64,000 nt of DNA from Paraflavitalea soli. GTDB lineage: Bacteria > Bacteroidota > Bacteroidia > Chitinophagales > Chitinophagaceae. The notes beneath the pieces were generated by a model. That model had not been told where the DNA came from. It worked only from the letters and a program-made list of their open reading frames with translations, and searched no databases. The stretch is from assembly GCF_003555545.1 (NCBI RefSeq), contig NZ_CP032157.1, positions 314,546-378,545 on the forward strand, given 5' to 3'. The position numbers and the translations under genes are program-made. Positions 1-64,000 of this stretch are shown here, piece after piece; position 1 is the stretch's first letter, and the number at the start of each line of letters is the position of its first letter.

Positions 1-2289
1 ATACCCGATACCCAGGTTCCAGATGAGGTTGTCTTTTCTCCAGGCGCTATTGCCAAACTGTATCTTATCAACTACCCAGCGCTCACCATCAGGCAGCCAG
101 GGCTTGCGCAGCGGAAAAGCCACATCCAGCCGGATGATGAGGATCGTAACGTCCAGGCGCAAGCCCAAACCTGCCCCTACCGCTATTTCTTTCAGGAAAG
201 TTTTACTGAACTGGGCGCCCGGTTTATTGGGATCATTATTGTACAGCCAGATATTGCCGGCATCTACAAAGGCCGCCCCTTCCACAATACTAAACAGTTT
301 GCCGCGTAACTCCGTATTGAGCTCCAGCTTGATATCGCCCGTTTGGTCCTGCACCCCTGTTTGGGTAACATCATAATAAGTGCCAGGCCCCAGACCACGG
401 TTGCGGAAGGCCCGTATACTATTGGTACCGCCACTGAAAAACTGTTTGATATAAGGCAGGGATCTGGAATTGCCATGGGGCAAGCTGGCGCCGATGATGA
501 GGCGGTTGGCCCAGCTGCTTTTGGCGCCCGTTTGCAGGTAATACCGGAGATCGGCTTCTCCCTTTACATATTGCGAAAATACAGCGCCGAATAGCTGGCC
601 CGATTTGCCGCTGTTGCTATCCCCCAGGATCAGGCCTGCCAGGTTGCCCGAAGCATCCAGTGTACCGCTGAAATAGAAGCCCGAAGAATGGGCTTGCTTA
701 TCTATCCGGTCATCATACGTAAAATTATATGTGCTGCCGAGTATGAACTGCTTTTCGATGGCTTTTTCCAGCGTAGGGTCAAGCGCCATTTGTGCTTTGT
801 ACTCATCGGTTACGTTCAGTGGCTGCACGTAGTTAATGCTGATGGGATTGAATTGGTGTTCCTTATAAAGACTTTCTTTCCAGGCATAACCATAGGAGGC
901 CCTGAATGAATTGAGGGTATACAGCTTGCGCTTGTTCAACATGTCGTACCCTACCAGCATATTGGTTTTGGGTACAAAACCGCCTTTCGGATTGATCTTG
1001 AAGAAAGGGATCAGGAACCGGGGAAAGGTCAGCGATCCTTCCAGCCCGATACGGTATACATTATAGCCTTTCTGCGCACTGCTGTATTGCACTTCCGCAC
1101 CACCTGATGCCGTGATCTTGAGCAATTCACCGGCACGGAACGTATTGCGGTTGCGCCAGGATACAGAAAGATTGGTACCTACCAGGTTATTGCTCTTGGA
1201 TGTGCCATTCAGTTCAGCACGCAATGATTTCTTGGGATTGGGTGTGAGGTAATAATAAGTGTTCAACTGGGCAAAAGGAGAGGTGGTATCCCGTTCAAAC
1301 CGGTTCTTCACAAACTTGAATACACCCAGGTTGATCAGGCGGTTCAGTGATAAGTTATGGTCCTTTCGGTTATAAATATCATTGGGTTGGAATTGCATGG
1401 CCTGCTCAAACAGGTAAGGCTTATACAGTTTGGCACGATCTACCACTGTATATCCCTTGTACAACTCCCCGCCGCGCCGGGAACTATCGGTGTTGGCATT
1501 CAGCCGGAAATTGGTATAGATCACTACATCCTTGATCGTATACATCTCTTTGGCATTCCGGGGCAATCCGGGTTTCAATACCACATACATATTCACCCGG
1601 TTATTGCCAATCGTACTGTCGGTTTCAACCATCAGGTATTCAGGATTGAAATAGTAAAAGCCATTGTCCTTTAAATAAGCATCGATGCGTTCACGTTCCA
1701 GCTTGATCACATCCAGGCTATACGGCTCGCCCCGCTTCAGTATGGTTTGTTTTTCTGTTTGCCGGATAGTATTGCCAAGAAAACTGCTATCCATTTCATA
1801 CCGTACGGTATCAATGATGTATTGTTTGCCGGTCTTGACCTTATAGGTAGCTCTTGCTTTTTTATGTTTCACCGTCGTATCACCGGTCACCTCCGCCTGG
1901 AAAAAACCTTTGTTCTGCAGGTAGTTTTGTAAAATGTCGGCATTCCGGGTCAGACTAACCTCGCTCAGCAATACCGGTGGTTCTCCTGTTTTATTTTTTA
2001 GTTTGCCCCGGAAAGAAGTTTCTGATGTTGGATTACCGGCCAGGTTATATATCCAGAGCTTGAACCGGATGCCCAGGAATTTCCGGTTGGGCCGGGGGCG
2101 TGTTAAGGAGGTCAGTTCCGTGGCAAGGGCCTTTCTCTTTTTCTTGCCCAGTCCTTCAGCCTTCACTTTCACGGTGGCGCCCAGGTACAACGCATCATTG
2201 GCCGGCAGGTGCTTCGTATTGCTGCAGGAGGCCATCACCACCACAAAGCCAGTCAATAACAGTCCGTATATATATCCTTGTCTTCTCAA
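1..2289 (-). CDS. tamL: TamL-like outer-membrane BamA/TamA family lipoprotein (3' end cut by window)
   Basis: The frame is open from 2289 to the window edge. It ends in NLIWNLGIGY, which looks like the last beta-strand of a BamA-type barrel, so only a few codons are missing. The N-terminus MRRQGYIYG is followed by a hydrophobic stretch and the lipobox VMASC, so this is a lipoprotein. POTRA-like segments follow, then a C-terminal barrel with the sequence FFSGGTNSIRAFRNRGLGPG, typical of the Omp85 surface-antigen domain. In Bacteroidota the TamA role is taken by such lipoproteins (TamL), paired with TamB, and tamB lies directly upstream here. The start is TTG at 2289. No ATG lies between it and the in-frame stop at 2308-2310, and the only downstream ATG falls inside the signal peptide. 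Family assignment is firm. The name TamL rests on the lipobox and the neighbour. Confidence 0.85.
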   Translation of the reverse strand, partial: MRRQGYIYGLLLTGFVVVMASCSNTKHLPANDALYLGATVKVKAEGLGKKKRKALATELTSLTRPRPNRKFLGIRFKLWIYNLAGNPTSETSFRGKLKNKTGEPPVLLSEVSLTRNADILQNYLQNKGFFQAEVTGDTTVKHKKARATYKVKTGKQYIIDTVRYEMDSSFLGNTIRQTEKQTILKRGEPYSLDVIKLERERIDAYLKDNGFYYFNPEYLMVETDSTIGNNRVNMYVVLKPGLPRNAKEMYTIKDVVIYTNFRLNANTDSSRRGGELYKGYTVVDRAKLYKPYLFEQAMQFQPNDIYNRKDHNLSLNRLINLGVFKFVKNRFERDTTSPFAQLNTYYYLTPNPKKSLRAELNGTSKSNNLVGTNLSVSWRNRNTFRAGELLKITASGGAEVQYSSAQKGYNVYRIGLEGSLTFPRFLIPFFKINPKGGFVPKTNMLVGYDMLNKRKLYTLNSFRASYGYAWKESLYKEHQFNPISINYVQPLNVTDEYKAQMALDPTLEKAIEKQFILGSTYNFTYDDRIDKQAHSSGFYFSGTLDASGNLAGLILGDSNSGKSGQLFGAVFSQYVKGEADLRYYLQTGAKSSWANRLIIGASLPHGNSRSLPYIKQFFSGGTNSIRAFRNRGLGPGTYYDVTQTGVQDQTGDIKLELNTELRGKLFSIVEGAAFVDAGNIWLYNNDPNKPGAQFSKTFLKEIAVGAGLGLRLDVTILIIRLDVAFPLRKPWLPDGERWVVDKIQFGNSAWRKDNLIWNLGIGY

Positions 2290-2312
2290 TGTATGTAGAT
2301 TCAGTACTTATG

Positions 2313-2396
2313 TTAAAAGCTGTTAGCGGTTAGGCATTAGCCTTTAGCAATACAGCTAACCGCTAAAGGCTAATAGCTAACAGCTAAAAGCTAATA
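2313..2396. repeat. Heptad-period inverted array after tamB
   Basis: Read on the minus strand, one base after the tamB stop codon, there are twelve consecutive 7-bp units. The first six have the form nnTTAGC (tattagc, ttttagc, tgttagc, tattagc, ctttagc, ggttagc). The later ones carry the complementary core CTAA (ctaaagg, ctaatgc, ctaaccg, ctaacag). The two halves can pair into a long imperfect hairpin between tamB and tamL. It could act as a terminator, attenuator or mRNA stabiliser, but the function is not known from the sequence. Confidence 0.85.
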
Positions 2397-2397
2397 C

Positions 2398-5300
2398 CTA
2401 ATTCGTTTTCGGCGGCACCACAGGTGGCTCTTCCTTCTTTCCTTCCCGTTCAAGTCTTTGCTTTTGCCGTTCCAGCCGCCTCGCCTCCCGCTTCTTCGCC
2501 GATTCAAATATTTCCCGGAACTTATTATAGTCGATCGTGATCACCAGGCCCACACCCGTCTCTACTATATAACCCTCCAGTATGCCTTCATATTCATTCT
2601 TGCGGTATGCCCGCACCATATACCGGCCATCACGGCTCAGTTGGTAATCCAATGATACATTGCCCGCAATATTATTGCTCTGCCGGTTCGTATTCTGCGA
2701 TCCTTCCAGTTCAAAATTGCTGCCCACGGTTACCTTCAGGCGGTCATTCAACAGTCGTTTCGATACCTCCACATTCAGGTCCGTCCGGTTCCTGAATTCA
2801 CCGGTACTATAATCCTCTTCCGACTGCACATCAAAATTGATGTCCACGCCTTCTATCAGTCCCGACGCCAGCCGGTTCAGTTGTTCCGTTAAAAGTTTGC
2901 TCACGCTCTGCCGGGCAAATCCCTCCGCCGTTAGGCTGCTATTGCCCGTAATGAAGGGATCTTCCCGGATAAACCGGTTCAGCAGCAGCAGCGCAAACAC
3001 CTGCTTGTTCATTTCTGCCGGTTGCTGCCGCAATTGCTCCAGCTTGGTATTGGAGTTTTCTACGATCGATTTGTCTATCCCGTAATTTTTATCCTCCGGC
3101 AGCTTGATGTCAAAAGCGATTTTGGGTTTCATCAGGTCGCCCGTCATGATCAGGTACACTTCAAAGGGCAGTTTTTGCCGGTACGTGTTGCGTGTGCTGG
3201 CCGGCATTTGATCCAGCTGACTTTCCACCAGGTCAATGGGTGCCGTATTGGCCACATACATGGCGGTGATGTCTACATCTGCCTTGGTAGGTTCGCCCTG
3301 CCAGATGAGGCGGCTGCCTTTTTGAATATCAAATTTGCGTTTCAGGAAATTGAAGGACAGCTCATAACTGCCTTGCTCCAGTTCATAAGTACCCGTCAGC
3401 GTTACCTTGCCGCTGGGGTCAATACCGCCGTTGAGGTTGGCTTCGCCTTTCACCCGCAGCAGATCACCATTGCCTTCATCTACGATCAGGTTCAGTTCCG
3501 CTTCTTTATCGATGGTAATATTGACCGAAATATCATAGTCCCGGATATCCGTCATGTTGAGGGAGTCAAGTCGGGCATCCACCCATAAGGTATCATTGGC
3601 CAGGGAGTCGCGGTCCACAAAACGTACGATCCCTTCCCGGTCCTGTACACCCGGGTCTTCCTGCGGCAATACCACCGTGAGTTTGGTTTTTTCATTCACC
3701 TTCAGCGATCCGTCTACTACCGGGTGCAGTTCTGTGCCTTTGATCGAAAGCCGGCTGTTCAGGTACAGCTGACCATAATACAGGTTATTGTCTTTCTTGG
3801 TACTGTTCAGCGCCTGAAAATTGCGCGCATTGAATACCAGGTCAAACTTATAATTGCTGAAGTTCGTAGTATAGGCCGTCCCATCCAGTTCCGCCGTATT
3901 GTTGGCCGAATCCCGGATCGTGAACTTGTCAAATACCACCCCTTCATTCGTGATGCTTATTTTCTCCTGGTCTATTTTCAGCGCCGTGCTCAGCGCAGCC
4001 GGCGTCAGTATCGCTTTGTTGAAATTCAGTTCCCCGTTTACCGAAGGTTTATCCATCGTGCCAGTAATGGCAAACTGTCCATTCACCGTACCTGATGCTT
4101 TCTTGATGCTGCCCATGCTCACCCCCTCCAGGGTGTTGAGTTGTAATTGCCGCACCGCTACATTAAAGTCAAAGGAACTTACATCTGCTACTTTGTATAC
4201 CCCTTTCACACCTACATCATTACCGCGTCCCGTCAGCGTAATATCCGCATCATAATTATCCGTCACTTTATTGTTCACCACCGCATGCAGGTCACCCAGC
4301 GTATCTTTATTTACACTAAGGTTATTGACCGTAAGATCACCCACAAACACAGGCGCCTTCGTAATATTGGTGAAGCTGATATTACCATTCAGTTCTCCAT
4401 CTGCCAGCAGCGAATCTTTCTGGATAAAACTAGCCAGTGTGGCGATCCTGAACCTGGAGAACTCAACCCCTAAAGGTTGTCCCTGTTGATCTTCTCTTGT
4501 CTGGATCGTCAGCCGCTGGTCCATAAAGCTCAGCCAGAAGTTACGGGCCGTAATATTGGTAGAGTCTATCCTGATCACATTGTCATTGCTAGCCAGCCAG
4601 GGCTGGTAGTTCAGCATCAGCGAATCGGGCCGCATGGAAAACTCATACACCCCTTTAGTGGGCTGCGACAACAGCCCTTCCAGGTGATACTTGTCTTTGC
4701 CATTCACATCCGTCGTGTTCAACGCAAAGTTGATCTTGTTGTCAGCCAGGTTGGCCCTTAAGGAAGCACCATATACATTTAAGGATTGCCCCACCTTAAC
4801 GCCATCGATCGTGACCACGGCCTGCAAGCGCTCTTCATTTGTATTGGCCGTCAGCGCCAGGTTACTGATCTCATTGGCGCCATAGATCACCAGCGGCGCT
4901 TTCAGCGAGGCATTCAATCCGCCATTGCTGGTAAAATGTCCTGTCAGTAGCACGGGCTCCATCTTTTTCAGGTCGGGCACAAATCCCTGTAGCAGGGGTT
5001 TATTGATCAACGTGGCATTTACCCTGAAATCATAGGGTGGGAGTGCGGTGAGTGAATCCGTCGTATTGGAAAAATACTTTTGCACCGACCGCTGTACCAC
5101 CGTACCCAGTTCGGTGAGCCGGTACTGTCCCCACAGTTGTGCCGTGAGTACTTCACTGTTCAGGCGGATCACCTTACCGGAATCAGTAATGTCAGCGACT
5201 ACCTCCACGCTATCTGTTTCGATCCGTTTTTCACCCATCACCAGCAGGTTCTTACTCACCAGCAGGCGTCCTTTCAAACTATCTATGTTCAGGATGGGGA

Positions 5301-7497
5301 AGTCTGCGTCTATATTGCCCCGGTAAAGAATAGCGTCCTCTGTCAGGTGCAATGCTTTGGTATTGATGCTGTCGATCACTGCATGCAGTTTGATGGCGGG
5401 ATAAGTACTGGCTACACTGCCCGATGCATCGAGGGAGAAATGAATGGGATCATTTTGAATGCCGGCTTGCACCGTAAATTGTTGTTGCGCCATATGGCCG
5501 TTCACTTTGAAGTCACGGTACGTATAGCCTTTGTATTCCGCTACGGCTATTTTTCCATTAACCGTAGCATCCATTGTTTTGGGTACACGGCCCTTGCCTT
5601 TGGCGCTTACCTCCATCGTCAGCAATCCCAGGTCGGGTTGTTGCAGCAACTGCTTCAGATCGAAAGAGCGGGTGGTTACCACCGCATCATACCCGATATT
5701 ATTGGAATCGGCAGGGTTCTGCACGGTACCTTTAAAAGTAGCCGTGCCCAACGTGGTATTGAGCAGCAGATCGGCGAAGAGATTTTTTTCTGTACCATTC
5801 ACCTTACCGCTCAGGTTGAATTGCGAAGGGATCGTAATAGTAGCGGGGATCGTACCGGCAGGCAATAGCATCCGCACATCTTTGGCGCTGCTGCTGATGT
5901 CTTTGATCACCAGGTTGGCCTGCAGCTGTTTCATGTCCGGCAGGCCTTTGATATAGCCAGCCATCTCCACATTCGTTTGCTGTAAGCCTTTCACACGAAA
6001 GGATGCAATACGCAAGTCCTTCACCGATCCGCTCACCCGGCTGTTGATATACCAGGTCGCATTGGGATTGGCAAAAGCGGGTTGCGCATGCAGGTCAGGT
6101 GCAAACGTAAGGATATCCTTTACCTGCACCTTGCTGTTCTGCACATCCATATCCAGTTGCAGCAGACTGATATTCTTTTGTAAAGCTTCCAGGGAAGGAT
6201 AACTTACATCCACACTTCTTTCCAGCCGGGTGCCCGGCGTTTCCACCAGCAGGTCGTGCAGGTAAGCACCTTTGGCGGTATATTGAAAACTGGTTTGCAG
6301 TTGTTGCAGCTTGAAACCCGATTGTTCGGTAAAGCTGCCTGCTTCAATTTGCCCGCTGATCGTGTCCGTGCTGTAGTGGATATCCCTGGCCCCAAACTGC
6401 AGGTCTTGCAGGTCCAGGTGCGCATAGTCCATACCGGCTTTCGCTTTGGGTGCATTGTCATCATCCATCCGGAAAGCGGTTTTCTCCAGTTGGAGTTGTC
6501 CCACCGTCACCAGCCAGCCGGCATCCGCCTGCGCCTTCACTTCCTGTTTTATTTCTTTCACCACCACTTTGGCCGCCGGCTTCTTGCCCATGCGTACCGT
6601 GGCTGTGGTATTGTTCAGATTCACCTCATCCAGCCGTACGATGCGTTTGGTCAGGTCCAGCTGCCGCATGTCTACCGTCAGTTCGCCCAGTTGGAGATTG
6701 GTATAAAAAGCGCTCACATCATTGCCATAATCGAGGGCGCAATCTTCCAGCGCTATTTGTTTAAAGGATAATTGCAGGTCTGTGCCCGCAGCGGCATCTG
6801 CACTGTCTGTGGCCGGCGATTCTTCGTTCACCAGTGGTTTACGCTGGTAAATACGGGCCCTTAAACCACTTAGCCTGGTAGCGGGCACAGAAAAGATAGA
6901 GTGGGTGGGGTCAAACACATCAATGCGCGTATCCAGGTGACCTACATATACCGCCATATCGTTGCCCGTCACCACATCATTGTAGCGGGCCTGCACTTTA
7001 TCCAGTACCACATGTTTGATCGCCATCTTCATGCTGCTCGTATCCGTAGAAGGAGCGGAGGGTTCTTTGGGGGCAAAAGCATCTACAATAAACTGGAAAT
7101 TGAACGTGGTATCCGGCAGGGTCCGCTTAATATGGGCGGTAATGCCTTCCAGGTTCACCTCATTCACCAGCAATTCACTTTTGAACAAGCGCCACAGGTT
7201 TACGTCAAACTTCATGCGGCCGCCATAGAACAGCGTATCCTTTTGCCGGTCCTCGAGGTAAATGCCTTCCAGTACGATCTTTTTGGGAAAACCGATATAC
7301 AACTTGCCTACGGCCACTTTCGTTTGGAGCTTCTTTTCCAGCCAGCTCACCGCCTTACCCCGGAGGAAGTTTTGAACAGGGGGCGTTTGTATCAGTACCA
7401 GCAACAGGATCAATACGCCCAGGATGACCAGGATCGTCTTGAGAACGATCCGCCCGATCTTTTTGAGTTTAGCAGGCACAGTGGTCGGTTGTTTCAA
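2398..7497 (-). CDS. tamB: Translocation and assembly module protein TamB (DUF490)
   Basis: This 1699-residue protein has a short basic N-terminus, one transmembrane anchor at about residues 17-39 (ILVILGVLILLLVLI), and a very long repetitive beta-rich AsmA/TamB-like body. The C-terminal DUF490 domain spans roughly residues 1250-1650 and includes VFALLLLNRFIRED and LNRLASGLIEGVDINFDV. TamB spans the periplasm and works with the Omp85 partner (tamL, downstream) in outer-membrane protein insertion or lipid transport. It is longer than the proteobacterial protein (about 1260 residues), as is usual in Bacteroidota. The start codon is TTG (7497-7495), the same rare choice as in tamL. Several long antisense frames over this gene are shadows. 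Confidence 0.93.
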   Translation of the reverse strand: MKQPTTVPAKLKKIGRIVLKTILVILGVLILLLVLIQTPPVQNFLRGKAVSWLEKKLQTKVAVGKLYIGFPKKIVLEGIYLEDRQKDTLFYGGRMKFDVNLWRLFKSELLVNEVNLEGITAHIKRTLPDTTFNFQFIVDAFAPKEPSAPSTDTSSMKMAIKHVVLDKVQARYNDVVTGNDMAVYVGHLDTRIDVFDPTHSIFSVPATRLSGLRARIYQRKPLVNEESPATDSADAAAGTDLQLSFKQIALEDCALDYGNDVSAFYTNLQLGELTVDMRQLDLTKRIVRLDEVNLNNTTATVRMGKKPAAKVVVKEIKQEVKAQADAGWLVTVGQLQLEKTAFRMDDDNAPKAKAGMDYAHLDLQDLQFGARDIHYSTDTISGQIEAGSFTEQSGFKLQQLQTSFQYTAKGAYLHDLLVETPGTRLERSVDVSYPSLEALQKNISLLQLDMDVQNSKVQVKDILTFAPDLHAQPAFANPNATWYINSRVSGSVKDLRIASFRVKGLQQTNVEMAGYIKGLPDMKQLQANLVIKDISSSAKDVRMLLPAGTIPATITIPSQFNLSGKVNGTEKNLFADLLLNTTLGTATFKGTVQNPADSNNIGYDAVVTTRSFDLKQLLQQPDLGLLTMEVSAKGKGRVPKTMDATVNGKIAVAEYKGYTYRDFKVNGHMAQQQFTVQAGIQNDPIHFSLDASGSVASTYPAIKLHAVIDSINTKALHLTEDAILYRGNIDADFPILNIDSLKGRLLVSKNLLVMGEKRIETDSVEVVADITDSGKVIRLNSEVLTAQLWGQYRLTELGTVVQRSVQKYFSNTTDSLTALPPYDFRVNATLINKPLLQGFVPDLKKMEPVLLTGHFTSNGGLNASLKAPLVIYGANEISNLALTANTNEERLQAVVTIDGVKVGQSLNVYGASLRANLADNKINFALNTTDVNGKDKYHLEGLLSQPTKGVYEFSMRPDSLMLNYQPWLASNDNVIRIDSTNITARNFWLSFMDQRLTIQTREDQQGQPLGVEFSRFRIATLASFIQKDSLLADGELNGNISFTNITKAPVFVGDLTVNNLSVNKDTLGDLHAVVNNKVTDNYDADITLTGRGNDVGVKGVYKVADVSSFDFNVAVRQLQLNTLEGVSMGSIKKASGTVNGQFAITGTMDKPSVNGELNFNKAILTPAALSTALKIDQEKISITNEGVVFDKFTIRDSANNTAELDGTAYTTNFSNYKFDLVFNARNFQALNSTKKDNNLYYGQLYLNSRLSIKGTELHPVVDGSLKVNEKTKLTVVLPQEDPGVQDREGIVRFVDRDSLANDTLWVDARLDSLNMTDIRDYDISVNITIDKEAELNLIVDEGNGDLLRVKGEANLNGGIDPSGKVTLTGTYELEQGSYELSFNFLKRKFDIQKGSRLIWQGEPTKADVDITAMYVANTAPIDLVESQLDQMPASTRNTYRQKLPFEVYLIMTGDLMKPKIAFDIKLPEDKNYGIDKSIVENSNTKLEQLRQQPAEMNKQVFALLLLNRFIREDPFITGNSSLTAEGFARQSVSKLLTEQLNRLASGLIEGVDINFDVQSEEDYSTGEFRNRTDLNVEVSKRLLNDRLKVTVGSNFELEGSQNTNRQSNNIAGNVSLDYQLSRDGRYMVRAYRKNEYEGILEGYIVETGVGLVITIDYNKFREIFESAKKREARRLERQKQRLEREGKKEEPPVVPPKTN

Positions 7498-7846
7498 AAT
7501 AAATCTTGCATTTATTTGTAATACTATCAGTTATGCGAAAAGGCTCCTTTGTATAATTCAAAAAGCAAGCCTTTTTTACCTGGCCGTATTTGTATGATGG
7601 AAACTAAGAAACGGGGAGATCGCTCTACAAATTAACGAAATCTGTCGTTTGACGAGGGAAGAAAATAGAATGTAGAATACAGAATCCAGCATACAGAAGC
7701 GGGCGACCAGGGTCTGAAGTCAGGTCTTAGTCTGCGGTCAGAAGCCGGAATTGGAAGTAAGGAGCCCGTAGGCTAGCAAGCAGCAACCAGCATGCTGCCA
7801 TTCTGTATTCTTCTGTATTCTGTATTCTGAATTCTGTATTCTGTTC
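7498..7846. other. Intergenic region between cinA and tamB
   Basis: About 350 bases without a gene. The part nearest tamB (7498-7640) is AT-rich and should hold the tamB promoter, but I see no clear TTG-N19-TANNTTTG match. The rest is mainly the inverted heptad arms plus a G-rich middle (7701-7795) in which I see no coding frame. Confidence 0.6.
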
Positions 7847-7848
7847 TC
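7668..7848. repeat. Heptad-period inverted arrays between cinA and tamB
   Basis: The left arm at 7668-7702 reads gaatgta, gaataca, gaatcca, gcataca, gaagcgg, an exact 7-bp period. The right arm at 7804-7848 reads tgtattc, a 3-bp slip, then tgtattc, tgtattc, tgaattc, tgtattc, tgttctc. Unit gaataca is the exact reverse complement of tgtattc, so the arms can pair across about 100 bases. The right arm overlaps the cinA stop codon (7847-7849). The arms therefore lie in the 3' tail of cinA and upstream of tamB. Function unknown. Confidence 0.8.
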
Positions 7849-8332
7849 AACTCCTTTCCAAACACCCTTCCAGTATCCTCAGCACCTGCTCCGCATAATC
7901 TACCTGCACAGCAGGGGCGGCGCCGGCGCTGGAATTGATCTTTTCGAGGGTAAGTACCTCTCCTTTATAGGTGGCGGCTACATAAGCAAAGATGTCATGA
8001 ATGCCTTTTTCAGGCAAGGGAGCTGCATAGCCGGTGATGGCAATGCCATAATCACTCATGAATAATTTTTGAACGCCGATGCTCATTTGCAGGGCTACTT
8101 TAGCTGATACGCAATTGCTGAATTCGGCTTCGATGGGATCGATGTGGAGATGTTTGCATTTCTGCCCCAGGTTGTAAGTAGTGATGCCGCCCTGGAAAAA
8201 GAAAGAAGCTTCTTCTGCAGAAGAGAGGATGGCTTGTACATAACCGGCTGTTACACTCTCTGCTACGGCAATCGTTTCGTGCCGGGCAGCCAGCAAAGCG
8301 CGGATGGTATTGGCTTTGTTTTCAAATAGCAT
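7847..8332 (-). CDS. CinA C-terminal family protein (PncC-like NMN amidohydrolase)
   Basis: 161 residues, the size of the free-standing CinA C-terminal domain. Conserved blocks are visible: AVAESVTAGYVQAIL near residue 22 (family AESxTGG), FFFQGGITTYN near 45-55, and GIAITGYAAPLPEKG near 95-110 (family ITGxAGP). The family deamidates nicotinamide mononucleotide to nicotinate mononucleotide in pyridine nucleotide recycling. Here some glycines of the AESCTGG and GIAGP motifs are replaced (TAGY, YAAP), so activity is less certain than family membership. ATG start at 8332. The gene reads toward tamB, and its stop codon lies inside a heptad array. Confidence 0.8.
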   Translation of the reverse strand: MLFENKANTIRALLAARHETIAVAESVTAGYVQAILSSAEEASFFFQGGITTYNLGQKCKHLHIDPIEAEFSNCVSAKVALQMSIGVQKLFMSDYGIAITGYAAPLPEKGIHDIFAYVAATYKGEVLTLEKINSSAGAAPAVQVDYAEQVLRILEGCLERS

Positions 8333-8540
8333 GGCAGTGGTTAATCAAAGTGACAGGTCAAAATATGAAAAGCTCGTTGCTCCTAACGGCTGTCAGGCCC
8401 TTGTAGCTTCGTTATCTTGGTTGCCCTGGAAGAAAGAAAAGCGGAGGAGTAACTGTATTACTTACCGACTTCCAGACTTCTCCGGCTTTCGCGCTTTTCC
8501 CGTAAAGGTTAATGATCAATGAACGATGGTATAAAGAGTA

Positions 8541-8720
8541 TCAGGTTTTCTTCCGTTGTTGCTTATTGTGGTGGGGCTTTTTGTTGTGGGTAACATCATT
8601 CCCTTTGAAATCCTGCTCCTCATTTTTCCGGCTGTCAAGGTTGTCCCTGATCTCCGGTTTCGGGATCGTATGGTGCCCCTGTTTACTTTGCTTTGTAGTT
8701 TGACTGCGTGTGGTTTTCAT
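8541..8720 (-). CDS. Small hydrophilic conserved hypothetical protein
   Basis: 59 residues from ATG at 8720; a TTG five codons upstream is a less likely start. The protein is highly charged, with no membrane segment, and has a central patch IPKPEIRDNLDSRKNEEQ followed by KGNDVTHNKK and a basic tail. The patch resembles a family of short unannotated Bacteroidota proteins that I recall, but no function is known to me. Like its downstream neighbours it is on the minus strand. Confidence is moderate because the protein is short and low in complexity. Confidence 0.5.
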   Translation of the reverse strand: MKTTRSQTTKQSKQGHHTIPKPEIRDNLDSRKNEEQDFKGNDVTHNKKPHHNKQQRKKT

Positions 8721-8770
8721 ATGTGCGGTTTTCAACGATCAGTAAAAAGATAATGCCAGTCTTGCCGCTG

Positions 8771-8840
8771 TACTCCCGTCTCCAAACGCTTAACGCTCAC
8801 CTCTAAGCTCCCGACTCATAACTCCCAACGCTGCTCTCAA
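8771..8840. repeat. Heptad-period direct array overlapping a response-regulator stop codon
   Basis: Ten 7-bp units run without a slip: tactccc, gtctcca, aacgctt, aacgctc, acctcta, agctccc, gactcat, aactccc, aacgctg, ctctcaa. The consensus is aaCTCcc. The last unit covers the stop codon (8837-8839) of the response regulator read on the minus strand. No complementary arm is visible nearby, but an array with a similar word lies at 9294-9363 on the other side of the same gene, in the same orientation. Confidence 0.8.
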
Positions 8841-9268
8841 CTCTGTACTTCCTCCTCCTGTATCCCCTTCCCTTCCTTGCCGATCTTGTGGAACCACCAG
8901 GCTATCTGCTGGCATTCTGTAAAAGTGGCCGGCTTCGTAATATAGGCAGCGGCGCCAATTTCCTTGCAACGCGTGCGTTCAAGGTCATTAATGGAAGTGG
9001 AATAAATAATAACAGGTATATCCTGGTACAGCGGATGTTGCTTCAGGTAGGACAGCGTTTCCCGGCCATTCATCCGGGGCATGTTCAGGTCCATCACGAT
9101 GAGCGAGGGCAATTCATGGGGTGGCAGCTGGTTCAGCAATTCAATGGCCGATTCCCCGTTGTCCGCAAACCGCAGGGTATCTCCAATACCATTATCGCTG
9201 AATGCTTCCTGCATCAGAAATTGGTCTTCCGAATCATCATCCACCAGCAATATTGTTTTCTCTACCAT
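8837..9268 (-). CDS. Single-domain response regulator (CheY-like)
   Basis: 143 residues, a receiver domain only. The acidic pocket is D10-D12 (LLVDDDSED), the phospho-acceptor is D60 in VMDLNMPRMNG, the switch Ser/Thr is in IIYSTS (about 90), and the conserved lysine is K112 in YITKP. There is no output domain, so it probably acts by protein contact or phosphotransfer. It is divergent from the giant HAMP kinase at 9651, with a 382-base spacer holding a palindrome. That kinase is a plausible partner, but this is inferred from position only. Confidence 0.92.
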   Translation of the reverse strand: MVEKTILLVDDDSEDQFLMQEAFSDNGIGDTLRFADNGESAIELLNQLPPHELPSLIVMDLNMPRMNGRETLSYLKQHPLYQDIPVIIYSTSINDLERTRCKEIGAAAYITKPATFTECQQIAWWFHKIGKEGKGIQEEEVQS

Positions 9269-9293
9269 ACGTACAGTTTAGATCCGCCTTCCC

Positions 9294-9363
9294 GCCTCAA
9301 GACTTCCAACTCTCGGCTCAGGACTCCCAACTCCGGACTCAAGACGCTCCACTCGCGACTCCG
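9294..9363. repeat. Heptad-period direct array upstream of the response regulator
   Basis: Ten units of exactly 7 bp: gcctcaa, gacttcc, aactctc, ggctcag, gactccc, aactccg, gactcaa, gacgctc, cactcgc, gactccg, with consensus gaCTCnn. It lies 26 bp upstream of the minus-strand response regulator start. Its word is close to that of the array at 8771-8840, so the gene is bracketed by related arrays in the same orientation. Confidence 0.8.
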
Positions 9364-9513
9364 ACTTCCTACTTTATCACAACTCACATGCCCGTTTTTA
9401 TGGCCCGTCTCCGGAAACCAATGGCATAGCCTTTTATATACACATTATGCCTGGGCCTTAAAAACGGATAGCTGAAAACAGCCATGTATGTTTTTGCCCA
9501 AATTGTGTAATTT

Positions 9514-9530
9514 TTCCCCAATTTGGGGAA
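9514..9530. promoter_or_regulatory. Perfect dyad TTCCCCAA-T-TTGGGGAA, candidate operator
   Basis: Two 8-bp arms are perfectly complementary around a single central base, in the spacer between the divergent response regulator (start 9268) and the HAMP kinase (start 9651). The length and symmetry suit a dimeric regulator site. A short hairpin role is also possible. No other copy was noticed in the window. Confidence 0.5.
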
Positions 9531-9650
9531 CTCTGTTTAATGAAATATGCGTAACATACGCTGCAAACCAATACAGGCACCAACCCTTCATTTCCCGGAA
9601 ATGTGGCATGATTTCTTATTTGATATAGCTTCTTATATTAAACATTTACT

Positions 9651-12600
9651 ATGACCCGCCCAAAAACTAAGGCCATTCGCCCATCGGATGGAGATCGTGC
9701 TGCCACCGCCAAAGCCAATGGATTACCCAAAAAAAGGTCGTCTTCTGCAAACAAAAATGCCCGGCCGCCTCAGGTCGGGTATGATGATCCCCATTTGCAG
9801 CAGGCATCAGGTCAGCTCGATCTGCGTGAACTACTGCATGTACTCACCGAAATGAAGAACGGGAATTTCAATGTGCGCATGCCCATTGATGAGGTAGGGC
9901 TCAACGGAAAGATTTGCGATACCCTCAACGATATCATCTCTCTCAATGAGAAAATGATGCAGGAGTTTACCCGCGCCGGTAATACCATCGGTAAGCAGGG
10001 TAAGCTCACCCAACGTATAGAAGTACCCCATGCCAAAGGCGCCTGGAGTACCGGCGTAGACTCACTCAATACACTTATCTCCGACCTGGTGCACCCCACC
10101 ATTGAGATTGCCCATGTGATCAGCCTCGTGGCCAAGGGCAACCTCTCCCAGGAAATGCCCCTCGAGATCGGCGGTCACCTCCTGCAGGGCGAATTTGCCC
10201 GCATCGCCAAAGAGGTAAACGACATGGTGAAGCAGCTCAACCTCTTCTCCATCGAAGTTACCCGCGTGGCGCGGGAAGTAGGGTCAGAAGGTAAACTGGG
10301 CGGTCAGGCCAAGGTAAAAGGCGTAGGTGGTGTGTGGAAAGACCTCACCGATTCGGTAAACCAAATGGCCAGTAACCTCACCGGTCAGGTGCGCAACATC
10401 GCCGAGGTAACCACCGCAGTGGCAAAAGGCGACCTTTCCAAAAAGATCACTGTGGATGTAAAAGGAGAGATCCTGGAGCTCAAGAATACCATCAATACCA
10501 TGGTGGATCAGCTCAACTCCTTCTCTTCCGAAGTTACCCGGGTGGCCCTCGAAGTAGGTACCGAAGGTAAACTGGGCGGCCAGGCCCAGGTAAAAGGCGT
10601 AGCCGGTACCTGGAAAGACTTAACAGACTCCGTAAACCAGATGGCCTCCAACCTTACCGGCCAGGTGCGCAACATTGCTGAGGTGACCACTGCCGTGGCC
10701 AAGGGCGACTTATCGCGTCAGATCACGGTGGATGTAAAAGGAGAGATCCTCGAATTGAAGAATACCATCAACACCATGGTGGACCAGCTCAACTCCTTCT
10801 CTGCCGAAGTAACGCGCGTGGCGCGGGAAGTAGGTTCCGAAGGAAAGCTAGGCGGTCAGGCCAAGGTAAAAGGCGTAGGTGGTGTATGGAAAGACCTCAC
10901 CGATTCCGTAAACCAGATGGCCTCCAACCTCACCGGCCAGGTGCGTAACATTGCCGAAGTAACGACCGCCGTGGCGCGGGGCGACCTGGGCCGTAAGATC
11001 ACCGTGGATGTGAAAGGAGAGATCCTGGAATTGAAGAATACCATCAACACCATGGTGGACCAGCTCAACTCCTTCTCTTCCGAAGTGACCCGGGTGGCCC
11101 TCGAAGTAGGTACCGAAGGTAAGCTCGGCGGCCAGGCCCAGGTAAAAGGCGTGGCCGGTACCTGGAAGGACTTGACGGACTCGGTAAACGGGATGGCCTC
11201 TAACCTTACCGGTCAGGTGCGCAACATCGCGGAAGTGACTACCGCCGTGGCCAAGGGCGACTTATCGCGTAAGATCACCGTGGACGTAAAAGGAGAGATC
11301 CTCGAATTGAAGAATACCATCAACACCATGGTGGACCAGCTCAACTCATTTGGTTCCGAAGTAACCCGCGTGGCGCGGGAAGTAGGATCGGAAGGTAAGC
11401 TGGGCGGCCAGGCGGCAGTACCCGGCGTAGGCGGTACCTGGAAAGACCTGACCGACTCGGTAAACATCATGGCCGGTAACCTCACCTCCCAGGTGCGCAA
11501 CATTGCGGAAGTAACCACCGCCGTGGCTACCGGTGACCTTTCCCGTAAGATCGATGTGGACGTTAAAGGAGAGATCCTCGAATTGAAGAATACCATCAAT
11601 ACCATGGTGGACCAGCTTCGCGGCTTCGCTTCCGAAGTAACCCGGGTGGCGCGTGAAGTAGGATCGGAAGGTAAACTGGGTGGTCAGGCCACCGTAGAAG
11701 GAGTAGGGGGTGTATGGAAAGACCTGACAGACTCCGTAAACGGAATGGCCTCTAACCTTACCGGTCAGGTGCGGAATATTGCCGAAGTAACCACTGCCGT
11801 AGCGAAAGGTGACCTTAGCCGTAAGATCACGGTGGACGTAAAAGGAGAGATCCTCGAATTGAAGAATACCATCAATACCATGGTGGACCAGCTCAACTCA
11901 TTCGGGTCTGAAGTAACGCGCGTGGCGCGGGAAGTAGGTTCCGAAGGTAAGCTGGGCGGTCAGGCCGATGTACCCGGCGTAGGCGGTACCTGGAAAGATT
12001 TAACCGACTCTGTAAATAAAATGGCCTCCAACCTTACCTCCCAGGTGCGCAACATTGCCGAGGTAACCACCGCCGTGGCCAATGGCGACTTGTCGCGTAA
12101 GATCGGCGTGGATGTAAAAGGCGAGATCCTGGAGTTGAAGAATACCATCAACACCATGGTGGACCAGCTGCGGGGCTTCGCGTCAGAAGTAACGCGCGTG
12201 GCGCGTGAGGTGGGTACCGAAGGTAAACTGGGTGGCCAGGCCAATGTACCCGGTGTGGCAGGTACCTGGAAGGATCTGACCGACTCCGTAAACCAGATGG
12301 CGGGCAACCTCACCGCCCAGGTGCGCAACATCGCCGAGGTGGCCATCGCCGTGGCGAACGGGGATATGTCGAAAAAGATCACCGTGGACGTACGCGGGGA
12401 GATCCTTCAATTGAAAGAAACCCTCAATACCATGGTGGACCAGCTGCGCGCCTTCGCCTCCGAAGTAACGCGGGTGGCGCGTGAGGTAGGTACTGATGGT
12501 AAGCTGGGTGGACAGGCCTTCGTGCCAGGCGTAGCCGGTACCTGGAAGGACCTGACCGACTCCGTAAACCAGATGACCGGTAACCTCACCGCCCAGGTGC

Positions 12601-15600
12601 GCAACATCGCTGAAGTAACAAAAGCGGTGGCTTCCGGTGACCTGAGTAAAACCGTACAGATCGACGTAAAGGGTGAGATCCTCGACCTCAAGAATACCAT
12701 CAATACCATGGTGGAGCAGTTGAACTCCTTCGCCTTTGAGGTTACCCGCGTGGCGCGTGAGGTAGGTACGGAAGGTAAACTGGGCGGCCAGGCCGAAGTA
12801 CGCGGCGTGGCCGGTACCTGGAAAGACCTTACCGATAATGTGAACATGATGGCCTCCAACCTCACCAACCAGGTGCGCGGTATTGCCAAGGTAGTAACGG
12901 CCGTGGCTACCGGTAACCTCAAACAGAAACTATCCATTGTATCCCGTGGTGAAGTTGCACAGCTGACGGATACCTTCAATGAGATGATCGATACCCTGGC
13001 CGTATTTGCCGACCAGGTAACCACCGTGGCCCGTGAGGTGGGGGTGGAAGGACGATTGGGGGGACAGGCCAGTGTACCGGGCGCTTCCGGTATCTGGAAA
13101 AACCTCACGGAAAACGTAAACCAGCTGGCGCAGAACCTTACTACCCAGGTGCGTTCTATCTCCGAAGTAGCCAGCGCGGTAACAAAAGGTGACCTTACCC
13201 GTACCATCCGCGTAGAAGCCAAAGGAGAAGTGGAAGCCTTGAAGGATACCATCAACCAAATGATCAACAACCTCAAGGAAACTACCTTGCGCAACCAGGA
13301 GCAGGACTGGCTCAAATCCAACCTGGCCAAGTTTGGCCAGATGCTGCAGGGACAAAAAGACCTGAAGACAGTAACCCAGCGTATCCTCTCCGAGCTGGCG
13401 CAGGTGGTAACCGCCCACTACGGCGCCTTCTATATCCTTACACAGGAGGAAGATACCCAGCATGCCATGCTCAACCTGTTTGCCGCCTATGGTTATAAGA
13501 CCGATAAGAACATTCCCACCGAGTTTGCCATTGGTGAAGGCCTGGTAGGCCAGGTGGCCTTTGAAAAAGAAAGGATCATCCTCTCCAATGTACCGGGCAA
13601 TTATATCAAGATCAGCTCCGGGCTGGGGCGCGCCAAACCGGCCAACCTCATCATCCTGCCCGTATTGTTTGAGAACAAAGTGAAAGCCGTTATTGAACTG
13701 GCCTCGCTCGATGTCTTCAGCGAAACGCACCTCGACTTCCTCAGCCAGCTTACCGAAAGTATCGGTATCGTGTTGAACACCATCGAGGCCAATACCCGCA
13801 CAGCCGAGCTGCTTACCCAGTCACAATCACTGGCCGGTGAGTTGAAAATACAACAGGAAGAGTTGAGAAGGACCAACGATGAATTACAGGACAAAGCCCT
13901 GCTGCTCGTAAAACAGAAGAACGAAGTGGAAGCCAAGAACAAGGAAGTGGAAGAGGCCCGCCGTTCACTCGAAGAAAAAGCAGAACAGCTTACCCTCACC
14001 TCCAAGTACAAGTCCGAGTTCCTGGCCAATATGTCGCACGAGCTGCGTACGCCGCTGAATAGTTTGCTCATCCTTGCCCAGCAATTGTATGAGAATGCAG
14101 AAGGCAACCTTTCCGATAAGCAAATACGGTATGCCCGCACCATTCACTCCTGTGGTGATGACCTCATACAACTGATCAATGATATCCTCGATCTGTCGAA
14201 GATCGAATCCGGTTTCATTACCGCCAATATGGGCTCTGTACGGTTTTCCGAGATCGCCGGTTTTGTGGAAACTACTTTCAAACCCATTTCAGAAGCCAGG
14301 CACCTGCGGTTTACCATCGAGACAGATACCAACCTGCCCGATGCCATGGAGACCGACTTGCAGCGCTTGAACCAGATCTTAAAGAACCTCTTGTCCAACT
14401 CCTTCAAGTTTACCGAAAAAGGCGAAGTAAAACTGCGCATCTACGAAGCGAAGAAGAACTGGAAACAAGGTACCCCCAGTCTCGACCATGCTGCCCGTGT
14501 GGTGGCCTTTGCCATTACCGATACCGGTATCGGCATCCCCCAGGAAAAGCAGAACATCATCTTCGAAGCCTTCCAGCAGGCCGAAGGGTCTACCAGCCGT
14601 AAATACGGCGGTACCGGTTTGGGATTGTCTATCAGCCGCGGTTTGGCCGAACTGTTAGGCGGCACCATCGAGCTGGAAAGCCAGCCTTCTTTCGGCAGTA
14701 CCTTCACCCTCTTCCTGCCCGTAGATGCCGTAGCCGGTATGATCCCCAAAGAGGATGGCCTCTCTGCCTATCGCCAGTATCAGCTGGGAGGCGATAGCGG
14801 CGAGATTGATACCCTCATCAATTCCATCCGGGCTACTTCCGAAAGCAAGGAAGCCCAGGGTATGCACAGCATGGTGAATGAAATGATCAATGAAACAGGC
14901 GACGACCGCAACCTTATCCAGCCCAACGACAAGGTCATATTGATCGTGGAAGATGACCTGCGTTTTGGCAAGATCATCATCGACAAAGCCCATGAGCTGG
15001 GCCTCAAAGCCATCGTGGCCACCAATTATATTGAGGTATTTGATTTCATCAACCGCTTTCTGCCTATTGCCATTACACTCGATGTGAAGTTGCCCGATAC
15101 CAGTGGCTGGAAGGTGCTCGACCTCCTGCGCAATGACCTCAACTACCGTCATATTCCCATCCACCTCATTTCCGGCGAAGAGAACAAAGAGCTGGCCCTC
15201 AAGCGGGGCGCCCGCAGCTTCCTGCTGAAGCCCCTGGACAATGATGTACTGAATGAGTTGTTTGAAGATATCATGACCTTCAACAGCAAAGAAGTGAAGA
15301 AAGTGCTGGTGGTGGAAGACAATGAGATCGATTCCTCACAGATCGTAAAAATACTCATTGCCGATAACATGGATGTCACCCTGGCCGATACGGGCAGGGA
15401 AGCCATAGCCCAGATCGAGGATAAAGGAAATGATTTTGATTGTATCATCCTGGACTATACATTGCCCGATATTTCAGGTACGGACATTGTGAACAAAGTG
15501 GCGGAAAATAAACAGAAGCATACCCCTGTGATCATCTACTCCGGAAAAGATTTTGGTAAGAAAGAATTGCAGCACTTGCACCGCACCTCCAATACCATCA

Positions 15601-16106
15601 TCCTCAAAGGCGTTAATTCACTGGAGCACCTGCTCGAAGAGACCGTGTTGCACCTCCACATCAATCACAAAGACCTGCCGCAGGACAAGAAAAGGGTTAT
15701 TGAGAACATACGGATGAAAGAAGATATCCTCACCGGTAAGAATATATTGGTGGTGGATGATGATGTAAGAAACCTGTTTGCCCTCACCACCGTATTTGAA
15801 AGGTACAATATCAATGTGATCACCGCCGAGAGTGGAAAGGATGCCATCAACATTATTCGCGATGAAAGCCCGAAGATCGACATGGTGCTGATGGACATCA
15901 TGATGCCTGAAATGGATGGCTATGAGACCACCCAGAAGATCAGGCGCGAGCACAAGAACAGTACCTTGCCCATCATTGCCGTGACTGCCAAGGCCATGAA
16001 GGGTGACCGGCAGAAATGTATCGAAGCAGGCGCTTCCGATTATATCACCAAGCCGCTAAAGATCGATCAGTTATTATCTTTGATGCGCGTGTGGTTTTAT
16101 AAATAA
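9651..16106 (+). CDS. Giant soluble hybrid histidine kinase: HAMP array, GAF, HisKA, HATPase, three REC
   Basis: 2151 residues with no transmembrane segment, so cytosolic. Order: basic N-terminus (1-45); HAMP-like segments to about 200; eleven 92-residue HAMP units (residues 202-1213) of the type [19 protein letters not shown]...WKDLTDSVN...[19 protein letters not shown] domain (about 1235-1375); coiled coil (about 1385-1450); HisKA with H1463 in [12 protein letters not shown]; HATPase with DTGIGIP and [10 protein letters not shown]; then REC domains with D1811, D1935 and D2082. The last REC keeps [12 protein letters not shown] and ITKP; the middle one has LKG in place of KP. The plan matches the group III (Nik1/Os-1 type) soluble osmosensing kinases known in fungi and many bacteria, but the HAMP array is unusually long. 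It has no output domain, so signalling must pass to separate regulators or by phosphorelay. Confidence 0.95.
10254..13289 (+). repeat. Eleven in-frame 276-bp tandem units encoding HAMP pairs
   Basis: The period is exactly 276 bp with no indel: unit 1 starts at 10254 (E202) and unit 11 at 13014. Units 1-9 are very similar, while 10 and 11 are diverged. Unit 1 resembles unit 3 and unit 2 resembles unit 4 (R/L alternation in VAREVGSEG versus [17 protein letters not shown] versus AQVKGVAG). Units 4-5 likewise resemble 6-7 (NSFGS then RGFAS). This points to expansion in two-unit, 552-bp steps. Confidence 0.9.
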
Positions 16107-16282
16107 GCTGTGAGCTGTGAGCCAATACAAGCCGTGAGCTATGAGCTGCGAGCGAAATACATTTGAAGAATTTTCGACGCAAGCGCTTGAAGCAAAAGGC
16201 TCGTAGCTCGTAGCGCGCAGCTGTTCCGTAGCTGACTGTTCAACGCTCGTAGCTCGTAGCTCGTAGCTCGCCGCTCGCAGCT
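16107..16282. repeat. Heptad-period inverted arrays after the HAMP kinase
   Basis: The left arm starts at the base after the kinase stop codon: gctgtga, gctgtga, gccaata, caagccg, tgagcta, tgagctg, cgagcga (16107-16155). The right arm at 16199-16282 is twelve perfect 7-bp steps: gctcgta, gctcgta, gcgcgca, gctgttc, cgtagct, gactgtt, caacgct, cgtagct three times, cgccgct, cgcagct. Left gagct/gcgagcg motifs are complementary to right agctc/cgctcgc, so a long stem can form. It lies between the two kinases, which are co-directional. Confidence 0.85.
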
Positions 16283-16354
16283 TGAAAAGCGAACACGATT
16301 AGAACAACGATCCTTATCCCTTGTCCTAACATTATTAAATAGAAATTCAAACTA

Positions 16355-17626
16355 ATGCAGCAAAAGATCTTATTGGTAGACGACCGGGAAGATAATTTGC
16401 TTTCCATGGAAGCCATCCTGGAGCCAGACGGCTACCAGTTCATAAAAGCTACGTCCGGCCGTCATGCCCTGAAGATCCTGTTAACAGAGTTCGACTTTGC
16501 CCTGATCCTCATGGATGTGAAGATGCCCAACCTCAGCGGCTTCGAGACCGCGGCCCTCATCTATGAAAGGGAGAAGCTGCGCCATATCCCCATTATATTC
16601 ATTACCGCCAATAACTATGGCGAAGACAATATTTTCAAAGGCTACCGTACCGGGGCCGTGGATTATATCTACAAGCCCATCAATCCCGAATTGCTGCGGG
16701 CCAAGGTATCTGTATTCATCGACCTCTACCAGAAGAACAGGCGACTCCTTATGCAGGAGCAAAAGCTAAAGGCCATCAACAAAAACCTGGAAGACGAGAT
16801 CAGCGAGCGCAAAGCTTCCGAAGAAAAGATCAAACAACTCAACCGGCAGTTGCTGGGCAATATTACCTTGCTGGAATCCGCCAACCGCGACCTGGACCGT
16901 TTCGCCTTCATGGCTTCCCACGACCTGCAGGAACCCCTGCGCAAGATCCGCACCTTCAGCGATCTGCTGGCTACTAAGTACAAGGATAGCCTGGACAAAG
17001 ATGCCAATGCATATATCGACCGCATACAGAGTGCGGCGGCGCGTATGCAGGCCCTGATCAAAGACATCCTGGCTTTTTCCAAGCTCACTGGCGAGAAAGA
17101 CAATTTTGAATTTACCGACCTCAATATCCTGCTCGATGAGGCCCTGGCCGATCTGGAGACACCCATTAAGGAAAAAGGAGCGCACATCAGTTTGTTGGAG
17201 CCTTTGCCGGCATTGGAAGTAAACCCCGGGCTCATCAGGCCTTTGTTTTACAATATCATCAGCAATGCCATCAAGTACAGCAAGACAGATGTCACACCAC
17301 AGATCACCATCCGCTATGAATTGACAACCGGGCAGGAAAAAATTGCCGGTAATAATAAGGAGAATGCAGGGAAGTACTGCCGTATTTTTATGGAAGACAA
17401 TGGCATCGGCTTCGACCAGGTATATGCCGAGCAGGTATTTGAAATGTTCCGGCGTTTACATGTGAGCAGTGCCTTTGAAGGCACCGGTATTGGGCTGGCC
17501 CTTTGCAAGAAGATCGTGGAAAAGCACCATGGCTTTATCTCCGCCCACAGTAAGGCCAACGAAGGCACTACCTTTATCGTCACCTTACCCGTCTACCAAC
17601 CCGTAAAGGTCATGATGAAGCAATAA
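16355..17626 (+). CDS. Response regulator-histidine kinase (REC-HisKA-HATPase)
   Basis: 423 residues. An N-terminal receiver carries acidic D9-D10 (LLVDDREDN), phospho-acceptor D54 (ILMDVKMPNLSG) and K107 (YIYKP). A coiled coil spans about 120-180. The HisKA box has H189 in FMASHDLQEPLRKI. The HATPase has MEDNGIGFD and GTGIGLALCKK. There are no membrane segments. A kinase led by a receiver usually takes a phosphoryl signal from another kinase, and the giant hybrid kinase just upstream is the obvious candidate (inference). Its stop codon is 1 base from the convergent Nudix stop. Confidence 0.93.
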   Translation: MQQKILLVDDREDNLLSMEAILEPDGYQFIKATSGRHALKILLTEFDFALILMDVKMPNLSGFETAALIYEREKLRHIPIIFITANNYGEDNIFKGYRTGAVDYIYKPINPELLRAKVSVFIDLYQKNRRLLMQEQKLKAINKNLEDEISERKASEEKIKQLNRQLLGNITLLESANRDLDRFAFMASHDLQEPLRKIRTFSDLLATKYKDSLDKDANAYIDRIQSAAARMQALIKDILAFSKLTGEKDNFEFTDLNILLDEALADLETPIKEKGAHISLLEPLPALEVNPGLIRPLFYNIISNAIKYSKTDVTPQITIRYELTTGQEKIAGNNKENAGKYCRIFMEDNGIGFDQVYAEQVFEMFRRLHVSSAFEGTGIGLALCKKIVEKHHGFISAHSKANEGTTFIVTLPVYQPVKVMMKQ

Positions 17627-17627
17627 C

Positions 17628-18089
17628 TCATTTCCCGGCTGCCTTCACCAGGTCAGCCACCACCTTATCAATCGGCAGTGTAACCACTTCCCCGGAGAAA
17701 TCTTCCCAGTCAATAAACCGGAACGTCTCCGTTTCACCCGTTTGCCGGTACACTTCCATTTGCTGTTCATCAAAGTCAAACAACTTCGTGCGCAGGGGGG
17801 CCTTGATCGGTTCCAGCGCATGCGCATAATAATAGATCGCAATGATCTGCTGGTCGGGCGTAAAAGCGCTCATCTGAAAGAAATCCGTCGTATAGATATG
17901 ATCCCCGATCCGCACCTCCAGGTCCAGCTCTTCCTTGAATTCCCTTTTCAGGCAATCCCGCGTGCCTTCGCCAAATTCCAGTCCGCCGCCGGGAAACTTC
18001 GTATAATAACCGCCACGGATAAATTCATCCGCCACCAATACCTGGTTGTTGTCGCCAAGCAGGATGCCGTATACTCTTACGTTAAACAT
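17628..18089 (-). CDS. Nudix hydrolase
   Basis: 153 residues. The Nudix box is clear: GGLEFGEGTRDCLKREFKEE at about residues 35-54, fitting Gx5Ex7REUxEE, with the final glycine of the consensus replaced by aspartate (EELDL). The family hydrolyses nucleoside diphosphates linked to another moiety. The substrate cannot be told from the sequence. The start codon lies 3 bases after the corA stop codon, so the two genes are probably co-transcribed. Confidence 0.88.
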   Translation of the reverse strand: MFNVRVYGILLGDNNQVLVADEFIRGGYYTKFPGGGLEFGEGTRDCLKREFKEELDLEVRIGDHIYTTDFFQMSAFTPDQQIIAIYYYAHALEPIKAPLRTKLFDFDEQQMEVYRQTGETETFRFIDWEDFSGEVVTLPIDKVVADLVKAAGK

Positions 18090-18092
18090 ACA

Positions 18093-19031
18093 TTAGAATA
18101 TTTTCTTCTTGAGGAAAAACCACCCGATCACGAGCGAGATCACGAGCGAAAGAAATACCGGGATATAAAATGCGTAAGGGGAGTCTTTATAAGGGATGGG
18201 CACGTTCATGCCATAGATACTGGCTACCAGTACCGGGAAGGTCAATACGATCGTGATCACCGCCAGGCGGCGCAACACTTCGTTCTGGTTATTGGCAATG
18301 ATGCTGGCAAAGGCATCCAGCGTACTACTCAGGATGTTGGTGTAGATATTGGCCATTTCAAGCGCCTGTGAGTTGTCTACGATAAGATCCTGCAGGAACT
18401 CCTTCTCTTCTTCATTCAGTGCCAGGAAGTTCGTGCGTTCGATCTTCATCAGCAGCATTTCGTTGGAGCGGAGCGCTGTTACGAAATACACCAGGCTCTT
18501 TTGTATGCGCATCAGCTGCAGCAGCTCTTCATTCCGGTTGGCGGCATACAGCTTTTGTTCTACGATATTGCGGCGGTGGTTGATCTCCTTCAGCGAATCC
18601 ATATACGTCTGAATGATCTTTTCGAAGATCTTCAGCGCCATCATCTTCCGGTTGTCCGGGTGACGGTTCTGGAAAGTGTGCAGGAATTTCTTGATCGCTT
18701 CGTTGTCGAAGCTGTTCACCGTTAATATCTGGTTGTGCGTAAGGATGATAACGATCGGGATCGTGATGTAGAGCGCATCACTTTCGTTGAACGAGTTGTT
18801 TTCCGTGGGTGCTTTGATGACCACCAACTTCACGTTGTCGTCTTCTTCAAAACGGCTTCTTTCATCGATATCCAGTGAGTCCGTCAAAAAGTCGAGCGGA
18901 ATATCCAGCCCGTCCGCCAGTTCTGTAAATTCTTCCTGCTTCAGCGGGGGCAATACATTTACCCAGCTGCCATTTTCCGGTTTGTCGATGGCGACCGTCT
19001 GGTGATTGATATTTTTGAAGTACTGGATCAT
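18093..19031 (-). CDS. CorA-like magnesium/divalent metal transporter
   Basis: 312 residues with the CorA layout: a large soluble N-terminal domain, a long helix (about 150-245), then two C-terminal membrane segments. The family signature is present as YGMNVPIP (the GMN motif) at the end of TM1 near residue 275, and the second TM (VFLSLVISLVIGWFF) is followed by a lysine-rich tail KKKIF. It forms pentameric inner-membrane channels for Mg2+ or related ions. ATG start at 19031. It is first of a pair with the Nudix gene. Confidence 0.92.
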   Translation of the reverse strand: MIQYFKNINHQTVAIDKPENGSWVNVLPPLKQEEFTELADGLDIPLDFLTDSLDIDERSRFEEDDNVKLVVIKAPTENNSFNESDALYITIPIVIILTHNQILTVNSFDNEAIKKFLHTFQNRHPDNRKMMALKIFEKIIQTYMDSLKEINHRRNIVEQKLYAANRNEELLQLMRIQKSLVYFVTALRSNEMLLMKIERTNFLALNEEEKEFLQDLIVDNSQALEMANIYTNILSSTLDAFASIIANNQNEVLRRLAVITIVLTFPVLVASIYGMNVPIPYKDSPYAFYIPVFLSLVISLVIGWFFLKKKIF

Positions 19032-19056
19032 TTTGCCGGCGCAAAGGTAGGGGAAA

Positions 19057-19214
19057 ACATGTTACGTGTTTTGGGTTTTGAGTTTCGTGTTGCCATCGCA
19101 TGTAAGCGTTCAGGATCAGGCTAATACAACGTACGCTGCCCCACAGGGAGAACCCGAAACCCGGCACCTCAAACCCGAAACTCTAAACCCGGTACCCGAA
19201 ACTCCAAATCCGAA
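19057..19214. repeat. Heptad-period inverted arrays between dinB-like gene and corA
   Basis: Right arm 19152-19214 is nine perfect 7-bp units: acccgaa, acccggc, acctcaa, acccgaa, actctaa, acccggt, acccgaa, actccaa, atccgaa. Left arm 19057-19091 is five units, acatgtt, acgtgtt, ttgggtt, ttgagtt, tcgtgtt, which on the minus strand read aacacga, aactcaa, aacccaa, aacacgt, aacatgt. The arms are therefore inverted. The right arm begins 4 bases after the stop codon of the minus-strand DinB-like gene. Confidence 0.85.
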
Positions 19215-19218
19215 ATTA

Positions 19219-19764
19219 CTATGAGCGTTTCTTCACAATCTCCAAATGATGATCCGTATGGTATATCGTAAAATAGCACAATTCCCGCAGCGTGATCTTG
19301 CCCAATAGCGGGTGCTTGACAATGTACTTGTCCAGCTGTTCGTCCTTCCAGTTTTTCCGCAGCGCCTGCAGGTAAATGGTGGTGAATTGCCGCCAGTGTT
19401 TGATCAGCTCCTCCTTATTGGAGTTGGGTTTCATATGCTTGGGAATATAGCGGCCCTGTGCTTTGCCGCCTGCCGCCAGTTTCTGCTGGTATTTTTCCAC
19501 CAGCACCGGGTAGGGGCGCGAGTCCCGGTTGGGTTTGCCGCCAAATAGGCGCACCAGGAATTTGGGGAGCGCATAGGCCGCCGTGGCCGTTTTGGTGCAG
19601 ATCACCAGGTGTTGCAGGTTTTGTGCGATCGACCATTTGCCGTCCGTTTCCCGGAAGAAAAGTTCCGGTGGCAGGTCTTTACAGAAAGTGGTGAACCGCT
19701 GAAAGGCTTTGTCTGATTCCCGCAATATGTCGTCGATAGTAAGGGTAGGGGGTAGTGGCATCAT
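19219..19764 (-). CDS. DinB family protein
   Basis: 181 residues from ATG 19764. The frame is open upstream, but this ATG overlaps the dapF stop as ATGA and starts a normal DinB fold (MMPLPPTLTIDDIL). It is an alpha-helical DinB/YfiT-type four-helix bundle. Metal-ligand histidines are visible in AQNLQHLVIC and in the C-terminal YHTDHHLEIV. Family members include thiol transferases and metal-binding proteins of unclear role; no specific substrate can be given. It is translationally coupled to dapF. Confidence 0.82.
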   Translation of the reverse strand: MMPLPPTLTIDDILRESDKAFQRFTTFCKDLPPELFFRETDGKWSIAQNLQHLVICTKTATAAYALPKFLVRLFGGKPNRDSRPYPVLVEKYQQKLAAGGKAQGRYIPKHMKPNSNKEELIKHWRQFTTIYLQALRKNWKDEQLDKYIVKHPLLGKITLRELCYFTIYHTDHHLEIVKKRS

Positions 19765-20546
19765 TTCAGTTCGATCCCTCCCTCGTACACTTTTTCTGCA
19801 GGACCGCACAGCCATACATTGTGAAAGGTATCTTCATCCACCCGGTCGTATTCTACCGAGAGTTTACCCCCGCGGGTGAGTACCGTTACGTCGTTGAAGC
19901 CGCGTTCGTTATGGTAGCATACCAGCGCGCTGGCGGTGACGCCCGTGCCGCAGCTGAGTGTTTCATCTTCCACCCCCCGTTCGTACGTGCGTACGATGAT
20001 CTCGTCTTCCCGTTTCTGTTCTACAAAGTTTACGTTGATGCCTTCTTTGGCGTAGGTATTGTTGTAGCGGATGTCCATGCCTTTTTTGTATACGTCGAAG
20101 GCCATTACATCCGTCACCAGTTTTACGTAGTGCGGGCTGCCCGTGTCCAGGATAAAATCACCATGACTTTCCCGGATGCCATTCACATCCTTCATTTTCA
20201 GGCTCACCGTGCCGTCGTCATCTATTTCTGCTTCGTGGGCGCCATCTACCGCCATGAAGTGGTACATATTTTTCCGGATACCCTGGTGGTAAGCAAATTT
20301 TACCAGGCAGCGCCCGCCGTTGCCACACATCGTGCTTTCCCGGCCGTCGGCATTGTAGTATTTCATTTCAAAGTCATAGCCCGGCTTGGTATTGAGCAGC
20401 ATCAGTCCGTCGGCGCCGATGCCAAAGCGGCGGTCGCACAAAAAGCGGATCTGTTCTGTATTCAGGTCGTTGTAGCGTTCGTCTCTGTTGTCCAGGATCA
20501 CGAAATCATTGCCCGTGCCCTGGTACTTGTGAAAAATAAGTTTCAT
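19761..20546 (-). CDS. dapF: Diaminopimelate epimerase
   Basis: 261 residues, close to the usual size (about 270). It converts LL- to meso-diaminopimelate for lysine and peptidoglycan synthesis. Both catalytic cysteine regions are present: MCGNGGRC (C near 74) and LSCGTGVTASA (C near 206). The N-terminal FHKYQGTGNDFVI is typical. Two-domain symmetric cytosolic enzyme. It is first in a pair with the DinB-like gene through a 4-base overlap. Confidence 0.96.
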   Translation of the reverse strand: MKLIFHKYQGTGNDFVILDNRDERYNDLNTEQIRFLCDRRFGIGADGLMLLNTKPGYDFEMKYYNADGRESTMCGNGGRCLVKFAYHQGIRKNMYHFMAVDGAHEAEIDDDGTVSLKMKDVNGIRESHGDFILDTGSPHYVKLVTDVMAFDVYKKGMDIRYNNTYAKEGINVNFVEQKREDEIIVRTYERGVEDETLSCGTGVTASALVCYHNERGFNDVTVLTRGGKLSVEYDRVDEDTFHNVWLCGPAEKVYEGGIELK

Positions 20547-20582
20547 GTGGTAGATTCTTCTCCTGTTTTTGCTTTATGTCGA

Positions 20583-20632
20583 AGGGTGGGTCGCCCTCCG
20601 GTCCCGCCAATTGGCGGGATCACCCTGATCTA
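20583..20632. repeat. Interspersed hairpin element, copy A
   Basis: AGGGTGGGTCGCCCT ... CACCCTGATCTA, shared with copies at 40413 and 56196. In this copy the inner stem is replaced by TCCCGCCAATTGGCGGGA (20602-20619), a perfect 18-bp palindrome. It lies between the nucleoside phosphorylase stop and the dapF start. Confidence 0.8.
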
Positions 20633-20676
20633 AAAGAGCCTGTCGAAGCCCAAAATTAATAACAAACCGACAACAA

Positions 20677-21555
20677 TTATAACGTACTTACCACTTCCAA
20701 TGTTTTCGTGATCAAACCCTGCACCGCCAGGCTCCCGTCCTTTGAGAATTCCTTAACAACCCGGTTGGCTACGATGGCGCTTAGCGACAGGCAATGGTGC
20801 CCCAGCAGGCGGCCCAGGCCGTAAATGCCCGAGGTTTCCATCTCGAAGTTGGTGATCCGGTGTTGACCGAAGGTAAAATCCGTGAGCCGGTCGATCAGGT
20901 TGGGGTTGCTGAGTCCCAGGCGCAGTACCCGGCCCTGCGGGCCGTAGAAGCCGGGGCAGGTGACCGTGATCCCCGCGTGGATGCCTTCTCCTGCAAAATG
21001 CTTCATCAGCGAGGCGCTGCCGGCGCTGATATAGGGCTGCGAAATGCGGTGGTTGAGCTGTGTTTGCGTGATAAAGGCCTGCAGCAGCTGTTTTTCGCTG
21101 TCATTTTCCTCGTGGCGGTAAAAGTTCATCAGGTTGTCGATCCCCAGGCCGTGCGTGGATACTACCCAGCTGTCCACCGGTATATCCGCCTGGAGCGCCC
21201 CCGAGGTACCTACCCGTATAATATTAAGTAGCGTATGTTCCGGTTTGATCGTGCGGCTGTCAAAGTCGATATTGACCAGCGCGTCCAGTTCGTTCAGCAC
21301 GATGTCGATATTGTCCGGCCCGATGCCCGTAGACACCACCGACAGCCGTTTTTGGCCAATATAGCCCGTGTGCGTCACAAATTCCCGGTGCTGCCGCTGC
21401 ACCTCCATCCGGTCAAAATGCTTGCTCACCGCGGGTACCCGGTCCGGGTCACCTACCGTAATAATTGTGTGGGCTAGCTCTTCTGGGCGTACATCGAGGT
21501 GGTAAATGGCCCCGCGATGGTTGATAATCAGTTCCGATTCCGGGATACGTTGCAT
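20677..21555 (-). CDS. Nucleoside phosphorylase (uridine phosphorylase-like)
   Basis: 292 residues of the PNP/UDP phosphorylase family. Visible motifs are IITVGDPDRV near residue 32-41 (phosphate-binding glycine loop), STGIGPDN near 76-83, RVGTSGALQ near 114-122, and the ribose-binding NFEMETSGIYGLGRLLGH near 217-234 (family MEtaa). It splits nucleosides with phosphate to base and ribose 1-phosphate. The exact base preference is not resolved. Likely monocistronic; a promoter for the divergent tRNA lies just upstream. Confidence 0.88.
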   Translation of the reverse strand: MQRIPESELIINHRGAIYHLDVRPEELAHTIITVGDPDRVPAVSKHFDRMEVQRQHREFVTHTGYIGQKRLSVVSTGIGPDNIDIVLNELDALVNIDFDSRTIKPEHTLLNIIRVGTSGALQADIPVDSWVVSTHGLGIDNLMNFYRHEENDSEKQLLQAFITQTQLNHRISQPYISAGSASLMKHFAGEGIHAGITVTCPGFYGPQGRVLRLGLSNPNLIDRLTDFTFGQHRITNFEMETSGIYGLGRLLGHHCLSLSAIVANRVVKEFSKDGSLAVQGLITKTLEVVSTL

Positions 21556-21575
21556 AAAAATTGTGTTGCGCTGGT

Positions 21576-21605
21576 TTCAAATATCCAACAAATATCCTAC
21601 TTTTG
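21576..21605 (+). promoter_or_regulatory. Bacteroidota-type promoter for tRNA-Cys
   Basis: TTC at 21576-21578, a 19-base spacer, and TACTTTTG at 21598-21605, a full match to the -7 box TANNTTTG and two of three bases of the -33 TTG box. The tRNA starts about 45 bases downstream. Confidence 0.65.
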
Positions 21606-21649
21606 CACACCCCAATCGAACAGTCCATGTGCGGTGTGGGTAAATAAAG

Positions 21650-21723
21650 GGTCCTGTGGCCGAGCGGCTAGGCAGAGCTCTGCAAAAGCTCCTACACCAG
21701 TTCAAATCTGGTCGGGACCTCCA
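21650..21723 (+). tRNA. tRNA-Cys (GCA)
   Basis: The acceptor stem GGTCCTG (21650-21656) pairs with CGGGACC (21713-21719). The discriminator is T21720 and CCA is encoded at 21721-21723. The anticodon stem is GAGCT/AGCTC with loop CTGCAAA, giving anticodon GCA at 21682-21684. The T-arm contains GTTCAAATC. A terminator follows at once, and an AT-rich accessory region begins behind it, so the gene marks the left edge of the island. Confidence 0.96.
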
Positions 21724-21725
21724 GG

Positions 21726-21757
21726 AAAAAGGGATCGCGTGAGCGGTCCCTTTTTTT
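21726..21757 (+). terminator. Rho-independent terminator of tRNA-Cys
   Basis: AAAAAGGGA and TCCCTTTTT flank a short GC-containing loop and are followed by a run of seven T. It directly follows the tRNA CCA. Confidence 0.85.
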
Positions 21758-22008
21758 CGTTTAAATACTCTGCCTAGATTTTGGCCATTATTTCAATTTA
21801 CTGCCAATTAGTTTAAGACCCTTTTTACGAGGCGCTCGAAACAAATAGTCTGTCGGAACTCTTCATCGGTCATATACATTATTTAAAGTGGGCTTTAACA
21901 CAATATTATTCCTAAGGGTGGTTGTCTGTATTTGTGTATTCGTTTCTACAATGTAGCATATTGCTTTTCAATTTGATTTTAATGTAGAAAATACAAAACC
22001 AGCATCTT
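21758..22008. other. AT-rich spacer at the island edge
   Basis: No gene is supported. The composition falls sharply in GC right after the tRNA terminator. I see no integrase fragment of useful length; a 23-codon minus frame around 21820-21890 is too short to call. Confidence 0.5.
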
Positions 22009-23010
22009 ATGTCTGAGGTAATGTTAACAAATGGGGCTGAAGGTAATTTACCTGCTCAGCTTGATATTGAGACTCTAAAATCAGTTTATTATTGGTTAAA
22101 TGCGAAGCCTGATACACATATGAAGGTTTTTGGCGGCGCTCGTCTTGTAACCTATAATGATCTTTTAGACATTAATGCGAAAATTCAAGATAAACTACAA
22201 ATCCATCAGCTTGTTGCCAATATCACTACTATTACAGTTATTTTCGAGAAAGGCGAAGTGAAATCTTTTAATGCTTGGGAGGTTTTTAAAAACAATCATT
22301 GGGAAGTTCCACAAAAAACTGAAAGCATTTCAATTAATTGGGACATTTCTATAAAACTACCTAATTATAAGCTGCCACAAAAGCATACATTAAAAGTTCG
22401 AATTGGCTCATCATTGCGTCCAAACGAAGTGTTTCACCTCATTGCTAATGGCGATGATGAAATTGAATTAAGAGAGAACTTATCTTTTTTAGTTTGTAAG
22501 GTAGATTTCATAAATATTATTTTATCTAGAGAACTTATTAATATAGTTGAGGTTTGGTATAATTCCCTTGAAAAGCTTCATCCGCAGTCCCGGATTCAAA
22601 CTTTTTTAGAAAAACATAAATCAACGCTTTCAAGGGTGGGGCATTATATGACTACTACTATTGGCCTGGCTTTTTTGTTTATTGCCTTCAAAATTCATTT
22701 GAAATATATTAACCTAGTTGAATTTGGAAAAGAAGCATATCTCGATGGCATGTTTTGGGCAATGTTAATGTTTGCAATATACTTTGTCTCAAATATTATT
22801 GGAGCATCATTTGGTAGTTTTGTTTTTGAAAAAATAGGCAAATATCAAAATCCACATTATTTTAGTATTACTAAAGGAGACAAAAATGAACAAACTGAAA
22901 TCAATAGAAAAAATAAAAAGATATCTTCAAATCTAATATGGCATTTCATTATTAGAGCTACGGTTGCAATAATATCATTATTAGTTTCCAAATTTATTTT
23001 ACACAATTAA
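22009..23010 (+). CDS. Low-GC membrane protein of unknown function
   Basis: 333 residues, not recognised. Residues 1-200 look soluble, with a mixed alpha/beta composition and no motif I can name. The C-terminal third has about three membrane segments: near 215-232 (TTTIGLAFLFIAFKIH), 245-268 (FWAMLMFAIYFVSNIIGASF) and 310-330 (AIISLLVSKFIL). A charged segment (residues 285-300) lies between the last two. Codon use is strongly A/T-rich compared with all neighbours, including the OLD/helicase operon, so it probably has its own origin. It is convergent with that operon. A soluble sensor joined to a membrane part would suit a defence effector, but nothing here proves it. Confidence 0.75.
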   Translation: MSEVMLTNGAEGNLPAQLDIETLKSVYYWLNAKPDTHMKVFGGARLVTYNDLLDINAKIQDKLQIHQLVANITTITVIFEKGEVKSFNAWEVFKNNHWEVPQKTESISINWDISIKLPNYKLPQKHTLKVRIGSSLRPNEVFHLIANGDDEIELRENLSFLVCKVDFINIILSRELINIVEVWYNSLEKLHPQSRIQTFLEKHKSTLSRVGHYMTTTIGLAFLFIAFKIHLKYINLVEFGKEAYLDGMFWAMLMFAIYFVSNIIGASFGSFVFEKIGKYQNPHYFSITKGDKNEQTEINRKNKKISSNLIWHFIIRATVAIISLLVSKFILHN

Positions 23011-23073
23011 TAAGTTGAGGTTTTCTAGATTCTATGGATTCTCCATTTCGCTATTATCTTACTGTCATTGTAC

Positions 23074-24933
23074 TTAGGATATTTCGTTATGGATATCTAT
23101 TTCAGAAAAATTATTGATTAATTGATGTATTTGCTGAATGCCATTGGCATATTGGGTACCCCCTCCTCTGGTAGGTAGTGGTCTGGTTTGACAGAACGTG
23201 AATAGTACTCTTTCTTTGGCTCTTGACAGTGCGACAAAAAAGGTATTATTATCAGGCGTTGTACTAGTTTGGTATGACCAGAATGCCGAGTCCTCTAATC
23301 CTACGAAAATTACTGTGTGAAATTCAAGGCCCTTACTTTTATGTATGGTCATAATGGGAATAGTATCTGCACCCCGCAAGGCGTCGAGAGCTGTAAGCAT
23401 ATTGCCTGTCAATGTATATTGCTTCAGCAAATATGTAGTCATAGCTTCCATAATCTTTCTGAGCCATTTCCCATCTTTGTATTGGGGATAGTTATCCTTT
23501 ACCTTTTTTATGTTAGCATATTTGGCAATTTCACCTATCAGTAAATTGAAACCGGCTGAATTTAATCGTCCATTATTAAAGTTGTTTCGGGCGTTTTTGA
23601 AGAATGTGATGGTTTTGCGCCTCAAAGAAAGCATCTGGTCGTCTTCATAGCTCTGATTGATGAATACAAGAAAACGAAAAACATTATCCCAAGCAGTTGC
23701 TGACCGTGAAGAAAAGACAAGTTCGAGCGCATCTGCAATAAACACTGGGAAGGGTTCTGTCAGCAAATCCTGCAGTTCGGTTTCATCTCTGGCTTTGATC
23801 CCATGTTTCGAAAATAGCTCAATTAATGCTGGCGAGTAATACTCGGTTTTTTGCTTTACCAATATACAAATATTTCGTGGTGCCAATTGTCCATTCTTCA
23901 GCCAGCCGGAAATTTGGTCAAGTAGGTATTGGCGTTCTCTGTTGTGATCTGGGAAAAAGCACATGCGAACTTCTCCTTCAATATCTCCCCATAGGTCGGA
24001 GGGCACGGCTATTGCCGGTTTCTTCAACAACTGATCAACTAAGTAATTTTGGAAACGAATCAGCCGGGGTGCGGAGCGCCAGTTCATCGTTAGCGGAAAA
24101 GGCCTGGCCTTTGTATCGTTGGAATATGTTTCAAAGATTTTCTCTTTTGCACCGGCCCATCCCATAATGGTTTGCTTATCATCGCCCACCGCCGTGAAAT
24201 TAGCCGGGCTATTGAGAAAACAGGTTTTTAAAAAATCGTATTGGATGTCGGTGGTGTCCTGAAATTCATCGAGGAATATATGCGAATAGGTCTGCTGCAG
24301 GATGGCTTTCACCTTTGGATTGACCATTAGGATATAGTCGGTCAGGCGCATTATCATCTGAAAATTCAGATCAGGGTTGGGTTGTCGGAGCATGTGCCGC
24401 CAAACGTCTCCTAGCACAGCAATGCTTTGATCGTTGGGGGACAACGGGAATTGCCGAGCTGTAAGGTATTTTTCCTGATTGCCCACGTTAGCGGTCCTGG
24501 CAAATTCCTCGTCCACGCTGAGAAATGCCGCTTCAATGGCTTGTTTCATTTTGAGGTTAACATTGTATTGTTGCACTTTAAAGCCCTCAGGCAGTCCGCG
24601 GCGGTAGCGATCAAAAATAGATTTGGAAAATGCATCGAATGTCATGGAATCAAAGCGCCTGGCCAGTGCCTGCCCACAACGCATTTGCACTCTATCGCGC
24701 AAATTATTGGCAGCATCTACCTTGAAGCTGATCGCAAGAATTTTTTTAGGCCATGGACAGCGGCCAGTTTGTAGTAGGAAAGTAGCTTTCTGAGCCAGAA
24801 GTTCGGTTTTCCCCGATCCAGGACCTGCAACAATCAATGAATTCCCGGTTTCACGTATAGCATTATGGGCTGCCCTCTCCATGTGCATGTTATCGGCTGG
24901 AACCCAGTCCTCTTCGCGAATGTATTTTTTCAT
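23074..24933 (-). CDS. UvrD/Rep-family DNA helicase (GajB-like partner of an OLD nuclease)
   Basis: 619 residues with all superfamily 1A motifs: Walker A GPGSGKTE (37-44), the LDEFQDTTD Walker B motif near 221-229, GDDKQTIMGWAGA near 250-262, the NWRS motif, TIHKSKGLEF at 529-538, and VALSRAKER near 567. Its ATG overlaps the OLD gene stop by four bases, so the two are translated together. Class 2 OLD nucleases are known to be paired with UvrD/PcrA/Rep-like helicases, and the Gabija anti-phage system (GajA/GajB) has this arrangement. GajB is smaller (about 490 residues), so this is best called Gabija-like. Confidence 0.9.
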   Translation of the reverse strand: MKKYIREEDWVPADNMHMERAAHNAIRETGNSLIVAGPGSGKTELLAQKATFLLQTGRCPWPKKILAISFKVDAANNLRDRVQMRCGQALARRFDSMTFDAFSKSIFDRYRRGLPEGFKVQQYNVNLKMKQAIEAAFLSVDEEFARTANVGNQEKYLTARQFPLSPNDQSIAVLGDVWRHMLRQPNPDLNFQMIMRLTDYILMVNPKVKAILQQTYSHIFLDEFQDTTDIQYDFLKTCFLNSPANFTAVGDDKQTIMGWAGAKEKIFETYSNDTKARPFPLTMNWRSAPRLIRFQNYLVDQLLKKPAIAVPSDLWGDIEGEVRMCFFPDHNRERQYLLDQISGWLKNGQLAPRNICILVKQKTEYYSPALIELFSKHGIKARDETELQDLLTEPFPVFIADALELVFSSRSATAWDNVFRFLVFINQSYEDDQMLSLRRKTITFFKNARNNFNNGRLNSAGFNLLIGEIAKYANIKKVKDNYPQYKDGKWLRKIMEAMTTYLLKQYTLTGNMLTALDALRGADTIPIMTIHKSKGLEFHTVIFVGLEDSAFWSYQTSTTPDNNTFFVALSRAKERVLFTFCQTRPLPTRGGGTQYANGIQQIHQLINNFSEIDIHNEIS

Positions 24934-26912
24934 ACGATACCCAGTTTTTTCTTCATACGATTAATGATATCGACAAAGATGCCAGGTATATTCTGTTCGA
25001 AGATATCACCAGGAATTTTCGAAAGGGCTTGAATGTGAGTAACCGGTTTCCCACGGTTGAGAAAATGATAATTGTACCAGATCATTAACTCCCGATCGTC
25101 GTCGTCGTAAAGCCCTGTCGGATAGTCTTTGCTTTTTAAAGTAGCTGCAACGGCATTTTCAATGTACTCTTTAAATTCCTCTTCTTCCTCAACGCGATCA
25201 GGTATCCTCGGGCCACCGTTTCGGGGAATCAATTGTTTATAGTAATCTGGGAAGTTTCGCAGCATTAAGAAGTCTAGATCAAGGTTACGCACAAAAAATA
25301 CGTCGTATGACTGAAGCCGACATTTCCAATATTCCAAGTTACTCATTTGTTGTTCTGAATAATTACGTTCATGCATCTCATCTAGCTCTTGGTCGGTAAG
25401 CGGGGCGCCTCTTTTAATTAGTACTTCATCCTGGACTTCGCCTTTGCTGATTAATTCCCGTAGCGCATATTGCACTCTTCCCCATCCGCCCATATACCTA
25501 CCCATATCCAGGTCCAGCAGTGTTACATAGGGAACTTTCAAGCGTGTGAGTAACTTCCAGATATGGTTTACAAATCGGTGTCCCAAGGGGGCAAAGGTGA
25601 TCAGGTTTTCATCGAAGTCCAAATCCATCGCCTTCATAATATGATTGAATATGACCTGTTCACTATCGCCTTCACCGATAAGTACCACACGGGCAAAATA
25701 TATTTCAGGGAAATTTTGTACCGCTTCCTTCACATATTTATAGGCCTCATCTTGCGCATCGGGTAACTCAATGTCGTTGACCTCTGTTTGATCCTCATCG
25801 GTGATCCGGAAATGAAAAATGGACTCCGGCTCAAGCCTTTTTACAATGGCCGGTGTATGTGAGGAAAGCAAAACCATCGTGCCCGGCTGCACTGTAATGT
25901 CCTGAAGGATTTTTATCACCCTACCAAGTATCTGTGGTGCAATATGGTTTTCCGGCTCTTCCACCAACAGGATCGTAAGCAGCGGACGAATATTGTCTTG
26001 GTCGGCTTCCTCCTGCGGCAGTTGGCGCTCGATCTGTAGCAGCACACATACCATGCTGATGTAAAACAAAGAGCGATAGCCATCACCGAGATCGTCTATT
26101 TTAAATTGCCGGTGTCGACCGGGTGAAGGCGTGAAATGTATTTCGAGTTTTTTTAACATTTCATCGATTTCTCCTGTTCCGAATTTCATCGTCGCATCGC
26201 TGAAGCGCTTATCACTATGGAATTTTTCCCAGTTGTCCTGTACCGTCTGCTGGATAGCGCCAAAGGAATCAAGACCGGTGAAAAGATCATTGAGGTGCTC
26301 CACCTGTTCACGGACTTTGACCCGGAATTCGTCTGTGAGCGTAATCGTTTTCAGTAGTCGGTGTAGGATGGAGCCGGAAGCATACCGGAGCTGGTCAGCT
26401 GTTTTACGAAGGGCAGGGATATAGATTACCTGAAACACCCCATGCATGTATTTAGGAAATGGCTTTTTTTCATTGTCTTCACCAGCAGCAGAAGGCTGAG
26501 TAACAATGTAGAGTTGTGCATCGATTTCTCCTTCTGGAGTGGTGACTGATGGTGCCCAAGAGGCTTCCAGTAAAATACGGACAATGGGGTCGGCGCCTAG
26601 CACTTCAAGCGTAAAGTCGGTATCAAATAGCGCAGAGGCTGGATCGTCTTCATCAAAACAAAGATCGATTTCAATGGAGAGGGCTTTTTCCTGCGGGTCG
26701 AGGGAGCCTTCGTCGGCTGGTACATGGAAATCTTCTTTGCTGAGCAGTCGCTCTGTTTGGGATCCGAAAATTTTCCGAATCGCATCCAATGCTGCTGTTT
26801 TACCGGAGCTATTAAGGCCAATGAAACAATTAAGTTTCTGATTAAATTTGAGTGTTTGGGTAATAGGGCCGAATGACCGAAAGTTAGTAATTCGTAAAGC
26901 CGAAATTTTCAT
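24930..26912 (-). CDS. Class 2 OLD-family ATP-dependent endonuclease (AAA ATPase plus TOPRIM; GajA-like)
   Basis: 660 residues. The N-terminal ABC-type ATPase starts with ISALRITNFRSFGP and has Walker A GLNSSGKT (32-39), signature LGDGYRS (275-281), Walker B ILLVEEPENH (314-323) and the H-loop SSHTP (350-354). The C-terminal TOPRIM has IGEGDSE (412-418) and the DxD motif LLDLDMG (465-471), which supply the metal-binding acidic residues for cutting. It is followed by the helicase gene with a 4-base overlap. In Gabija the nuclease is held inactive by nucleotides and released during infection; that is known for the family, not shown here. An RNA-like accessory or reverse transcriptase gene (as in retron OLD systems) is absent. 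Confidence 0.9.
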   Translation of the reverse strand: MKISALRITNFRSFGPITQTLKFNQKLNCFIGLNSSGKTAALDAIRKIFGSQTERLLSKEDFHVPADEGSLDPQEKALSIEIDLCFDEDDPASALFDTDFTLEVLGADPIVRILLEASWAPSVTTPEGEIDAQLYIVTQPSAAGEDNEKKPFPKYMHGVFQVIYIPALRKTADQLRYASGSILHRLLKTITLTDEFRVKVREQVEHLNDLFTGLDSFGAIQQTVQDNWEKFHSDKRFSDATMKFGTGEIDEMLKKLEIHFTPSPGRHRQFKIDDLGDGYRSLFYISMVCVLLQIERQLPQEEADQDNIRPLLTILLVEEPENHIAPQILGRVIKILQDITVQPGTMVLLSSHTPAIVKRLEPESIFHFRITDEDQTEVNDIELPDAQDEAYKYVKEAVQNFPEIYFARVVLIGEGDSEQVIFNHIMKAMDLDFDENLITFAPLGHRFVNHIWKLLTRLKVPYVTLLDLDMGRYMGGWGRVQYALRELISKGEVQDEVLIKRGAPLTDQELDEMHERNYSEQQMSNLEYWKCRLQSYDVFFVRNLDLDFLMLRNFPDYYKQLIPRNGGPRIPDRVEEEEEFKEYIENAVAATLKSKDYPTGLYDDDDRELMIWYNYHFLNRGKPVTHIQALSKIPGDIFEQNIPGIFVDIINRMKKKLGIV

Positions 26913-27242
26913 TCTAGTAATTTTGATGTTAGTTTAGTGATCAAATCCATATAAAACAAATGGGTATATATGCCATGGTGCGGACACTGCCTATTCTGAA
27001 ATGTCAATTGTTAGTAATACATATATGGACTTATTTATTAGTAATAATGCTTCATAAACCCTAAATAGAACGAATAAGTGGAAATTGTTAACCATACTCT
27101 CCCGGGAAATTGGAGAAACATTAACACTATGAATTTTATGAGTTAAAGTGTAATCGGGTAATACTTCCTTACCTGCCGTATTTAAAGTAACTCAGGGGAG
27201 AAAGTTCCTTGTAATTCGATGTTCAATGTGTATGTCATAGCG
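26913..27242. other. Upstream region of the OLD-helicase operon
   Basis: About 330 AT-rich bases with no gene. It should hold the operon promoter (minus strand), but I see no exact TTG-N19-TANNTTTG match. Confidence 0.5.
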
Positions 27243-27398
27243 CTAATTCTGCTTGATCACCAGGAAGCACCCTATCTTCCAGTCATCTATTTCCCTTTGT
27301 TTCTCTGGCGGCAAACTGTCATAATACTTTTGCGCTTCCTCCCTCCTTTTCCTGCGGCCATAGGCGGTATTGGGGTTGTATGGTTTTCTGGGTGGCAT
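27243..27398 (-). CDS. Small basic hypothetical protein
   Basis: 51 residues from ATG 27398, beginning MPPRKPYNPNTAYGRRKRRE. The start lies one base after the stop codon of the small lipoprotein, which suggests one transcript. The N-terminal block resembles short Bacteroidota proteins that normally end in a hydrophobic helix. Here the tail (KIGCFLVIKQN) is short, so the gene may be truncated. Function unknown. Confidence 0.5.
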   Translation of the reverse strand: MPPRKPYNPNTAYGRRKRREEAQKYYDSLPPEKQREIDDWKIGCFLVIKQN

Positions 27399-27399
27399 A

Positions 27400-27585
27400 T
27401 TAACAGTGGCATTTAGAGCTGTCGACATAGGTTTTATTGCCATTGCTATTGTAATAGTAGCATCCGCCATTAGCCCCTTTGTAAAGGGTTTTACCGTTGT
27501 AGGTGCCACATCCGGTTTCTGTACCACCGGATTTGCCACAGGCAAAGGCTAAACTGATCAAAACTACCAGGAGCATTTGTTTCAT
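27400..27585 (-). CDS. Small cysteine-rich lipoprotein
   Basis: 61 residues from ATG 27585. The signal MKQMLLVVLISLAFAC ends in a lipobox-type cysteine. The mature part GKSGGTETGCGTYNGKTLYK is followed by GGCYYYNSNGNKTYVDSSKC. The four later cysteines and the GxCYYYxxxGxKxYV pattern recur in small secreted proteins of this phylum whose role is not known to me. Exported and lipid-anchored. An in-frame ATG 11 codons upstream would place basic residues before the signal and is less likely. Confidence 0.65.
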   Translation of the reverse strand: MKQMLLVVLISLAFACGKSGGTETGCGTYNGKTLYKGANGGCYYYNSNGNKTYVDSSKCHC

Positions 27586-27712
27586 AGCATGAATTTTAGG
27601 TTTTGAATATCGTTTCACACCAACCGAATTGAAATAACCACAAGATAATAGGGGCGGGGGACAACTATTTACGGGAATCCGTACAATGGGAGGGAGAGGA
27701 GCTTAGCAGGAA

Positions 27713-27885
27713 TCACCGATAACAATACCCACACGCCTTCTTATGTCCCGACTCGATCGCCTGCTTCACCGTCACAGTATCGATCTTATACGTGCAGTTC
27801 CTATGCCCCTGGCATTTTTTGTTGTGGTAGGCATAGCTGGTAAAAGGAAGGAACAGACGACAGCAAGGATAAACAATACCTTCAT
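27713..27885 (-). pseudogene. Frameshifted small secreted Cys/His protein
   Basis: A signal peptide MKVLFILAVVCSFLLPA starts at ATG 27885 in one frame. The conserved C-terminal part YHNKKCQGHRNC ... VTVKQAIESGHKKACGYC is in another frame ending at 27713. Joined at about 27840 they give a normal secreted protein of the type YHxxxC-C-xxxA-xxGxxxCxxC, seen in small extracellular metal- or nuclease-like domains. Either a one-base indel has broken the gene or the assembly has an error. Confidence 0.55.
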
Positions 27886-28294
27886 GGGGAGAGAATAATA
27901 CCAGTATAACTATTATCTGCAGCATAGATTGCCCTGGCCCCGGAGATCGGCTAAAACTTATCTTAAATCAAGTCGCCTGAATTATCTCATCAGCGCTTTC
28001 TCATGTGGACCTTAGATGCCATTTTCGAAATGAGATAAACTGGTTGGATTCACTGAAAGACTTAGCGTTATGCGGGAATTAGTGTTGAAGGCAGCTCTGT
28101 ATTTCGCTAATCGTTGAAGAGATCAATACTTAGAATTCAATGTACGGCATTGAAAGCCAATAGGGCTACCTTAAATTGGAGTAGCTTTTCTGTTTATATA
28201 AAAACTTATATTTGTATTGTTATTCCCGGTTTGCCGCTGCTCTGCATGCATCCGGGTTTTTTTTATGTTTCACTGTCATTCTGGAATTGGCCCC
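27886..28294. other. Intergenic region with a lone -7 box
   Basis: No gene is supported. TATATTTG at 28207-28214 matches the Bacteroidota -7 box, but there is no TTG at the right distance. GCTAC (28165-28169) and GTAGC (28181-28185) could form a small hairpin before it. The box lies 80 bases before the esterase remnant and could be that gene's old promoter. Confidence 0.4.
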
Positions 28295-28540
28295 TACAGG
28301 AAAGCAGCGAAGCAGCAACTCAAATTATTGTGGATCTCCTGCGGCGACAAAGACAACCTCATCAGTTTCAGCAAACGTACACACGATAACCTCAGCGATA
28401 AGGGCGTGCCGCATGTTTATTACATCGAACCCGGCGTACACGATTTCAAAGTCTGAAAGAATAGATTGTACATATTCTCTCTGTGCCTGTTCAGACCCGT
28501 TGATACAGCTATCTATGCTGCTTATACCACAGTGAACTGA
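28295..28540 (+). pseudogene. C-terminal remnant of an alpha/beta-hydrolase esterase (PF00756 type)
   Basis: The frame reads YRKAAKQQLKLLWISCGDKD, then a linker, then PHVYYIEPGVHDFKV, a TGA stop (28454-28456), and continues KNRLYIF ... to a second stop at 28538. Family members have the catalytic Asp in LLWxxxGxxD and the His in GxHxxxxWxxxLxxF. Here the Trp after HDFKV has become TGA. The nucleophile Ser and the whole N-terminal two thirds are missing. It is a decayed gene fragment, unrelated in position to the intact esterase at 35736. Confidence 0.7.
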
Positions 28541-29279
28541 TTCAAAAAGTAAGGAATGAACTCTATAGTTAGAGAGCAACTGCCTGGCTGATGCAATATC
28601 CAGGCTATTCATGCATAAACAGGATTGCCGCTTTCAACAGATGGCACTCATCGGCAAGCTCTGTGAACTCATCCAGCTCCCGCTCATCCCCACCACCGCA
28701 TATACGGCAAACTCATCCCTTCCTGCCAAATACATCAAAAAGCCGCCACACAAAATTATTGCGGCATGCCAGCCCATGCCAACACACGGCCACACCTTGC
28801 ACGCTCACGCTTTCATTGAAAATAGGGTTACAATAGTCTGCACCCACAAGATCAGTTAGCAGCGTTTTTCCTTCGTTGCCCAATGCCTCGTTGCCTTGCT
28901 GCCTTTCCCCCCACAAGGCTGCCAAAAGTTTCGGCATAAAGCTTTAGAACATTTCCTCATCGCCTCATCCTGCACCAGCTGTATCAAGCGGGCACCAATA
29001 GCAATACACGCATTTATTCCGCGCTACTTTTGGCCTTACGCTCATGCCGCAATGCCAGCTGCGGGCAGCTTTTGCTGCTTTTTTTAATTTTTAAATGTAT
29101 TAGCATGAAGTATTATCTCGTTGCCTGTACTACCTGCGTTATGGTAGGGATTGAGCAGTGCCGCATCTTCGTTGTCCGCAGGTCCCGGTGCGCAGCTTTT
29201 GAAAAGGCCTTTGCCGGTTACATCCTCCTCGTTGCCGCCACTGCCCAGGCATTGCCGGCTGCCCCCGTTGTCACATATG

Positions 29280-29302
29280 AAAAGGCCTCCGGGCCTTTTT
29301 TC
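29280..29302 (+). terminator. Hairpin terminator AAAAGGCC/GGCCTTTT
   Basis: The perfect stem AAAAGGCC-TCCG-GGCCTTTT with extra T insulates the antitoxin-like gene at 29357 from upstream. The symmetry would let it work on either strand. Confidence 0.6.
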
Positions 29303-29330
29303 TATTGTACCTGCCGAAGGGTACTCTACA

Positions 29331-29346
29331 TAAGCAAAAACGCTTA
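29331..29346. promoter_or_regulatory. Inverted repeat TAAGC-N6-GCTTA, candidate antitoxin operator
   Basis: It lies 11 bases before the ATG of the HTH-DUF6922 gene. HigA/XRE-type antitoxins commonly repress their own promoter through such dyads. Inferred from position and symmetry. Confidence 0.45.
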
Positions 29347-29356
29347 CATTAGCAGT

Positions 29357-29808
29357 ATGACCAGGCAGTTTGAAAAATACAAAGGTATTCATCCGGGCAT
29401 TGTATTAGAGCGGGAGCTAAAGAAGCGGAACCTTGTTCAGCGTCCTTTTGCTTTGGCTATTGGCATTGCACCACAATCATTTAACCAGATAATCAAAGGT
29501 AAAAGGGATCTGCCACTTCCAGTTGCTTTAAGAATAGATCGGGAGCTGGGCTGGAGGTTGGCACATTGGCACTCCTGCAGACCTACTATGCAATCGAAAA
29601 AGAACTGCAGAAAGATCAAACTGATGCACCCGATCTTTCCATGTTGCGAAAGGCACTGTTTTGGGATACAGATATTAAACAGATCAATTGGAAGAAGCAA
29701 TATAAGGCAGTAATCCAACGCGTATTTGAACGTGGGAATAAAGCCGAAAAAGAAGAAATTACCCGCTATTATGGTGACGTGATCGTCAAGGCCGCGCTTC
29801 ACAAGTAG
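29357..29808 (+). pseudogene. HTH-DUF6922 antitoxin-like gene with a frameshift, toxin missing
   Basis: From ATG 29357 the first frame encodes MTRQFEKYKGIHPGIVLERE and an XRE/HigA-like helix-turn-helix (FALAIGIAPQSFNQIIKGKR), to LRIDRELGW. The sense then moves to the next frame: LEVGTLALLQTYYAIEKELQ and the DUF6922 part (LRKALFWDTDIKQINWKK ... VIQRVFERGN), ending at 29808. A lost base near 29550 explains it (RELG-LEVGTLALLQ). In related loci this protein precedes an AbiEii-type nucleotidyltransferase toxin. None is present downstream, so this looks like an orphaned, broken antitoxin. A sequencing error in a still-intact orphan gene is also possible. Confidence 0.72.
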
Positions 29809-29848
29809 TGATGTATTAGAGTATCAAAGGAAGCGGTGTTATGAAATG

Positions 29849-30052
29849 TCATCTCTTATCCCCACTCAGCCACTTAATAATAGTTTCTTCCGATATATCC
29901 AGGTAATGAGCGCAATCGGATATCGTAATCCAGCGTTGCTTCAGCTTTCCTTTGGCTTTCCAGATTTCATTGATCATTGCCCGGGCAAAACTGGCTGACT
30001 TTCCTGTTAGGTTTTGGATATCCTGGCAATGAAGTAATATTGGGCTATTCAT
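29849..30052 (-). CDS. Small putative DNA-binding protein
   Basis: 67 residues from ATG 30052: MNSPILLHCQDIQNLTGKSA ... WITISDCAHYLDISEETIIK. The C-terminal part looks like a helix-turn-helix of the excisionase/MerR-like type. Similar short proteins occur in integrated elements of Bacteroidota. It may be a leftover of a mobile element. Exact role unknown. Confidence 0.6.
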   Translation of the reverse strand: MNSPILLHCQDIQNLTGKSASFARAMINEIWKAKGKLKQRWITISDCAHYLDISEETIIKWLSGDKR

Positions 30053-30106
30053 AATGTCACTATTTAAGGTACTGCCGGGCCGGCTGTCCGGACTCCCGGC
30101 AGTGAA

Positions 30107-30307
30107 TTAGTGCTTATTCGAAGACCTGTGTTTGTACCATCTTACTACTTGTCCCATCAACAGGGAAACTAAAAAACTAACCATCGCGCCGGTAGCGGCC
30201 AAAACAGAAGTTTTTAGCAAGTCACCCGGATGAATACTCATGATGATGGATAAAATGGTACCGCCGGTAGTGCCGGCTGTTATGGTATTATGGGCTTGAT
30301 GGTTCAT
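30107..30307 (-). CDS. Small membrane protein (holin-like)
   Basis: 66 residues from ATG 30307 (MNHQAHNTITAGTTGGTILS). There are two hydrophobic segments, about 14-25 and 34-55 (VLAATGAMVSFLVSLLMG), and a basic C-terminus VRWYKHRSSNKH. The size, two helices and charged tail resemble phage-type holins or small element-encoded membrane proteins. It lies downstream of the DUF6266 gene on the same strand. Longer starts upstream read through poor sequence and were not used. Confidence 0.55.
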   Translation of the reverse strand: MNHQAHNTITAGTTGGTILSIIMSIHPGDLLKTSVLAATGAMVSFLVSLLMGQVVRWYKHRSSNKH

Positions 30308-30526
30308 AAATAAACTGTTTAAAGAATGAATGATGATGAACCAATGCGCAAGGATTACTCCTTGAAAGCCATGTTGGCGGTGCGTTAATACAAGGCCAGC
30401 TTGCATCAACAAAATATAGCTGATACATAAAGGAGGCTTTTAGTTGTTGAACAAACTAAAATTGTAAAGAAGAAGAATGATAGAGAAGAAAAAAAATGGA
30501 GAAGAATGTGCTGTACCAAAGATGAG

Positions 30527-30563
30527 GAAAATTATTGTGTGCACCCAATAATTTTCTTTTTTT
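30527..30563. terminator. Strong hairpin GAAAATTATTG/CAATAATTTTC
   Basis: The 11-bp stem is perfect, with an 8-base loop, and is followed by seven T on the plus strand. On the minus strand it sits 17 bases after the DUF6266 stop codon and can serve as that gene's terminator, although the long T run favours plus-strand use. Confidence 0.65.
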
Positions 30564-30579
30564 AACAAAATGCCAGACG

Positions 30580-31224
30580 CTACACTTGTATGTCTATCTG
30601 TCCGGTATAGAGACTATCGGCATAATCCTGTTCATCTTCCGAAAGGAAGGTGATCCAGGTATGCAACGATTCTCCAACGAACCCGGGTACCGACAGTGTA
30701 TCGGTCAGGGCGCTACGCAATGCTCCTTTCCGGTATACTGCACGGTTGAACTCAGAAGAGTAGGCAACAAGGATCACCCGATCGTTAGGCGACTCTTTAC
30801 CGATACTCCCTTCTGTATTGACCCAGTTAAACCGTATAACGGCACCGGCTTCTGCTGTAGCATTGGCCGTCGAAGCATTGTGCAGGCTTCCCCTGCTCAC
30901 ATACACCAGGTTGTACAGGATACTGAACGAAGGATAAGTGCCAACGACTGCTCTTTTGAGTACGTCTGAAAGCGCCGAGTTTACCCCCGTCTCATTAGCG
31001 GCGGGATCATCGTAAGTCAACATATACAGATCCGACATGCTGCGGATAAACCTGTTGGCTACCGCAAATCGTGCCTGTTGCTGCAATTGTTTTTGACTAC
31101 TGATCCTTTTCTTTTTGATGGTAGGCAAACTGCGCATGTATTCGATGCCTTTCCAGTTGCTGCCGACCACGGTGCCTACGGTTCCGGAGAAGCCGCCCAG
31201 GACACCCTTTCGAATCCTTCCCAT
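30580..31224 (-). CDS. DUF6266 family protein
   Basis: 214 residues. The N-terminus MGRIRKGVLGGFSGTVGTVV followed by GSNWKGIEYMRSLP is the hallmark of DUF6266, a Bacteroidota-specific family of unknown function, often present in several copies per genome. There is no signal peptide or membrane segment. The C-terminal half has a beta-rich pattern (VILVAYSSEFNRAVYRKGA ... TWITFLSEDEQDYADSLYTG). Divergent from the sigma factor at 31700 across a spacer with 11-bp repeats. Confidence 0.85.
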   Translation of the reverse strand: MGRIRKGVLGGFSGTVGTVVGSNWKGIEYMRSLPTIKKKRISSQKQLQQQARFAVANRFIRSMSDLYMLTYDDPAANETGVNSALSDVLKRAVVGTYPSFSILYNLVYVSRGSLHNASTANATAEAGAVIRFNWVNTEGSIGKESPNDRVILVAYSSEFNRAVYRKGALRSALTDTLSVPGFVGESLHTWITFLSEDEQDYADSLYTGQIDIQV

Positions 31225-31699
31225 AAAATGTAAATTTTAAAGTTAAAAAAAAATGGTTTGCGAACAACAGCAAAGGTTAACCGGTGTATCTGCGGTTGTT
31301 CAATACGAATATAATATCCCGCAAAAGCGATTTCCAAATGCCCAAACGCATATCAGCATGTTTCGGTACATACCGTTAAATACAGTTAAAAACAAGCACA
31401 TTTTGTAAATTCCTTAACAAGTACATATAGGCCCCACATAGGGGGTAGATTAGCTTCTTCTTCGGTACTTGTTCGGTACTCGTTCGGTATTCGCTTGGGC
31501 TGGCTTTGGTAATTACCGAAGAAATACCGAAGAAGACCAAACCAATATACAACCTTGTTAATACCCTGGCACGAACAAGGAGCGGTCGGGACACTGCATC
31601 GTTATCCCAAAAGGATTCGGGTATCTATACCCGAATCCGGTCAAAATAGGCAGCCATTCACAAAAAAATACAATCTGGCAACAGTCGTACAGCAAATCC
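31225..31699. other. Divergent intergenic region between DUF6266 and sigma factor
   Basis: 475 bases with no gene. It contains the 11-bp arrays and should hold both promoters. GGTCGGGAC at 31584-31592 repeats nine bases of the tRNA-Cys 3' end, which is within chance expectation. Confidence 0.5.
31461..31533. repeat. 11-bp-period inverted arrays in a divergent spacer
   Basis: Left arm: ttcggtacttg, ttcggtactcg, ttcggtattcg (31461-31493). Right arm: attaccgaaga, aataccgaaga (31512-31533), complementary to the left word (TTCGGTAtt / aaTACCGAA). It sits between the divergent DUF6266 and sigma-factor genes, so it is not a gene tail. The 11-bp step is close to one helical turn, which would put the units on one face of the DNA. 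Confidence 0.8.
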
Positions 31700-32305
31700 T
31701 TGTATATTGAACCTGGCAACTCTAATATCCCATTAATCACCAAAACGACTAGCTTGACAGTTAAGCAATTTGAACAGTATTATTTGACCTGCAGGGTTAA
31801 TTTCTTCCGGTATACCCGCCAGTTTGTAAAAGATGAGAAAGCCGCACAGGACATTGTAAGTAATGCCTTTGAACATTGCTGGAAGGTGAAGGAAAAGTTT
31901 GATACGCAGGCAGCTATGCAAAAGTACCTCTATGCCATATGCCGCAGCAGGTCCTATAACTTCCTTAAATACGGCAGTGGATTTAAGAATAAAAAAGAAC
32001 TGATCGTAAAAGACCTGGAGGCCCTGGCGCAAGTCGTGAGCGCCGACGACGAGGTGACGCGCAATACCATGATCAACGAACACCTGGAGGAAATGCACAA
32101 GGCGCTGCAACAGCTGCCCGATCAAAAACGCTCCATCATCCAACTGGCTTTTTTAGAGGAATTATCAAATGACGAGGTAGCCAGTCAGCTGGGTATTACG
32201 CCCCTGCATGTGAGGGTTGCTAAATCGAAAGCATTAGCTCAGTTACGCAACCTCCTGCAAAATAAAATACTGCTGGATGCCTGCGCCCTCATTTTACTCT
32301 CTTAG
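31700..32305 (+). CDS. ECF-type RNA polymerase sigma factor
   Basis: 201 residues with sigma-70 region 2 (QYYLTCRVNFFRYTRQFVKD and AAQDIVSNAFEHCWK) and region 4 (LQQLPDQKRSIIQLAFLEEL and VASQLGITPLHVRVAKSKAL). It is of the Bacteroidota RpoE-like class that usually pairs with a FecR-type anti-sigma and often a SusC/SusD pair. Here the next gene is a shortened anti-sigma and no transporter follows. No ATG exists in the early frame: the start is TTG at 31700 or, more likely by family length, TTG at 31754. Confidence 0.87.
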   Translation: MYIEPGNSNIPLITKTTSLTVKQFEQYYLTCRVNFFRYTRQFVKDEKAAQDIVSNAFEHCWKVKEKFDTQAAMQKYLYAICRSRSYNFLKYGSGFKNKKELIVKDLEALAQVVSADDEVTRNTMINEHLEEMHKALQQLPDQKRSIIQLAFLEELSNDEVASQLGITPLHVRVAKSKALAQLRNLLQNKILLDACALILLS

Positions 32306-32431
32306 AAACGGAGTAGTATACCCCGGCTACAGGGTCGGAAAAATAAATATGGGCTGGGACGGTAACGATCCTGGGGTGAACTTGTTTTATAAGTGAAGAA
32401 GAATGTTTTTATCGCTCTCGAAATACAAAAA

Positions 32432-32785
32432 ATGGAAAAGCATGTAAATGATGCTACACGATTGCGCCTGCTTATTTATAAACAGGCCAAAGGTGTACTC
32501 ACCGTAGACGAACAGGCGCAGCTGGATACATTTGTTAACCGATCGGTAGAGAATGCCAGGCTGGTAAAATTGTTAACTACCGACGCAGGGTATGCCATAC
32601 TGCTGCGCGACCAGGCCCGCAGTGAAAAAGCCTGGAAAGGAAAGCACCTGCATTTGACACACAAGCATTACAGGCGCAAGAGGTCGGACAATTATATGCA
32701 GCTGTCCATTGTGGCAGGCATTGTATTGGCATTGCTGATCGGTGTTGTTTATTTCCTGATTTGGATGAGCAGCATTAATAAATAA
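32432..32785 (+). CDS. Truncated FecR-like anti-sigma factor
   Basis: 117 residues from ATG 32432; a GTG start at 32393 would add 13. The N-terminal helical part (RLRLLIYKQAKGVLTVDEQA ... LDTFVNRSVENARLVKLL) resembles the cytoplasmic anti-sigma segment of FecR proteins. A basic stretch KHYRRKRSDN and one membrane helix follow (IVAGIVLALLIGVVYFLIW). The protein stops there, so the periplasmic FecR domain (usually 200 or more residues) is missing. It lies about 125 bases after the sigma factor. It may hold the sigma factor without an outer-membrane signal, or it may be a shortened relic. Confidence 0.65.
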   Translation: MEKHVNDATRLRLLIYKQAKGVLTVDEQAQLDTFVNRSVENARLVKLLTTDAGYAILLRDQARSEKAWKGKHLHLTHKHYRRKRSDNYMQLSIVAGIVLALLIGVVYFLIWMSSINK

Positions 32786-33008
32786 CTATTAATAGCTAGT
32801 TGCAATAGCAGTCGTAGCCCTCCCGTTATGATTGATGAAATAGATTATTCGTATGATAATGGATGGCAGGAGGCTTTTTCCCTACGCATAAATAGGGATG
32901 GAAATTGTATCGTTGCCCCTCCCACCCATGGCATCCTTTTTATACCTACTACCAGCGCCCGCTGCCCCTCATCGGGAACCAGGGGGCCACCATAAAACTA
33001 ATTACCAC

Positions 33009-33383
33009 ATGCAGTCAAACAATATCGCCATACTCGAAAAGGCCAATGCAGCTGTTGCAAAAGGCGACAATGAAGGATTTTTGAATTGTTGCACCGAGGA
33101 TACCGAATGGACATTTGTGGGCGACAAGACACTGCGGGGTAAGGAAGCCGTTCGGCAATACATGGCTACGACCTACCTGGAGCCGCCAAAGTTCATGGTC
33201 GAAAGATTGATCGACGGAGGGGAGTATGTTACCGCGCTTGGCAAGATCAGTATGAAGGACCAGCAGGGGAAAATGGTGGACTATTCCTATTGCGATGTCT
33301 GGCAATTTCGCGATGGCAAGATGGCTGCATTAAAGGCGTTTGTTATTGAGGAGCCTAAGGAGTCCGGACCAGGTAAAGAGTAG
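33009..33383 (+). CDS. SnoaL-like/NTF2-fold ketosteroid isomerase family protein
   Basis: 124 residues from ATG 33009 (MQSNNIAILEKANAAVAKGD). Typical NTF2-like pattern: N-terminal helix, NCCTEDTEWTFVGDKTLRGK, AVRQYMATTY, then strands ending CDVWQFRDGKMAALKAFV. The family includes isomerases, polyketide cyclases and many uncharacterised small-molecule binders. Cytosolic; substrate unknown. Upstream in-frame starts lack family similarity. Confidence 0.8.
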   Translation: MQSNNIAILEKANAAVAKGDNEGFLNCCTEDTEWTFVGDKTLRGKEAVRQYMATTYLEPPKFMVERLIDGGEYVTALGKISMKDQQGKMVDYSYCDVWQFRDGKMAALKAFVIEEPKESGPGKE

Positions 33384-33538
33384 CTGCATTTACTGTCTCT
33401 TTTTCAACTTTTTCTACCACAAGTAGCCCAAAGCAGTTATTGTAGCCGGTAATGGTCATAACACGCCCGTTCACCGGTAGTGCTGGCTGGGATCCCGTAA
33501 ATTTGGTGTAAGAAACGGGCCTGCCCCGGAGGAAAGCT

Positions 33539-33590
33539 GTAGGGCAGTCGTAGGGTAGTCGTAGGGTAGTCGAAGGGTAGTAATAGGGTG
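33539..33590. repeat. 11-bp-period direct array
   Basis: gtagggcagtc, gtagggtagtc, gtagggtagtc, gaagggtagta, then a partial atagggtg. The step is exactly 11 bp with the core TAGGGTA. It lies about 100 bases before the alditol oxidase-like gene, in the 307-base gap 33384-33690 that otherwise holds no feature. Confidence 0.75.
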
Positions 33591-33690
33591 AAAATAGCGT
33601 TGATCGATTTTTTCGATTTTTTCAGTCAATCAGGCAGGCCCTTCCATGCCCGCCCGCCAATATTTCGCAGGAGAAGAATACTTTTGCCTC

Positions 33691-35031
33691 ATGGCAACAA
33701 ATCAGGCACACAAGCCAATAGAAAATACACCGGAGCATACAGCCCCACCTCAACCACTGCACAACTGGGCAGGCAATATCACTTTCAGCACCGGCCATAT
33801 AGTGTATCCCGACTCCGTAGAACAGGTACAGGCATTGGTACAGCAGTCCCCCTCACTGCGGGTGCTGGGTTCCGGCCATTCCTTCAACCCCATTGCCGAC
33901 AGTCCCCATATCCTGCTGTCTACGAATAAGCTCAATAAGGTATTATCTCTCGATGAAGCGGCGCTGACTGTCACCGTGGAAGGGGGCATTACCTATGGGG
34001 CCTTGTGCCCCTGGCTCGATGCCAAAGGATTTGCCTTGCACAACCTGGCTTCCCTGCCGCATATCTCCGTGGCAGGCTCCGTGGCCACCGCCACCCATGG
34101 CTCAGGCGTGACTAATGGCAATCTTGCAACAGCCGTCACGGCCCTGGAAATGGTGCTGGCAGATGGTAGTATCCGTCGGTTATCGAAAGAGCAGGACGCG
34201 GATCAACTCGCAGCCGCCGTAGTGGGCCTCGGTGCCCTGGGAGTGGTCACCCAACTCACCCTGCGCGTACAGCCACGCTTTCACATGCAGCAATATGTAT
34301 ACGAACACCTGCCGCTGGCGCAGCTCACCCAACATTTCCACCAGGTCATGGCCGCAGGGTATAGTGTAAGCCTGTTTACCGATTGGCAACAGGACAGTAT
34401 CAACGAAGTATGGATAAAAACGATGGCAGGGGAGGGGCACGGCTTTTCACAAATGCCCCTTTTCTTTGGTGCCACAGCGGCCCGGCACAAGCTGCATCCC
34501 ATCGCCGGAGTAGCTGCCGAAAATTGTACCGACCAGTTGGGCCTGCCAGGGCCCTGGTACGAGCGCCTGCCGCATTTTAAAATGGGCTTTATGCCCAGCA
34601 ATGGCGAAGAGCTGCAGTCCGAATATTTTGTGCCTGCGCACCACGCCGTAGAAGCATTGCAGGCCCTCGCTGCCCTGGGCAAACAGACCGGACCGCATTT
34701 GCTGATCTCCGAGATCCGCAGCATCGCCGCCGATGAGCTGTGGCTTAGTCCCAGCTACCAGCAGGATACCATCGCCTTTCACTTCACCTGGAAGCAGCAC
34801 ATCCCTGAAGTGATGCAGCTATTGCCCCTGATCGAAGGGGCGCTGGCCCCCTTCCGGGCGCGGCCGCATTGGGGTAAGCTCTTTACTATCCCGCCAGCCG
34901 TATTGGAAGAGCGCTACGAAAAATGGGCGGCATTCAAACAAATGGCCACCCAATTGGATCCCCGGGGCAAATTCCGCAACCCGTTTTTGGAACAGCAGGT
35001 ATTTGGTATGCCTGCAGCCAGCCAGGGTTGA
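33691..35031 (+). CDS. FAD-linked oxidase, alditol/xylitol oxidase-like
   Basis: 446 residues from ATG 33691. The N-terminal FAD-binding PCMH domain has VLGSGHSFNPIADSP, whose His is the covalent FAD site in alditol oxidases, and HISVAGSVATATHGSGVTNG. The C-terminal D-arabinono-lactone oxidase (ALO) domain includes EIRSIAADELWLSP and ends LDPRGKFRNPFL. Known members oxidise xylitol, sorbitol or aldonolactones with O2, making H2O2. No signal peptide, so cytosolic. Peroxide from it could be handled by the Mn catalase 3.5 kb away, but no operon links them. Confidence 0.88.
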   Translation: MATNQAHKPIENTPEHTAPPQPLHNWAGNITFSTGHIVYPDSVEQVQALVQQSPSLRVLGSGHSFNPIADSPHILLSTNKLNKVLSLDEAALTVTVEGGITYGALCPWLDAKGFALHNLASLPHISVAGSVATATHGSGVTNGNLATAVTALEMVLADGSIRRLSKEQDADQLAAAVVGLGALGVVTQLTLRVQPRFHMQQYVYEHLPLAQLTQHFHQVMAAGYSVSLFTDWQQDSINEVWIKTMAGEGHGFSQMPLFFGATAARHKLHPIAGVAAENCTDQLGLPGPWYERLPHFKMGFMPSNGEELQSEYFVPAHHAVEALQALAALGKQTGPHLLISEIRSIAADELWLSPSYQQDTIAFHFTWKQHIPEVMQLLPLIEGALAPFRARPHWGKLFTIPPAVLEERYEKWAAFKQMATQLDPRGKFRNPFLEQQVFGMPAASQG

Positions 35032-35051
35032 TCCCCTATTTAGTAGTCAGC

Positions 35052-35501
35052 TTATGCATCCGGTATCACCGGCTCTACCAGCCTGGCCAGTTTTTCCAGC
35101 GATTCCTGCCAGCCTAAATAACAAAACTCTACAGGTATAGCAGCCGGAATGCCCGCCTGTGTAATATTGATCTCCGTACCCGCAATGGTTTGCCGCAGTG
35201 ACACCGTGGTCAGCATTTCTCCGGGCAGGTTGGGATCATCAAATTTATCCGTGTATTTCAACAATTCATTGGGCTTGAGTTCTACATAAGTGCCGCCGAA
35301 GGAATGACCGTTGCCGGTAGAGAAATTCTGGAACGACATCTTATAGCCGCCGCCTTTCTCCACCTTCATCTCGTGTACTGTGCAGGTAAATCCATAAGGA
35401 GGTAACCAGGAAGCGATCGCTGCCGCATCGGTGAAGGCGCGGTATACTTTTTCAGGACTTGCTTTAAGTACGCGGTGTAATGTTACAGTGTTGTTTGACA
35501 T
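35052..35501 (-). CDS. SRPBCC/AHSA1 family protein
   Basis: 149 residues of the START-like fold: VLKASPEKVYRAFTDAAAIA at the N-terminus, KVEKGGGYKMSFQNF, then a terminal helix CYLGWQESLEKLARLV. This is the Aha1-like (AHSA1) domain used for small hydrophobic ligands or chaperone contacts. Function not predictable. Convergent with the oxidase gene; a 230-base gap to the next gene holds nothing I recognise. Confidence 0.85.
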   Translation of the reverse strand: MSNNTVTLHRVLKASPEKVYRAFTDAAAIASWLPPYGFTCTVHEMKVEKGGGYKMSFQNFSTGNGHSFGGTYVELKPNELLKYTDKFDDPNLPGEMLTTVSLRQTIAGTEINITQAGIPAAIPVEFCYLGWQESLEKLARLVEPVIPDA

Positions 35502-35735
35502 ATACTATCATTTTTTCCTACTCGTATGGCTTTTCGGTTTCGCCCGTTTGTACAGTGGTCGCTGCTCCACTTTGTTCAGCTGTTTGCTTTGACAAAACAA
35601 AGATGGGAAGAAATTTAGAGTAGGACAGAGGCTGTATACGACTTTAAGCGGGGCGATTGCGGCCTGTGCGATAGTAGGTCAGTTTATTGCCTGCCGGCAG
35701 TTTTTTCCCGCCGATAGATACCTCATTTACTTCGA

Positions 35736-37130
35736 TCACTCCAACAGGCTTTGTAATTTACGGGCATCATCCATGCTGTATTGCGTCTTCGTGGCATCAT
35801 ACTGTTTGATAAACGCATCGATGTTTTGTTTGCCTTTTTTCTTCAGCACCTTTTTATCCGAGGCCACTTTGGCAATAAAGAACTTGAAGGACAACTGAAC
35901 GCTGGCCGGCGCCAGTTTTTCCCATTCTTCCGCAAAGGCAATCGCCTTTTCCGGCTTGTTCATTTTATAGGCTATTAGCTCGATCGGGCGCCGGAAGTAA
36001 AAGAAATTACTTTTATAGGAGGCCGGATCGTTCAGGTAGTTGGTCCAGTACTCAAGCGCTATATCGTACTCCGAGATCCTTTCATACAACTGCGCTGCAC
36101 TGGAATTAAACTGGTCATCGATCTTCAGGTGTTCCTTCATATAGGCCAGGTAGCTTTTGGCCTGGTCTTTATTGGTCACAATACCGAAGGCCAGGTCCAT
36201 GATGGCGTTTCTGTCCGCTTTGGCATCGATGCCATAGATACCGTTGATCCGGTCCAGGGTATTTTGAATAAGCACCGTAGGGTCCATATGGATCTTGCGC
36301 AGCGAGTCTGCCAGCTCCCGGTCCCATCCGTTAGGCTGGTAATAATCCGAGAAGACAAAACCAAGGCCATTGGCAAGCCCCATACCTGCAATGCCGCTAT
36401 GGTCGGCTGCATATACCTCGTGTTTTACCTTCAGGTACGGGTTGCTATTGAGCTGGAACAAGCTATCGAGCTTCCTGCCCGAGCGCAGTCGCGAAGTAGC
36501 GTCCCGCGTACCGGAAGCCACGAAGTAATAATTGTTGTTGGTAAAATTCCCCTGGCTGTAGTTGATGTATTGCTCCAGTTCATCACCGAAGAGGTTCTGG
36601 CTAAGGCCGATCACGCCCCGGAAAGCAGCCGGGCTGGCCGTCATCGCATTCTGCGCAAATGTAGCCCCATCCGAATGGCCCACCAGGATGTTGAACACCG
36701 GCGTGGAATACTTACGGGCAATATGTGCCGGCACCTCTTGGGTGAGGTAATCATGGAACTTTTTGTTCCATCCCGTGAAGGCTCCCGTATTTAGATTAGG
36801 TGTCAGGTCATAGTTCCTGTTCGGACTGTTGATGCCCACCACAATGCAGGGGGGAATAACACTGAAATCCTGCAGCTTTACCACATCATTCACAACAGGA
36901 TCAAATAGCCAGTTCTCATCCAGCACATAAATGACCGGGTATTTATTGGTGGGCTTAAAATCATCCGGCAGATAAACCTTGATCTTCCGCTTGGCATTGA
37001 GGGAAGCGGATTGAATAGTGTCGACATAATATTTGCGCGAAATGGAATGACTGTTCGGGGTACTGTCCGTTTGCGCCTGCAAGCTGCCGCCCCACCAGGC
37101 GAGGCATAGGACCAGGAGTATATTTTTCAT
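35736..37130 (-). CDS. Secreted alpha/beta-hydrolase esterase (PF00756 type) with TPR-like C-terminus
   Basis: 464 residues from ATG 37130, giving the signal peptide MKNILLVLCLAWWGGSLQAQ. The esterase domain (about 35-285) has KVYLPDDFKPTNKYPVIYVL, the oxyanion region GINSPNR, the nucleophile in LVGHSDGATFA (GHSDG) and the candidate His in AADHSGIAG. Residues about 290-460 are helical, TPR-like (DIALEYWTNYLNDPASYKSN, PEKAIAFAEEWEKL). Family members hydrolyse siderophore, feruloyl or acyl esters. This one acts in the periplasm. Earlier starts would bury the signal peptide. Confidence 0.85.
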   Translation of the reverse strand: MKNILLVLCLAWWGGSLQAQTDSTPNSHSISRKYYVDTIQSASLNAKRKIKVYLPDDFKPTNKYPVIYVLDENWLFDPVVNDVVKLQDFSVIPPCIVVGINSPNRNYDLTPNLNTGAFTGWNKKFHDYLTQEVPAHIARKYSTPVFNILVGHSDGATFAQNAMTASPAAFRGVIGLSQNLFGDELEQYINYSQGNFTNNNYYFVASGTRDATSRLRSGRKLDSLFQLNSNPYLKVKHEVYAADHSGIAGMGLANGLGFVFSDYYQPNGWDRELADSLRKIHMDPTVLIQNTLDRINGIYGIDAKADRNAIMDLAFGIVTNKDQAKSYLAYMKEHLKIDDQFNSSAAQLYERISEYDIALEYWTNYLNDPASYKSNFFYFRRPIELIAYKMNKPEKAIAFAEEWEKLAPASVQLSFKFFIAKVASDKKVLKKKGKQNIDAFIKQYDATKTQYSMDDARKLQSLLE

Positions 37131-37244
37131 GAAATACATTTGTCCGGCGAAATACGTAAAGCCGCCGCGCTTTAAATTGTATTTTTCGGACAAGGGACCA
37201 GGCCATCCCTGCTGGCATATGGTTTGAATTTAAATACCAGAAAA

Positions 37245-37688
37245 ATGTTGCCACCAGGTTTCAAAATATTACTGGTAGAAGATGATCCTGACGATCGTTT
37301 TATCATCGACGAGGCATTTATAGCTATCGGATACGAGGCGGAGATCAAAAAGTTTATCGATGGAGATCATCTTTTCCAATATCTCGGGCAGATCGAATCC
37401 CATCAGTACCCGGCCCTGATCGTATTAGACAGTGTGCTGCCCCGGCATGATGCGGTTGATATCCTGGCCATATTAAAAAAAGATCCGCGATACAGCGGCA
37501 TCAGGGTGATCGTATATTCTACCGTAATATCGCCACAGCGAAAGGAGTTACTCCTGGCCGGGGGCGCTTATGCCTGTATCAAAAAAGGAGCTACCATGGA
37601 AGAAGTGATTACCGTAGCCAATGCATTGAAAGCCATTGCCGAATCTGACACCGGCGCCGGAAGCGGCGTCACCAACCAATTAATATGA
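37245..37688 (+). CDS. Single-domain response regulator
   Basis: 147 residues from ATG 37245; a TTG 7 codons upstream is possible. Receiver only: acidic VEDDPDD (12-17), phospho-acceptor D62 in VLDSVLPRHD, switch YSTV, lysine in CIKKGAT, where the usual KP is KG. Its stop codon overlaps the next regulator's start (ATGA), so the two are translated as a pair. No kinase is adjacent; the PAS kinase at 40526 is the nearest. Confidence 0.88.
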   Translation: MLPPGFKILLVEDDPDDRFIIDEAFIAIGYEAEIKKFIDGDHLFQYLGQIESHQYPALIVLDSVLPRHDAVDILAILKKDPRYSGIRVIVYSTVISPQRKELLLAGGAYACIKKGATMEEVITVANALKAIAESDTGAGSGVTNQLI

Positions 37689-38104
37689 CCAAAGGACCTA
37701 TCATTATAGTGGATGATGATCACGACGACCGCGATCTATATGCTGAGATCATCCATAACATTGGAATTCCCAATGAGATACGCTTTTTCGGAGATGGCCT
37801 TCCCGCTCTGGAGTATTTGTTGGCTACGACTGAGCAGCCATTCATCATCCTCTGCGATATCAATATGCCGCGTATGAATGGCCTGGAGTTCAAAGGGCGT
37901 ATTCAGGACAATCCCTACCTCCGCGAGAAAGGTATTCCCTTTGTGTTCATATCTACCCATTCTGATAAGAAAGTGGTGCGCATGGCCCACCTGTTAAGTG
38001 TTCAGGGTTATTTTGAAAAACCCACTTCCATGAATGTTATCCGCACCATGCTTACCTGCATCTTCGATTATTGGGAACGCTGTAAACACATCAACAATAC
38101 CTGA
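37685..38104 (+). CDS. Single-domain response regulator
   Basis: 139 residues. Receiver only: VDDDHDD (9-15), D58 in LCDINMPRMNG, switch FISTHS, lysine in GYFEKPTSM. All key residues are kept. Coupled to the preceding regulator by a 4-base overlap. Such pairs are common near PAS-type kinases in this phylum and may act in phosphorelays. Confidence 0.9.
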   Translation: MTKGPIIIVDDDHDDRDLYAEIIHNIGIPNEIRFFGDGLPALEYLLATTEQPFIILCDINMPRMNGLEFKGRIQDNPYLREKGIPFVFISTHSDKKVVRMAHLLSVQGYFEKPTSMNVIRTMLTCIFDYWERCKHINNT

Positions 38105-38143
38105 GACAGATCTGGCATCGTTAAAAGGCTATGCCAAATTGAA

Positions 38144-38167
38144 AGCCTGCCGTTACCGAGGCAGGCT
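38144..38167. terminator. Hairpin AGCCTGCC/GGCAGGCT after the regulator pair
   Basis: The 8-bp GC-rich stem is perfect with an 8-base loop, 40 bases after the regulator stop. No T run follows, so termination is only probable. Confidence 0.45.
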
Positions 38168-38371
38168 GCTCATTGCCAAACCTGGCAGGTACCGGTAAGG
38201 CGATATAATAACTGCTGTTTGTCTTCTATTTAATACCTCCAGCAGCAGGTGTTCAAAAGGTTGTTGCGTATGCTTCTCCTTTTGCAGGTGTTTCGCCCAG
38301 CTATACAGCGCATCATAGATCAGCATGCCTTTCTCCAGTAACTCATAGTCGTTTGGGTGATTATAAGCCAT
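38153..38371 (-). CDS. Short hypothetical protein, doubtful
   Basis: 72 residues from ATG 38371: MAYNHPNDYELLEKGMLIYD ... HLLLEVLNRRQTAVI. The first half looks like a plausible helical protein. Its stop codon lies inside the hairpin at 38144-38167. No family recognised. It may be spurious; the rest of the 38105-38581 gap holds no other feature. Confidence 0.35.
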   Translation of the reverse strand: MAYNHPNDYELLEKGMLIYDALYSWAKHLQKEKHTQQPFEHLLLEVLNRRQTAVIISPYRYLPGLAMSSLPR

Positions 38372-38581
38372 ACCCCCAGCAATGGCCCACAATTTTCGGA
38401 TGCTGACGGGTGATCCATTTCATGCGGTCAATTTACACAATAGCCTTGACTATCGGTAAATTAATAAATGATGCTGCGGTGCTGTTACATGGGTAATACC
38501 AGCTACAGGCATTATCTCTACACATAAACAGCACCTGGCTGTCGGCGCAGGAATTGCTGCGCATACACTAAAATTAATTGT

Positions 38582-39655
38582 ATGTTTTACCATGTAAAAG
38601 AATTACAGTTCAACGTACGCGTGTCTAAACCGGATCCTGCTTTCGCAACCTTACTGCTCGAACAGTTTGGTGGCGCCAATGGCGAACTGGCTGCTGCGCT
38701 GCGTTATTTCGGGCAGGCCTTCGGCGCCAAGAAACCATATCCCGATAAGTACGACCTGCTGATGGATATTGCCACCGAAGAGTTCAGTCACCTCGAGATC
38801 GTAGGCGCTACCATTCAGCTGCTGCTCACCGGTATCAACGGCGACCTGAAGAATGCTGCCGACAATTCAGAAATTATGCAACTGCTCAATGGAAAAGCAG
38901 CCAAAGAGGACATGATCCACCAGGGTATGGTGGCCCCGCAGTTCTTCGTAGGTTCAGGCGGCGGCCCCGCCTATACCAATAGCCAGGGTGTTCCGTGGAG
39001 CGCCGCTTATATTAATGGAGATGTACAGGGCGACCTTACCAGCGAACTGCGTTCCAATGTAGGCGCAGAAACACGCGCCAAAATGGTCTATGAATATTTG
39101 TTACAGTTCACCGACGATCCTTATATCAAAGACACCCTCCGTTTCCTCATGACGCGGGAAGTGGCCCACTTCCAGATGTTTGAAGCGGCCCTGGCCTCTA
39201 TCCAGCCCAACTTTCCGCCCGGTATCCTGCAAGGCGATCCACGCTACAGCAACCTTTATTTCAATATGTCCAGTGGGAATGATTACCGCGGTCCATGGAA
39301 CCAGGGCGTCAGCAGCCAGTTTGGGGAAACCTTCCAATATGTTGACGATCCTATCCAACATGTAAGGGATACAAACGGTTTGCTGGACCAGGAACCCGAA
39401 GGCACCGATCGTACCGAAGAAGAGGTGGCGGAATTAGATCGGCAATTGAGCGCACAAAGAAGCGCCGAGGTCAATGAAGCATGCCCTATCGGAGAACAGC
39501 AATGGAATGATCCGGAAGCCGAAGCCGGCGACCAGGCCCGTGTGATGGCCAACAATGCGATGCCCATACCCGGCGCCGATGCCAACATCACTGCCAATGA
39601 AGCCGCACCAAAACCTTTCGAAGAAAAAAGCAATGGAAGAAAGAAAAAGAAATGA
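38582..39655 (+). CDS. Manganese catalase
   Basis: 357 residues. Typical Mn catalase: MFYHVKELQFNVRVSKPDPA; metal ligands in QFGGANGELAAALRYFGQAF, ATEEFSHLEIV, NVGAETRAKMVYEYLL and TREVAHFQMFEAAL (Glu and His of the dinuclear site). It breaks down H2O2 without haem. The C-terminal 70 residues are acidic, then alanine/asparagine-rich, ending in a lysine run. The DsbA-like gene starts inside its last codons, so they form an operon. Confidence 0.95.
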   Translation: MFYHVKELQFNVRVSKPDPAFATLLLEQFGGANGELAAALRYFGQAFGAKKPYPDKYDLLMDIATEEFSHLEIVGATIQLLLTGINGDLKNAADNSEIMQLLNGKAAKEDMIHQGMVAPQFFVGSGGGPAYTNSQGVPWSAAYINGDVQGDLTSELRSNVGAETRAKMVYEYLLQFTDDPYIKDTLRFLMTREVAHFQMFEAALASIQPNFPPGILQGDPRYSNLYFNMSSGNDYRGPWNQGVSSQFGETFQYVDDPIQHVRDTNGLLDQEPEGTDRTEEEVAELDRQLSAQRSAEVNEACPIGEQQWNDPEAEAGDQARVMANNAMPIPGADANITANEAAPKPFEEKSNGRKKKK

Positions 39656-40304
39656 TCCCATACAAGCTACCTGGTTTACCGATCCACTCTGCTGCTGGAG
39701 CTGGGGCATGCAGCCTCACCTCGACCAGTGGCAGGCTGGATATGGTGATCAGCTTACCCTGCAATACGTGATGGGAGGCATGTTGCCATCATGGCAGCAG
39801 TTTCACGATGAAGCGAACAATGTTAGCAGGCCGGTACAAATGGGGCCCGTGTGGATGCACGCAGCCCAACTGATGGGCCGGCCTGTTCATCACCAGGTGT
39901 GGATGAAAGATCCCCCGGCATCTTCCTATCCCGCCTGTATAGCCGTAAAAGCTGCCGCGCTCCAATTACCGGAGGCCGGTATTACCTTGTTCAGAAACCT
40001 GCAGCAGGCCCTGATGGCAGCAGGAAAGAACATCGCCTCCTGGCCCATCCTGCAAAGCCTGGCCGCACAGCTGGTAGCTGAATACCCCGCCTTCGATCTC
40101 AGGCAATTTGAGGCAGATTATAAGCAGGATGCGGCGATCGATGCTTTCAAACAAGACCTCGCCCGCGTGGCGCAATACCGTATCACCCGGTTTCCAACCC
40201 TACTGATAGAAATACCCGGGCAAAAAGGAATTCTTTTAGCTGGTTATCGCACAGGCGAAGGTATTATGCAAGCCGTTGAGCAGGCTTTCCCCAACCTGGT
40301 GTAA
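39633..40304 (+). CDS. DsbA-family thioredoxin-fold protein
   Basis: 223 residues from ATG 39633, overlapping the catalase end by 23 bases. The active-site-like DPLCCWSWGMQPHL near residue 18-30 has adjacent cysteines (LCCW) rather than CxxC, as in FrnE/HCCA-isomerase-like DsbA relatives. A helical insert and a C-terminal cis-Pro region RITRFPTLLIEIPGQ follow. No signal peptide, so cytosolic. A redox role alongside the catalase is likely from the overlap. Confidence 0.85.
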   Translation: MEERKRNDPIQATWFTDPLCCWSWGMQPHLDQWQAGYGDQLTLQYVMGGMLPSWQQFHDEANNVSRPVQMGPVWMHAAQLMGRPVHHQVWMKDPPASSYPACIAVKAAALQLPEAGITLFRNLQQALMAAGKNIASWPILQSLAAQLVAEYPAFDLRQFEADYKQDAAIDAFKQDLARVAQYRITRFPTLLIEIPGQKGILLAGYRTGEGIMQAVEQAFPNLV

Positions 40305-40412
40305 ACAACCCATTGCGAGTCCACGACTTTCGTTCTCATCTTTCTCTTCTTTTAACATCCCATATACGGACAATATGGGGAAGCATGCACCCAGCTTGTC
40401 GAAGGCGTCTAA

Positions 40413-40451
40413 AGGGTGGGTCGCCCTTTCGGGGCGGCTCACCCTGATCTA
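40413..40451. repeat. Interspersed hairpin element, copy B
   Basis: AGGGTGGGTCGCCC-TTTC-GGGGCGGCTCACCCT followed by GATCTA. AGGGTG pairs with CACCCT, and GTCGCCC pairs with GGGCGGC allowing G-T. It lies between the DsbA-like gene and the PAS kinase. Confidence 0.85.
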
Positions 40452-40525
40452 AAGGTGTTTAATGATTTACAAAAAGGGATGTTGCAAATGGTCCACGTTT
40501 TGCAATAATCTCTAAAATTTAATGA

Positions 40526-41677
40526 ATGAACCAGTCTATAGACCTGTCTGACAAAGGATTGGCCGGTATGCTCAATGATTGTAGCATCGACCGCATCATG
40601 GCTATGGACAGCGACTGGCGCATCATAGCCTGGAACAATACCGCCGAAGCCATTTCCGGTATCCGCAAACGCGACGTGATCGGTAAAAAACTACTGGAGG
40701 TGTTTCCCCTATATGCACAGGATAAAGATATGATCACCGCCATCAACCTGGCCTTCTCGGGCATCAGGAGTTTTGTGCCTGCCCACAAGGAATTTTTCAA
40801 CAGGCAGCATTATGAAAATCACTTTATTCCCCTCAAGGATGCAGATGACCAGCTCATTGGTGTCATGAACATTATGCACGATGTAACCCAACGCATCAGG
40901 GCTGAGCAGCAATTGCACCAACTCAATATCGCCCTCAAAAAGAAATACGAACAACTCGAAAGGGCCACCGACGAACTGTCTACCATTACCTATATTACTT
41001 CCCACAACATCAAAGAGCCCCTGCGCATGGTCTATTCGTCCATTGAATTGCTTATACGTGCAGAGGCGAAAGTGCTCTCCGATGGGGGCAAGGCCAACCT
41101 CAGGCGCATGCAGGCCTCACTCAACCGCATGAACCTCCTGCTCGATGATATCGTGGCCCTCTCCGGTATCAGCAACCCGGCAGAGGAAGGCACGCCTGTC
41201 GACCTCCAGGAAGTGGCACAGCAGGCCATCCTGCAACTCGATCAAAAGATCAGGGCCAACGATGTGCGGCTTGAACTGGAAGACCTGCCTGTGGTGAACG
41301 GCCACCGCCAGTTATTGAATTACCTTTTCTTCCACCTCATCAATAATGCCATGCGGTTTCGAAAGCACAACGAAGCATTGGCCATCCGGATCAAAAGCAG
41401 TGAGGAGCCAATGCCCGGTGCCAATCCGGCAGCTTCATTTCCAATAAAATACACAAGGATCAGTTTTATCGACAATGGCACCGGCTTCCACCAGGAAGAT
41501 GCAGAAAGAATATTCCTGATGGCCGATAGATCACCCCAGAAATACGCCAGTTCCGGCGTTGGTCTGGCCATCTGCCGTAAGGTGATGATGGCCCACGACG
41601 GTTATATTCAGGCCGAAGGATGGCCTGGCAAAGGCGCCGCCTTTCATTGTTATTTCCCCAGTCATATTGACAGCTAA
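40526..41677 (+). CDS. PAS-domain sensor histidine kinase
   Basis: 383 residues, no membrane segment. PAS domain at about 17-128 (IDRIMAMDSDWRIIAWNNTA, GVMNIMHDVTQR), coiled coil about 125-150, HisKA box with H160 in YITSHNIKEPLRMVYSS, and HATPase with LINNAMRFRKHN, FIDNGTGF and SSGVGLAICRKVMMAH. A soluble sensor. Response regulators lie on both sides (37.2-38.1 and 41.9 kb, same strand) and are candidate partners. Confidence 0.92.
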   Translation: MNQSIDLSDKGLAGMLNDCSIDRIMAMDSDWRIIAWNNTAEAISGIRKRDVIGKKLLEVFPLYAQDKDMITAINLAFSGIRSFVPAHKEFFNRQHYENHFIPLKDADDQLIGVMNIMHDVTQRIRAEQQLHQLNIALKKKYEQLERATDELSTITYITSHNIKEPLRMVYSSIELLIRAEAKVLSDGGKANLRRMQASLNRMNLLLDDIVALSGISNPAEEGTPVDLQEVAQQAILQLDQKIRANDVRLELEDLPVVNGHRQLLNYLFFHLINNAMRFRKHNEALAIRIKSSEEPMPGANPAASFPIKYTRISFIDNGTGFHQEDAERIFLMADRSPQKYASSGVGLAICRKVMMAHDGYIQAEGWPGKGAAFHCYFPSHIDS

Positions 41678-41747
41678 CTATGATTTTATTTTGGCCGTTT
41701 TTAGGAAATAATATAGCTTCGTATCACTCACGGTATGCCTTTTACCG

Positions 41748-41765
41748 TTTGTCCATACATCCCCG
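41748..41765 (+). promoter_or_regulatory. Shared motif TTTGTCCATACATCCCCG
   Basis: Found 162 bases before the response regulator start at 41927. The same 18 bases with one change occur at 48682-48699 upstream of a DUF892 gene. Candidate binding site or promoter element of the stress block. Confidence 0.45.
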
Positions 41766-41926
41766 CTCAATCAAGGCCATACCTGGTCATCACTCCTTCT
41801 TTGATCCTTATTAATTCCTTTTTCAGGTATTGCAGGAACACTTCCTTACCATGGCTGAGTCATGAGCCTGATTGACCATTTACAGCGGTTTGCCATGCAA
41901 GAACTGTTTAACATTAAACATTGACT

Positions 41927-42322
41927 ATGCAAAAACTTATCTTACTTGTTGACGATGACCAGGATGAATTCCTTATACTCAACGAGGCCGTTGAGATGGC
42001 GGGACTTCCCTGTTATTGCCTTTGGGCCAATGGTGCCGACCGGGCAGAGCGATTGTTGCAGCACATACTGCCCGATCTGATATTGATCGATTACAATATG
42101 CCCGTCACCAATGGAATGGCCTGTCTCCGCAATATCAGGAAAATGTACAACCTCAGGCAGGTACCCATCGTTATGTACTCCAACCATATCAACGATACTA
42201 CCAGGGAGCAGGCCCGCAACGAAGGAGCCGTCTGTATGCAAAAAACAGCTTCCATCGAACAACTGGTCAAACACCTGAGCATATTGGCCGGAGAGGGCAA
42301 AGCAATCTCCAATTTCGCATAG
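41927..42322 (+). CDS. Single-domain response regulator
   Basis: 131 residues from ATG 41927. Receiver only: LLVDDDQDE (7-14), D55 in LIDYNMPVTNG, switch MYSN, and lysine in CMQKTAS (KT in place of KP). It follows the PAS kinase by 250 bases. That gap has a shared upstream motif (41748) and no gene. Confidence 0.9.
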   Translation: MQKLILLVDDDQDEFLILNEAVEMAGLPCYCLWANGADRAERLLQHILPDLILIDYNMPVTNGMACLRNIRKMYNLRQVPIVMYSNHINDTTREQARNEGAVCMQKTASIEQLVKHLSILAGEGKAISNFA

Positions 42323-42391
42323 CACAATTACCATCTCCCTGCAACAGTATATTCGTTTTACAAAAGACTGTAAAAAGACTTACCAGGAGGC

Positions 42392-42850
42392 ATGAAATTT
42401 GTCTTATGGGAACAGGTCATAAAATCAGTTCCCTTGGCAAAAGAATATGAATACCATATCATCCCTACAAGCATTACGCCGTTCCTGGTGGTGCGTAATG
42501 GGGGCGCCGCTATCGAATTTTATACCAGCGCCCTGGGCGCCCTCGAATTATTCCGCTTCACCGGCCCCGATGGGAAACTGGTAGCAAAGCTGGGTATAGA
42601 GGGAGCCATGTTCTGGTTAAGCGATGAAGAACCGGAGTTTGACAGCTGTAGTCCCGAAACAGTAGGTGGAACCCCCGTTCGCATTATTCTTACCGTGAGC
42701 GATCCCGATACCCTGTTTGCCCGTGCATTGGAAGCCGGCGCCATCCAACTTTCTCCCGTAACCACCGCACATGCCTGGAAGATCGGCAAATTAAAAGACC
42801 CCTTTGGTCATGTATGGGAGATCGGACATCCCTTGCCCGGAAATCCCTGA
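42392..42850 (+). CDS. VOC/glyoxalase-fold protein (PhnB-like)
   Basis: 152 residues. Vicinal oxygen chelate fold with ITPFLVVRNGGAAIEFYTSA, LELFRFTGPDGKLVAKLGIE, and the C-terminal KLKDPFGHVWEIGHPL with the metal-site His/Glu pattern (GHVWEI). PhnB-type VOC proteins are usually of unknown function. ATG 42392 adds about 24 residues before the fold, so a later start is possible. Confidence 0.85.
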   Translation: MKFVLWEQVIKSVPLAKEYEYHIIPTSITPFLVVRNGGAAIEFYTSALGALELFRFTGPDGKLVAKLGIEGAMFWLSDEEPEFDSCSPETVGGTPVRIILTVSDPDTLFARALEAGAIQLSPVTTAHAWKIGKLKDPFGHVWEIGHPLPGNP

Positions 42851-42894
42851 GCCACACACTACTTTTTCATATGCCTGCTTAAAACAACTTATCT

Positions 42895-43260
42895 ATGACG
42901 CGTCTTTTACCAGTATTGGCCCTTGTCTTTTTTTGTGCTGCCTGCATGAAATGTGATCCTGTAGCAAAGCAATGCGAGCTCACTACCGGCAACCAACCCT
43001 CACCCGCTGCAGGCATGATGCACTATGAAGTAAGTATTACCGGAACGGCCTATGTGCATTCCATTACTTACCAGGGAGAGCAAGGGCCCATCACCCTTTC
43101 AAAACCAACCTTGCCCCTTAATATCCAGGTGCCCGTACAGCAAAATGCCCCGACCGGTATGCAGGTACAGGGCATGGCTACCGACGGCGCCGTACATATC
43201 CGCCAGGCATTCATCATGGGCAAAGACACCACCGAAGTAAAAGATATATGTGAAGGATAG
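42895..43260 (+). CDS. Secreted lipoprotein, hypothetical
   Basis: 121 residues. Signal MTRLLPVLALVFFCAACMKC with lipobox CAAC. The mature domain is beta-rich (MHYEVSITGTAYVHSITYQG, LPLNIQVPVQQNAP), like small immunoglobulin- or MmpS-like lipid-anchored proteins. No family can be named with confidence. Function unknown. Confidence 0.75.
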   Translation: MTRLLPVLALVFFCAACMKCDPVAKQCELTTGNQPSPAAGMMHYEVSITGTAYVHSITYQGEQGPITLSKPTLPLNIQVPVQQNAPTGMQVQGMATDGAVHIRQAFIMGKDTTEVKDICEG

Positions 43261-43281
43261 CTAACTGCTAACGCCTTGCCT

Positions 43282-43935
43282 TCACAACCCCCTCGAGATC
43301 GCCTGTATCGAATCCAGGTGTTTGCGCAGCACAGGCAGCGTGCGGGCAGCAAAAGCCCTGACGGTACTATCTTCGCCTGACTTCGAGGCTTTCTCAAAAG
43401 CCTTGATGTCTTTTTGGTGATCATCCACCATCATGTCTACATAGGCCTTATCGAAGGCGCGGCCTTGTTTCTTACTCAGTGCGTCTACATGGTGCTGGTG
43501 TTGCTCAGGCAATGACGTTGGCAAAGGGAAGTTCTTGGCTCCTGCAATCGCCTTCAGTTCATCACTGGCCCTGGTATGGTCTGTTACCATCATAGCGCCG
43601 AATGCTTTTACACGTTCGTTCTGTGCATTTTGTTGGGCAGTTTGTCCCAGCATCACTTCCATCATACCGCCGCCGGCTGCTTCTTTCATGAACGTGGCCG
43701 TTTTATCATCCTTGATCGGCGCCGGATCTATCTTACCGGCAGCGGGCAGTTTATTCGCCGTGTCCTGAGCTGTATGATCAACCGGCATACGGTTGGGATT
43801 ATTCAGGTCTGCACTGTCGCGTCGCTCAGAAGTTTCCCCGGTATTATTCTGGCTGCTGTCGCGGTTACTGTTCTTGCAGGAAGAGACAGATAACGCCACA
43901 CCAAGCAGCAACGAAAGAGCAATAGATGTTTTCAT
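43282..43935 (-). CDS. DUF4142 family exported protein
   Basis: 217 residues from ATG 43935. Signal with lipobox-like LSVSSC, a low-complexity Asn/Asp-rich linker (about 20-70), then a helical DUF4142 domain: TATFMKEAAGGGMMEVMLGQ, VKAFGAMMVTDHTRASDELK, DKAYVDMMVDDHQKDIKAFE. The His residues in DHTRA and DDHQKD are family hallmarks. DUF4142 is a ferritin-like four-helix bundle often found among stress genes. Convergent with the lipoprotein gene. Confidence 0.88.
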   Translation of the reverse strand: MKTSIALSLLLGVALSVSSCKNSNRDSSQNNTGETSERRDSADLNNPNRMPVDHTAQDTANKLPAAGKIDPAPIKDDKTATFMKEAAGGGMMEVMLGQTAQQNAQNERVKAFGAMMVTDHTRASDELKAIAGAKNFPLPTSLPEQHQHHVDALSKKQGRAFDKAYVDMMVDDHQKDIKAFEKASKSGEDSTVRAFAARTLPVLRKHLDSIQAISRGL

Positions 43936-44125
43936 ATCATTGTTATTATACCACATACCGCATAATTCTTATGCCACTTACCACTCCCCACTTGCCTATA
44001 ATCATACTCACATTGAGCAACACCTCACTGGCCATTTGTTTGCAACCATAGCCCCGGTATCTTGTCCGGATCGTCCATCACCCAAAAAGTAGTCTTGAAG
44101 CCCTGATCAAAAAACACGTTATTAT

Positions 44126-45949
44126 ATGAATGACAACTGGCCCGATGTGGGCGCTTTCTATCATGCCGGTAACACCTGCACGTTTACCGTATGGAGTCCC
44201 TTGTCACAATCCGTTTCCCTGCTCATCAACGGGCAGCAGCAGCCATTGTTGGTAGATGAAAGAGGCTATTGGCAGGTAACCCTTCCGGGTATTGAGCCCG
44301 GCAACCAATACCAGTATGTGCTCGATGGGGGAGACCCCTTGCCCGATCCCGCCTCCTGCTGGCAGCCCAAAGGCGTACATGGTCCCTCTGCCGTGGCCGA
44401 TCCGTCCTTTACCTGGACCGATCAGGCCTGGAAAGGACGCCCGCTGGGGGAGCTGGTGATCTATGAGCTGCATACCGGTACCTTCACCCCGGAGGGTACG
44501 TTTGACGGCATCATCCGCCAGCTCGGTTATTTACAGCAGCTCGGCATCAATGCCATCGAACTAATGCCCGTGGCAGCTTTTGCCGGCGACCGCAACTGGG
44601 GCTACGATGGCGTATTCCCCTTTGCTGTCCATACCGTGTATGGCGGCATCAGCGGGCTCAAACAACTCGTCAATGAAGCCCACCGGCGTGGCATTGCCGT
44701 TATACTCGATGTGGTCTACAACCACCTTGGTCCCGATGGCAACTATTTTTCTCAGTACGGTCCTTACTTTACCGATAAATACAAGTCTGTATGGGCCCGG
44801 GCCATCAACTTCGACGATGCCTACTGCGATGGCGTACGGCAATACTTTTGGCAGAATGCCCTTCGCTGGCTCGATGAGTTCCACATCGATGGCCTGCGCC
44901 TTGATGCCGTGCATGCCATCTGGGATGCCGGCGCCGATCACTTCCTCGCTGCCCTGCAGCGCAAAGTGGAAGCATTGGAAAAACAGACCGGCCGGCACAA
45001 ACTACTCATTGCGGAGTTTGACCTCAACGATCCCCGTTATGTAGAGCGTGTGGAAAAAGGCGGCCTGGGCCTGGCCAGCCAATGGGTCGATGAATTTCAC
45101 CATGCCCTCCACGCCATCGTTACCGGCGAAAAGGAAGGCTACTATGAAGACTTTGGCGAATACTGGCACCTGCAGCAATCCCTGCGCAGTTCCTATGTAT
45201 ACATCGGTCAATATTCCCGGCACCGCAAAAAACATTTCGGGGCCCTGCCCGCCGGCATCCCCTACAGCAGGTTCGTGGCTTTTGCCCAAAACCACGATCA
45301 GGTGGGCAACCGCCTTCTGGGCGACCGCCTCACCACTACCTTATCTTTTGAAGCCCTCAAACTCGTGGCTGCCACCTTACTCTTGTCGCCCCATGTACCC
45401 CTTCTGTTCATGGGTGAGGAATACGGCGAGCAAAATCCATTTCAATATTTTGTCAGCCATACCGATCCTGCACTTATAGAAGCCGTGCGCAAAGGCCGCC
45501 GCGAGGAATTCAAACACTTCAACTGGCAGGGAGAGATACCTGATCCGGCAGCCATCGAAACATTCAATGCCAGCAAGCTGTCCTGGAATTACAGCACAGA
45601 CCCCAGGGCCCAAACCCTGCTGCGCTTTTACCAGTACCTCATTGCCCTTCGCAAAAGCAGCCCTGCCTTGTGCTGTACCGGCCGTGAGCACCTCGATATA
45701 CTGCCCATAGAAGATACAGGCATCATTGCTTTCAAACGTTGTGCACAGGACCTGGAAGTACTCGTCTTCCTCAACTTCAATAAGCAATCCGCTGCCTGTA
45801 CCTGGCCCCTGCCGCCCCCTGCCCGCCGCTTGCTCGACTCCTCGGAAAAAACCTGGCTCGGCCCCGGCAGTATCGATAACGGCGGCAAGGCCGGAACCTG
45901 GACCATGAACCCTGAATCGGTGATCGTTTACGAATTAAGCAATGCCTGA
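44126..45949 (+). CDS. treZ: Malto-oligosyltrehalose trehalohydrolase
   Basis: 607 residues of GH13. N-terminal E-set domain (FTVWSPLSQSVSLLING), catalytic barrel with NWGYDGVFPFAVHTVYGG, nucleophile in DGLRLDAVHAIWD, acid in LIAEFDLNDPRYVE and FAQNHDQVGNR. TreZ releases free trehalose from the maltooligosyl-trehalose made by TreY, which follows with overlapping TGATG codons. Cytosolic. Together with glgX downstream this gives a glycogen-to-trehalose route. Confidence 0.95.
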   Translation: MNDNWPDVGAFYHAGNTCTFTVWSPLSQSVSLLINGQQQPLLVDERGYWQVTLPGIEPGNQYQYVLDGGDPLPDPASCWQPKGVHGPSAVADPSFTWTDQAWKGRPLGELVIYELHTGTFTPEGTFDGIIRQLGYLQQLGINAIELMPVAAFAGDRNWGYDGVFPFAVHTVYGGISGLKQLVNEAHRRGIAVILDVVYNHLGPDGNYFSQYGPYFTDKYKSVWARAINFDDAYCDGVRQYFWQNALRWLDEFHIDGLRLDAVHAIWDAGADHFLAALQRKVEALEKQTGRHKLLIAEFDLNDPRYVERVEKGGLGLASQWVDEFHHALHAIVTGEKEGYYEDFGEYWHLQQSLRSSYVYIGQYSRHRKKHFGALPAGIPYSRFVAFAQNHDQVGNRLLGDRLTTTLSFEALKLVAATLLLSPHVPLLFMGEEYGEQNPFQYFVSHTDPALIEAVRKGRREEFKHFNWQGEIPDPAAIETFNASKLSWNYSTDPRAQTLLRFYQYLIALRKSSPALCCTGREHLDILPIEDTGIIAFKRCAQDLEVLVFLNFNKQSAACTWPLPPPARRLLDSSEKTWLGPGSIDNGGKAGTWTMNPESVIVYELSNA

Positions 45950-48618
45950 TGTATATTCCATCCGCCACCTACCGTATACAGTTACACAAAGGATTTACCT
46001 TACAGCAGCTCGAAGACATACTCGGTTACCTGCAGCAGTTAGGCATCTCCACCATTTATGCATCTCCCGTTACCAACGCCGGTGCCGGCAGCACCCACGG
46101 GTACGATGTAACAGACCCCCATACCATCAACCCCGGGATCGGCAGCCTGGAGGAGTTGAAAAAAGTGATCCTGGCCGCAAAACAAAAAGGCCTCGGCTGG
46201 CTGCAGGACATCGTGCCCAACCATATGGCCTTTAGTCCCGCCAACAAAAGATTGATGGACGCTTTGGAGCGCGATGCCCTGTCTGAATTCCATGGCTACT
46301 TTGATATCAACTGGAAGCACCCCGGTTGTAGGGGAAAAGTGATCGCGCCCTTCCTGGGTGATACACTCACCCATTGCATCGCCAACAATGAAATACAGAT
46401 AGTATTGAACAAAGAAGGATTTTGGGTGCAATACCAGCAGCAGCAATACCCCCTGTCCCTGCCCGCCTGCAGCATGCTGCTCTCCGTATTCACCATGCTG
46501 GCCAAAGGAAAGGACATGCCGCGTCAACTGATGCAGCTATGGCCCGGTGGATGGCAGAATGCTTCTTTTGCCAGGTGGCAGCAATACAAGGCCGGCGTAT
46601 TTGAAAAGATAGCGGGCAACAACAGGCAGCGCCAGCAGTTGGAAGCCTGGCTGGCTGTCATCAACAAAGACAAAGAACTGCTCACCCAATTGGTAGAAGG
46701 CCAATACTACCAGCTTTGTCATTGGCAGGAAGTAAATAAGCACATCAACTACCGGCGCTTCTTCACCATCAGTTCCCTCATCAGCCTCCGCATGGAAGCA
46801 GCGCCCGTATTCAACGATTACCACATCCTGTTGCACCAGCTGTACAACGAGGGTTTTATCCAGGGCCTCCGCATCGACCATATCGATGGCTTGTACGATC
46901 CCCTGCAATACACCCAACAGCTGCGCAGCCTTTTTGGAGAGGACTGTTACATCGTAGCAGAAAAAATACTGGAAGCCGGTGAAGACCTGCCCGCTGCCTG
47001 GCCCCTGCAAGGCACCACCGGGTATGAGTTTTTAGCCGCCGTGAGCCAGCTGCTCACCAACCGTACCGGCGGCGCCCGGCTCACGCGCTTCTACCAGTCC
47101 CTGGAACCGGGCCAGCAATCGTTGGCCCGGCAAACCATCGCCAACAAACAACTGATACTCGATCAATACATGCAGGGAGAATGGGACAACCTTACCCGTT
47201 ATTTTGAAGAGTTGCACCTGGCGCCTTATGAGGCCAACTGGAAACAGGCCATCGGCGCCCTGATGGTGGCCCTGCCTGTGTACCGCCTGTATCCCGGTAG
47301 TTTTCCCTTGCCGCCTGCCGACCGCCTGCTGCTGGAAGAAGCCATTGCACAGGCCCGGCAAATCCTGCCCGCAGCCGGCCATGAACTGGATCACCTGCAA
47401 CAGTTATTCTGCGGGCATACACCTGGCACAGACAAGCAGGAAGCCATCCTGCTTTTCCTGAAAAAGCTGAACCAGTATACCGGCCCGCTGATGGCCAAAG
47501 GGGTGGAAGATACTACCTTCTATACCTGGAATGCCTGCATCGCACACAATGAAGTAGGCGATACCCCCCAGGCCCTGGGCAGCACCATCGGCGCCTTTCA
47601 CCAGCAAATGAAAGCAAGGCAGCAGGCCACGCCGCTATCCCTCAATGCTACTGCCACCCACGATACCAAGCGCGGCGAAGATGCCCGCCTCCGCATCAAT
47701 ATGCTCAGTGAAATGCCCGGCCAGTGGGAGCTGGCCGTCAGCACCTGGTTCTCCCTCAACGAGCCCATACATACCCTTGTAGATGGCCGGCCTGCGCCCA
47801 CGCGAAATGAGGAGTATTTCCTGTACCAGGCCATCATCGGTGGTTTTCCGGAAGATAGTATCCCCACGCCCCAATGGATCGAACGCCTGCAGCAGTCCTT
47901 TCAAAAAGCCATACGCGAGGCCAAGGTACATACCACCTGGGACCAGCCCCATGAAACCTACGAGCAGGCCTGCCATGATTTCATACACCGGTTGTTTGCA
48001 AAGGACCATTCCTTTTTGCAACATTTCCTGCCTTTTATGCAACAGGTAAATGAGGCCGCCGCCGTGGCCTCCCTCAGTCAGCTATTGATCAAGCTCACTG
48101 CGCCCGGTATACCCGATATCTACCAGGGTTGTGAATTGGGCGACTACAGTTTTGTAGATCCCGACAACCGCCGGCCCGTCGATTACCAGCAACGCATACA
48201 ATACCTGCAGCAGGTACAGCAGGAAGAGCAGCGGGGCAGGGAAGCCCTCTTTGCTTTCCTGCGCAGCCATCGCGCACAGGGACTGGAAAAATTATTCCTT
48301 ACCTGGAAAGCTTTGCAGTTTCGCCGGCAGCACAAGGAGCTGTTCATCCACGGCGATTACAACGAACTAACCGTAAGTGGTGCAACACCGGTTGCCATTG
48401 CCTATACCCGCCAATGGCAGCAGCAACAGGTGATCGTAGTAGCATCTTTGCCCGCAGCCCGGGAGCAACAGGAAGCATGGATCACCCTACCCGGAGACAT
48501 GTCATCACACTGGACCAATGTATTGACCGGCGAAAGCATCCACCTCACTGGCAACAGGGTGCCGCTAACAACCTGTTGCACCTGGTTGCCTGTAGCCCTG
48601 CTGAGCCAGGACAGCTAA
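45949..48618 (+). CDS. treY: Malto-oligosyltrehalose synthase
   Basis: 889 residues of GH13. MYIPSATYRIQLHKGFTLQQ is the typical start. Catalytic regions: GLRIDHIDGLYDP (nucleophile), CYIVAEKILEAGEDLP (acid), NATATHDTKRGEDARLR, and the C-terminal YQGCELGDYSFVDPDNRRPV. It isomerises the reducing-end alpha-1,4 bond of maltodextrin to alpha,alpha-1,1. Overlaps the treZ stop, so the two are coupled. Confidence 0.96.
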   Translation: MYIPSATYRIQLHKGFTLQQLEDILGYLQQLGISTIYASPVTNAGAGSTHGYDVTDPHTINPGIGSLEELKKVILAAKQKGLGWLQDIVPNHMAFSPANKRLMDALERDALSEFHGYFDINWKHPGCRGKVIAPFLGDTLTHCIANNEIQIVLNKEGFWVQYQQQQYPLSLPACSMLLSVFTMLAKGKDMPRQLMQLWPGGWQNASFARWQQYKAGVFEKIAGNNRQRQQLEAWLAVINKDKELLTQLVEGQYYQLCHWQEVNKHINYRRFFTISSLISLRMEAAPVFNDYHILLHQLYNEGFIQGLRIDHIDGLYDPLQYTQQLRSLFGEDCYIVAEKILEAGEDLPAAWPLQGTTGYEFLAAVSQLLTNRTGGARLTRFYQSLEPGQQSLARQTIANKQLILDQYMQGEWDNLTRYFEELHLAPYEANWKQAIGALMVALPVYRLYPGSFPLPPADRLLLEEAIAQARQILPAAGHELDHLQQLFCGHTPGTDKQEAILLFLKKLNQYTGPLMAKGVEDTTFYTWNACIAHNEVGDTPQALGSTIGAFHQQMKARQQATPLSLNATATHDTKRGEDARLRINMLSEMPGQWELAVSTWFSLNEPIHTLVDGRPAPTRNEEYFLYQAIIGGFPEDSIPTPQWIERLQQSFQKAIREAKVHTTWDQPHETYEQACHDFIHRLFAKDHSFLQHFLPFMQQVNEAAAVASLSQLLIKLTAPGIPDIYQGCELGDYSFVDPDNRRPVDYQQRIQYLQQVQQEEQRGREALFAFLRSHRAQGLEKLFLTWKALQFRRQHKELFIHGDYNELTVSGATPVAIAYTRQWQQQQVIVVASLPAAREQQEAWITLPGDMSSHWTNVLTGESIHLTGNRVPLTTCCTWLPVALLSQDS

Positions 48619-48681
48619 TTTTTCTTTGTCTGTATACATCTTTTATTTACCTTCATTTTACCTATAATGATCCCTTCATTA

Positions 48682-48699
48682 TTTGTCCGTACATCCCCG
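48682..48699 (+). promoter_or_regulatory. Shared motif TTTGTCCGTACATCCCCG
   Basis: 118 bases before the DUF892 gene at 48817. It differs by one base from the motif at 41748. The surrounding bases do not match, so the shared block is local. Confidence 0.45.
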
Positions 48700-48816
48700 G
48701 AGCCACCCTTTTCCTATTGCCGGTATTTTTATCTTTTAGCTTGTATATGATAGTTGACGCCATGAAGTGGGTTGCTCATTCGATCGGATGCAGGGCTAAC
48801 TTTAAACTATAACCGG

Positions 48817-49302
48817 ATGCAGGAAATGGCTGCCAAACAAGAAGATGACCTGATGTTGTTCTTCAACAATGCCCTGAAAAAAATGTATTGGGCCGAAAAG
48901 AACATTGAACGTTTACTCGATCAGATGCATGTGGAAGCATTCTCCATTAACCTGAAAAATACCATCGAAATACACCAGCTGCAAACACGACGGCATATAC
49001 AGCGTCTCGAACAGGTATTTAAGGAGCGGGAACTAAAACCGGAAGGCCGGTTTTGTGAAGCCCTGAAAGGATTGCTCAATGATGCCATGGTAGGTTTCAG
49101 CGATACCGTGCGCAAGACCCGCATCCGCGATGTAGCCATCAGCACCTGCCTGTTAAAGATCACCCATTATGAAATGGCTACCTACACTATGCTTATCCAC
49201 ATGGCCCAGGCAATTGGATGGCACGCCATTGTTGACCTTCTGCACCAGAACCTCGCCGAAGAAAAAGAGATCGTAACAGAGCTGGACCGCCGCCCGTATT
49301 AA
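48817..49302 (+). CDS. DUF892 (YciF-like) ferritin-like protein
   Basis: 161 residues from ATG 48817. Helical bundle with MLFFNNALKKMYWAEKNIER, HQLQTRRHIQRLEQVFKE, ITHYEMATYTMLIHMAQAIG and LLHQNLAEEKEIVTEL. These are the DUF892 blocks that carry Glu/His metal-type positions, although the helices here have fewer of the usual acidic ligands. YciF-type proteins are induced by osmotic or general stress. A second copy lies at 54515. Convergent overlap of 4 bases with the LLM gene. Confidence 0.87.
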   Translation: MQEMAAKQEDDLMLFFNNALKKMYWAEKNIERLLDQMHVEAFSINLKNTIEIHQLQTRRHIQRLEQVFKERELKPEGRFCEALKGLLNDAMVGFSDTVRKTRIRDVAISTCLLKITHYEMATYTMLIHMAQAIGWHAIVDLLHQNLAEEKEIVTELDRRPY

Positions 49303-50252
49303 CTTTGTTTCAAATAATTCCCAAAATCCTCAATAAATCCTTCCTGCAGCCGGTTTACATTGTGCAGGATGATACGCGTTACACCCGGCTGCTCATACGC
49401 TGCCACCCGCTCCATCAACTGTTCTATATCTGTAAAAATGGGCACCTTGCCTGCTACCTCCTCCGGACTAATATCCTTACCTGTTTCATCAAACTGTTCC
49501 GGCTTGTATAGCGTAGTCAGTTTTTCCGGCGGTGCCAGGTTGGAGCGCCATTGGTCCCAGGCGCCCATCAGCGCTTCTTCCCTGTTGCGTGCATACGAAA
49601 AAGCAAACTGCAGGTGTACCGGTTTATCAGCGCCATGATTGTCGCGGAATGCCGCTACCTTCTCCCAGGTAACCGCAGGTTCCTGCGCAGTGGTCAGCAA
49701 GCCATCTGCCCAGGGGCCTGCCCAACGGGCAGTAGTAGCCGACACCGCCGCACAGAACAACGGCGGCAGGTATATCGGCAGCGAATACAGTTTGGCTTCC
49801 TGCACCCTCACATGACCGTCAAAACTGACTTCCTCACCCAGCAGCAGCCGGCGGATGATCACCGCGCATTCCAGCAGCCGTTCATTGCGTACGGCCTTGG
49901 CAGGCCATGCATCACCCGTGATCATTTCATTCAGCGCCTCGCCGCTGCCCAGCTCCACCACCAGCCTTTGCGGAAACAATTCCGCCAGCGTGGCAATGGC
50001 CTGTGCTACGATGGCCGGATGGTAGCGCTGTCCCGGTGCACACACCATACTAAAGGGCAGGGTAGTGGCCTGCATGGCCGCCCCCATCCAGCTAAAGCTA
50101 TAGCCGCTCTGGCCCTGGCGCACACTCCAGGGATGAAAATGGTCTGATGAATGAATGCCGTCAAAACCTGCCTGTTCTGCCTTCACCACCAGGTCAAGCA
50201 AATGCGAAGGCGCAAACTGTTCATGTGCGGCATGATAACACAACAAAGCCAT
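49299..50252 (-). CDS. LLM-class flavin-dependent oxidoreductase (non-F420, TIGR03885-like)
   Basis: 317 residues of the luciferase-like TIM barrel. Motifs: AEQAGFDGIHSSDHFHPWS, GQSGYSFSWMGAAMQATT, RLVVELGSGEALNEMITGDA, TTARWAGPWADGLLTT. It belongs with the subgroup described as probable non-F420 flavin oxidoreductases. Substrate unknown. It follows the GH13 gene on the same strand by 16 bases, so they likely share a transcript. Confidence 0.85.
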   Translation of the reverse strand: MALLCYHAAHEQFAPSHLLDLVVKAEQAGFDGIHSSDHFHPWSVRQGQSGYSFSWMGAAMQATTLPFSMVCAPGQRYHPAIVAQAIATLAELFPQRLVVELGSGEALNEMITGDAWPAKAVRNERLLECAVIIRRLLLGEEVSFDGHVRVQEAKLYSLPIYLPPLFCAAVSATTARWAGPWADGLLTTAQEPAVTWEKVAAFRDNHGADKPVHLQFAFSYARNREEALMGAWDQWRSNLAPPEKLTTLYKPEQFDETGKDISPEEVAGKVPIFTDIEQLMERVAAYEQPGVTRIILHNVNRLQEGFIEDFGNYLKQS

Positions 50253-50268
50253 AGATCAGGATGAATAG

Positions 50269-51978
50269 TTAGGATAAAGCGAGTTCAAATACCACCGCCT
50301 GGTAAGGCAGTAATACCAGTTCTTCGCCGTTTAATTGTAAAGAGGTTTCATTATTGATAACCGGTTCCTCCTTCTTCAGCCGGATGCCTGCCGGCAGGAT
50401 ATAGTTCACCAGTTCCTTCGAAAAATTAAGGATCACCGCCATGCCCGCATCTTCCAGCACACGCGTGTACGTATACACCTGCTCGTGCGCAGCATCATAC
50501 AATTGATACCGTCCATATACCAATGCGAGGTGTTCTTTCCGCAATTGCGTAAGGCGGCGGAAATAATTCAAAGGAGAGTTGCCATCTGCTTCCTGAGCTG
50601 CTGCATTGATGTATACATGATCAGCATTCACCGGTATCCAGGGTTCCCCCGTGGTAAAACCCGCCTGGGGCGTGGCATCCCATTGAAAGGGTGTACGGCC
50701 GTTATCCCGCGCACCATATTGTTGATCGCGCAGGAACTGCTCCAGGTCTTCACCCTGGCTTTGCAGGTATTGGTACATCGACAGCGTTTCAATATCGCGG
50801 TAGTCATGGATGCGTTCAAACTTAATATTGGCCATGCCCAGTTCATCCCCATTGTAAAAGATCGGCGTGGCCCGCATCGTCAGTAAGAACGTCATCAGCA
50901 TTTTGGCCGAAGCAAGCCGGTATTCCGGGGCGTCATTGCCCCACCGGCTCAGCATCCTTGGCTGGTCATGGTTGCCCAGGTAGATCGTGCCCCAGCCTTC
51001 CTCCGCAAATACTTTGTCCCAGTCGCTGTATAATTGTTTAAATGTGGAAAGCCGGTAACCTGCCGGGTCAGGTCTTTTGAACGCGTCTTTTACATACCCG
51101 ATGCCCATGCCCTCAAAATGGTACAGCATGCTCAGCTCCTGCCGGTCCTCATGCACAAAGGCCAGCGCCTCTTTTTTTTCTATGCCGGGCGTTTCGGCAA
51201 TCGTTACCGCTTCGTAATGTTGTAATACCTCCCGGTTCATTTCGTGCAGGTAGTCGTGCAGTTTAGGTCCGTGGCTAAATACATAGGACCAGTCATTGTG
51301 GTATTTTTCTTTTAATTCCTCCTCGCTTACCACCGGCCAGTTCGTATCCTTGGCAATATAAGAGACTGCATCCAGCCGGAAACCGTCGATGCCTTTATCC
51401 AGCCAGAAGCGCATCATGCCATAGATCTCTTTCCGCAAAGTGGGGTTCTCCCAGTTGAGGTCTGGCTGCTTGCGCGAGAAATAATGCAGGTAATAAGCGT
51501 CCGTAGCCGCATCGTATTGCCAGGCGTCGCCCGCAGGGTCGAAGAAGCTATGCCGCCGGGGCGGCTTGCCTTTTTCAGCAGGCCACCAATGATAATAATC
51601 CCGGTAGGGATTGTCCCGCGATTTACGCGACTCCACAAACCAGGGGTGCTCATCACTTGTGTGGTTCACCACCAGGTCCATCAGCAATTTGATACCCCGC
51701 GCATGTAAGCCCGTCAGCAGTGCATTGAGGTCTGCAATCGTACCAAATACCGGTTGGATCGCTTCGTAATTGCTGATATCATAACCATTGTCGTCGTTGG
51801 GGGAGGCATATACCGGGTTGAGCCATACCAGGCCCACTCCCAGGCTTTCAATATAATCCAGTTTCGATACCAGCCCCGGCAGGTCCCCGATGCCATCTCC
51901 ATTGCTGTCCTTAAAACTGCGTGGGTACACCTGGTAGATCACGGTTTCCTTCCACCAGTCTTTGTCTTTGATCTCCAT
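50269..51978 (-). CDS. GH13 alpha-glucosidase (oligo-1,6-glucosidase family)
   Basis: 569 residues. KETVIYQVYPRSFKDSNGDG with a calcium-loop-like DSNGDGIGD; catalytic regions MDLVVNHTSDEH, GFRLDAVSYI (nucleophile), TIAETPG (acid) and YLGNHDQPRMLSRW. The residue after the nucleophile Asp is Ala rather than the Val of true oligo-1,6-glucosidases, which leans to alpha-1,4 specificity (inference). No signal peptide, so intracellular maltose, maltodextrin or trehalose-type hydrolysis. It could recycle sugar from the trehalose route. Confidence 0.93.
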   Translation of the reverse strand: MEIKDKDWWKETVIYQVYPRSFKDSNGDGIGDLPGLVSKLDYIESLGVGLVWLNPVYASPNDDNGYDISNYEAIQPVFGTIADLNALLTGLHARGIKLLMDLVVNHTSDEHPWFVESRKSRDNPYRDYYHWWPAEKGKPPRRHSFFDPAGDAWQYDAATDAYYLHYFSRKQPDLNWENPTLRKEIYGMMRFWLDKGIDGFRLDAVSYIAKDTNWPVVSEEELKEKYHNDWSYVFSHGPKLHDYLHEMNREVLQHYEAVTIAETPGIEKKEALAFVHEDRQELSMLYHFEGMGIGYVKDAFKRPDPAGYRLSTFKQLYSDWDKVFAEEGWGTIYLGNHDQPRMLSRWGNDAPEYRLASAKMLMTFLLTMRATPIFYNGDELGMANIKFERIHDYRDIETLSMYQYLQSQGEDLEQFLRDQQYGARDNGRTPFQWDATPQAGFTTGEPWIPVNADHVYINAAAQEADGNSPLNYFRRLTQLRKEHLALVYGRYQLYDAAHEQVYTYTRVLEDAGMAVILNFSKELVNYILPAGIRLKKEEPVINNETSLQLNGEELVLLPYQAVVFELALS

Positions 51979-52214
51979 AGTTGATTACTTGTTCTGTTCC
52001 CATATCATACAAATCGAATACCATCCCCGTATAGCTGACTTAAGAAACGAATGTCAGCGCTTATCCCGTTCTGCGGGATTGAGCCTGTCGATACCGTCTT
52101 CCGGACTTTCGGACTTTCCTGTCCTCCCGACTTCTGAGGAGCCTTCTGCACAGCCATCCTGGGTATGTTTTTTTATGTATCCCATAACCTGTCCTGTGCA
52201 TTGCACGCTAAAAG

Positions 52215-54374
52215 ATGAACAATATGAAATTAACGACAAGGCCAGGCAAGCCCTATCCCTTAGGCGCTTCCTGGGACGGCAAGGGCGTGAACTTCGCTTT
52301 TTATGCCACACATGCAGAAAAGGTTGAACTATGCCTCTTTGATAAAGAACAACCCGATGTCGAATCCATCAGGATCGCCATACGCGACCGGTTCGATGGC
52401 GTATGGCATATATACCTGCCCGGTATAGCCCCCGGTCAGTTGTATGGCTACCGCGTGCACGGTCCTTACGATCCTGCAAAGGGCCATCGCCACAACCCCG
52501 CCAAACTGCTCATCGATCCCTATGCAAGGGCTATCGCCGGCCGCATAGAATGGAACGATGCCCTCTTTGGGTATGAAATAGGCCACAAAGACGCCGACCT
52601 CAGCATGTCCCATGCCGACAGTGCACCTTATGTACCCAAGTCGGTAGTGGTCGATGCTTTCTTCAATTGGGGCCGCGATATACAGCTCAATATCCCTTAC
52701 CACCAGTCCGTGATCTATGAACTGCACGTAAAAGGATTCACCCATTTGCATCCGGAACTTCCCGAAAACATCCGCGGCACCTATGCCGCCCTGGCCCATC
52801 CCGTCATTATTAAATACCTGAAAGACCTGGGTGTGACAGCCGTGGAGCTGATGCCCGTGCACCATTTTGTGGCCGACAGGCACCTCGTGGAAAAAGGACT
52901 TACCAATTACTGGGGATACAATACCATTGGTTTCTTCGCTCCCGATGTACGCTATTGTTCCAGTGGTGTGAATGGTGAACAGGTAAAGGAATTCAAGACC
53001 ATGGTTAAAGAACTCCACAAAGCAGGTATCGAGGTCATCCTCGATGTGGTATACAACCACACCGCCGAAGGTAATCACCTCGGTCCCACCCTTTCTTTCC
53101 GCGGAGCCGATAACCTGTCCTATTACCGCTTGTCCAATGACGATCATCGCTACTACGATGATTATACCGGCACCGGCAACACCCTCAATGCCGGCAATCC
53201 CAACGTGCTGCGCCTTATCATGGACAGTCTGCGCTACTGGGTCACCGAAATGCACGTCGATGGCTTCCGCTTCGACCTGGCGCCCGCTCTCGTGCGCGAA
53301 CTGCGCGATGCCGATCGCCTCAACGCCTTCTTCGACATCATTCACCAGGATCCCGTGATCTCACAGGTAAAGCTCATTGCCGAACCCTGGGATATCACCG
53401 AGACGGGCTACCTCCTCGGCAAATTCCCACCCGAATGGGCCGAATGGAACGACAAGTACCGCGATACCATGCGCGATTATTGGCGCGGCGCCGATAGCAA
53501 GCTCGCCGATTTTGCCGCCCGCTTTGCCGGCAGTGCAGACCTTTACGAGAACACCAACCGCCAGCCTACTTCCAGCATCAATTACATCGCCGCCCACGAT
53601 GGCTTTACCCTGCGCGACCTGGTTTCCTACAACGATAAGCACAACGAAGCCAATGGTGATGACAACAAAGATGGCGGCGACGAGAACCGATCCTGGAACT
53701 GCGGTGCGGAAGGGCCCACCGACGATGCGGGGATCAATGAACTGCGCAGCCGCCAGCAGCGCAATTTCTTCGCCACTTTATTATTGTCGCAGGGTGTGCC
53801 GATGATCTCCGCAGGTGATGAGCTGGGCCGCACACAACAGGGCAACAACAACGCCTATTGCCAGGACAACGAAATATCCTGGATCAACTGGCTGCAGCTG
53901 GACCACGACCTCTTGCAGTTCGTGCAATACCTGATCAAAGTACGCAAACAACACCCCGCCTTCAGCCGCAACCGCTGGTTCCGTGGTCACGCCCTTACCG
54001 GTGGCGGCATGGAAGATATTGCCTGGTTCCTGCCCAATGGTGATCCCATGCAGGAAGCGCATTGGCAAACAGGTTTTGCCAAAAGCCTCGGCATCTTCCT
54101 GCATGAGTTGGAAAGTCACAACGACGATCCCCTGGATGAGGTCATCAGTCATGAGAACTTTTATTGCATCTTCAACGCCCACCACGAAGCAGTAGAATAT
54201 TACCTGCCCGGTCAGCAGTACGGCCAGCAATGGAAAATGATCATCAACACCGATCGGCCCGATGCCGTCCATGCCAGGAAGATCTATCGCTCCGGTCATC
54301 CCATCAAAGCGGCAGGCAGATCCATGATACTGCTCAAGAGCGCCGGTAAGACCATACGCGCCGCTGGCGAGTGA
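52215..54374 (+). CDS. glgX: Glycogen debranching enzyme GlgX
   Basis: 719 residues of GH13_11. N-terminal CBM48 (LGASWDGKGVNFAFYATHAE), then IYELHVKGFTHLHPELPENI, catalytic DGFRFDLAPALVRE, KLIAEPWDITETGY and NYIAAHDGFTLRDLVSYNDK. It cuts alpha-1,6 branches of limit dextrins, supplying linear maltodextrins to TreY/TreZ. Cytosolic. MNNMK offers two close ATGs. It is divergent from the GH13 glucosidase, with a 236-base spacer in between. Confidence 0.95.
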   Translation: MNNMKLTTRPGKPYPLGASWDGKGVNFAFYATHAEKVELCLFDKEQPDVESIRIAIRDRFDGVWHIYLPGIAPGQLYGYRVHGPYDPAKGHRHNPAKLLIDPYARAIAGRIEWNDALFGYEIGHKDADLSMSHADSAPYVPKSVVVDAFFNWGRDIQLNIPYHQSVIYELHVKGFTHLHPELPENIRGTYAALAHPVIIKYLKDLGVTAVELMPVHHFVADRHLVEKGLTNYWGYNTIGFFAPDVRYCSSGVNGEQVKEFKTMVKELHKAGIEVILDVVYNHTAEGNHLGPTLSFRGADNLSYYRLSNDDHRYYDDYTGTGNTLNAGNPNVLRLIMDSLRYWVTEMHVDGFRFDLAPALVRELRDADRLNAFFDIIHQDPVISQVKLIAEPWDITETGYLLGKFPPEWAEWNDKYRDTMRDYWRGADSKLADFAARFAGSADLYENTNRQPTSSINYIAAHDGFTLRDLVSYNDKHNEANGDDNKDGGDENRSWNCGAEGPTDDAGINELRSRQQRNFFATLLLSQGVPMISAGDELGRTQQGNNNAYCQDNEISWINWLQLDHDLLQFVQYLIKVRKQHPAFSRNRWFRGHALTGGGMEDIAWFLPNGDPMQEAHWQTGFAKSLGIFLHELESHNDDPLDEVISHENFYCIFNAHHEAVEYYLPGQQYGQQWKMIINTDRPDAVHARKIYRSGHPIKAAGRSMILLKSAGKTIRAAGE

Positions 54375-54514
54375 AAATGTATACGGTTTGTGGACGCGTT
54401 TACCCGAACCGGTATCCCTGTCTACAACACACTTACCGCAAATCAACAGAATGCCACTGGCACAAGCTTTGATCTCCTGTTTACAAATAATTATTAACGC
54501 ATAAATTCAATAAT

Positions 54515-55102
54515 ATGCCAAACACAAAAACAAAATCCCGCACTAAAAAGCAGGCTGCCACTGCCGGATCAGCACAAGGCAATACCCAACTGGAAAAATA
54601 CTTTTACGATGCACTAAAGGATATTTATTGGGCAGAGAAAGCCCTCACAAAAGCATTGCCAAAAATGCAGAAAGCCGCTACCACCGAAGAACTGCAGAAC
54701 GCCATTGAACAGCACATCGAACAAACCGAAGAGCAGGTAAGCAGGCTGGAGCAGGTATTCGAACTGCTGGGTAAGAAGGCCCAGGCTAAAAAATGTGATG
54801 CCATGGAAGGACTCATCAAAGAAGGCCAATCCATCATCGAAGAAACAGAAAAAGGCTCCATGACCCGTGATGTAGGTATCATCATGGCGGCGCAAAAAGT
54901 AGAACACTACGAAATTGCTACTTATGGCGGACTGGTTCAGCTGGCCACCACCATGGGCAATGAAGATGTGGCAGCCATCCTGGCAGAGACACTGGAAGAA
55001 GAAAAACAAACCGACCTCGATCTTACCGCCATTGCCGAAGGCAATATCAACTGGGCCGCCGAGCAGGAAGACGAAGAAGTAGAAGAAGAGGAAGAAGCAT
55101 AA
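54515..55102 (+). CDS. DUF892 (YciF-like) ferritin-like protein
   Basis: 195 residues. A Lys-rich N-terminus (MPNTKTKSRTKKQAATAG) precedes the helical bundle: LEKYFYDALKDIYWAEKALT, QHIEQTEEQVSRLEQVFELL, KVEHYEIATYGGLVQLATTM, LAETLEEEKQTDLDLTAIAE, with the usual Glu and His positions kept. It ends in an acidic tail EDEEVEEEEEA. A better-conserved paralogue of the 48817 gene. Followed by a strong terminator. Confidence 0.93.
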   Translation: MPNTKTKSRTKKQAATAGSAQGNTQLEKYFYDALKDIYWAEKALTKALPKMQKAATTEELQNAIEQHIEQTEEQVSRLEQVFELLGKKAQAKKCDAMEGLIKEGQSIIEETEKGSMTRDVGIIMAAQKVEHYEIATYGGLVQLATTMGNEDVAAILAETLEEEKQTDLDLTAIAEGNINWAAEQEDEEVEEEEEA

Positions 55103-55121
55103 GGCAACCCTTCAAATAAAC

Positions 55122-55152
55122 AACAAAGGCCGGGATCATCCCGGCCTTTGTT
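55122..55152 (+). terminator. Perfect hairpin AACAAAGGCCGGGAT/ATCCCGGCCTTTGTT
   Basis: A 15-bp inverted repeat around one base, 20 bases after the DUF892 stop. It is a very stable stem with only a short T run, and should end the DUF892 transcript before the SDR gene. Confidence 0.85.
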
Positions 55153-55180
55153 ACTATCATTTAAAACTTACGATGCTTTT

Positions 55181-56188
55181 ATGGATAACGAAAAACTGTA
55201 CAACCGGCGGCAGGCTCTGGGTGGCATTGGCGCATCAGTGGCCACTGTAATGGCCATACCCGCATTTGCGAATGCTGTGGACAATCATGATCAGGCATCC
55301 GCTGTGCTATCCCTGGAAGATCCCACCACAAAATATCCGCGGCCTCCGTTTAAAGAACAAAAACAACCCTGGCCTGGATTGGCGGGACAGATGGAGCCCA
55401 AACCCGATCATGGCGAAACAAGTTATAAAGGCGCCAACCGCCTTGCAGGCCGCAAGGCCCTCATTACCGGGGGCGATTCCGGTATGGGACGTGCTGCCGC
55501 CATCGCCTTTGCCCGCGAAGGAGCTGATGTAGCCATCAACTATTTACCGGCCGAAGAAGCCGATGCCAAAGAGGTGATAGCCCTGATCAAAGCTGCCGGC
55601 CGCAAAGGCGTGGCCATTCCCGGTGATCTCAAAGAAGAAGCATTTTGCAAGCGCCTGGTAGCCGAAGCCGTGCAAGCCCTGGGAGGGTTGGACATACTGG
55701 TCAACAACGCCGCCCGGCAGCAAACAAGGCCCTCCATTATGGAAGTGTCCAGTGAAGATTTCGATGCTACCATGAAGACCAATATCTATGCACCGTTCTG
55801 GACTACCAAAGCAGCCGTGCCTCATTTAAAGCCAGGGTCCGTGATCATTGCCACCACCAGTGAGCAATCCTACGATCCTTCTGCCGAGTTGTACGACTAT
55901 GCACAAACAAAAGCCGCCACCACCAATTATGTAAAGTCACTGGCCAAACAACTGGCTGCAAAAGGCATCCGGGTCAATGGTGTAGCGCCTGGCCCCATCT
56001 GGACACCTTTGCAGGTGAGCGGCGGTGCTACCATGGAAAAGCTAAAGAATTTTGGCGGTCAGACACCGCTTGGCCGTCCCGGGCAACCAGTGGAGCTCGC
56101 TTCCATCTATGTACAACTGGCCGCCAACGATGGCAGCTATGCCACCGGCCAGATCTATGGATCATCAGGCGGCAGTGGAAACCCATAA
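55181..56188 (+). CDS. SDR oxidoreductase with Tat-type N-terminus
   Basis: 335 residues from ATG 55181. NRRQALGGIGASVATVMAIP looks like a twin-arginine signal. A linker KYPRPPFKEQKQPWPG (also seen in YhdF/YghA-type stress SDRs) follows. The Rossmann part has TGGDSGMGRA, LVNNAARQ, and the catalytic Ser and YxxxK (TTSEQSY ... YDYAQTKAA). The family reduces carbonyls with NAD(P)H. An exported SDR is unusual, and many homologues lack the leader. Upstream starts overlap the terminator and are rejected. Confidence 0.88.
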   Translation: MDNEKLYNRRQALGGIGASVATVMAIPAFANAVDNHDQASAVLSLEDPTTKYPRPPFKEQKQPWPGLAGQMEPKPDHGETSYKGANRLAGRKALITGGDSGMGRAAAIAFAREGADVAINYLPAEEADAKEVIALIKAAGRKGVAIPGDLKEEAFCKRLVAEAVQALGGLDILVNNAARQQTRPSIMEVSSEDFDATMKTNIYAPFWTTKAAVPHLKPGSVIIATTSEQSYDPSAELYDYAQTKAATTNYVKSLAKQLAAKGIRVNGVAPGPIWTPLQVSGGATMEKLKNFGGQTPLGRPGQPVELASIYVQLAANDGSYATGQIYGSSGGSGNP

Positions 56189-56195
56189 CGTATCC

Positions 56196-56235
56196 AGGGG
56201 AGGGTCGCCCTTAAAGGGCGGCTCACCCTGATCTA
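56196..56235. repeat. Interspersed hairpin element, copy C
   Basis: AGGGGAGGGTCGCCC-TTAA-AGGGCGGCTCACCCT followed by GATCTA. Same core as copies A and B, with a one-base change in the left arm. It lies directly after the SDR stop codon. Confidence 0.85.
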
Positions 56236-56255
56236 CCAAGCCTTCAAACTTTATT

Positions 56256-56423
56256 ATGCAAGAAAAAGATCCTGTAAAAAAAGACACTCCCACCACCGCA
56301 TCAAAAGAAACACAGGAGCCCATTAAGCAGGGCAGGGAAGCCATTGAAGCCGCCAGGCAAACCGATCCCGATCCTGCTGATAAAAAAGAAAAAGAAGAAA
56401 AAGAAAAGAAGGATGCAGAGTAA
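56256..56423 (+). CDS. Very small charged hypothetical protein
   Basis: 55 residues from ATG 56256: MQEKDPVKKDTPTTASKETQ ... REAIEAARQ, ending in a Lys/Glu-rich tail DKKEKEEKEKKDAE. No domain. It ends 4 bases before the DUF6766 start, so the two are co-transcribed. The composition resembles small stress-related disordered proteins. Confidence 0.55.
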   Translation: MQEKDPVKKDTPTTASKETQEPIKQGREAIEAARQTDPDPADKKEKEEKEKKDAE

Positions 56424-56427
56424 ACCC

Positions 56428-57081
56428 ATGAAATTTCTACGCAACAACGGCTTGTCCATTACCTTCCTGTTCTTATTCCTGTTCGCCCTGGCGGGCCAGT
56501 TCTTTACAGGCTTCGCCGACCACAACAAGGAAAGGGAGGAAGAAGGACAACCAGCCTTAACAGCCGGACAATACATCCACTCCGGGCATTTCATCCAGGC
56601 TACCTTCGAAAATTGGGAAAGCGAATTTTTACAGATGGCCTTGTATGTGTTGCTCACTATCTGGCTAAGGCAAAAAGGATCATCCGAGTCTAAAAAATGC
56701 GATGGCCCCGAAGAGGTAGACCGGGAGCCTTCCCCTGATCGTAAAGGCGCGCCCTGGCCTGTGCGAAGAGGTGGGCTGATATTGAAGATATACAAGCATT
56801 CCCTCTCCATTGCTTTGTTCCTGCTGTTCATTCTGTCTTTTGTAATGCACTTTTATGGCAGCTGGAAAGATGAGAATGAACATCTGGCCCTTAAGAATAT
56901 ACCTGCCGAATCTGTAAGCCAGTATATCACCGATGCACGCTTTTGGTTCGAATCCTTTCAAAACTGGCAGAGTGAATTTCTATCCGTGTTGACCATTGTA
57001 GTGCTGTCCATATTCCTGCGGCAAAAAGGTTCTCCCCAATCCAAGCCCGTTGATGCATCCAATGATGAAACAGGTGAATAA
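56428..57081 (+). CDS. DUF6766 membrane protein
   Basis: 217 residues from ATG 56428. The protein has an internal duplication: each half has a TM (ITFLFLFLFALAGQFFTG; IALFLLFILSFVMHFYGSW) followed by a SHFIQATFENWESEFLQM-like segment and a second TM ending in IxLRQKGSxxSK (WLRQKGSSESK and FLRQKGSPQSK). Four TM in total. DUF6766 members occur with stress genes in many soil bacteria. Function unknown. Confidence 0.88.
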   Translation: MKFLRNNGLSITFLFLFLFALAGQFFTGFADHNKEREEEGQPALTAGQYIHSGHFIQATFENWESEFLQMALYVLLTIWLRQKGSSESKKCDGPEEVDREPSPDRKGAPWPVRRGGLILKIYKHSLSIALFLLFILSFVMHFYGSWKDENEHLALKNIPAESVSQYITDARFWFESFQNWQSEFLSVLTIVVLSIFLRQKGSPQSKPVDASNDETGE

Positions 57082-57104
57082 TATACCCATCATGGCGGGG
57101 TCAT

Positions 57105-57533
57105 TTACACCAGGTTGTATGCTACAGGTACATTTCCCGCGATGGCTTTTGAATAAGGGCAGGTCTGATAAGCTTCCTCTACCAATTGTTGGGCAATGGC
57201 CCTATCGATGCCGGGGATGCTTACATTCAGCCGCGCTTGCAGAGAATACCCTGTTTTATCTGAACAGAGATCAACTTCTGCATCGATAGCTGTATCTGCG
57301 GGAAGGGCAATGCGTTTTTTGCGGGCCGCAATATCCAGGGCCCCTTCAAAACAGGCCGACCAGCCGGCGGCAAACAATTGTTCAGGATTGGTGCCCGTTC
57401 CATCCGTACCAGGTGTAGACAATTTAATGTCGAGATGGCCATCTGAGCTGCGGGAGACTCCGTGTGCGCGGCCGCCCGTTGTATGTGTTTGTGCGGTATA
57501 CAATACCTTTTTGGTTGGTGTGGTTGTGTCCAT
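57105..57533 (-). CDS. ohr: Organic hydroperoxide resistance protein (Ohr/OsmC family)
   Basis: 142 residues. Typical Ohr: VLYTAQTHTTGGRAHGVSRS, NPEQLFAAGWSACFEGAL with the peroxidatic Cys near 60, and EEAYQTCPYSKAI with the resolving Cys near 125. It reduces organic peroxides using lipoyl or thiol donors. Last gene of a minus-strand run. 11 bases separate it from the cupin gene. Confidence 0.94.
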   Translation of the reverse strand: MDTTTPTKKVLYTAQTHTTGGRAHGVSRSSDGHLDIKLSTPGTDGTGTNPEQLFAAGWSACFEGALDIAARKKRIALPADTAIDAEVDLCSDKTGYSLQARLNVSIPGIDRAIAQQLVEEAYQTCPYSKAIAGNVPVAYNLV

Positions 57534-57544
57534 GATTTCTATTT

Positions 57545-57949
57545 TTATTTTATCAGTGTTACGATCGGTTTTCCTTTTTCTACGATATAGGTAGCGAGCT
57601 CGGCGCCATTGGTCTTTCCCACGTTCCTTGCTGCATGAACAGTTCCTGCCGGGATAAACAATACGTCACCTGCCTTAAGCGTCACCGGCGCTTTGCCCGC
57701 TACTTCGTATTCCAGCAAGCCTTCCAGCACATAGATCACTTCTTCACCGGGATGCGTGTGTTTGCCAAATGCCTTTCCGGCGGCGAAGTCGATGCGCACC
57801 TGCACCGCTTCGTGTCCGGGTGTGCTGATATCATGCCGTTGCAACTCTGTACGTTTGATGCCCGCCTGTTGCGCTGCCACCGGGGCAGGCCTGGTAACCT
57901 TTGTGAATGCCAGCAATAAACTGATACCGGCCATAACTAATAGTTTCAT
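57545..57949 (-). CDS. Exported single-domain cupin
   Basis: 134 residues. Signal peptide MKLLVMAGISLLLAFTKVTR. Cupin motif 1 GKAFGKHTHPGEEVIYVLEG (metal His, His, Glu) and motif 2 PAGTVHAARNVG. Binds a metal in a beta barrel; ligand unknown. Located between the epoxide hydrolase and ohr. Confidence 0.88.
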   Translation of the reverse strand: MKLLVMAGISLLLAFTKVTRPAPVAAQQAGIKRTELQRHDISTPGHEAVQVRIDFAAGKAFGKHTHPGEEVIYVLEGLLEYEVAGKAPVTLKAGDVLFIPAGTVHAARNVGKTNGAELATYIVEKGKPIVTLIK

Positions 57950-57994
57950 AATTTCTTTGTTTGATATAAGGTGTGATAAATTGGTTTGTTCTGC

Positions 57995-59263
57995 TTAACG
58001 GAAAGACCTGAAAGCTGCGCGGAGCTCTTGTGTAAAAGCCTGCGGTTGTTCCCAGGCAGCGAAGTGACCACCCTTGTCAACCTTATTGAAATAAATGAGT
58101 TTGGAATAAGCCTGCTCTGCCCAGTTTTTCGGAGCGGCATAGATCTCATCCGGGAATACACTCACCGCCACCGGTATCTTTACACCGCGCGGATCAAAGA
58201 AGCCGCCCTTCGCAGTTTGAAAAGCTTCCCAATAAAGACGCGCCGAAGACACACCGGTATGTGTAAGCCAGTACAACGTAATGTTGTCGAGAATGTCATC
58301 TTTGCTCAGTCCTTCCTGTTGTCCGTCGAACACACGCGCAATAAGCTCATAACTTCTTATATCATGGTCCAGCATCCAGCTGGCCAGCCCGATGGGAGAG
58401 TCCTCAATGCCATACAACGTCTGCGGACGATAGCCCATCTCCAGGGCGTAGGATAATCCGTTCTTAAAGAAATATCCCAGTTGTCCGTAAGCATTCTTTT
58501 CGTCTGCAGAAAGATCAGCGGGCATTGTACCGGCCGACAGTGCTTTGGTGATCGGGGCAGGAACCGTAGCCGGCATATTCGTATGGATGGCCGCTAATTC
58601 AGGAGGAGCGATCAGCGCCATCGTTTCCGAAACAGCATTGCCCCAATCTCCCCCTTGTGCTACATATTTTTTATAGCCAAGCCGCTTCATCAGTTCTATC
58701 CAGGCATTGGCTACCCGGGTAACATCCCAGCCCGTAGCTGTTGGTTGTGCGGAAAATCCATGGCCCGGCAATGAGGGGATCACCACATCGAAGGCGTCTT
58801 CCGCTTTTCCTCCGTAGGCCGTTGGGTTCGTCAGCGGGTCGATCACTTTTAATTGCTCAATGATCGAGCCGGGCCAGCCGTGCGTAATGATCACCGGCAG
58901 CGCGTTGGGATGTTTGGAGCGCACATGAATGAAATGAATGTCCAGTCCGTCAATATTTGTAACGAACTGCGGCAGGGTATTCAGTTTTGCTTCCATCTTG
59001 CGCCAATCATAGTTTTTTGCCCAATACTGCGCCAGCTTTTGCATCGTACCAAGTTGCACTCCCTGCGATGGATCATTGACCGTTTCTTTCCTGGGCCATT
59101 GCGTTGCCAGGATACGTTGACGAAGGTCCTTCAATTCGGCATCCGTAGTATGCACCTTGAATGGGCGGATCGCTTCATTCGATTGAGCGGCAGCGAATGT
59201 GCCCTGTAATGCAAATGCTCCGCTGAGCATCGTACTGGCAAGAATGTTTTTTGTCTTTTTCAT
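57995..59263 (-). CDS. Exported epoxide hydrolase family protein (EHN domain)
   Basis: 422 residues. Signal peptide to about residue 26 (TFAAAQ). EHN domain (IRPFKVHTTDAELKDLRQRI), HGWPGS oxyanion motif, nucleophile Asp in AQGGDWGNAVS, Tyr-containing lid, and catalytic His in DKGGHFAAWEQP. It opens epoxides to diols. The leader puts it in the periplasm. Downstream of the SDR gene with a 176-base gap. Confidence 0.92.
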   Translation of the reverse strand: MKKTKNILASTMLSGAFALQGTFAAAQSNEAIRPFKVHTTDAELKDLRQRILATQWPRKETVNDPSQGVQLGTMQKLAQYWAKNYDWRKMEAKLNTLPQFVTNIDGLDIHFIHVRSKHPNALPVIITHGWPGSIIEQLKVIDPLTNPTAYGGKAEDAFDVVIPSLPGHGFSAQPTATGWDVTRVANAWIELMKRLGYKKYVAQGGDWGNAVSETMALIAPPELAAIHTNMPATVPAPITKALSAGTMPADLSADEKNAYGQLGYFFKNGLSYALEMGYRPQTLYGIEDSPIGLASWMLDHDIRSYELIARVFDGQQEGLSKDDILDNITLYWLTHTGVSSARLYWEAFQTAKGGFFDPRGVKIPVAVSVFPDEIYAAPKNWAEQAYSKLIYFNKVDKGGHFAAWEQPQAFTQELRAAFRSFR

Positions 59264-59439
59264 TGTGTTATTTTTTAATTGCTGATGTAAAACTAGCTGT
59301 GGGAGGGGCTGGGGTCAAGCAGCAGATAGGTTGAGTGGGCCAACTCGGCCCTGAAGTGGACATTTTCAACCGTCTGTTATACACCACACAGGGCTATATT
59401 GCTGCTTTGTTGTTTCCATAAGGTCTTTAAAAGAACCCC

Positions 59440-60279
59440 TTACTGATAATCCGCCGAAATAGTAGTAGCCTTCCAGGCTTCCAGTTCAGTGGTCATGGCC
59501 GCGAGTTTCCCCGATGCCCGCTTATAGGCGTCCTGTCCTAAATACAAGTGCAGTGGTGGTTGATCACTTGCTGCGAGTTCTATTAATATGGCAGAAGCCT
59601 TTACCGGGTCTCCTGCCTGCTGGCCACTGGTGGCCAGATAACGTTGCTGCGTCTCTTTCACCGCCTGGTAACCGTCAATCCTGCTTTCAACATACGCCAG
59701 CGAGTTTTGCTCCAGGAAGCCTGTGCGAAAACCAGCAGGTTCCACCACCGTCACTTTAATACCAAACTCCTTAACATCCAAGGCAAGCACTTCCGAAAAA
59801 GCAGCTACCGCAGCTTTCGTGGCAGCATAGACCGACCAGCCGGGCGCTCCTGCAAACCCTGCCACCGACCCCATATTGATAATATAACCTGATCCCTGTT
59901 TACGCAATACAGGTAACACACTTTTAACCACATTAATGACCGCCAGTACATTTACGTCGAATATTTTCCGGATCTCCTCTGCACCCGTTTCTTCTACCGT
60001 TCCCGCCATGCCGTATCCCGCATTGTTTACTACCACATCGATCCGTCCGAATGCACCCAGCGTTTGTCCGATCGATTCATCCACACAATCCGTATTGTTT
60101 AGGTCAACTGCCAGCGGAAGGAACCGATCCCCATCGATCACCCCCACCGCATCCTGCAGCTTTTGCGCATGACGTGAGGTGGCAGCCACCCGGTAACCGC
60201 TTTCCAGCAGCTGTTTTACCAGCATAAGGCCAAGCCCCTGCGAGGCCCCTGTCACATACCAAACCTTTGAAGTATTCAT
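59440..60279 (-). CDS. SDR family oxidoreductase
   Basis: 279 residues from ATG 60279. Classical SDR: VWYVTGASQGLGLMLVKQLL, NNAGYGMAGTVEE, and the catalytic Ser with YAATKAAV. NADP-type short-chain dehydrogenase of the family often annotated as oxidoreductase near tautomerase and NTF2-like genes. Substrate unknown. A longer upstream start lacks family sequence. Confidence 0.92.
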   Translation of the reverse strand: MNTSKVWYVTGASQGLGLMLVKQLLESGYRVAATSRHAQKLQDAVGVIDGDRFLPLAVDLNNTDCVDESIGQTLGAFGRIDVVVNNAGYGMAGTVEETGAEEIRKIFDVNVLAVINVVKSVLPVLRKQGSGYIINMGSVAGFAGAPGWSVYAATKAAVAAFSEVLALDVKEFGIKVTVVEPAGFRTGFLEQNSLAYVESRIDGYQAVKETQQRYLATSGQQAGDPVKASAILIELAASDQPPLHLYLGQDAYKRASGKLAAMTTELEAWKATTISADYQ

Positions 60280-60372
60280 CTTTTCTTGTTTTATGGTGAG
60301 TAGATCCTTTAGGTGCGGAGCACACTGCTTTAGTGCACTTTTCCATTGATCCTCCGCCACCGCGTAATAGAG

Positions 60373-60825
60373 CTACTGGCTCACGTCTGTGAGCATTTTG
60401 TTCACGATCACCCATTGGCCATTGATCTGGTGAAACGATAAGAACTCATGATAAATGAATGCATACATTTTTACCGTTACCTCTGCCACAGCGATCGAGT
60501 TAACCACCCGGATGTTTAAAATTGTCCCCTTGAAAGCCGAGCCTTCAGCTTTCGGGCTTTGCCGGTTCTTTACACCGTCCAGGTATTGATCCAGCGTTTT
60601 GGCGTAAGGCTTGCCTTTTACGTCACCAAAAAGCAGAATGCCGGGCTGGTACACCTGGTGTAGTAAGGTCAGATCACCTGTGTAGATGCCTTTGAAATAG
60701 TAGTTTTCCAATGCTTGTGCGATGGCTGTTGAATCATGTTGTTGCGTTTCCATGGTTGATTTGATTTGGGCACTGCTGTTCCACCAGCAGCAGATTAGCA
60801 GCGCCGTAAATAATAGTTGTTTCAT
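60373..60825 (-). CDS. Exported NTF2/lumazine-binding-like protein
   Basis: 150 residues. Signal peptide MKQLLFTALLICCWWNSSAQ. NTF2-fold with IAQALENYYFKGIYTGDLTL, LHQVYQPGILLFGDVKGKP, VAEVTVKMYAFIYHEFLSFH. Resembles the Lumazine_bd_2/SnoaL group. Role unknown. 20 bases after the tautomerase stop, same transcript likely. Confidence 0.85.
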   Translation of the reverse strand: MKQLLFTALLICCWWNSSAQIKSTMETQQHDSTAIAQALENYYFKGIYTGDLTLLHQVYQPGILLFGDVKGKPYAKTLDQYLDGVKNRQSPKAEGSAFKGTILNIRVVNSIAVAEVTVKMYAFIYHEFLSFHQINGQWVIVNKMLTDVSQ

Positions 60826-60845
60826 GTCAATACTGATTAGGCTGT

Positions 60846-61064
60846 TTATTTTTTATCCGCCGTGATTCCTTTTTCACGCAATACAGAGACCTGCTCCCCG
60901 GCGTAGCCCCAGTCGTCAAGCTCTATTTCCTGTATCACCACATGCGTGAGGTGTGGGTCTTTGTTCAGTATGTTCGTGATCAGGTCTGTTACTCCTTTGA
61001 TGAGTTGTTGCTTTTTTTCGCGCGTGACCTCTTCGCGTGTCACTTCAATTTTAATGTATGGCAT
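60846..61064 (-). CDS. 4-oxalocrotonate tautomerase-like protein
   Basis: 72 residues from ATG 61064. MPYIKIEVTREEVTREKKQQ places the catalytic proline at position 2, which requires this start rather than the one 10 codons upstream. The later VVIQEIELDDWGYAGEQVSV is typical of the small tautomerase family. First gene of the run, with an inverted repeat 51 bases upstream. Confidence 0.88.
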   Translation of the reverse strand: MPYIKIEVTREEVTREKKQQLIKGVTDLITNILNKDPHLTHVVIQEIELDDWGYAGEQVSVLREKGITADKK

Positions 61065-61114
61065 GGTTGTAATTTTTATGATGTAAAGTTGCACCCGGTA
61101 CAGGGAAGGATTAC

Positions 61115-61128
61115 GTGACCTGCGTCAC
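61115..61128. promoter_or_regulatory. Inverted repeat GTGAC-CTGC-GTCAC, candidate CRP/FNR-type operator
   Basis: Perfect 5-bp arms, 51 bases before the tautomerase start, resembling the TGTGA/TCACA half-sites of CRP-FNR regulators, although the spacer is four rather than six bases. It could control the whole tautomerase-ohr run. The 61065-61465 gap has no other feature. Confidence 0.4.
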
Positions 61129-61465
61129 ATTCTGAACAGGATAGGGAAGAAACTGTCGACGGGTAAATGGGCCATAGCACATTAGTTCCGGTAGACTGCA
61201 AGTCAGGAAGTCAGCCAAAATGCCTTAGTACTCAATAAAATAAACGAGGTAAGAAGTGGGACAGCAGGGGTATTGTCAGAAGCAAATTTGAATAACAGGG
61301 CAAAGGTATTATTTGAATTGACCGACCGTTACGTTTGTCTAAGCATTAAATTTCCCCTCCTTGGTATGGATAAACAAAGCAGTCGTTCCTTGTGTAGAAT
61401 TGCTTTCCATAGGGGAAATATATCCACCTAATGTATTATTTTGTTCCGCAATTGTATCGGGACAT

Positions 61466-62200
61466 ATGGCAACTCCTTTTAATGATATTACCTTATACCT
61501 GGAAACAGCTTATCCTCCTCATTCTCCTGAATATTGGGAGGAAATTTCCTTGCAAAATTATGTCAGCGACCTGTACATCCGTAAAATGCATGGCTATAAA
61601 CCACCCAATGTGACAAGAGTGAGCATGGATGCTTCCAATTATAAGGTATGGAATAGGCCTTGGAAAGACGGCTCCCTGGTGTTGGTAGCGCCAAAGTTTG
61701 AGTATGATCTGTTCTTGTCCCTCGATAGGTCCGGTAAATATCAATATATGCTTGATTTAATACAGGAAGGTATGATCCAATTATGCGAGGCATACAATTG
61801 GGATAGGAGCGTACTCGAACAAGCATATCAGGAGGTAATGGATTGCAACTTTGTCTTCAAAATAGACTATCCGGCCAAACAGTCAAAGGACAAGAAAAAG
61901 ACAGCGCAACTTTCTGTAGAGAAAACAGAAACGATTACCAGTGTTTTTGCTACGGTAACAATGGATGGTCAAACCAAAAGGATCAAACTGTTTGATAAGG
62001 CAAACAAGTGGATATATGATGAGATATACAAATGGGCAAGCCATGCAAAATGGTTTGATGCAGATAGATTCGGGATTGGGTACAAAGAAGCAGCAATGGA
62101 ACTCTGGTATTCGGTCAGCGATGATCAGGTGACACTCCTGCTCAATGGGCAGGTCACAGATATATTGGATTATGCTGGATTCAAAGGCAGACTGTTTTGA
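61466..62200 (+). CDS. Hypothetical protein
   Basis: 244 residues from ATG 61466 (MATPFNDITLYLETAYPPHS). Soluble, rich in Trp, Tyr and Lys, no signal or membrane segment. The middle has a helical part (MLDLIQEGMIQLCEAYNWDR); the C-terminal part is mixed alpha/beta. I do not recognise the family. It is convergent with the small nuclease-like gene (21 bases between stops). Upstream starts add unsupported sequence. Confidence 0.7.
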   Translation: MATPFNDITLYLETAYPPHSPEYWEEISLQNYVSDLYIRKMHGYKPPNVTRVSMDASNYKVWNRPWKDGSLVLVAPKFEYDLFLSLDRSGKYQYMLDLIQEGMIQLCEAYNWDRSVLEQAYQEVMDCNFVFKIDYPAKQSKDKKKTAQLSVEKTETITSVFATVTMDGQTKRIKLFDKANKWIYDEIYKWASHAKWFDADRFGIGYKEAAMELWYSVSDDQVTLLLNGQVTDILDYAGFKGRLF

Positions 62201-62220
62201 TAATACAAAAAATAGCCTGC

Positions 62221-62649
62221 TTATTTTCGTAATTTCTTAACCGCCTTTGATTGGACACTTAACTTGTCCCATTGATCTTTGCAGCCAGACTTCTTCATTT
62301 TTCCCAATGTCACAATGCCCCTGGTTGTATACTGGTCGATAGCATCCAGCGCTTCCTCGCTGGTACATATATAATAATCCGGTTTGTCCATAATGTCGGC
62401 ATTAAGATTGACGAAAATGTAAATACAGTCTTTTTTTACCCTGTCATTCATCATTGGCCACCCGCTATGAGCCCGTTTGTAAATGGATTTGACTTGTATT
62501 TGCACCATTATGTCTTCTTTTTCTGCGAAAACGTCTACTGCTTTGGCATTACCGATTGTCATACCTACTGACCAACCTCGACGGTAAAGTTCAGCGGCTA
62601 CAAAATACTCGCCTGCGAGACCGGTATTGTTCCTCGATATTTCAGCCAT
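62221..62649 (-). CDS. Small PD-(D/E)XK nuclease-like protein
   Basis: 142 residues. GLAGEYFVAAELYRRGWSVG (Glu near 14), AVDVFAEKED (Asp near 39) and IMVQIQVKSIYKR (QxK near 51-53) match the PD-(D/E)XK core of DUF4365-type and related small nucleases, where Q can replace E. The C-terminal half (DYYICTSEEALDAIDQYTTR) fits the fold's later helices. It could be a repair, restriction or element-derived nuclease. Activity is not proven. Confidence 0.7.
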   Translation of the reverse strand: MAEISRNNTGLAGEYFVAAELYRRGWSVGMTIGNAKAVDVFAEKEDIMVQIQVKSIYKRAHSGWPMMNDRVKKDCIYIFVNLNADIMDKPDYYICTSEEALDAIDQYTTRGIVTLGKMKKSGCKDQWDKLSVQSKAVKKLRK

Positions 62650-62716
62650 TGTTCATGTATTTATATGTTTCTGTATTTTTATTATTTCGCCTTCAAGAAA
62701 TACTTAGTTTTACGAT

Positions 62717-62874
62717 ATGAAGACTAAAGCAAATAAATCAAATAAAATGGTGAAGGTGTCCGAGTCCGGACTCCTGTCTTTAGTTGCTTCCAAACTGAAG
62801 GGTAAAATCCTGTTCCCTGAAAGGTCGAGCAGGCAAAGAAATATTTGCAAAAAGTAAAAACGACGAATTTATAA
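62717..62874 (+). pseudogene. Small gene with a probable one-base deletion
   Basis: From ATG 62717 the frame gives MKTKANKSNKMVKVSESGLL ... SKLKGKILFPE and then an odd tail RSSRQRNICKK ending at 62857. The next frame from 62824 gives VEQAKKYLQKVKTTNL, ending at 62874, a far more natural tail. Restoring one A in GAAAGG (62819-62824) gives FPEKVEQAKKYLQKV. A homopolymer error or a real inactivation are equally possible. Confidence 0.55.
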
Positions 62875-62898
62875 CAGCTTATTCCATTATACAAGACG

Positions 62899-62923
62899 GG
62901 CGCCAATAAGTTGGCGCCTTTTT
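62899..62923 (+). terminator. Rho-independent terminator
   Basis: GGCGCCAA-TAAG-TTGGCGCC followed by five T. It ends the small plus-strand gene and overlaps the stop codon of the convergent GH32 gene. Confidence 0.85.
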
Positions 62924-64000
62924 ACTTCCATACCCTCCCCAGCCTGCTCACCACTATTTTCGAATCGCCCCCTCGCGGTCCATCGATCACCCCCGGGTTC
63001 AACCAGCTTTTCGAAAAGAAAATAGAGGTCATCACCGTTAGCCCGTCGTCAGCAAACAACTCCACAGAAGCGCGGTCCACCACCAGCACAAGCCGCAGTG
63101 TATGATTCGTGGCAAAGCGTGGCGCCACATGCCGGCTCGCAAAGCCCTTATTGAAGCCCGTTTTGCCCGACCTGGTCCGGTCAATATAATACTGGTTGGC
63201 GCTGGCATCATACCCTACGATCACTTGTTCACCCTCCTTATTGGACAATACCAGTGAGCAATCTTTAATAGTATCAGCTGTCAGCGTAAGCATATAGGGT
63301 TCCTCATTGCGCACTGTATCATATCCTTTGGTGGTTGTCGCCCGGTTGTTGGTGATCGTCAGCAGCGGTGGCTCCTGCTTTTTCAATTCCCGCACAGGCG
63401 AAGACTTGATCAATAACCGGCCATTCACATTGGCCAGTCCCAGTTCCCGGGGTATCGTCATCGCACTGCGCCAGGGATGCGTAGGCACTTCACCCGCATA
63501 GGCCCAGTTGCTCATCCAGCCCAGGAATATCTTTCGCTTGCCCGTGTTGCTCCAGGTAATGCCCGCATATTCATCGGGTCCATAGTCCAGCCATTTGATG
63601 TTCGTATGATTAGCAGTGAAGCCATGTCCATCAAACTGCCCCGTAAAATATTGCGTGGCCGATCCGCCATTGGGACCGCCTGGATTGATGTTCACGATCA
63701 GTATCCAATATTGTTTGCCTGCATGCGTGAGGGGGAAAAGGTCGGGGCATTCCCATACACCGCCATGCGCGCCTGCCTTGGCGCCAAACTCGCTTTCACG
63801 CGTCCACTCCTTAAGGTTGGGCGATGAGTAAAAAGTAATGCGGTCCTGCGTAGCTAGTGTCATGATCCATTTCTTACTCGCTTCATACCACATCACTTTC
63901 GGATCGCGGAAGTCGGCAATGCCCGGGTTCTTCAATACCGGGTTGCCGGCGTATTTGGTCCAGGTAATACCGTTGTCGAGACTATAGGCGATGCTTTGGT
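62922..64000 (-). CDS. GH32 glycoside hydrolase, levanase/fructanase type (5' end outside window)
   Basis: The frame is open to the window end; at least 358 C-terminal residues are present. The RDPKV motif (transition-state Asp) is in IADFRDPKVMWYE, and the acid/base Glu is in GVWECPDLFPL. The C-terminal beta-sandwich ends ...RLGRVWK. It hydrolyses fructans, inulin or sucrose, normally outside the cytoplasm; the signal peptide and the WMNDPN region lie beyond the window. The stop codon overlaps a plus-strand terminator. Confidence 0.93.
   Translation of the reverse strand, partial: QSIAYSLDNGITWTKYAGNPVLKNPGIADFRDPKVMWYEASKKWIMTLATQDRITFYSSPNLKEWTRESEFGAKAGAHGGVWECPDLFPLTHAGKQYWILIVNINPGGPNGGSATQYFTGQFDGHGFTANHTNIKWLDYGPDEYAGITWSNTGKRKIFLGWMSNWAYAGEVPTHPWRSAMTIPRELGLANVNGRLLIKSSPVRELKKQEPPLLTITNNRATTTKGYDTVRNEEPYMLTLTADTIKDCSLVLSNKEGEQVIVGYDASANQYYIDRTRSGKTGFNKGFASRHVAPRFATNHTLRLVLVVDRASVELFADDGLTVMTSIFFSKSWLNPGVIDGPRGGDSKIVVSRLGRVWK

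What the first reader, a model, noticed from the sequence alone, without database searches (positions are those of the whole stretch)
2313..19214. A family of 7-bp-period repeat arrays attached to gene 3' ends
At least six spacers (2313, 7668-7848, 8771, 9294, 16107-16282, 19057-19214) are built from degenerate units with a strict 7-bp step. Each locus uses its own word (TTAGC, TGTATTC, aaCTCcc, gaCTCnn, gctCGTA, aacCCGA), yet all keep the period, mostly without slips. Five begin within 0-4 bases of a stop codon or overlap it; the array at 9294 instead lies upstream of a gene. Four have complementary arms (2313, 7668, 16107, 19057). Heptameric short repeats (STRR) are known in cyanobacteria, but locus-specific words in inverted pairs on gene tails are something I do not recall described. 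They could be 3'-UTR structures made by slippage or by a dedicated copying mechanism.
Basis: partly seen in the sequence, partly recalled or inferred. Interest (0 to 1): 0.88.

Follow-up and report, generated by a model that had tools for sequence, protein, structure and literature searches.

The report
Heptad-repeat hairpins tied to IVP proteins
Short DNA arrays with a 7-base beat that sit right behind genes in this soil bacterium appear to be the arms of small selfish hairpins that belong to a little-understood ring-shaped protein (IVP/S23), a link that may also explain the long-known 7-base repeats of cyanobacteria.

Summary
In detail: all six spacers carry 7-bp-period arrays beyond chance. 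In a 1.26-Mb sample, 79 intergenic segments have period 7 against 0.3 expected; 36 of 96 arrays start 0-5 bp from a stop codon against 6.3 expected. The words are not locus-specific; they recur genome-wide.

New is a protein partner. Genes for the four-helix-bundle 23S-rRNA intervening-sequence protein (IVP, PF05635) sit between such arrays: 66 of 120 IVP ORFs have arrays on both sides, against 2 of 250 control genes. In all 66 both arms share the period (58 of 7, 8 of 8); the arms are mostly reverse complements; in 59 of 66 the left arm starts -23..+21 bp from an upstream stop codon, against 14% at random. All four IVP genes of this genome are framed so, each with another word, and 54 of 95 non-coding arrays match one of those words (controls 4-6). 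Two sister species without IVP have no array over the threshold. Cyanobacterial plasmid IVP genes carry heptamer arrays too.

Best reading: dispersed REPIN-like hairpins with IVP as cognate protein. Dispersal by IVP is inferred, not shown.

The parts
2352..2396 (-). Left arm (in gene sense) of a heptad hairpin, word TTAGCNN, 1 bp from the stop of the TamB-like gene 2398-7497
   Evidence: fold z -6.3 for 2313-2397; TamB by Pfam
2318..2348 (-). Right arm of the same hairpin (reverse-complement word)
7800..7844 (-). Left arm, word CAGAATA, 2 bp from the stop of the CinA-like gene 7847-8332; word of the IVP element at G000:8271250
7674..7698 (-). Right arm of the same hairpin (TGTATTC on the minus strand)
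   Evidence: fold z -5.35 for 7668-7846
8773..8831 (-). Degenerate heptad array (GAGTCGG-like), 5 bp from the stop of the response-regulator gene 8837-9268; no inverted partner seen
9283..9374 (-). Heptad array with the same word in direct orientation on the other (5') side of 8837-9268, in a divergent spacer
16107..16150 (+). Left arm, word AGCTGTG/AGCTGCG, directly after the stop of the HAMP-repeat histidine kinase gene 9651-16106 (extent read by eye); word of the IVP element at G000:6906383
16199..16286 (+). Two right-arm stretches (16199-16221 and 16245-16286, word GCTCGTA); the spacer is 170-190 bp longer than in three sister species
19151..19216 (-). Left arm, word GGGTTTC (AACCCGA on +), 2 bp from the stop of the DinB-like gene 19219-19764
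19057..19093 (-). Right arm of the same element (GTGTTTT/GAGTTTC on +), next to the start region of corA
   Evidence: fold z -0.57 only

Best explanation
The arrays are the arms of small dispersed hairpin elements that belong to IVP (S23, four-helix-bundle) genes. A full element reads: stop codon of a host gene, then about 5 tandem heptads (octads in some), the IVP gene in the same direction, then the reverse-complement array. The IVP gene is a rather stable master; many arrays without a gene, as in this window, are its non-autonomous relatives with the same word. Shown here: the association, the shared period and complementarity of the two arms, the anchoring at stop codons, the match between words of non-coding arrays and of resident IVP genes in this genome, sites without the element in sister species, and low dN/dS of IVP. 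Inferred: that the IVP ring (a toroidal homopentamer in the Xanthomonas homologue) binds the arms, about one heptad per subunit, and that this binding lets new copies be made behind stop codons through RNA or single-stranded DNA, by borrowed enzymes. Confidence is about 0.95 that IVP genes and arrays form one system, about 0.6 for IVP-dependent dispersal, and about 0.35 for the one-heptad-per-subunit ring.
For: IVP counts in the genus: G000 4, G002 6, G004 2, G001 0, G003 0. Lag-7 arrays over the threshold: G000 79 in 1.264 Mb; G004 10 in 320 kb, G001 0 in 320 kb, G003 0 in 200 kb (G002 not sampled). All 4 own IVP genes are framed by inverted arrays behind a co-oriented gene. Flanks: 66 of 120 IVP ORFs have arrays on both sides, 100 of 120 on at least one (the 120 are the fetched part of about 370 matches listed by number); control genes from five of the genomes 2 and 36 of 250 (p = 7e-37 for both sides). 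Same period in all 66 pairs. Left arm against reverse complement of the right arm: own mean 44.1, permuted 13.1, maximum 17.5 of 2000; unit-by-unit register 10.43 against a null maximum of 9.81 in 100. Left-arm start -23..+21 bp from the stop of a co-oriented ORF in 59 of 66, 14.4% for random positions in the same flank. Protein similarity against arm similarity rho 0.216, within-genome permutations maximum 0.131 of 1000. 54 of 95 own non-coding arrays match the 4 own IVP words, against 6, 4 and 4 in three altered controls; own genome ranks first of 33. Sites without the element. dN/dS 0.02-0.12 in the 6 of 8 pairs tried where it could be computed, dS often above 1. Arms: median about 5 units. 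Cyanobacterial plasmids: 12 of 41 records' loci fetched, arrays on at least one side in 12, on both in 7; 25 arrays in 12.2 kb around IVP against 10 in the other 27.3 kb of these loci. Toroidal homopentamer: PMC4990558 section 3; the homologue 2gsc matches own IVP at 2.5e-20.
Against: IVP has no known catalytic site, and no transposition intermediate was seen. In G004 only 2 of 12 arrays match the two resident IVP words. Own words TTAGC, GGGTTTC and TTATTAA have no resident IVP (one search finds only 4). Over 50 genomes, IVP count against array count in 20 kb gives only rho 0.24, p 0.094; presence against presence is 21/40 against 1/10, p 0.029, not corrected for kinship, and some of these genomes are the same as. 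One genome without IVP (locus L123) has 2 arrays, and G022 has 1 in 80 kb. At a lower threshold IVP-free G001 shows array-like stretches in two of the six compared spacers. 20 of 120 IVP ORFs show no array on either side. The IVP loci are not independent: 23 of the 36 closest pairs sit at homologous places, so the word-protein link partly reflects plain inheritance. The detection threshold favours arms of at least about 3.5 units, which shapes the median of 5. In the cyanobacterial loci the flanks are clearly complementary in about 6 of 12 (scores 44-64; others mean 21, maximum 54) and not in at least 4 (16-24). G001 and G003 keep an ATTCGAAACCCG stretch at one site, which could mark loss of an element rather than an empty site. 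RNA binding is not tested.
Confidence: 0.6

Rival explanations
1. IVP is a post-transcriptional regulator or RNA chaperone, and the arrays are its binding sites in mRNA tails. The arrays are kept because they set mRNA stability or processing (for example by RNase III) of host genes; they arise by slippage and recombination rather than by a copying element.
For: Arrays sit in presumably transcribed positions, right after stop codons. Three of six window sites fold into strong RNA hairpins. IVP has low dN/dS. IVS hairpins in 23S rRNA are cut by RNase III (PMC4990558 abstract and section 3).
Against: At the orthologous sites compared, arrays are present or absent between sister species and differ in word; a whole IVP element is present or absent at conserved gene pairs. 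A regulon of that size that is absent in G001 and G003 would be surprising.
Confidence: 0.2
2. The arrays are ordinary heptanucleotide repeats made by replication slippage (or kept as G-quadruplexes), and IVP genes merely land in them.
For: [quoted passage not shown] Rehm 2015 links a preference for four units to G4 (abstract).
Against: Slippage alone does not give reverse-complement arms with equal period around one gene family (66 of 66 pairs), nor anchoring at stop codons. Words such as TTATTAA and AAGTTTT carry no G-tracts. The IVP-free genomes sampled have 1 array in 680 kb.
Confidence: 0.08
3. Another mobile system (a REP-associated Y1 transposase, a reverse transcriptase or an IS) makes the elements, and IVP is cargo.
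For: REPIN-RAYT elements look alike in outline (PMC3116915 abstract). IVP is a distant relative of Avd, the partner of DGR reverse transcriptases (weak, below cut-off: PF22296 at 6e-5 and 4e-4 for 2 of 4 proteins; NF033474 at 0.003 and 3e-4).
Against: Within the genus, Y1_Tnp (G000 2, G001 2, G002 3, G003 2, G004 3) and RVT_1 (G000 2, G001 3, G002 1, G003 1, G004 1) do not follow the arrays, while IVP does. Cargo would not be expected to fix the word of the arms. Other transposase families were not tested.
Confidence: 0.12

Closest known systems
REPIN-RAYT systems
   Same: A protein gene with its own repeat class, and dispersed non-autonomous copies of that repeat in extragenic space as inverted pairs that can form hairpins (PMC3116915, abstract read). 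That RAYTs are mostly single-copy and vertically kept is recalled.
   Different: IVP is not a Y1 transposase, the arms are tandem arrays of 7- or 8-bp words instead of a palindromic REP, and copies start at stop codons.
23S rRNA intervening sequences (IVS) with the IVP/S23 ORF
   Same: Same protein family; an element bordered by complementary sequences that fold into a stem with the ORF inside (PMC4990558, abstract and section 3 read).
   Different: Those sit in rRNA helices. These sit behind protein genes, have heptad arms and have many gene-less relatives. Whether rRNA IVS arms are heptad arrays was not tested.
Cyanobacterial STRR, Xanthomonas/Nostoc GGGNATC and Beggiatoaceae TAACTGA heptamers
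   Same: Heptamer arrays in spacers; in Xanthomonas and Nostoc often near stop codons with a preference for four units, and inverted pairs in Xanthomonas (PMC4692102); TAACTGA arrays mostly before start codons (PMC4679880).
   Different: Described as simple repeats, G-quadruplexes or regulator sites. No link to IVP was stated in the parts read. The STRR name for the cyanobacterial words is recalled, not from a call.
DGR accessory protein Avd
   Same: Distant, sub-cut-off similarity of the four-helix bundle.
   Different: No RT, template repeat or variable repeat was noticed beside the IVP genes viewed; neighbours were not scanned systematically.

Membership tests
IVP/S23 family (PF05635, TIGR02436) | Profile match over the curated cut-off | tested here: met
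   All 4 own proteins match PF05635 at 103-126 bits (cut-off 33.8); both proteins scanned pass TIGR02436
23S rRNA IVS | Insertion inside an rRNA gene | tested here: not met
   The four own elements lie behind protein-coding genes; rRNA genes themselves were not inspected
23S rRNA IVS | Borders complementary, ORF between them | tested here: met
   Left arm against reverse complement of right arm, own partner ranks 1 in 42 of 66 and within 3 in 63 of 66
23S rRNA IVS | Excision from the transcript by RNase III | not testable with these tools
   -
REPIN-RAYT | Y1 tyrosine transposase encoded between the repeats | tested here: not met
   The gene between the arms is IVP; Y1_Tnp counts do not follow the arrays in the genus
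REPIN-RAYT | Dispersed inverted pairs sharing the repeat of the resident protein gene | tested here: met
   In this genome 54 of 95 arrays against 4-6 in controls; 35 of 96 with an inverted partner. Not met in G004: 2 of 12
Heptamer STRR/LSSR | Head-to-tail 7-nt units, mainly intergenic | tested here: met
   79 intergenic against 9 coding segments
G-quadruplex heptamers (GGGNATC) | A G-tract in each of four units | tested here: not met
   By inspection, words such as TTATTAA, AAGTTTT and TTAGCTA lack G-tracts
DGR | Avd beside an RT with template and variable repeats | tested here: inconclusive
   Only sub-cut-off Avd similarity; RVT_1 does not follow the arrays; neighbours were not scanned systematically

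The most novel reading that the evidence does not exclude
IVP proteins are rings that read a tandem heptad (or octad) word, one unit per subunit, with a word code that differs between IVP clades. They drive a class of selfish stop-codon-seeking hairpins across at least Bacteroidota and Cyanobacteria, with no enzyme of their own. Heptamer STRRs, Xanthomonas G-rich heptamers and rRNA IVSs would then be faces of one system, and the 7-nt period would be set by the protein, not by the polymerase.
Probability: 0.3. Interest if true: 0.95.

Novelty: new variant of a known kind. Interest (0 to 1): 0.85.

Why it matters
Heptamer repeats in bacteria have lacked a settled cause, and the IVP/S23 family has no known function (PMC4990558 section 3). 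Tying one to the other makes both testable with one binding assay and one knockout. It suggests a protein-set period for short tandem repeats, a safe insertion site (just behind the stop codon), and a class of dispersed elements without a transposase gene. It would also account for IVP genes found inside cas operons.

Tried and rejected
Pure chance or composition: rejected. Slippage alone and G-quadruplex: see rivals. Reverse transcriptase and Y1 transposase as tracking genes: neither follows the arrays in the genus. A known Rfam RNA: at the gathering threshold the window gives only a DUF805 RNA and a tRNA, neither at the arrays. An IVP copy for the TTAGC word in this genome: a relaxed profile found the known four plus one match at E 1.27. 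A single origin of the period-8 elements on the IVP tree: not supported; 5 changes, shuffled mean 7.7, 0 of 500 as low, few columns. A common motif inside the left arm: AATACA in 8 of 39 against 2% background, left open. Flanks of IVP genes outside Chitinophagales in Bacteroidota could not be cut out. Ten paper searches showed no paper on an IVP-heptamer link; only open-licence PMC text was searched, several lists were capped (for instance 20 of 199, 20 of 60, 15 of 31), only titles and abstract starts were seen there, and seven papers were opened, in part, as cited (PMC4679880, PMC4990558, PMC4692102, PMC3116915 abstract only, and one passage each of PMC10910872 and PMC11270868; of these six none was read whole).
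Full report
WHAT WAS CHECKED. The window is G000:C1:314546-378545 of an 8.44-Mb single-contig genome. Its nearest named relatives at the corA gene are two Paraflavitalea records and a MAG labelled Niastella (95-96% identity), so it is taken to be a Chitinophagaceae bacterium. A simple gene caller and a segment scorer were applied to the window plus 60 pieces of 20 kb (1.264 Mb). Period 7 gives 79 intergenic segments against 0.3 in shuffles and 9 in coding DNA; periods 8 and 11 give 18 each; periods 4, 5, 6, 9, 10, 12 and 13 give 0-4. Multiples such as 14 and 21 follow from 7. The arrays are therefore intergenic, real and specific in period.

POSITION. At a slightly lower threshold, 96 arrays lie in 78 of 728 spacers. 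36 start 0-5 bp from a stop codon (6.3 expected when placed at random in the same spacers) and few lie 6-40 bp away (8 against 28). Start codons show no clear excess (8 against 5.8). 35 arrays sit at the 596 gene 3' ends examined that had at least 40 bp of room. 35 of 96 arrays have an inverted partner within 260 bp, against 1.6% with random spacers.

WORDS ARE SHARED. The same words come back at many loci: TTAGC, CAGAATA, CGGCAAT, AGCTACG, GATGTAGG, GGGTTTC and TTATTAA in this genome. At the orthologous spacers compared, sister species have either no array or an array with another word at the same place behind the stop codon. In the spacer after 9651-16106 the genome has the AGCTGTG/GCTCGTA pair, G001 and G003 a short array-free spacer, and G004 an AGTGGC/GCCACT pair. 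Upstream of corA, four of ten relatives printed have other words at the stop codon, by eye (L061, L067, L077, L080). In two of the six spacers compared, G001 shows array-like stretches at the lower threshold used there, which counts against a complete absence in that species.

THE PROTEIN. One inverted pair (L175) enclosed a small ORF, which led to the family PF05635 (23S rRNA intervening-sequence protein, four-helix bundle). In the genus, IVP genes number 4 (G000), 6 (G002), 2 (G004), 0 (G001) and 0 (G003). Period-7 arrays over the threshold follow this: 79 in 1.264 Mb (G000), 10 in 320 kb (G004), 0 in 320 kb (G001), 0 in 200 kb (G003) (G002 was not sampled this way). Two further genomes without IVP gave 0 and 1 array in 80 kb each, and two IVP-rich ones 4 and 1. 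In 50 genomes reached through (50 of 80 loci; one search set the limit), at least one lag-7 array in the 20-kb piece was seen in 21 of 40 genomes with IVP and 1 of 10 without (p 0.029); the rank correlation of counts is weak (rho 0.24, p 0.094). None of these comparisons is corrected for kinship, and by contig names and lengths some of the 50 genomes are the same as some of the relatives.

ANATOMY OF THE IVP ELEMENT. All four own IVP genes are framed by inverted heptad arrays and lie behind, and in the direction of, an upstream gene, each with a different word: CAGAATA, AGCTACG, GATGTAGG and CGGCAAT. In 120 IVP ORFs (the fetched part of about 370 matches counted, some genomes being counted in both), 66 have arrays of period 7 or 8 on both sides and 100 on at least one; of 250 size-matched genes from five of the genomes, 2 and 36. 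In all 66 pairs both arms share the period (58 with 7, 8 with 8). The left arm matches the reverse complement of its own right arm (mean 44.1; permuted 13.1, maximum 17.5 in 2000), the own partner ranking first in 42 of 66 and within three in 63. The match is in register unit by unit (10.43 against a null maximum of 9.81 in 100). Left arms have more G than C in 54 of 66. For 65 of 66 elements an upstream co-oriented ORF of at least 80 codons ends near the left arm, in 59 of them -23..+21 bp from its start; random positions in the same flanks give 14.4%. Arms have a median of about 5 units (middle half 4.4-6.4); the detector's threshold excludes arms much under 3.5 units, so the lower side of this distribution is not free.

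MASTER AND DISPERSED COPIES. 95 own arrays outside IVP arms were compared with the arms of the four own IVP elements: 54 match, against 6, 4 and 4 after reversal, recoding or column permutation. The own genome is the best match among 33 genomes. In contrast, only 2 of 12 arrays of G004 match its own two IVP genes, so arrays may outlive their IVP or belong to others. Protein similarity predicts word similarity beyond genome membership. Of the 36 IVP pairs with similarity above 0.6, 23 sit at homologous places and 13 do not; the 13 have arm scores of 26-80 (mean 49) against a mean of 23.3 for dissimilar pairs. At one homologous site the word has changed on both arms while the gene stayed: L251 against L233 and L254. 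dN/dS of close pairs is 0.02-0.12 in the six of eight where it could be computed, with dS often above 1.

SITES WITHOUT THE ELEMENT. At the site of own IVP L249, G003 has the upstream gene's TAA, ten bases and the ATG of the next gene; this genome holds the whole element between them. G001 has another upstream gene there and does not bear on it. At the site of L251, G001 and G003 have the stop codon and a short spacer without IVP, though with an ATTCGAAACCCG stretch that may be a scar or a target. The window site 16107-16290 aligns as an insertion right behind the stop codon relative to G003.

BEYOND THE FAMILY. tblastn of an own IVP against plasmids gave 41 records, mostly Cyanobacteria. In 12 fetched loci, 12 have an array on at least one side and 7 on both, with words such as AGTAGGG, TAAAAGC, GGTGACA and GGGTGTA. 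Around IVP (ORF plus 330 bp on each side) there are 25 arrays in 12.2 kb, elsewhere in the same loci 10 in 27.3 kb. The two flanks are clearly complementary in about 6 of the 12 (scores 44-64; mismatched pairs mean 21, maximum 54) and not in at least 4 (16-24), so the inverted layout is less regular there. Two of these genes lie between cas6 and cas4 and one between cmr2 and cmr3. In Bacteroidota 90 of 118 genomes hold PF05635, but flanks there could not be read.

HOW IT MOST LIKELY WORKS. The X. campestris homologue (2gsc, E 2.5e-20 to own IVP) is described as a toroidal homopentamer (PMC4990558 section 3, citing Lin 2006). Arms of about five units suggest that a strand wraps the ring, one word per subunit. 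This is inference. Copying behind stop codons by RNA or single-stranded DNA with host or borrowed enzymes is inference too. RT and Y1 transposase genes do not follow the arrays in the genus.

AGAINST KNOWN THINGS. In outline it works like REPIN-RAYT but is not a member, since the protein is no Y1 transposase. It shares its protein and complementary borders with rRNA IVSs but sits behind protein genes. [quoted passage not shown] An IVP link was not seen in ten searches of the held library (named in Tried and rejected, several lists capped); subscription literature was not searched.

Noticed in passing
window 31448-31511 and 33515-33612: Arrays with period 11. Period 11 also occurs elsewhere in the genome (18 segments), in G004 (7) and in IVP-free G001 (3), so it looks like a separate system.
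   Followed up: partly
window 8773-8831 and 9283-9374: The response-regulator gene 8837-9268 lies between two direct (not inverted) arrays of one word; G004 has two other words at the same places, one of period 8 by eye.
   Followed up: partly
L250 about 2151-2190: An AGCTACG-type array lies, by eye, in the 3' part of the coding region of the gene upstream of an IVP element.
   Followed up: no
window 20580-20650 and many spacers: A dispersed repeat containing AAGGGTGGGTCGCC occurs in 16 of 728 spacers sampled.
   Followed up: no
L014, L177 and others: TTTGCTTCGA-like words often follow the left arms, and AATACA lies just inside 8 of 39 left arms.
   Followed up: partly
L360, L365, L368: IVP genes lie inside CRISPR operons of cyanobacterial plasmids; a CRISPR-mining paper names a 23S rRNA IVP domain in a figure legend (PMC10910872, one passage seen).
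   Followed up: partly
window 10223-12878: 276-bp tandem repeats (9.6 copies) inside the gene of a 2151-aa histidine kinase with 11 HAMP matches.
   Followed up: no
window 35511-35575: Rfam DUF805 RNA on the minus strand.
   Followed up: no
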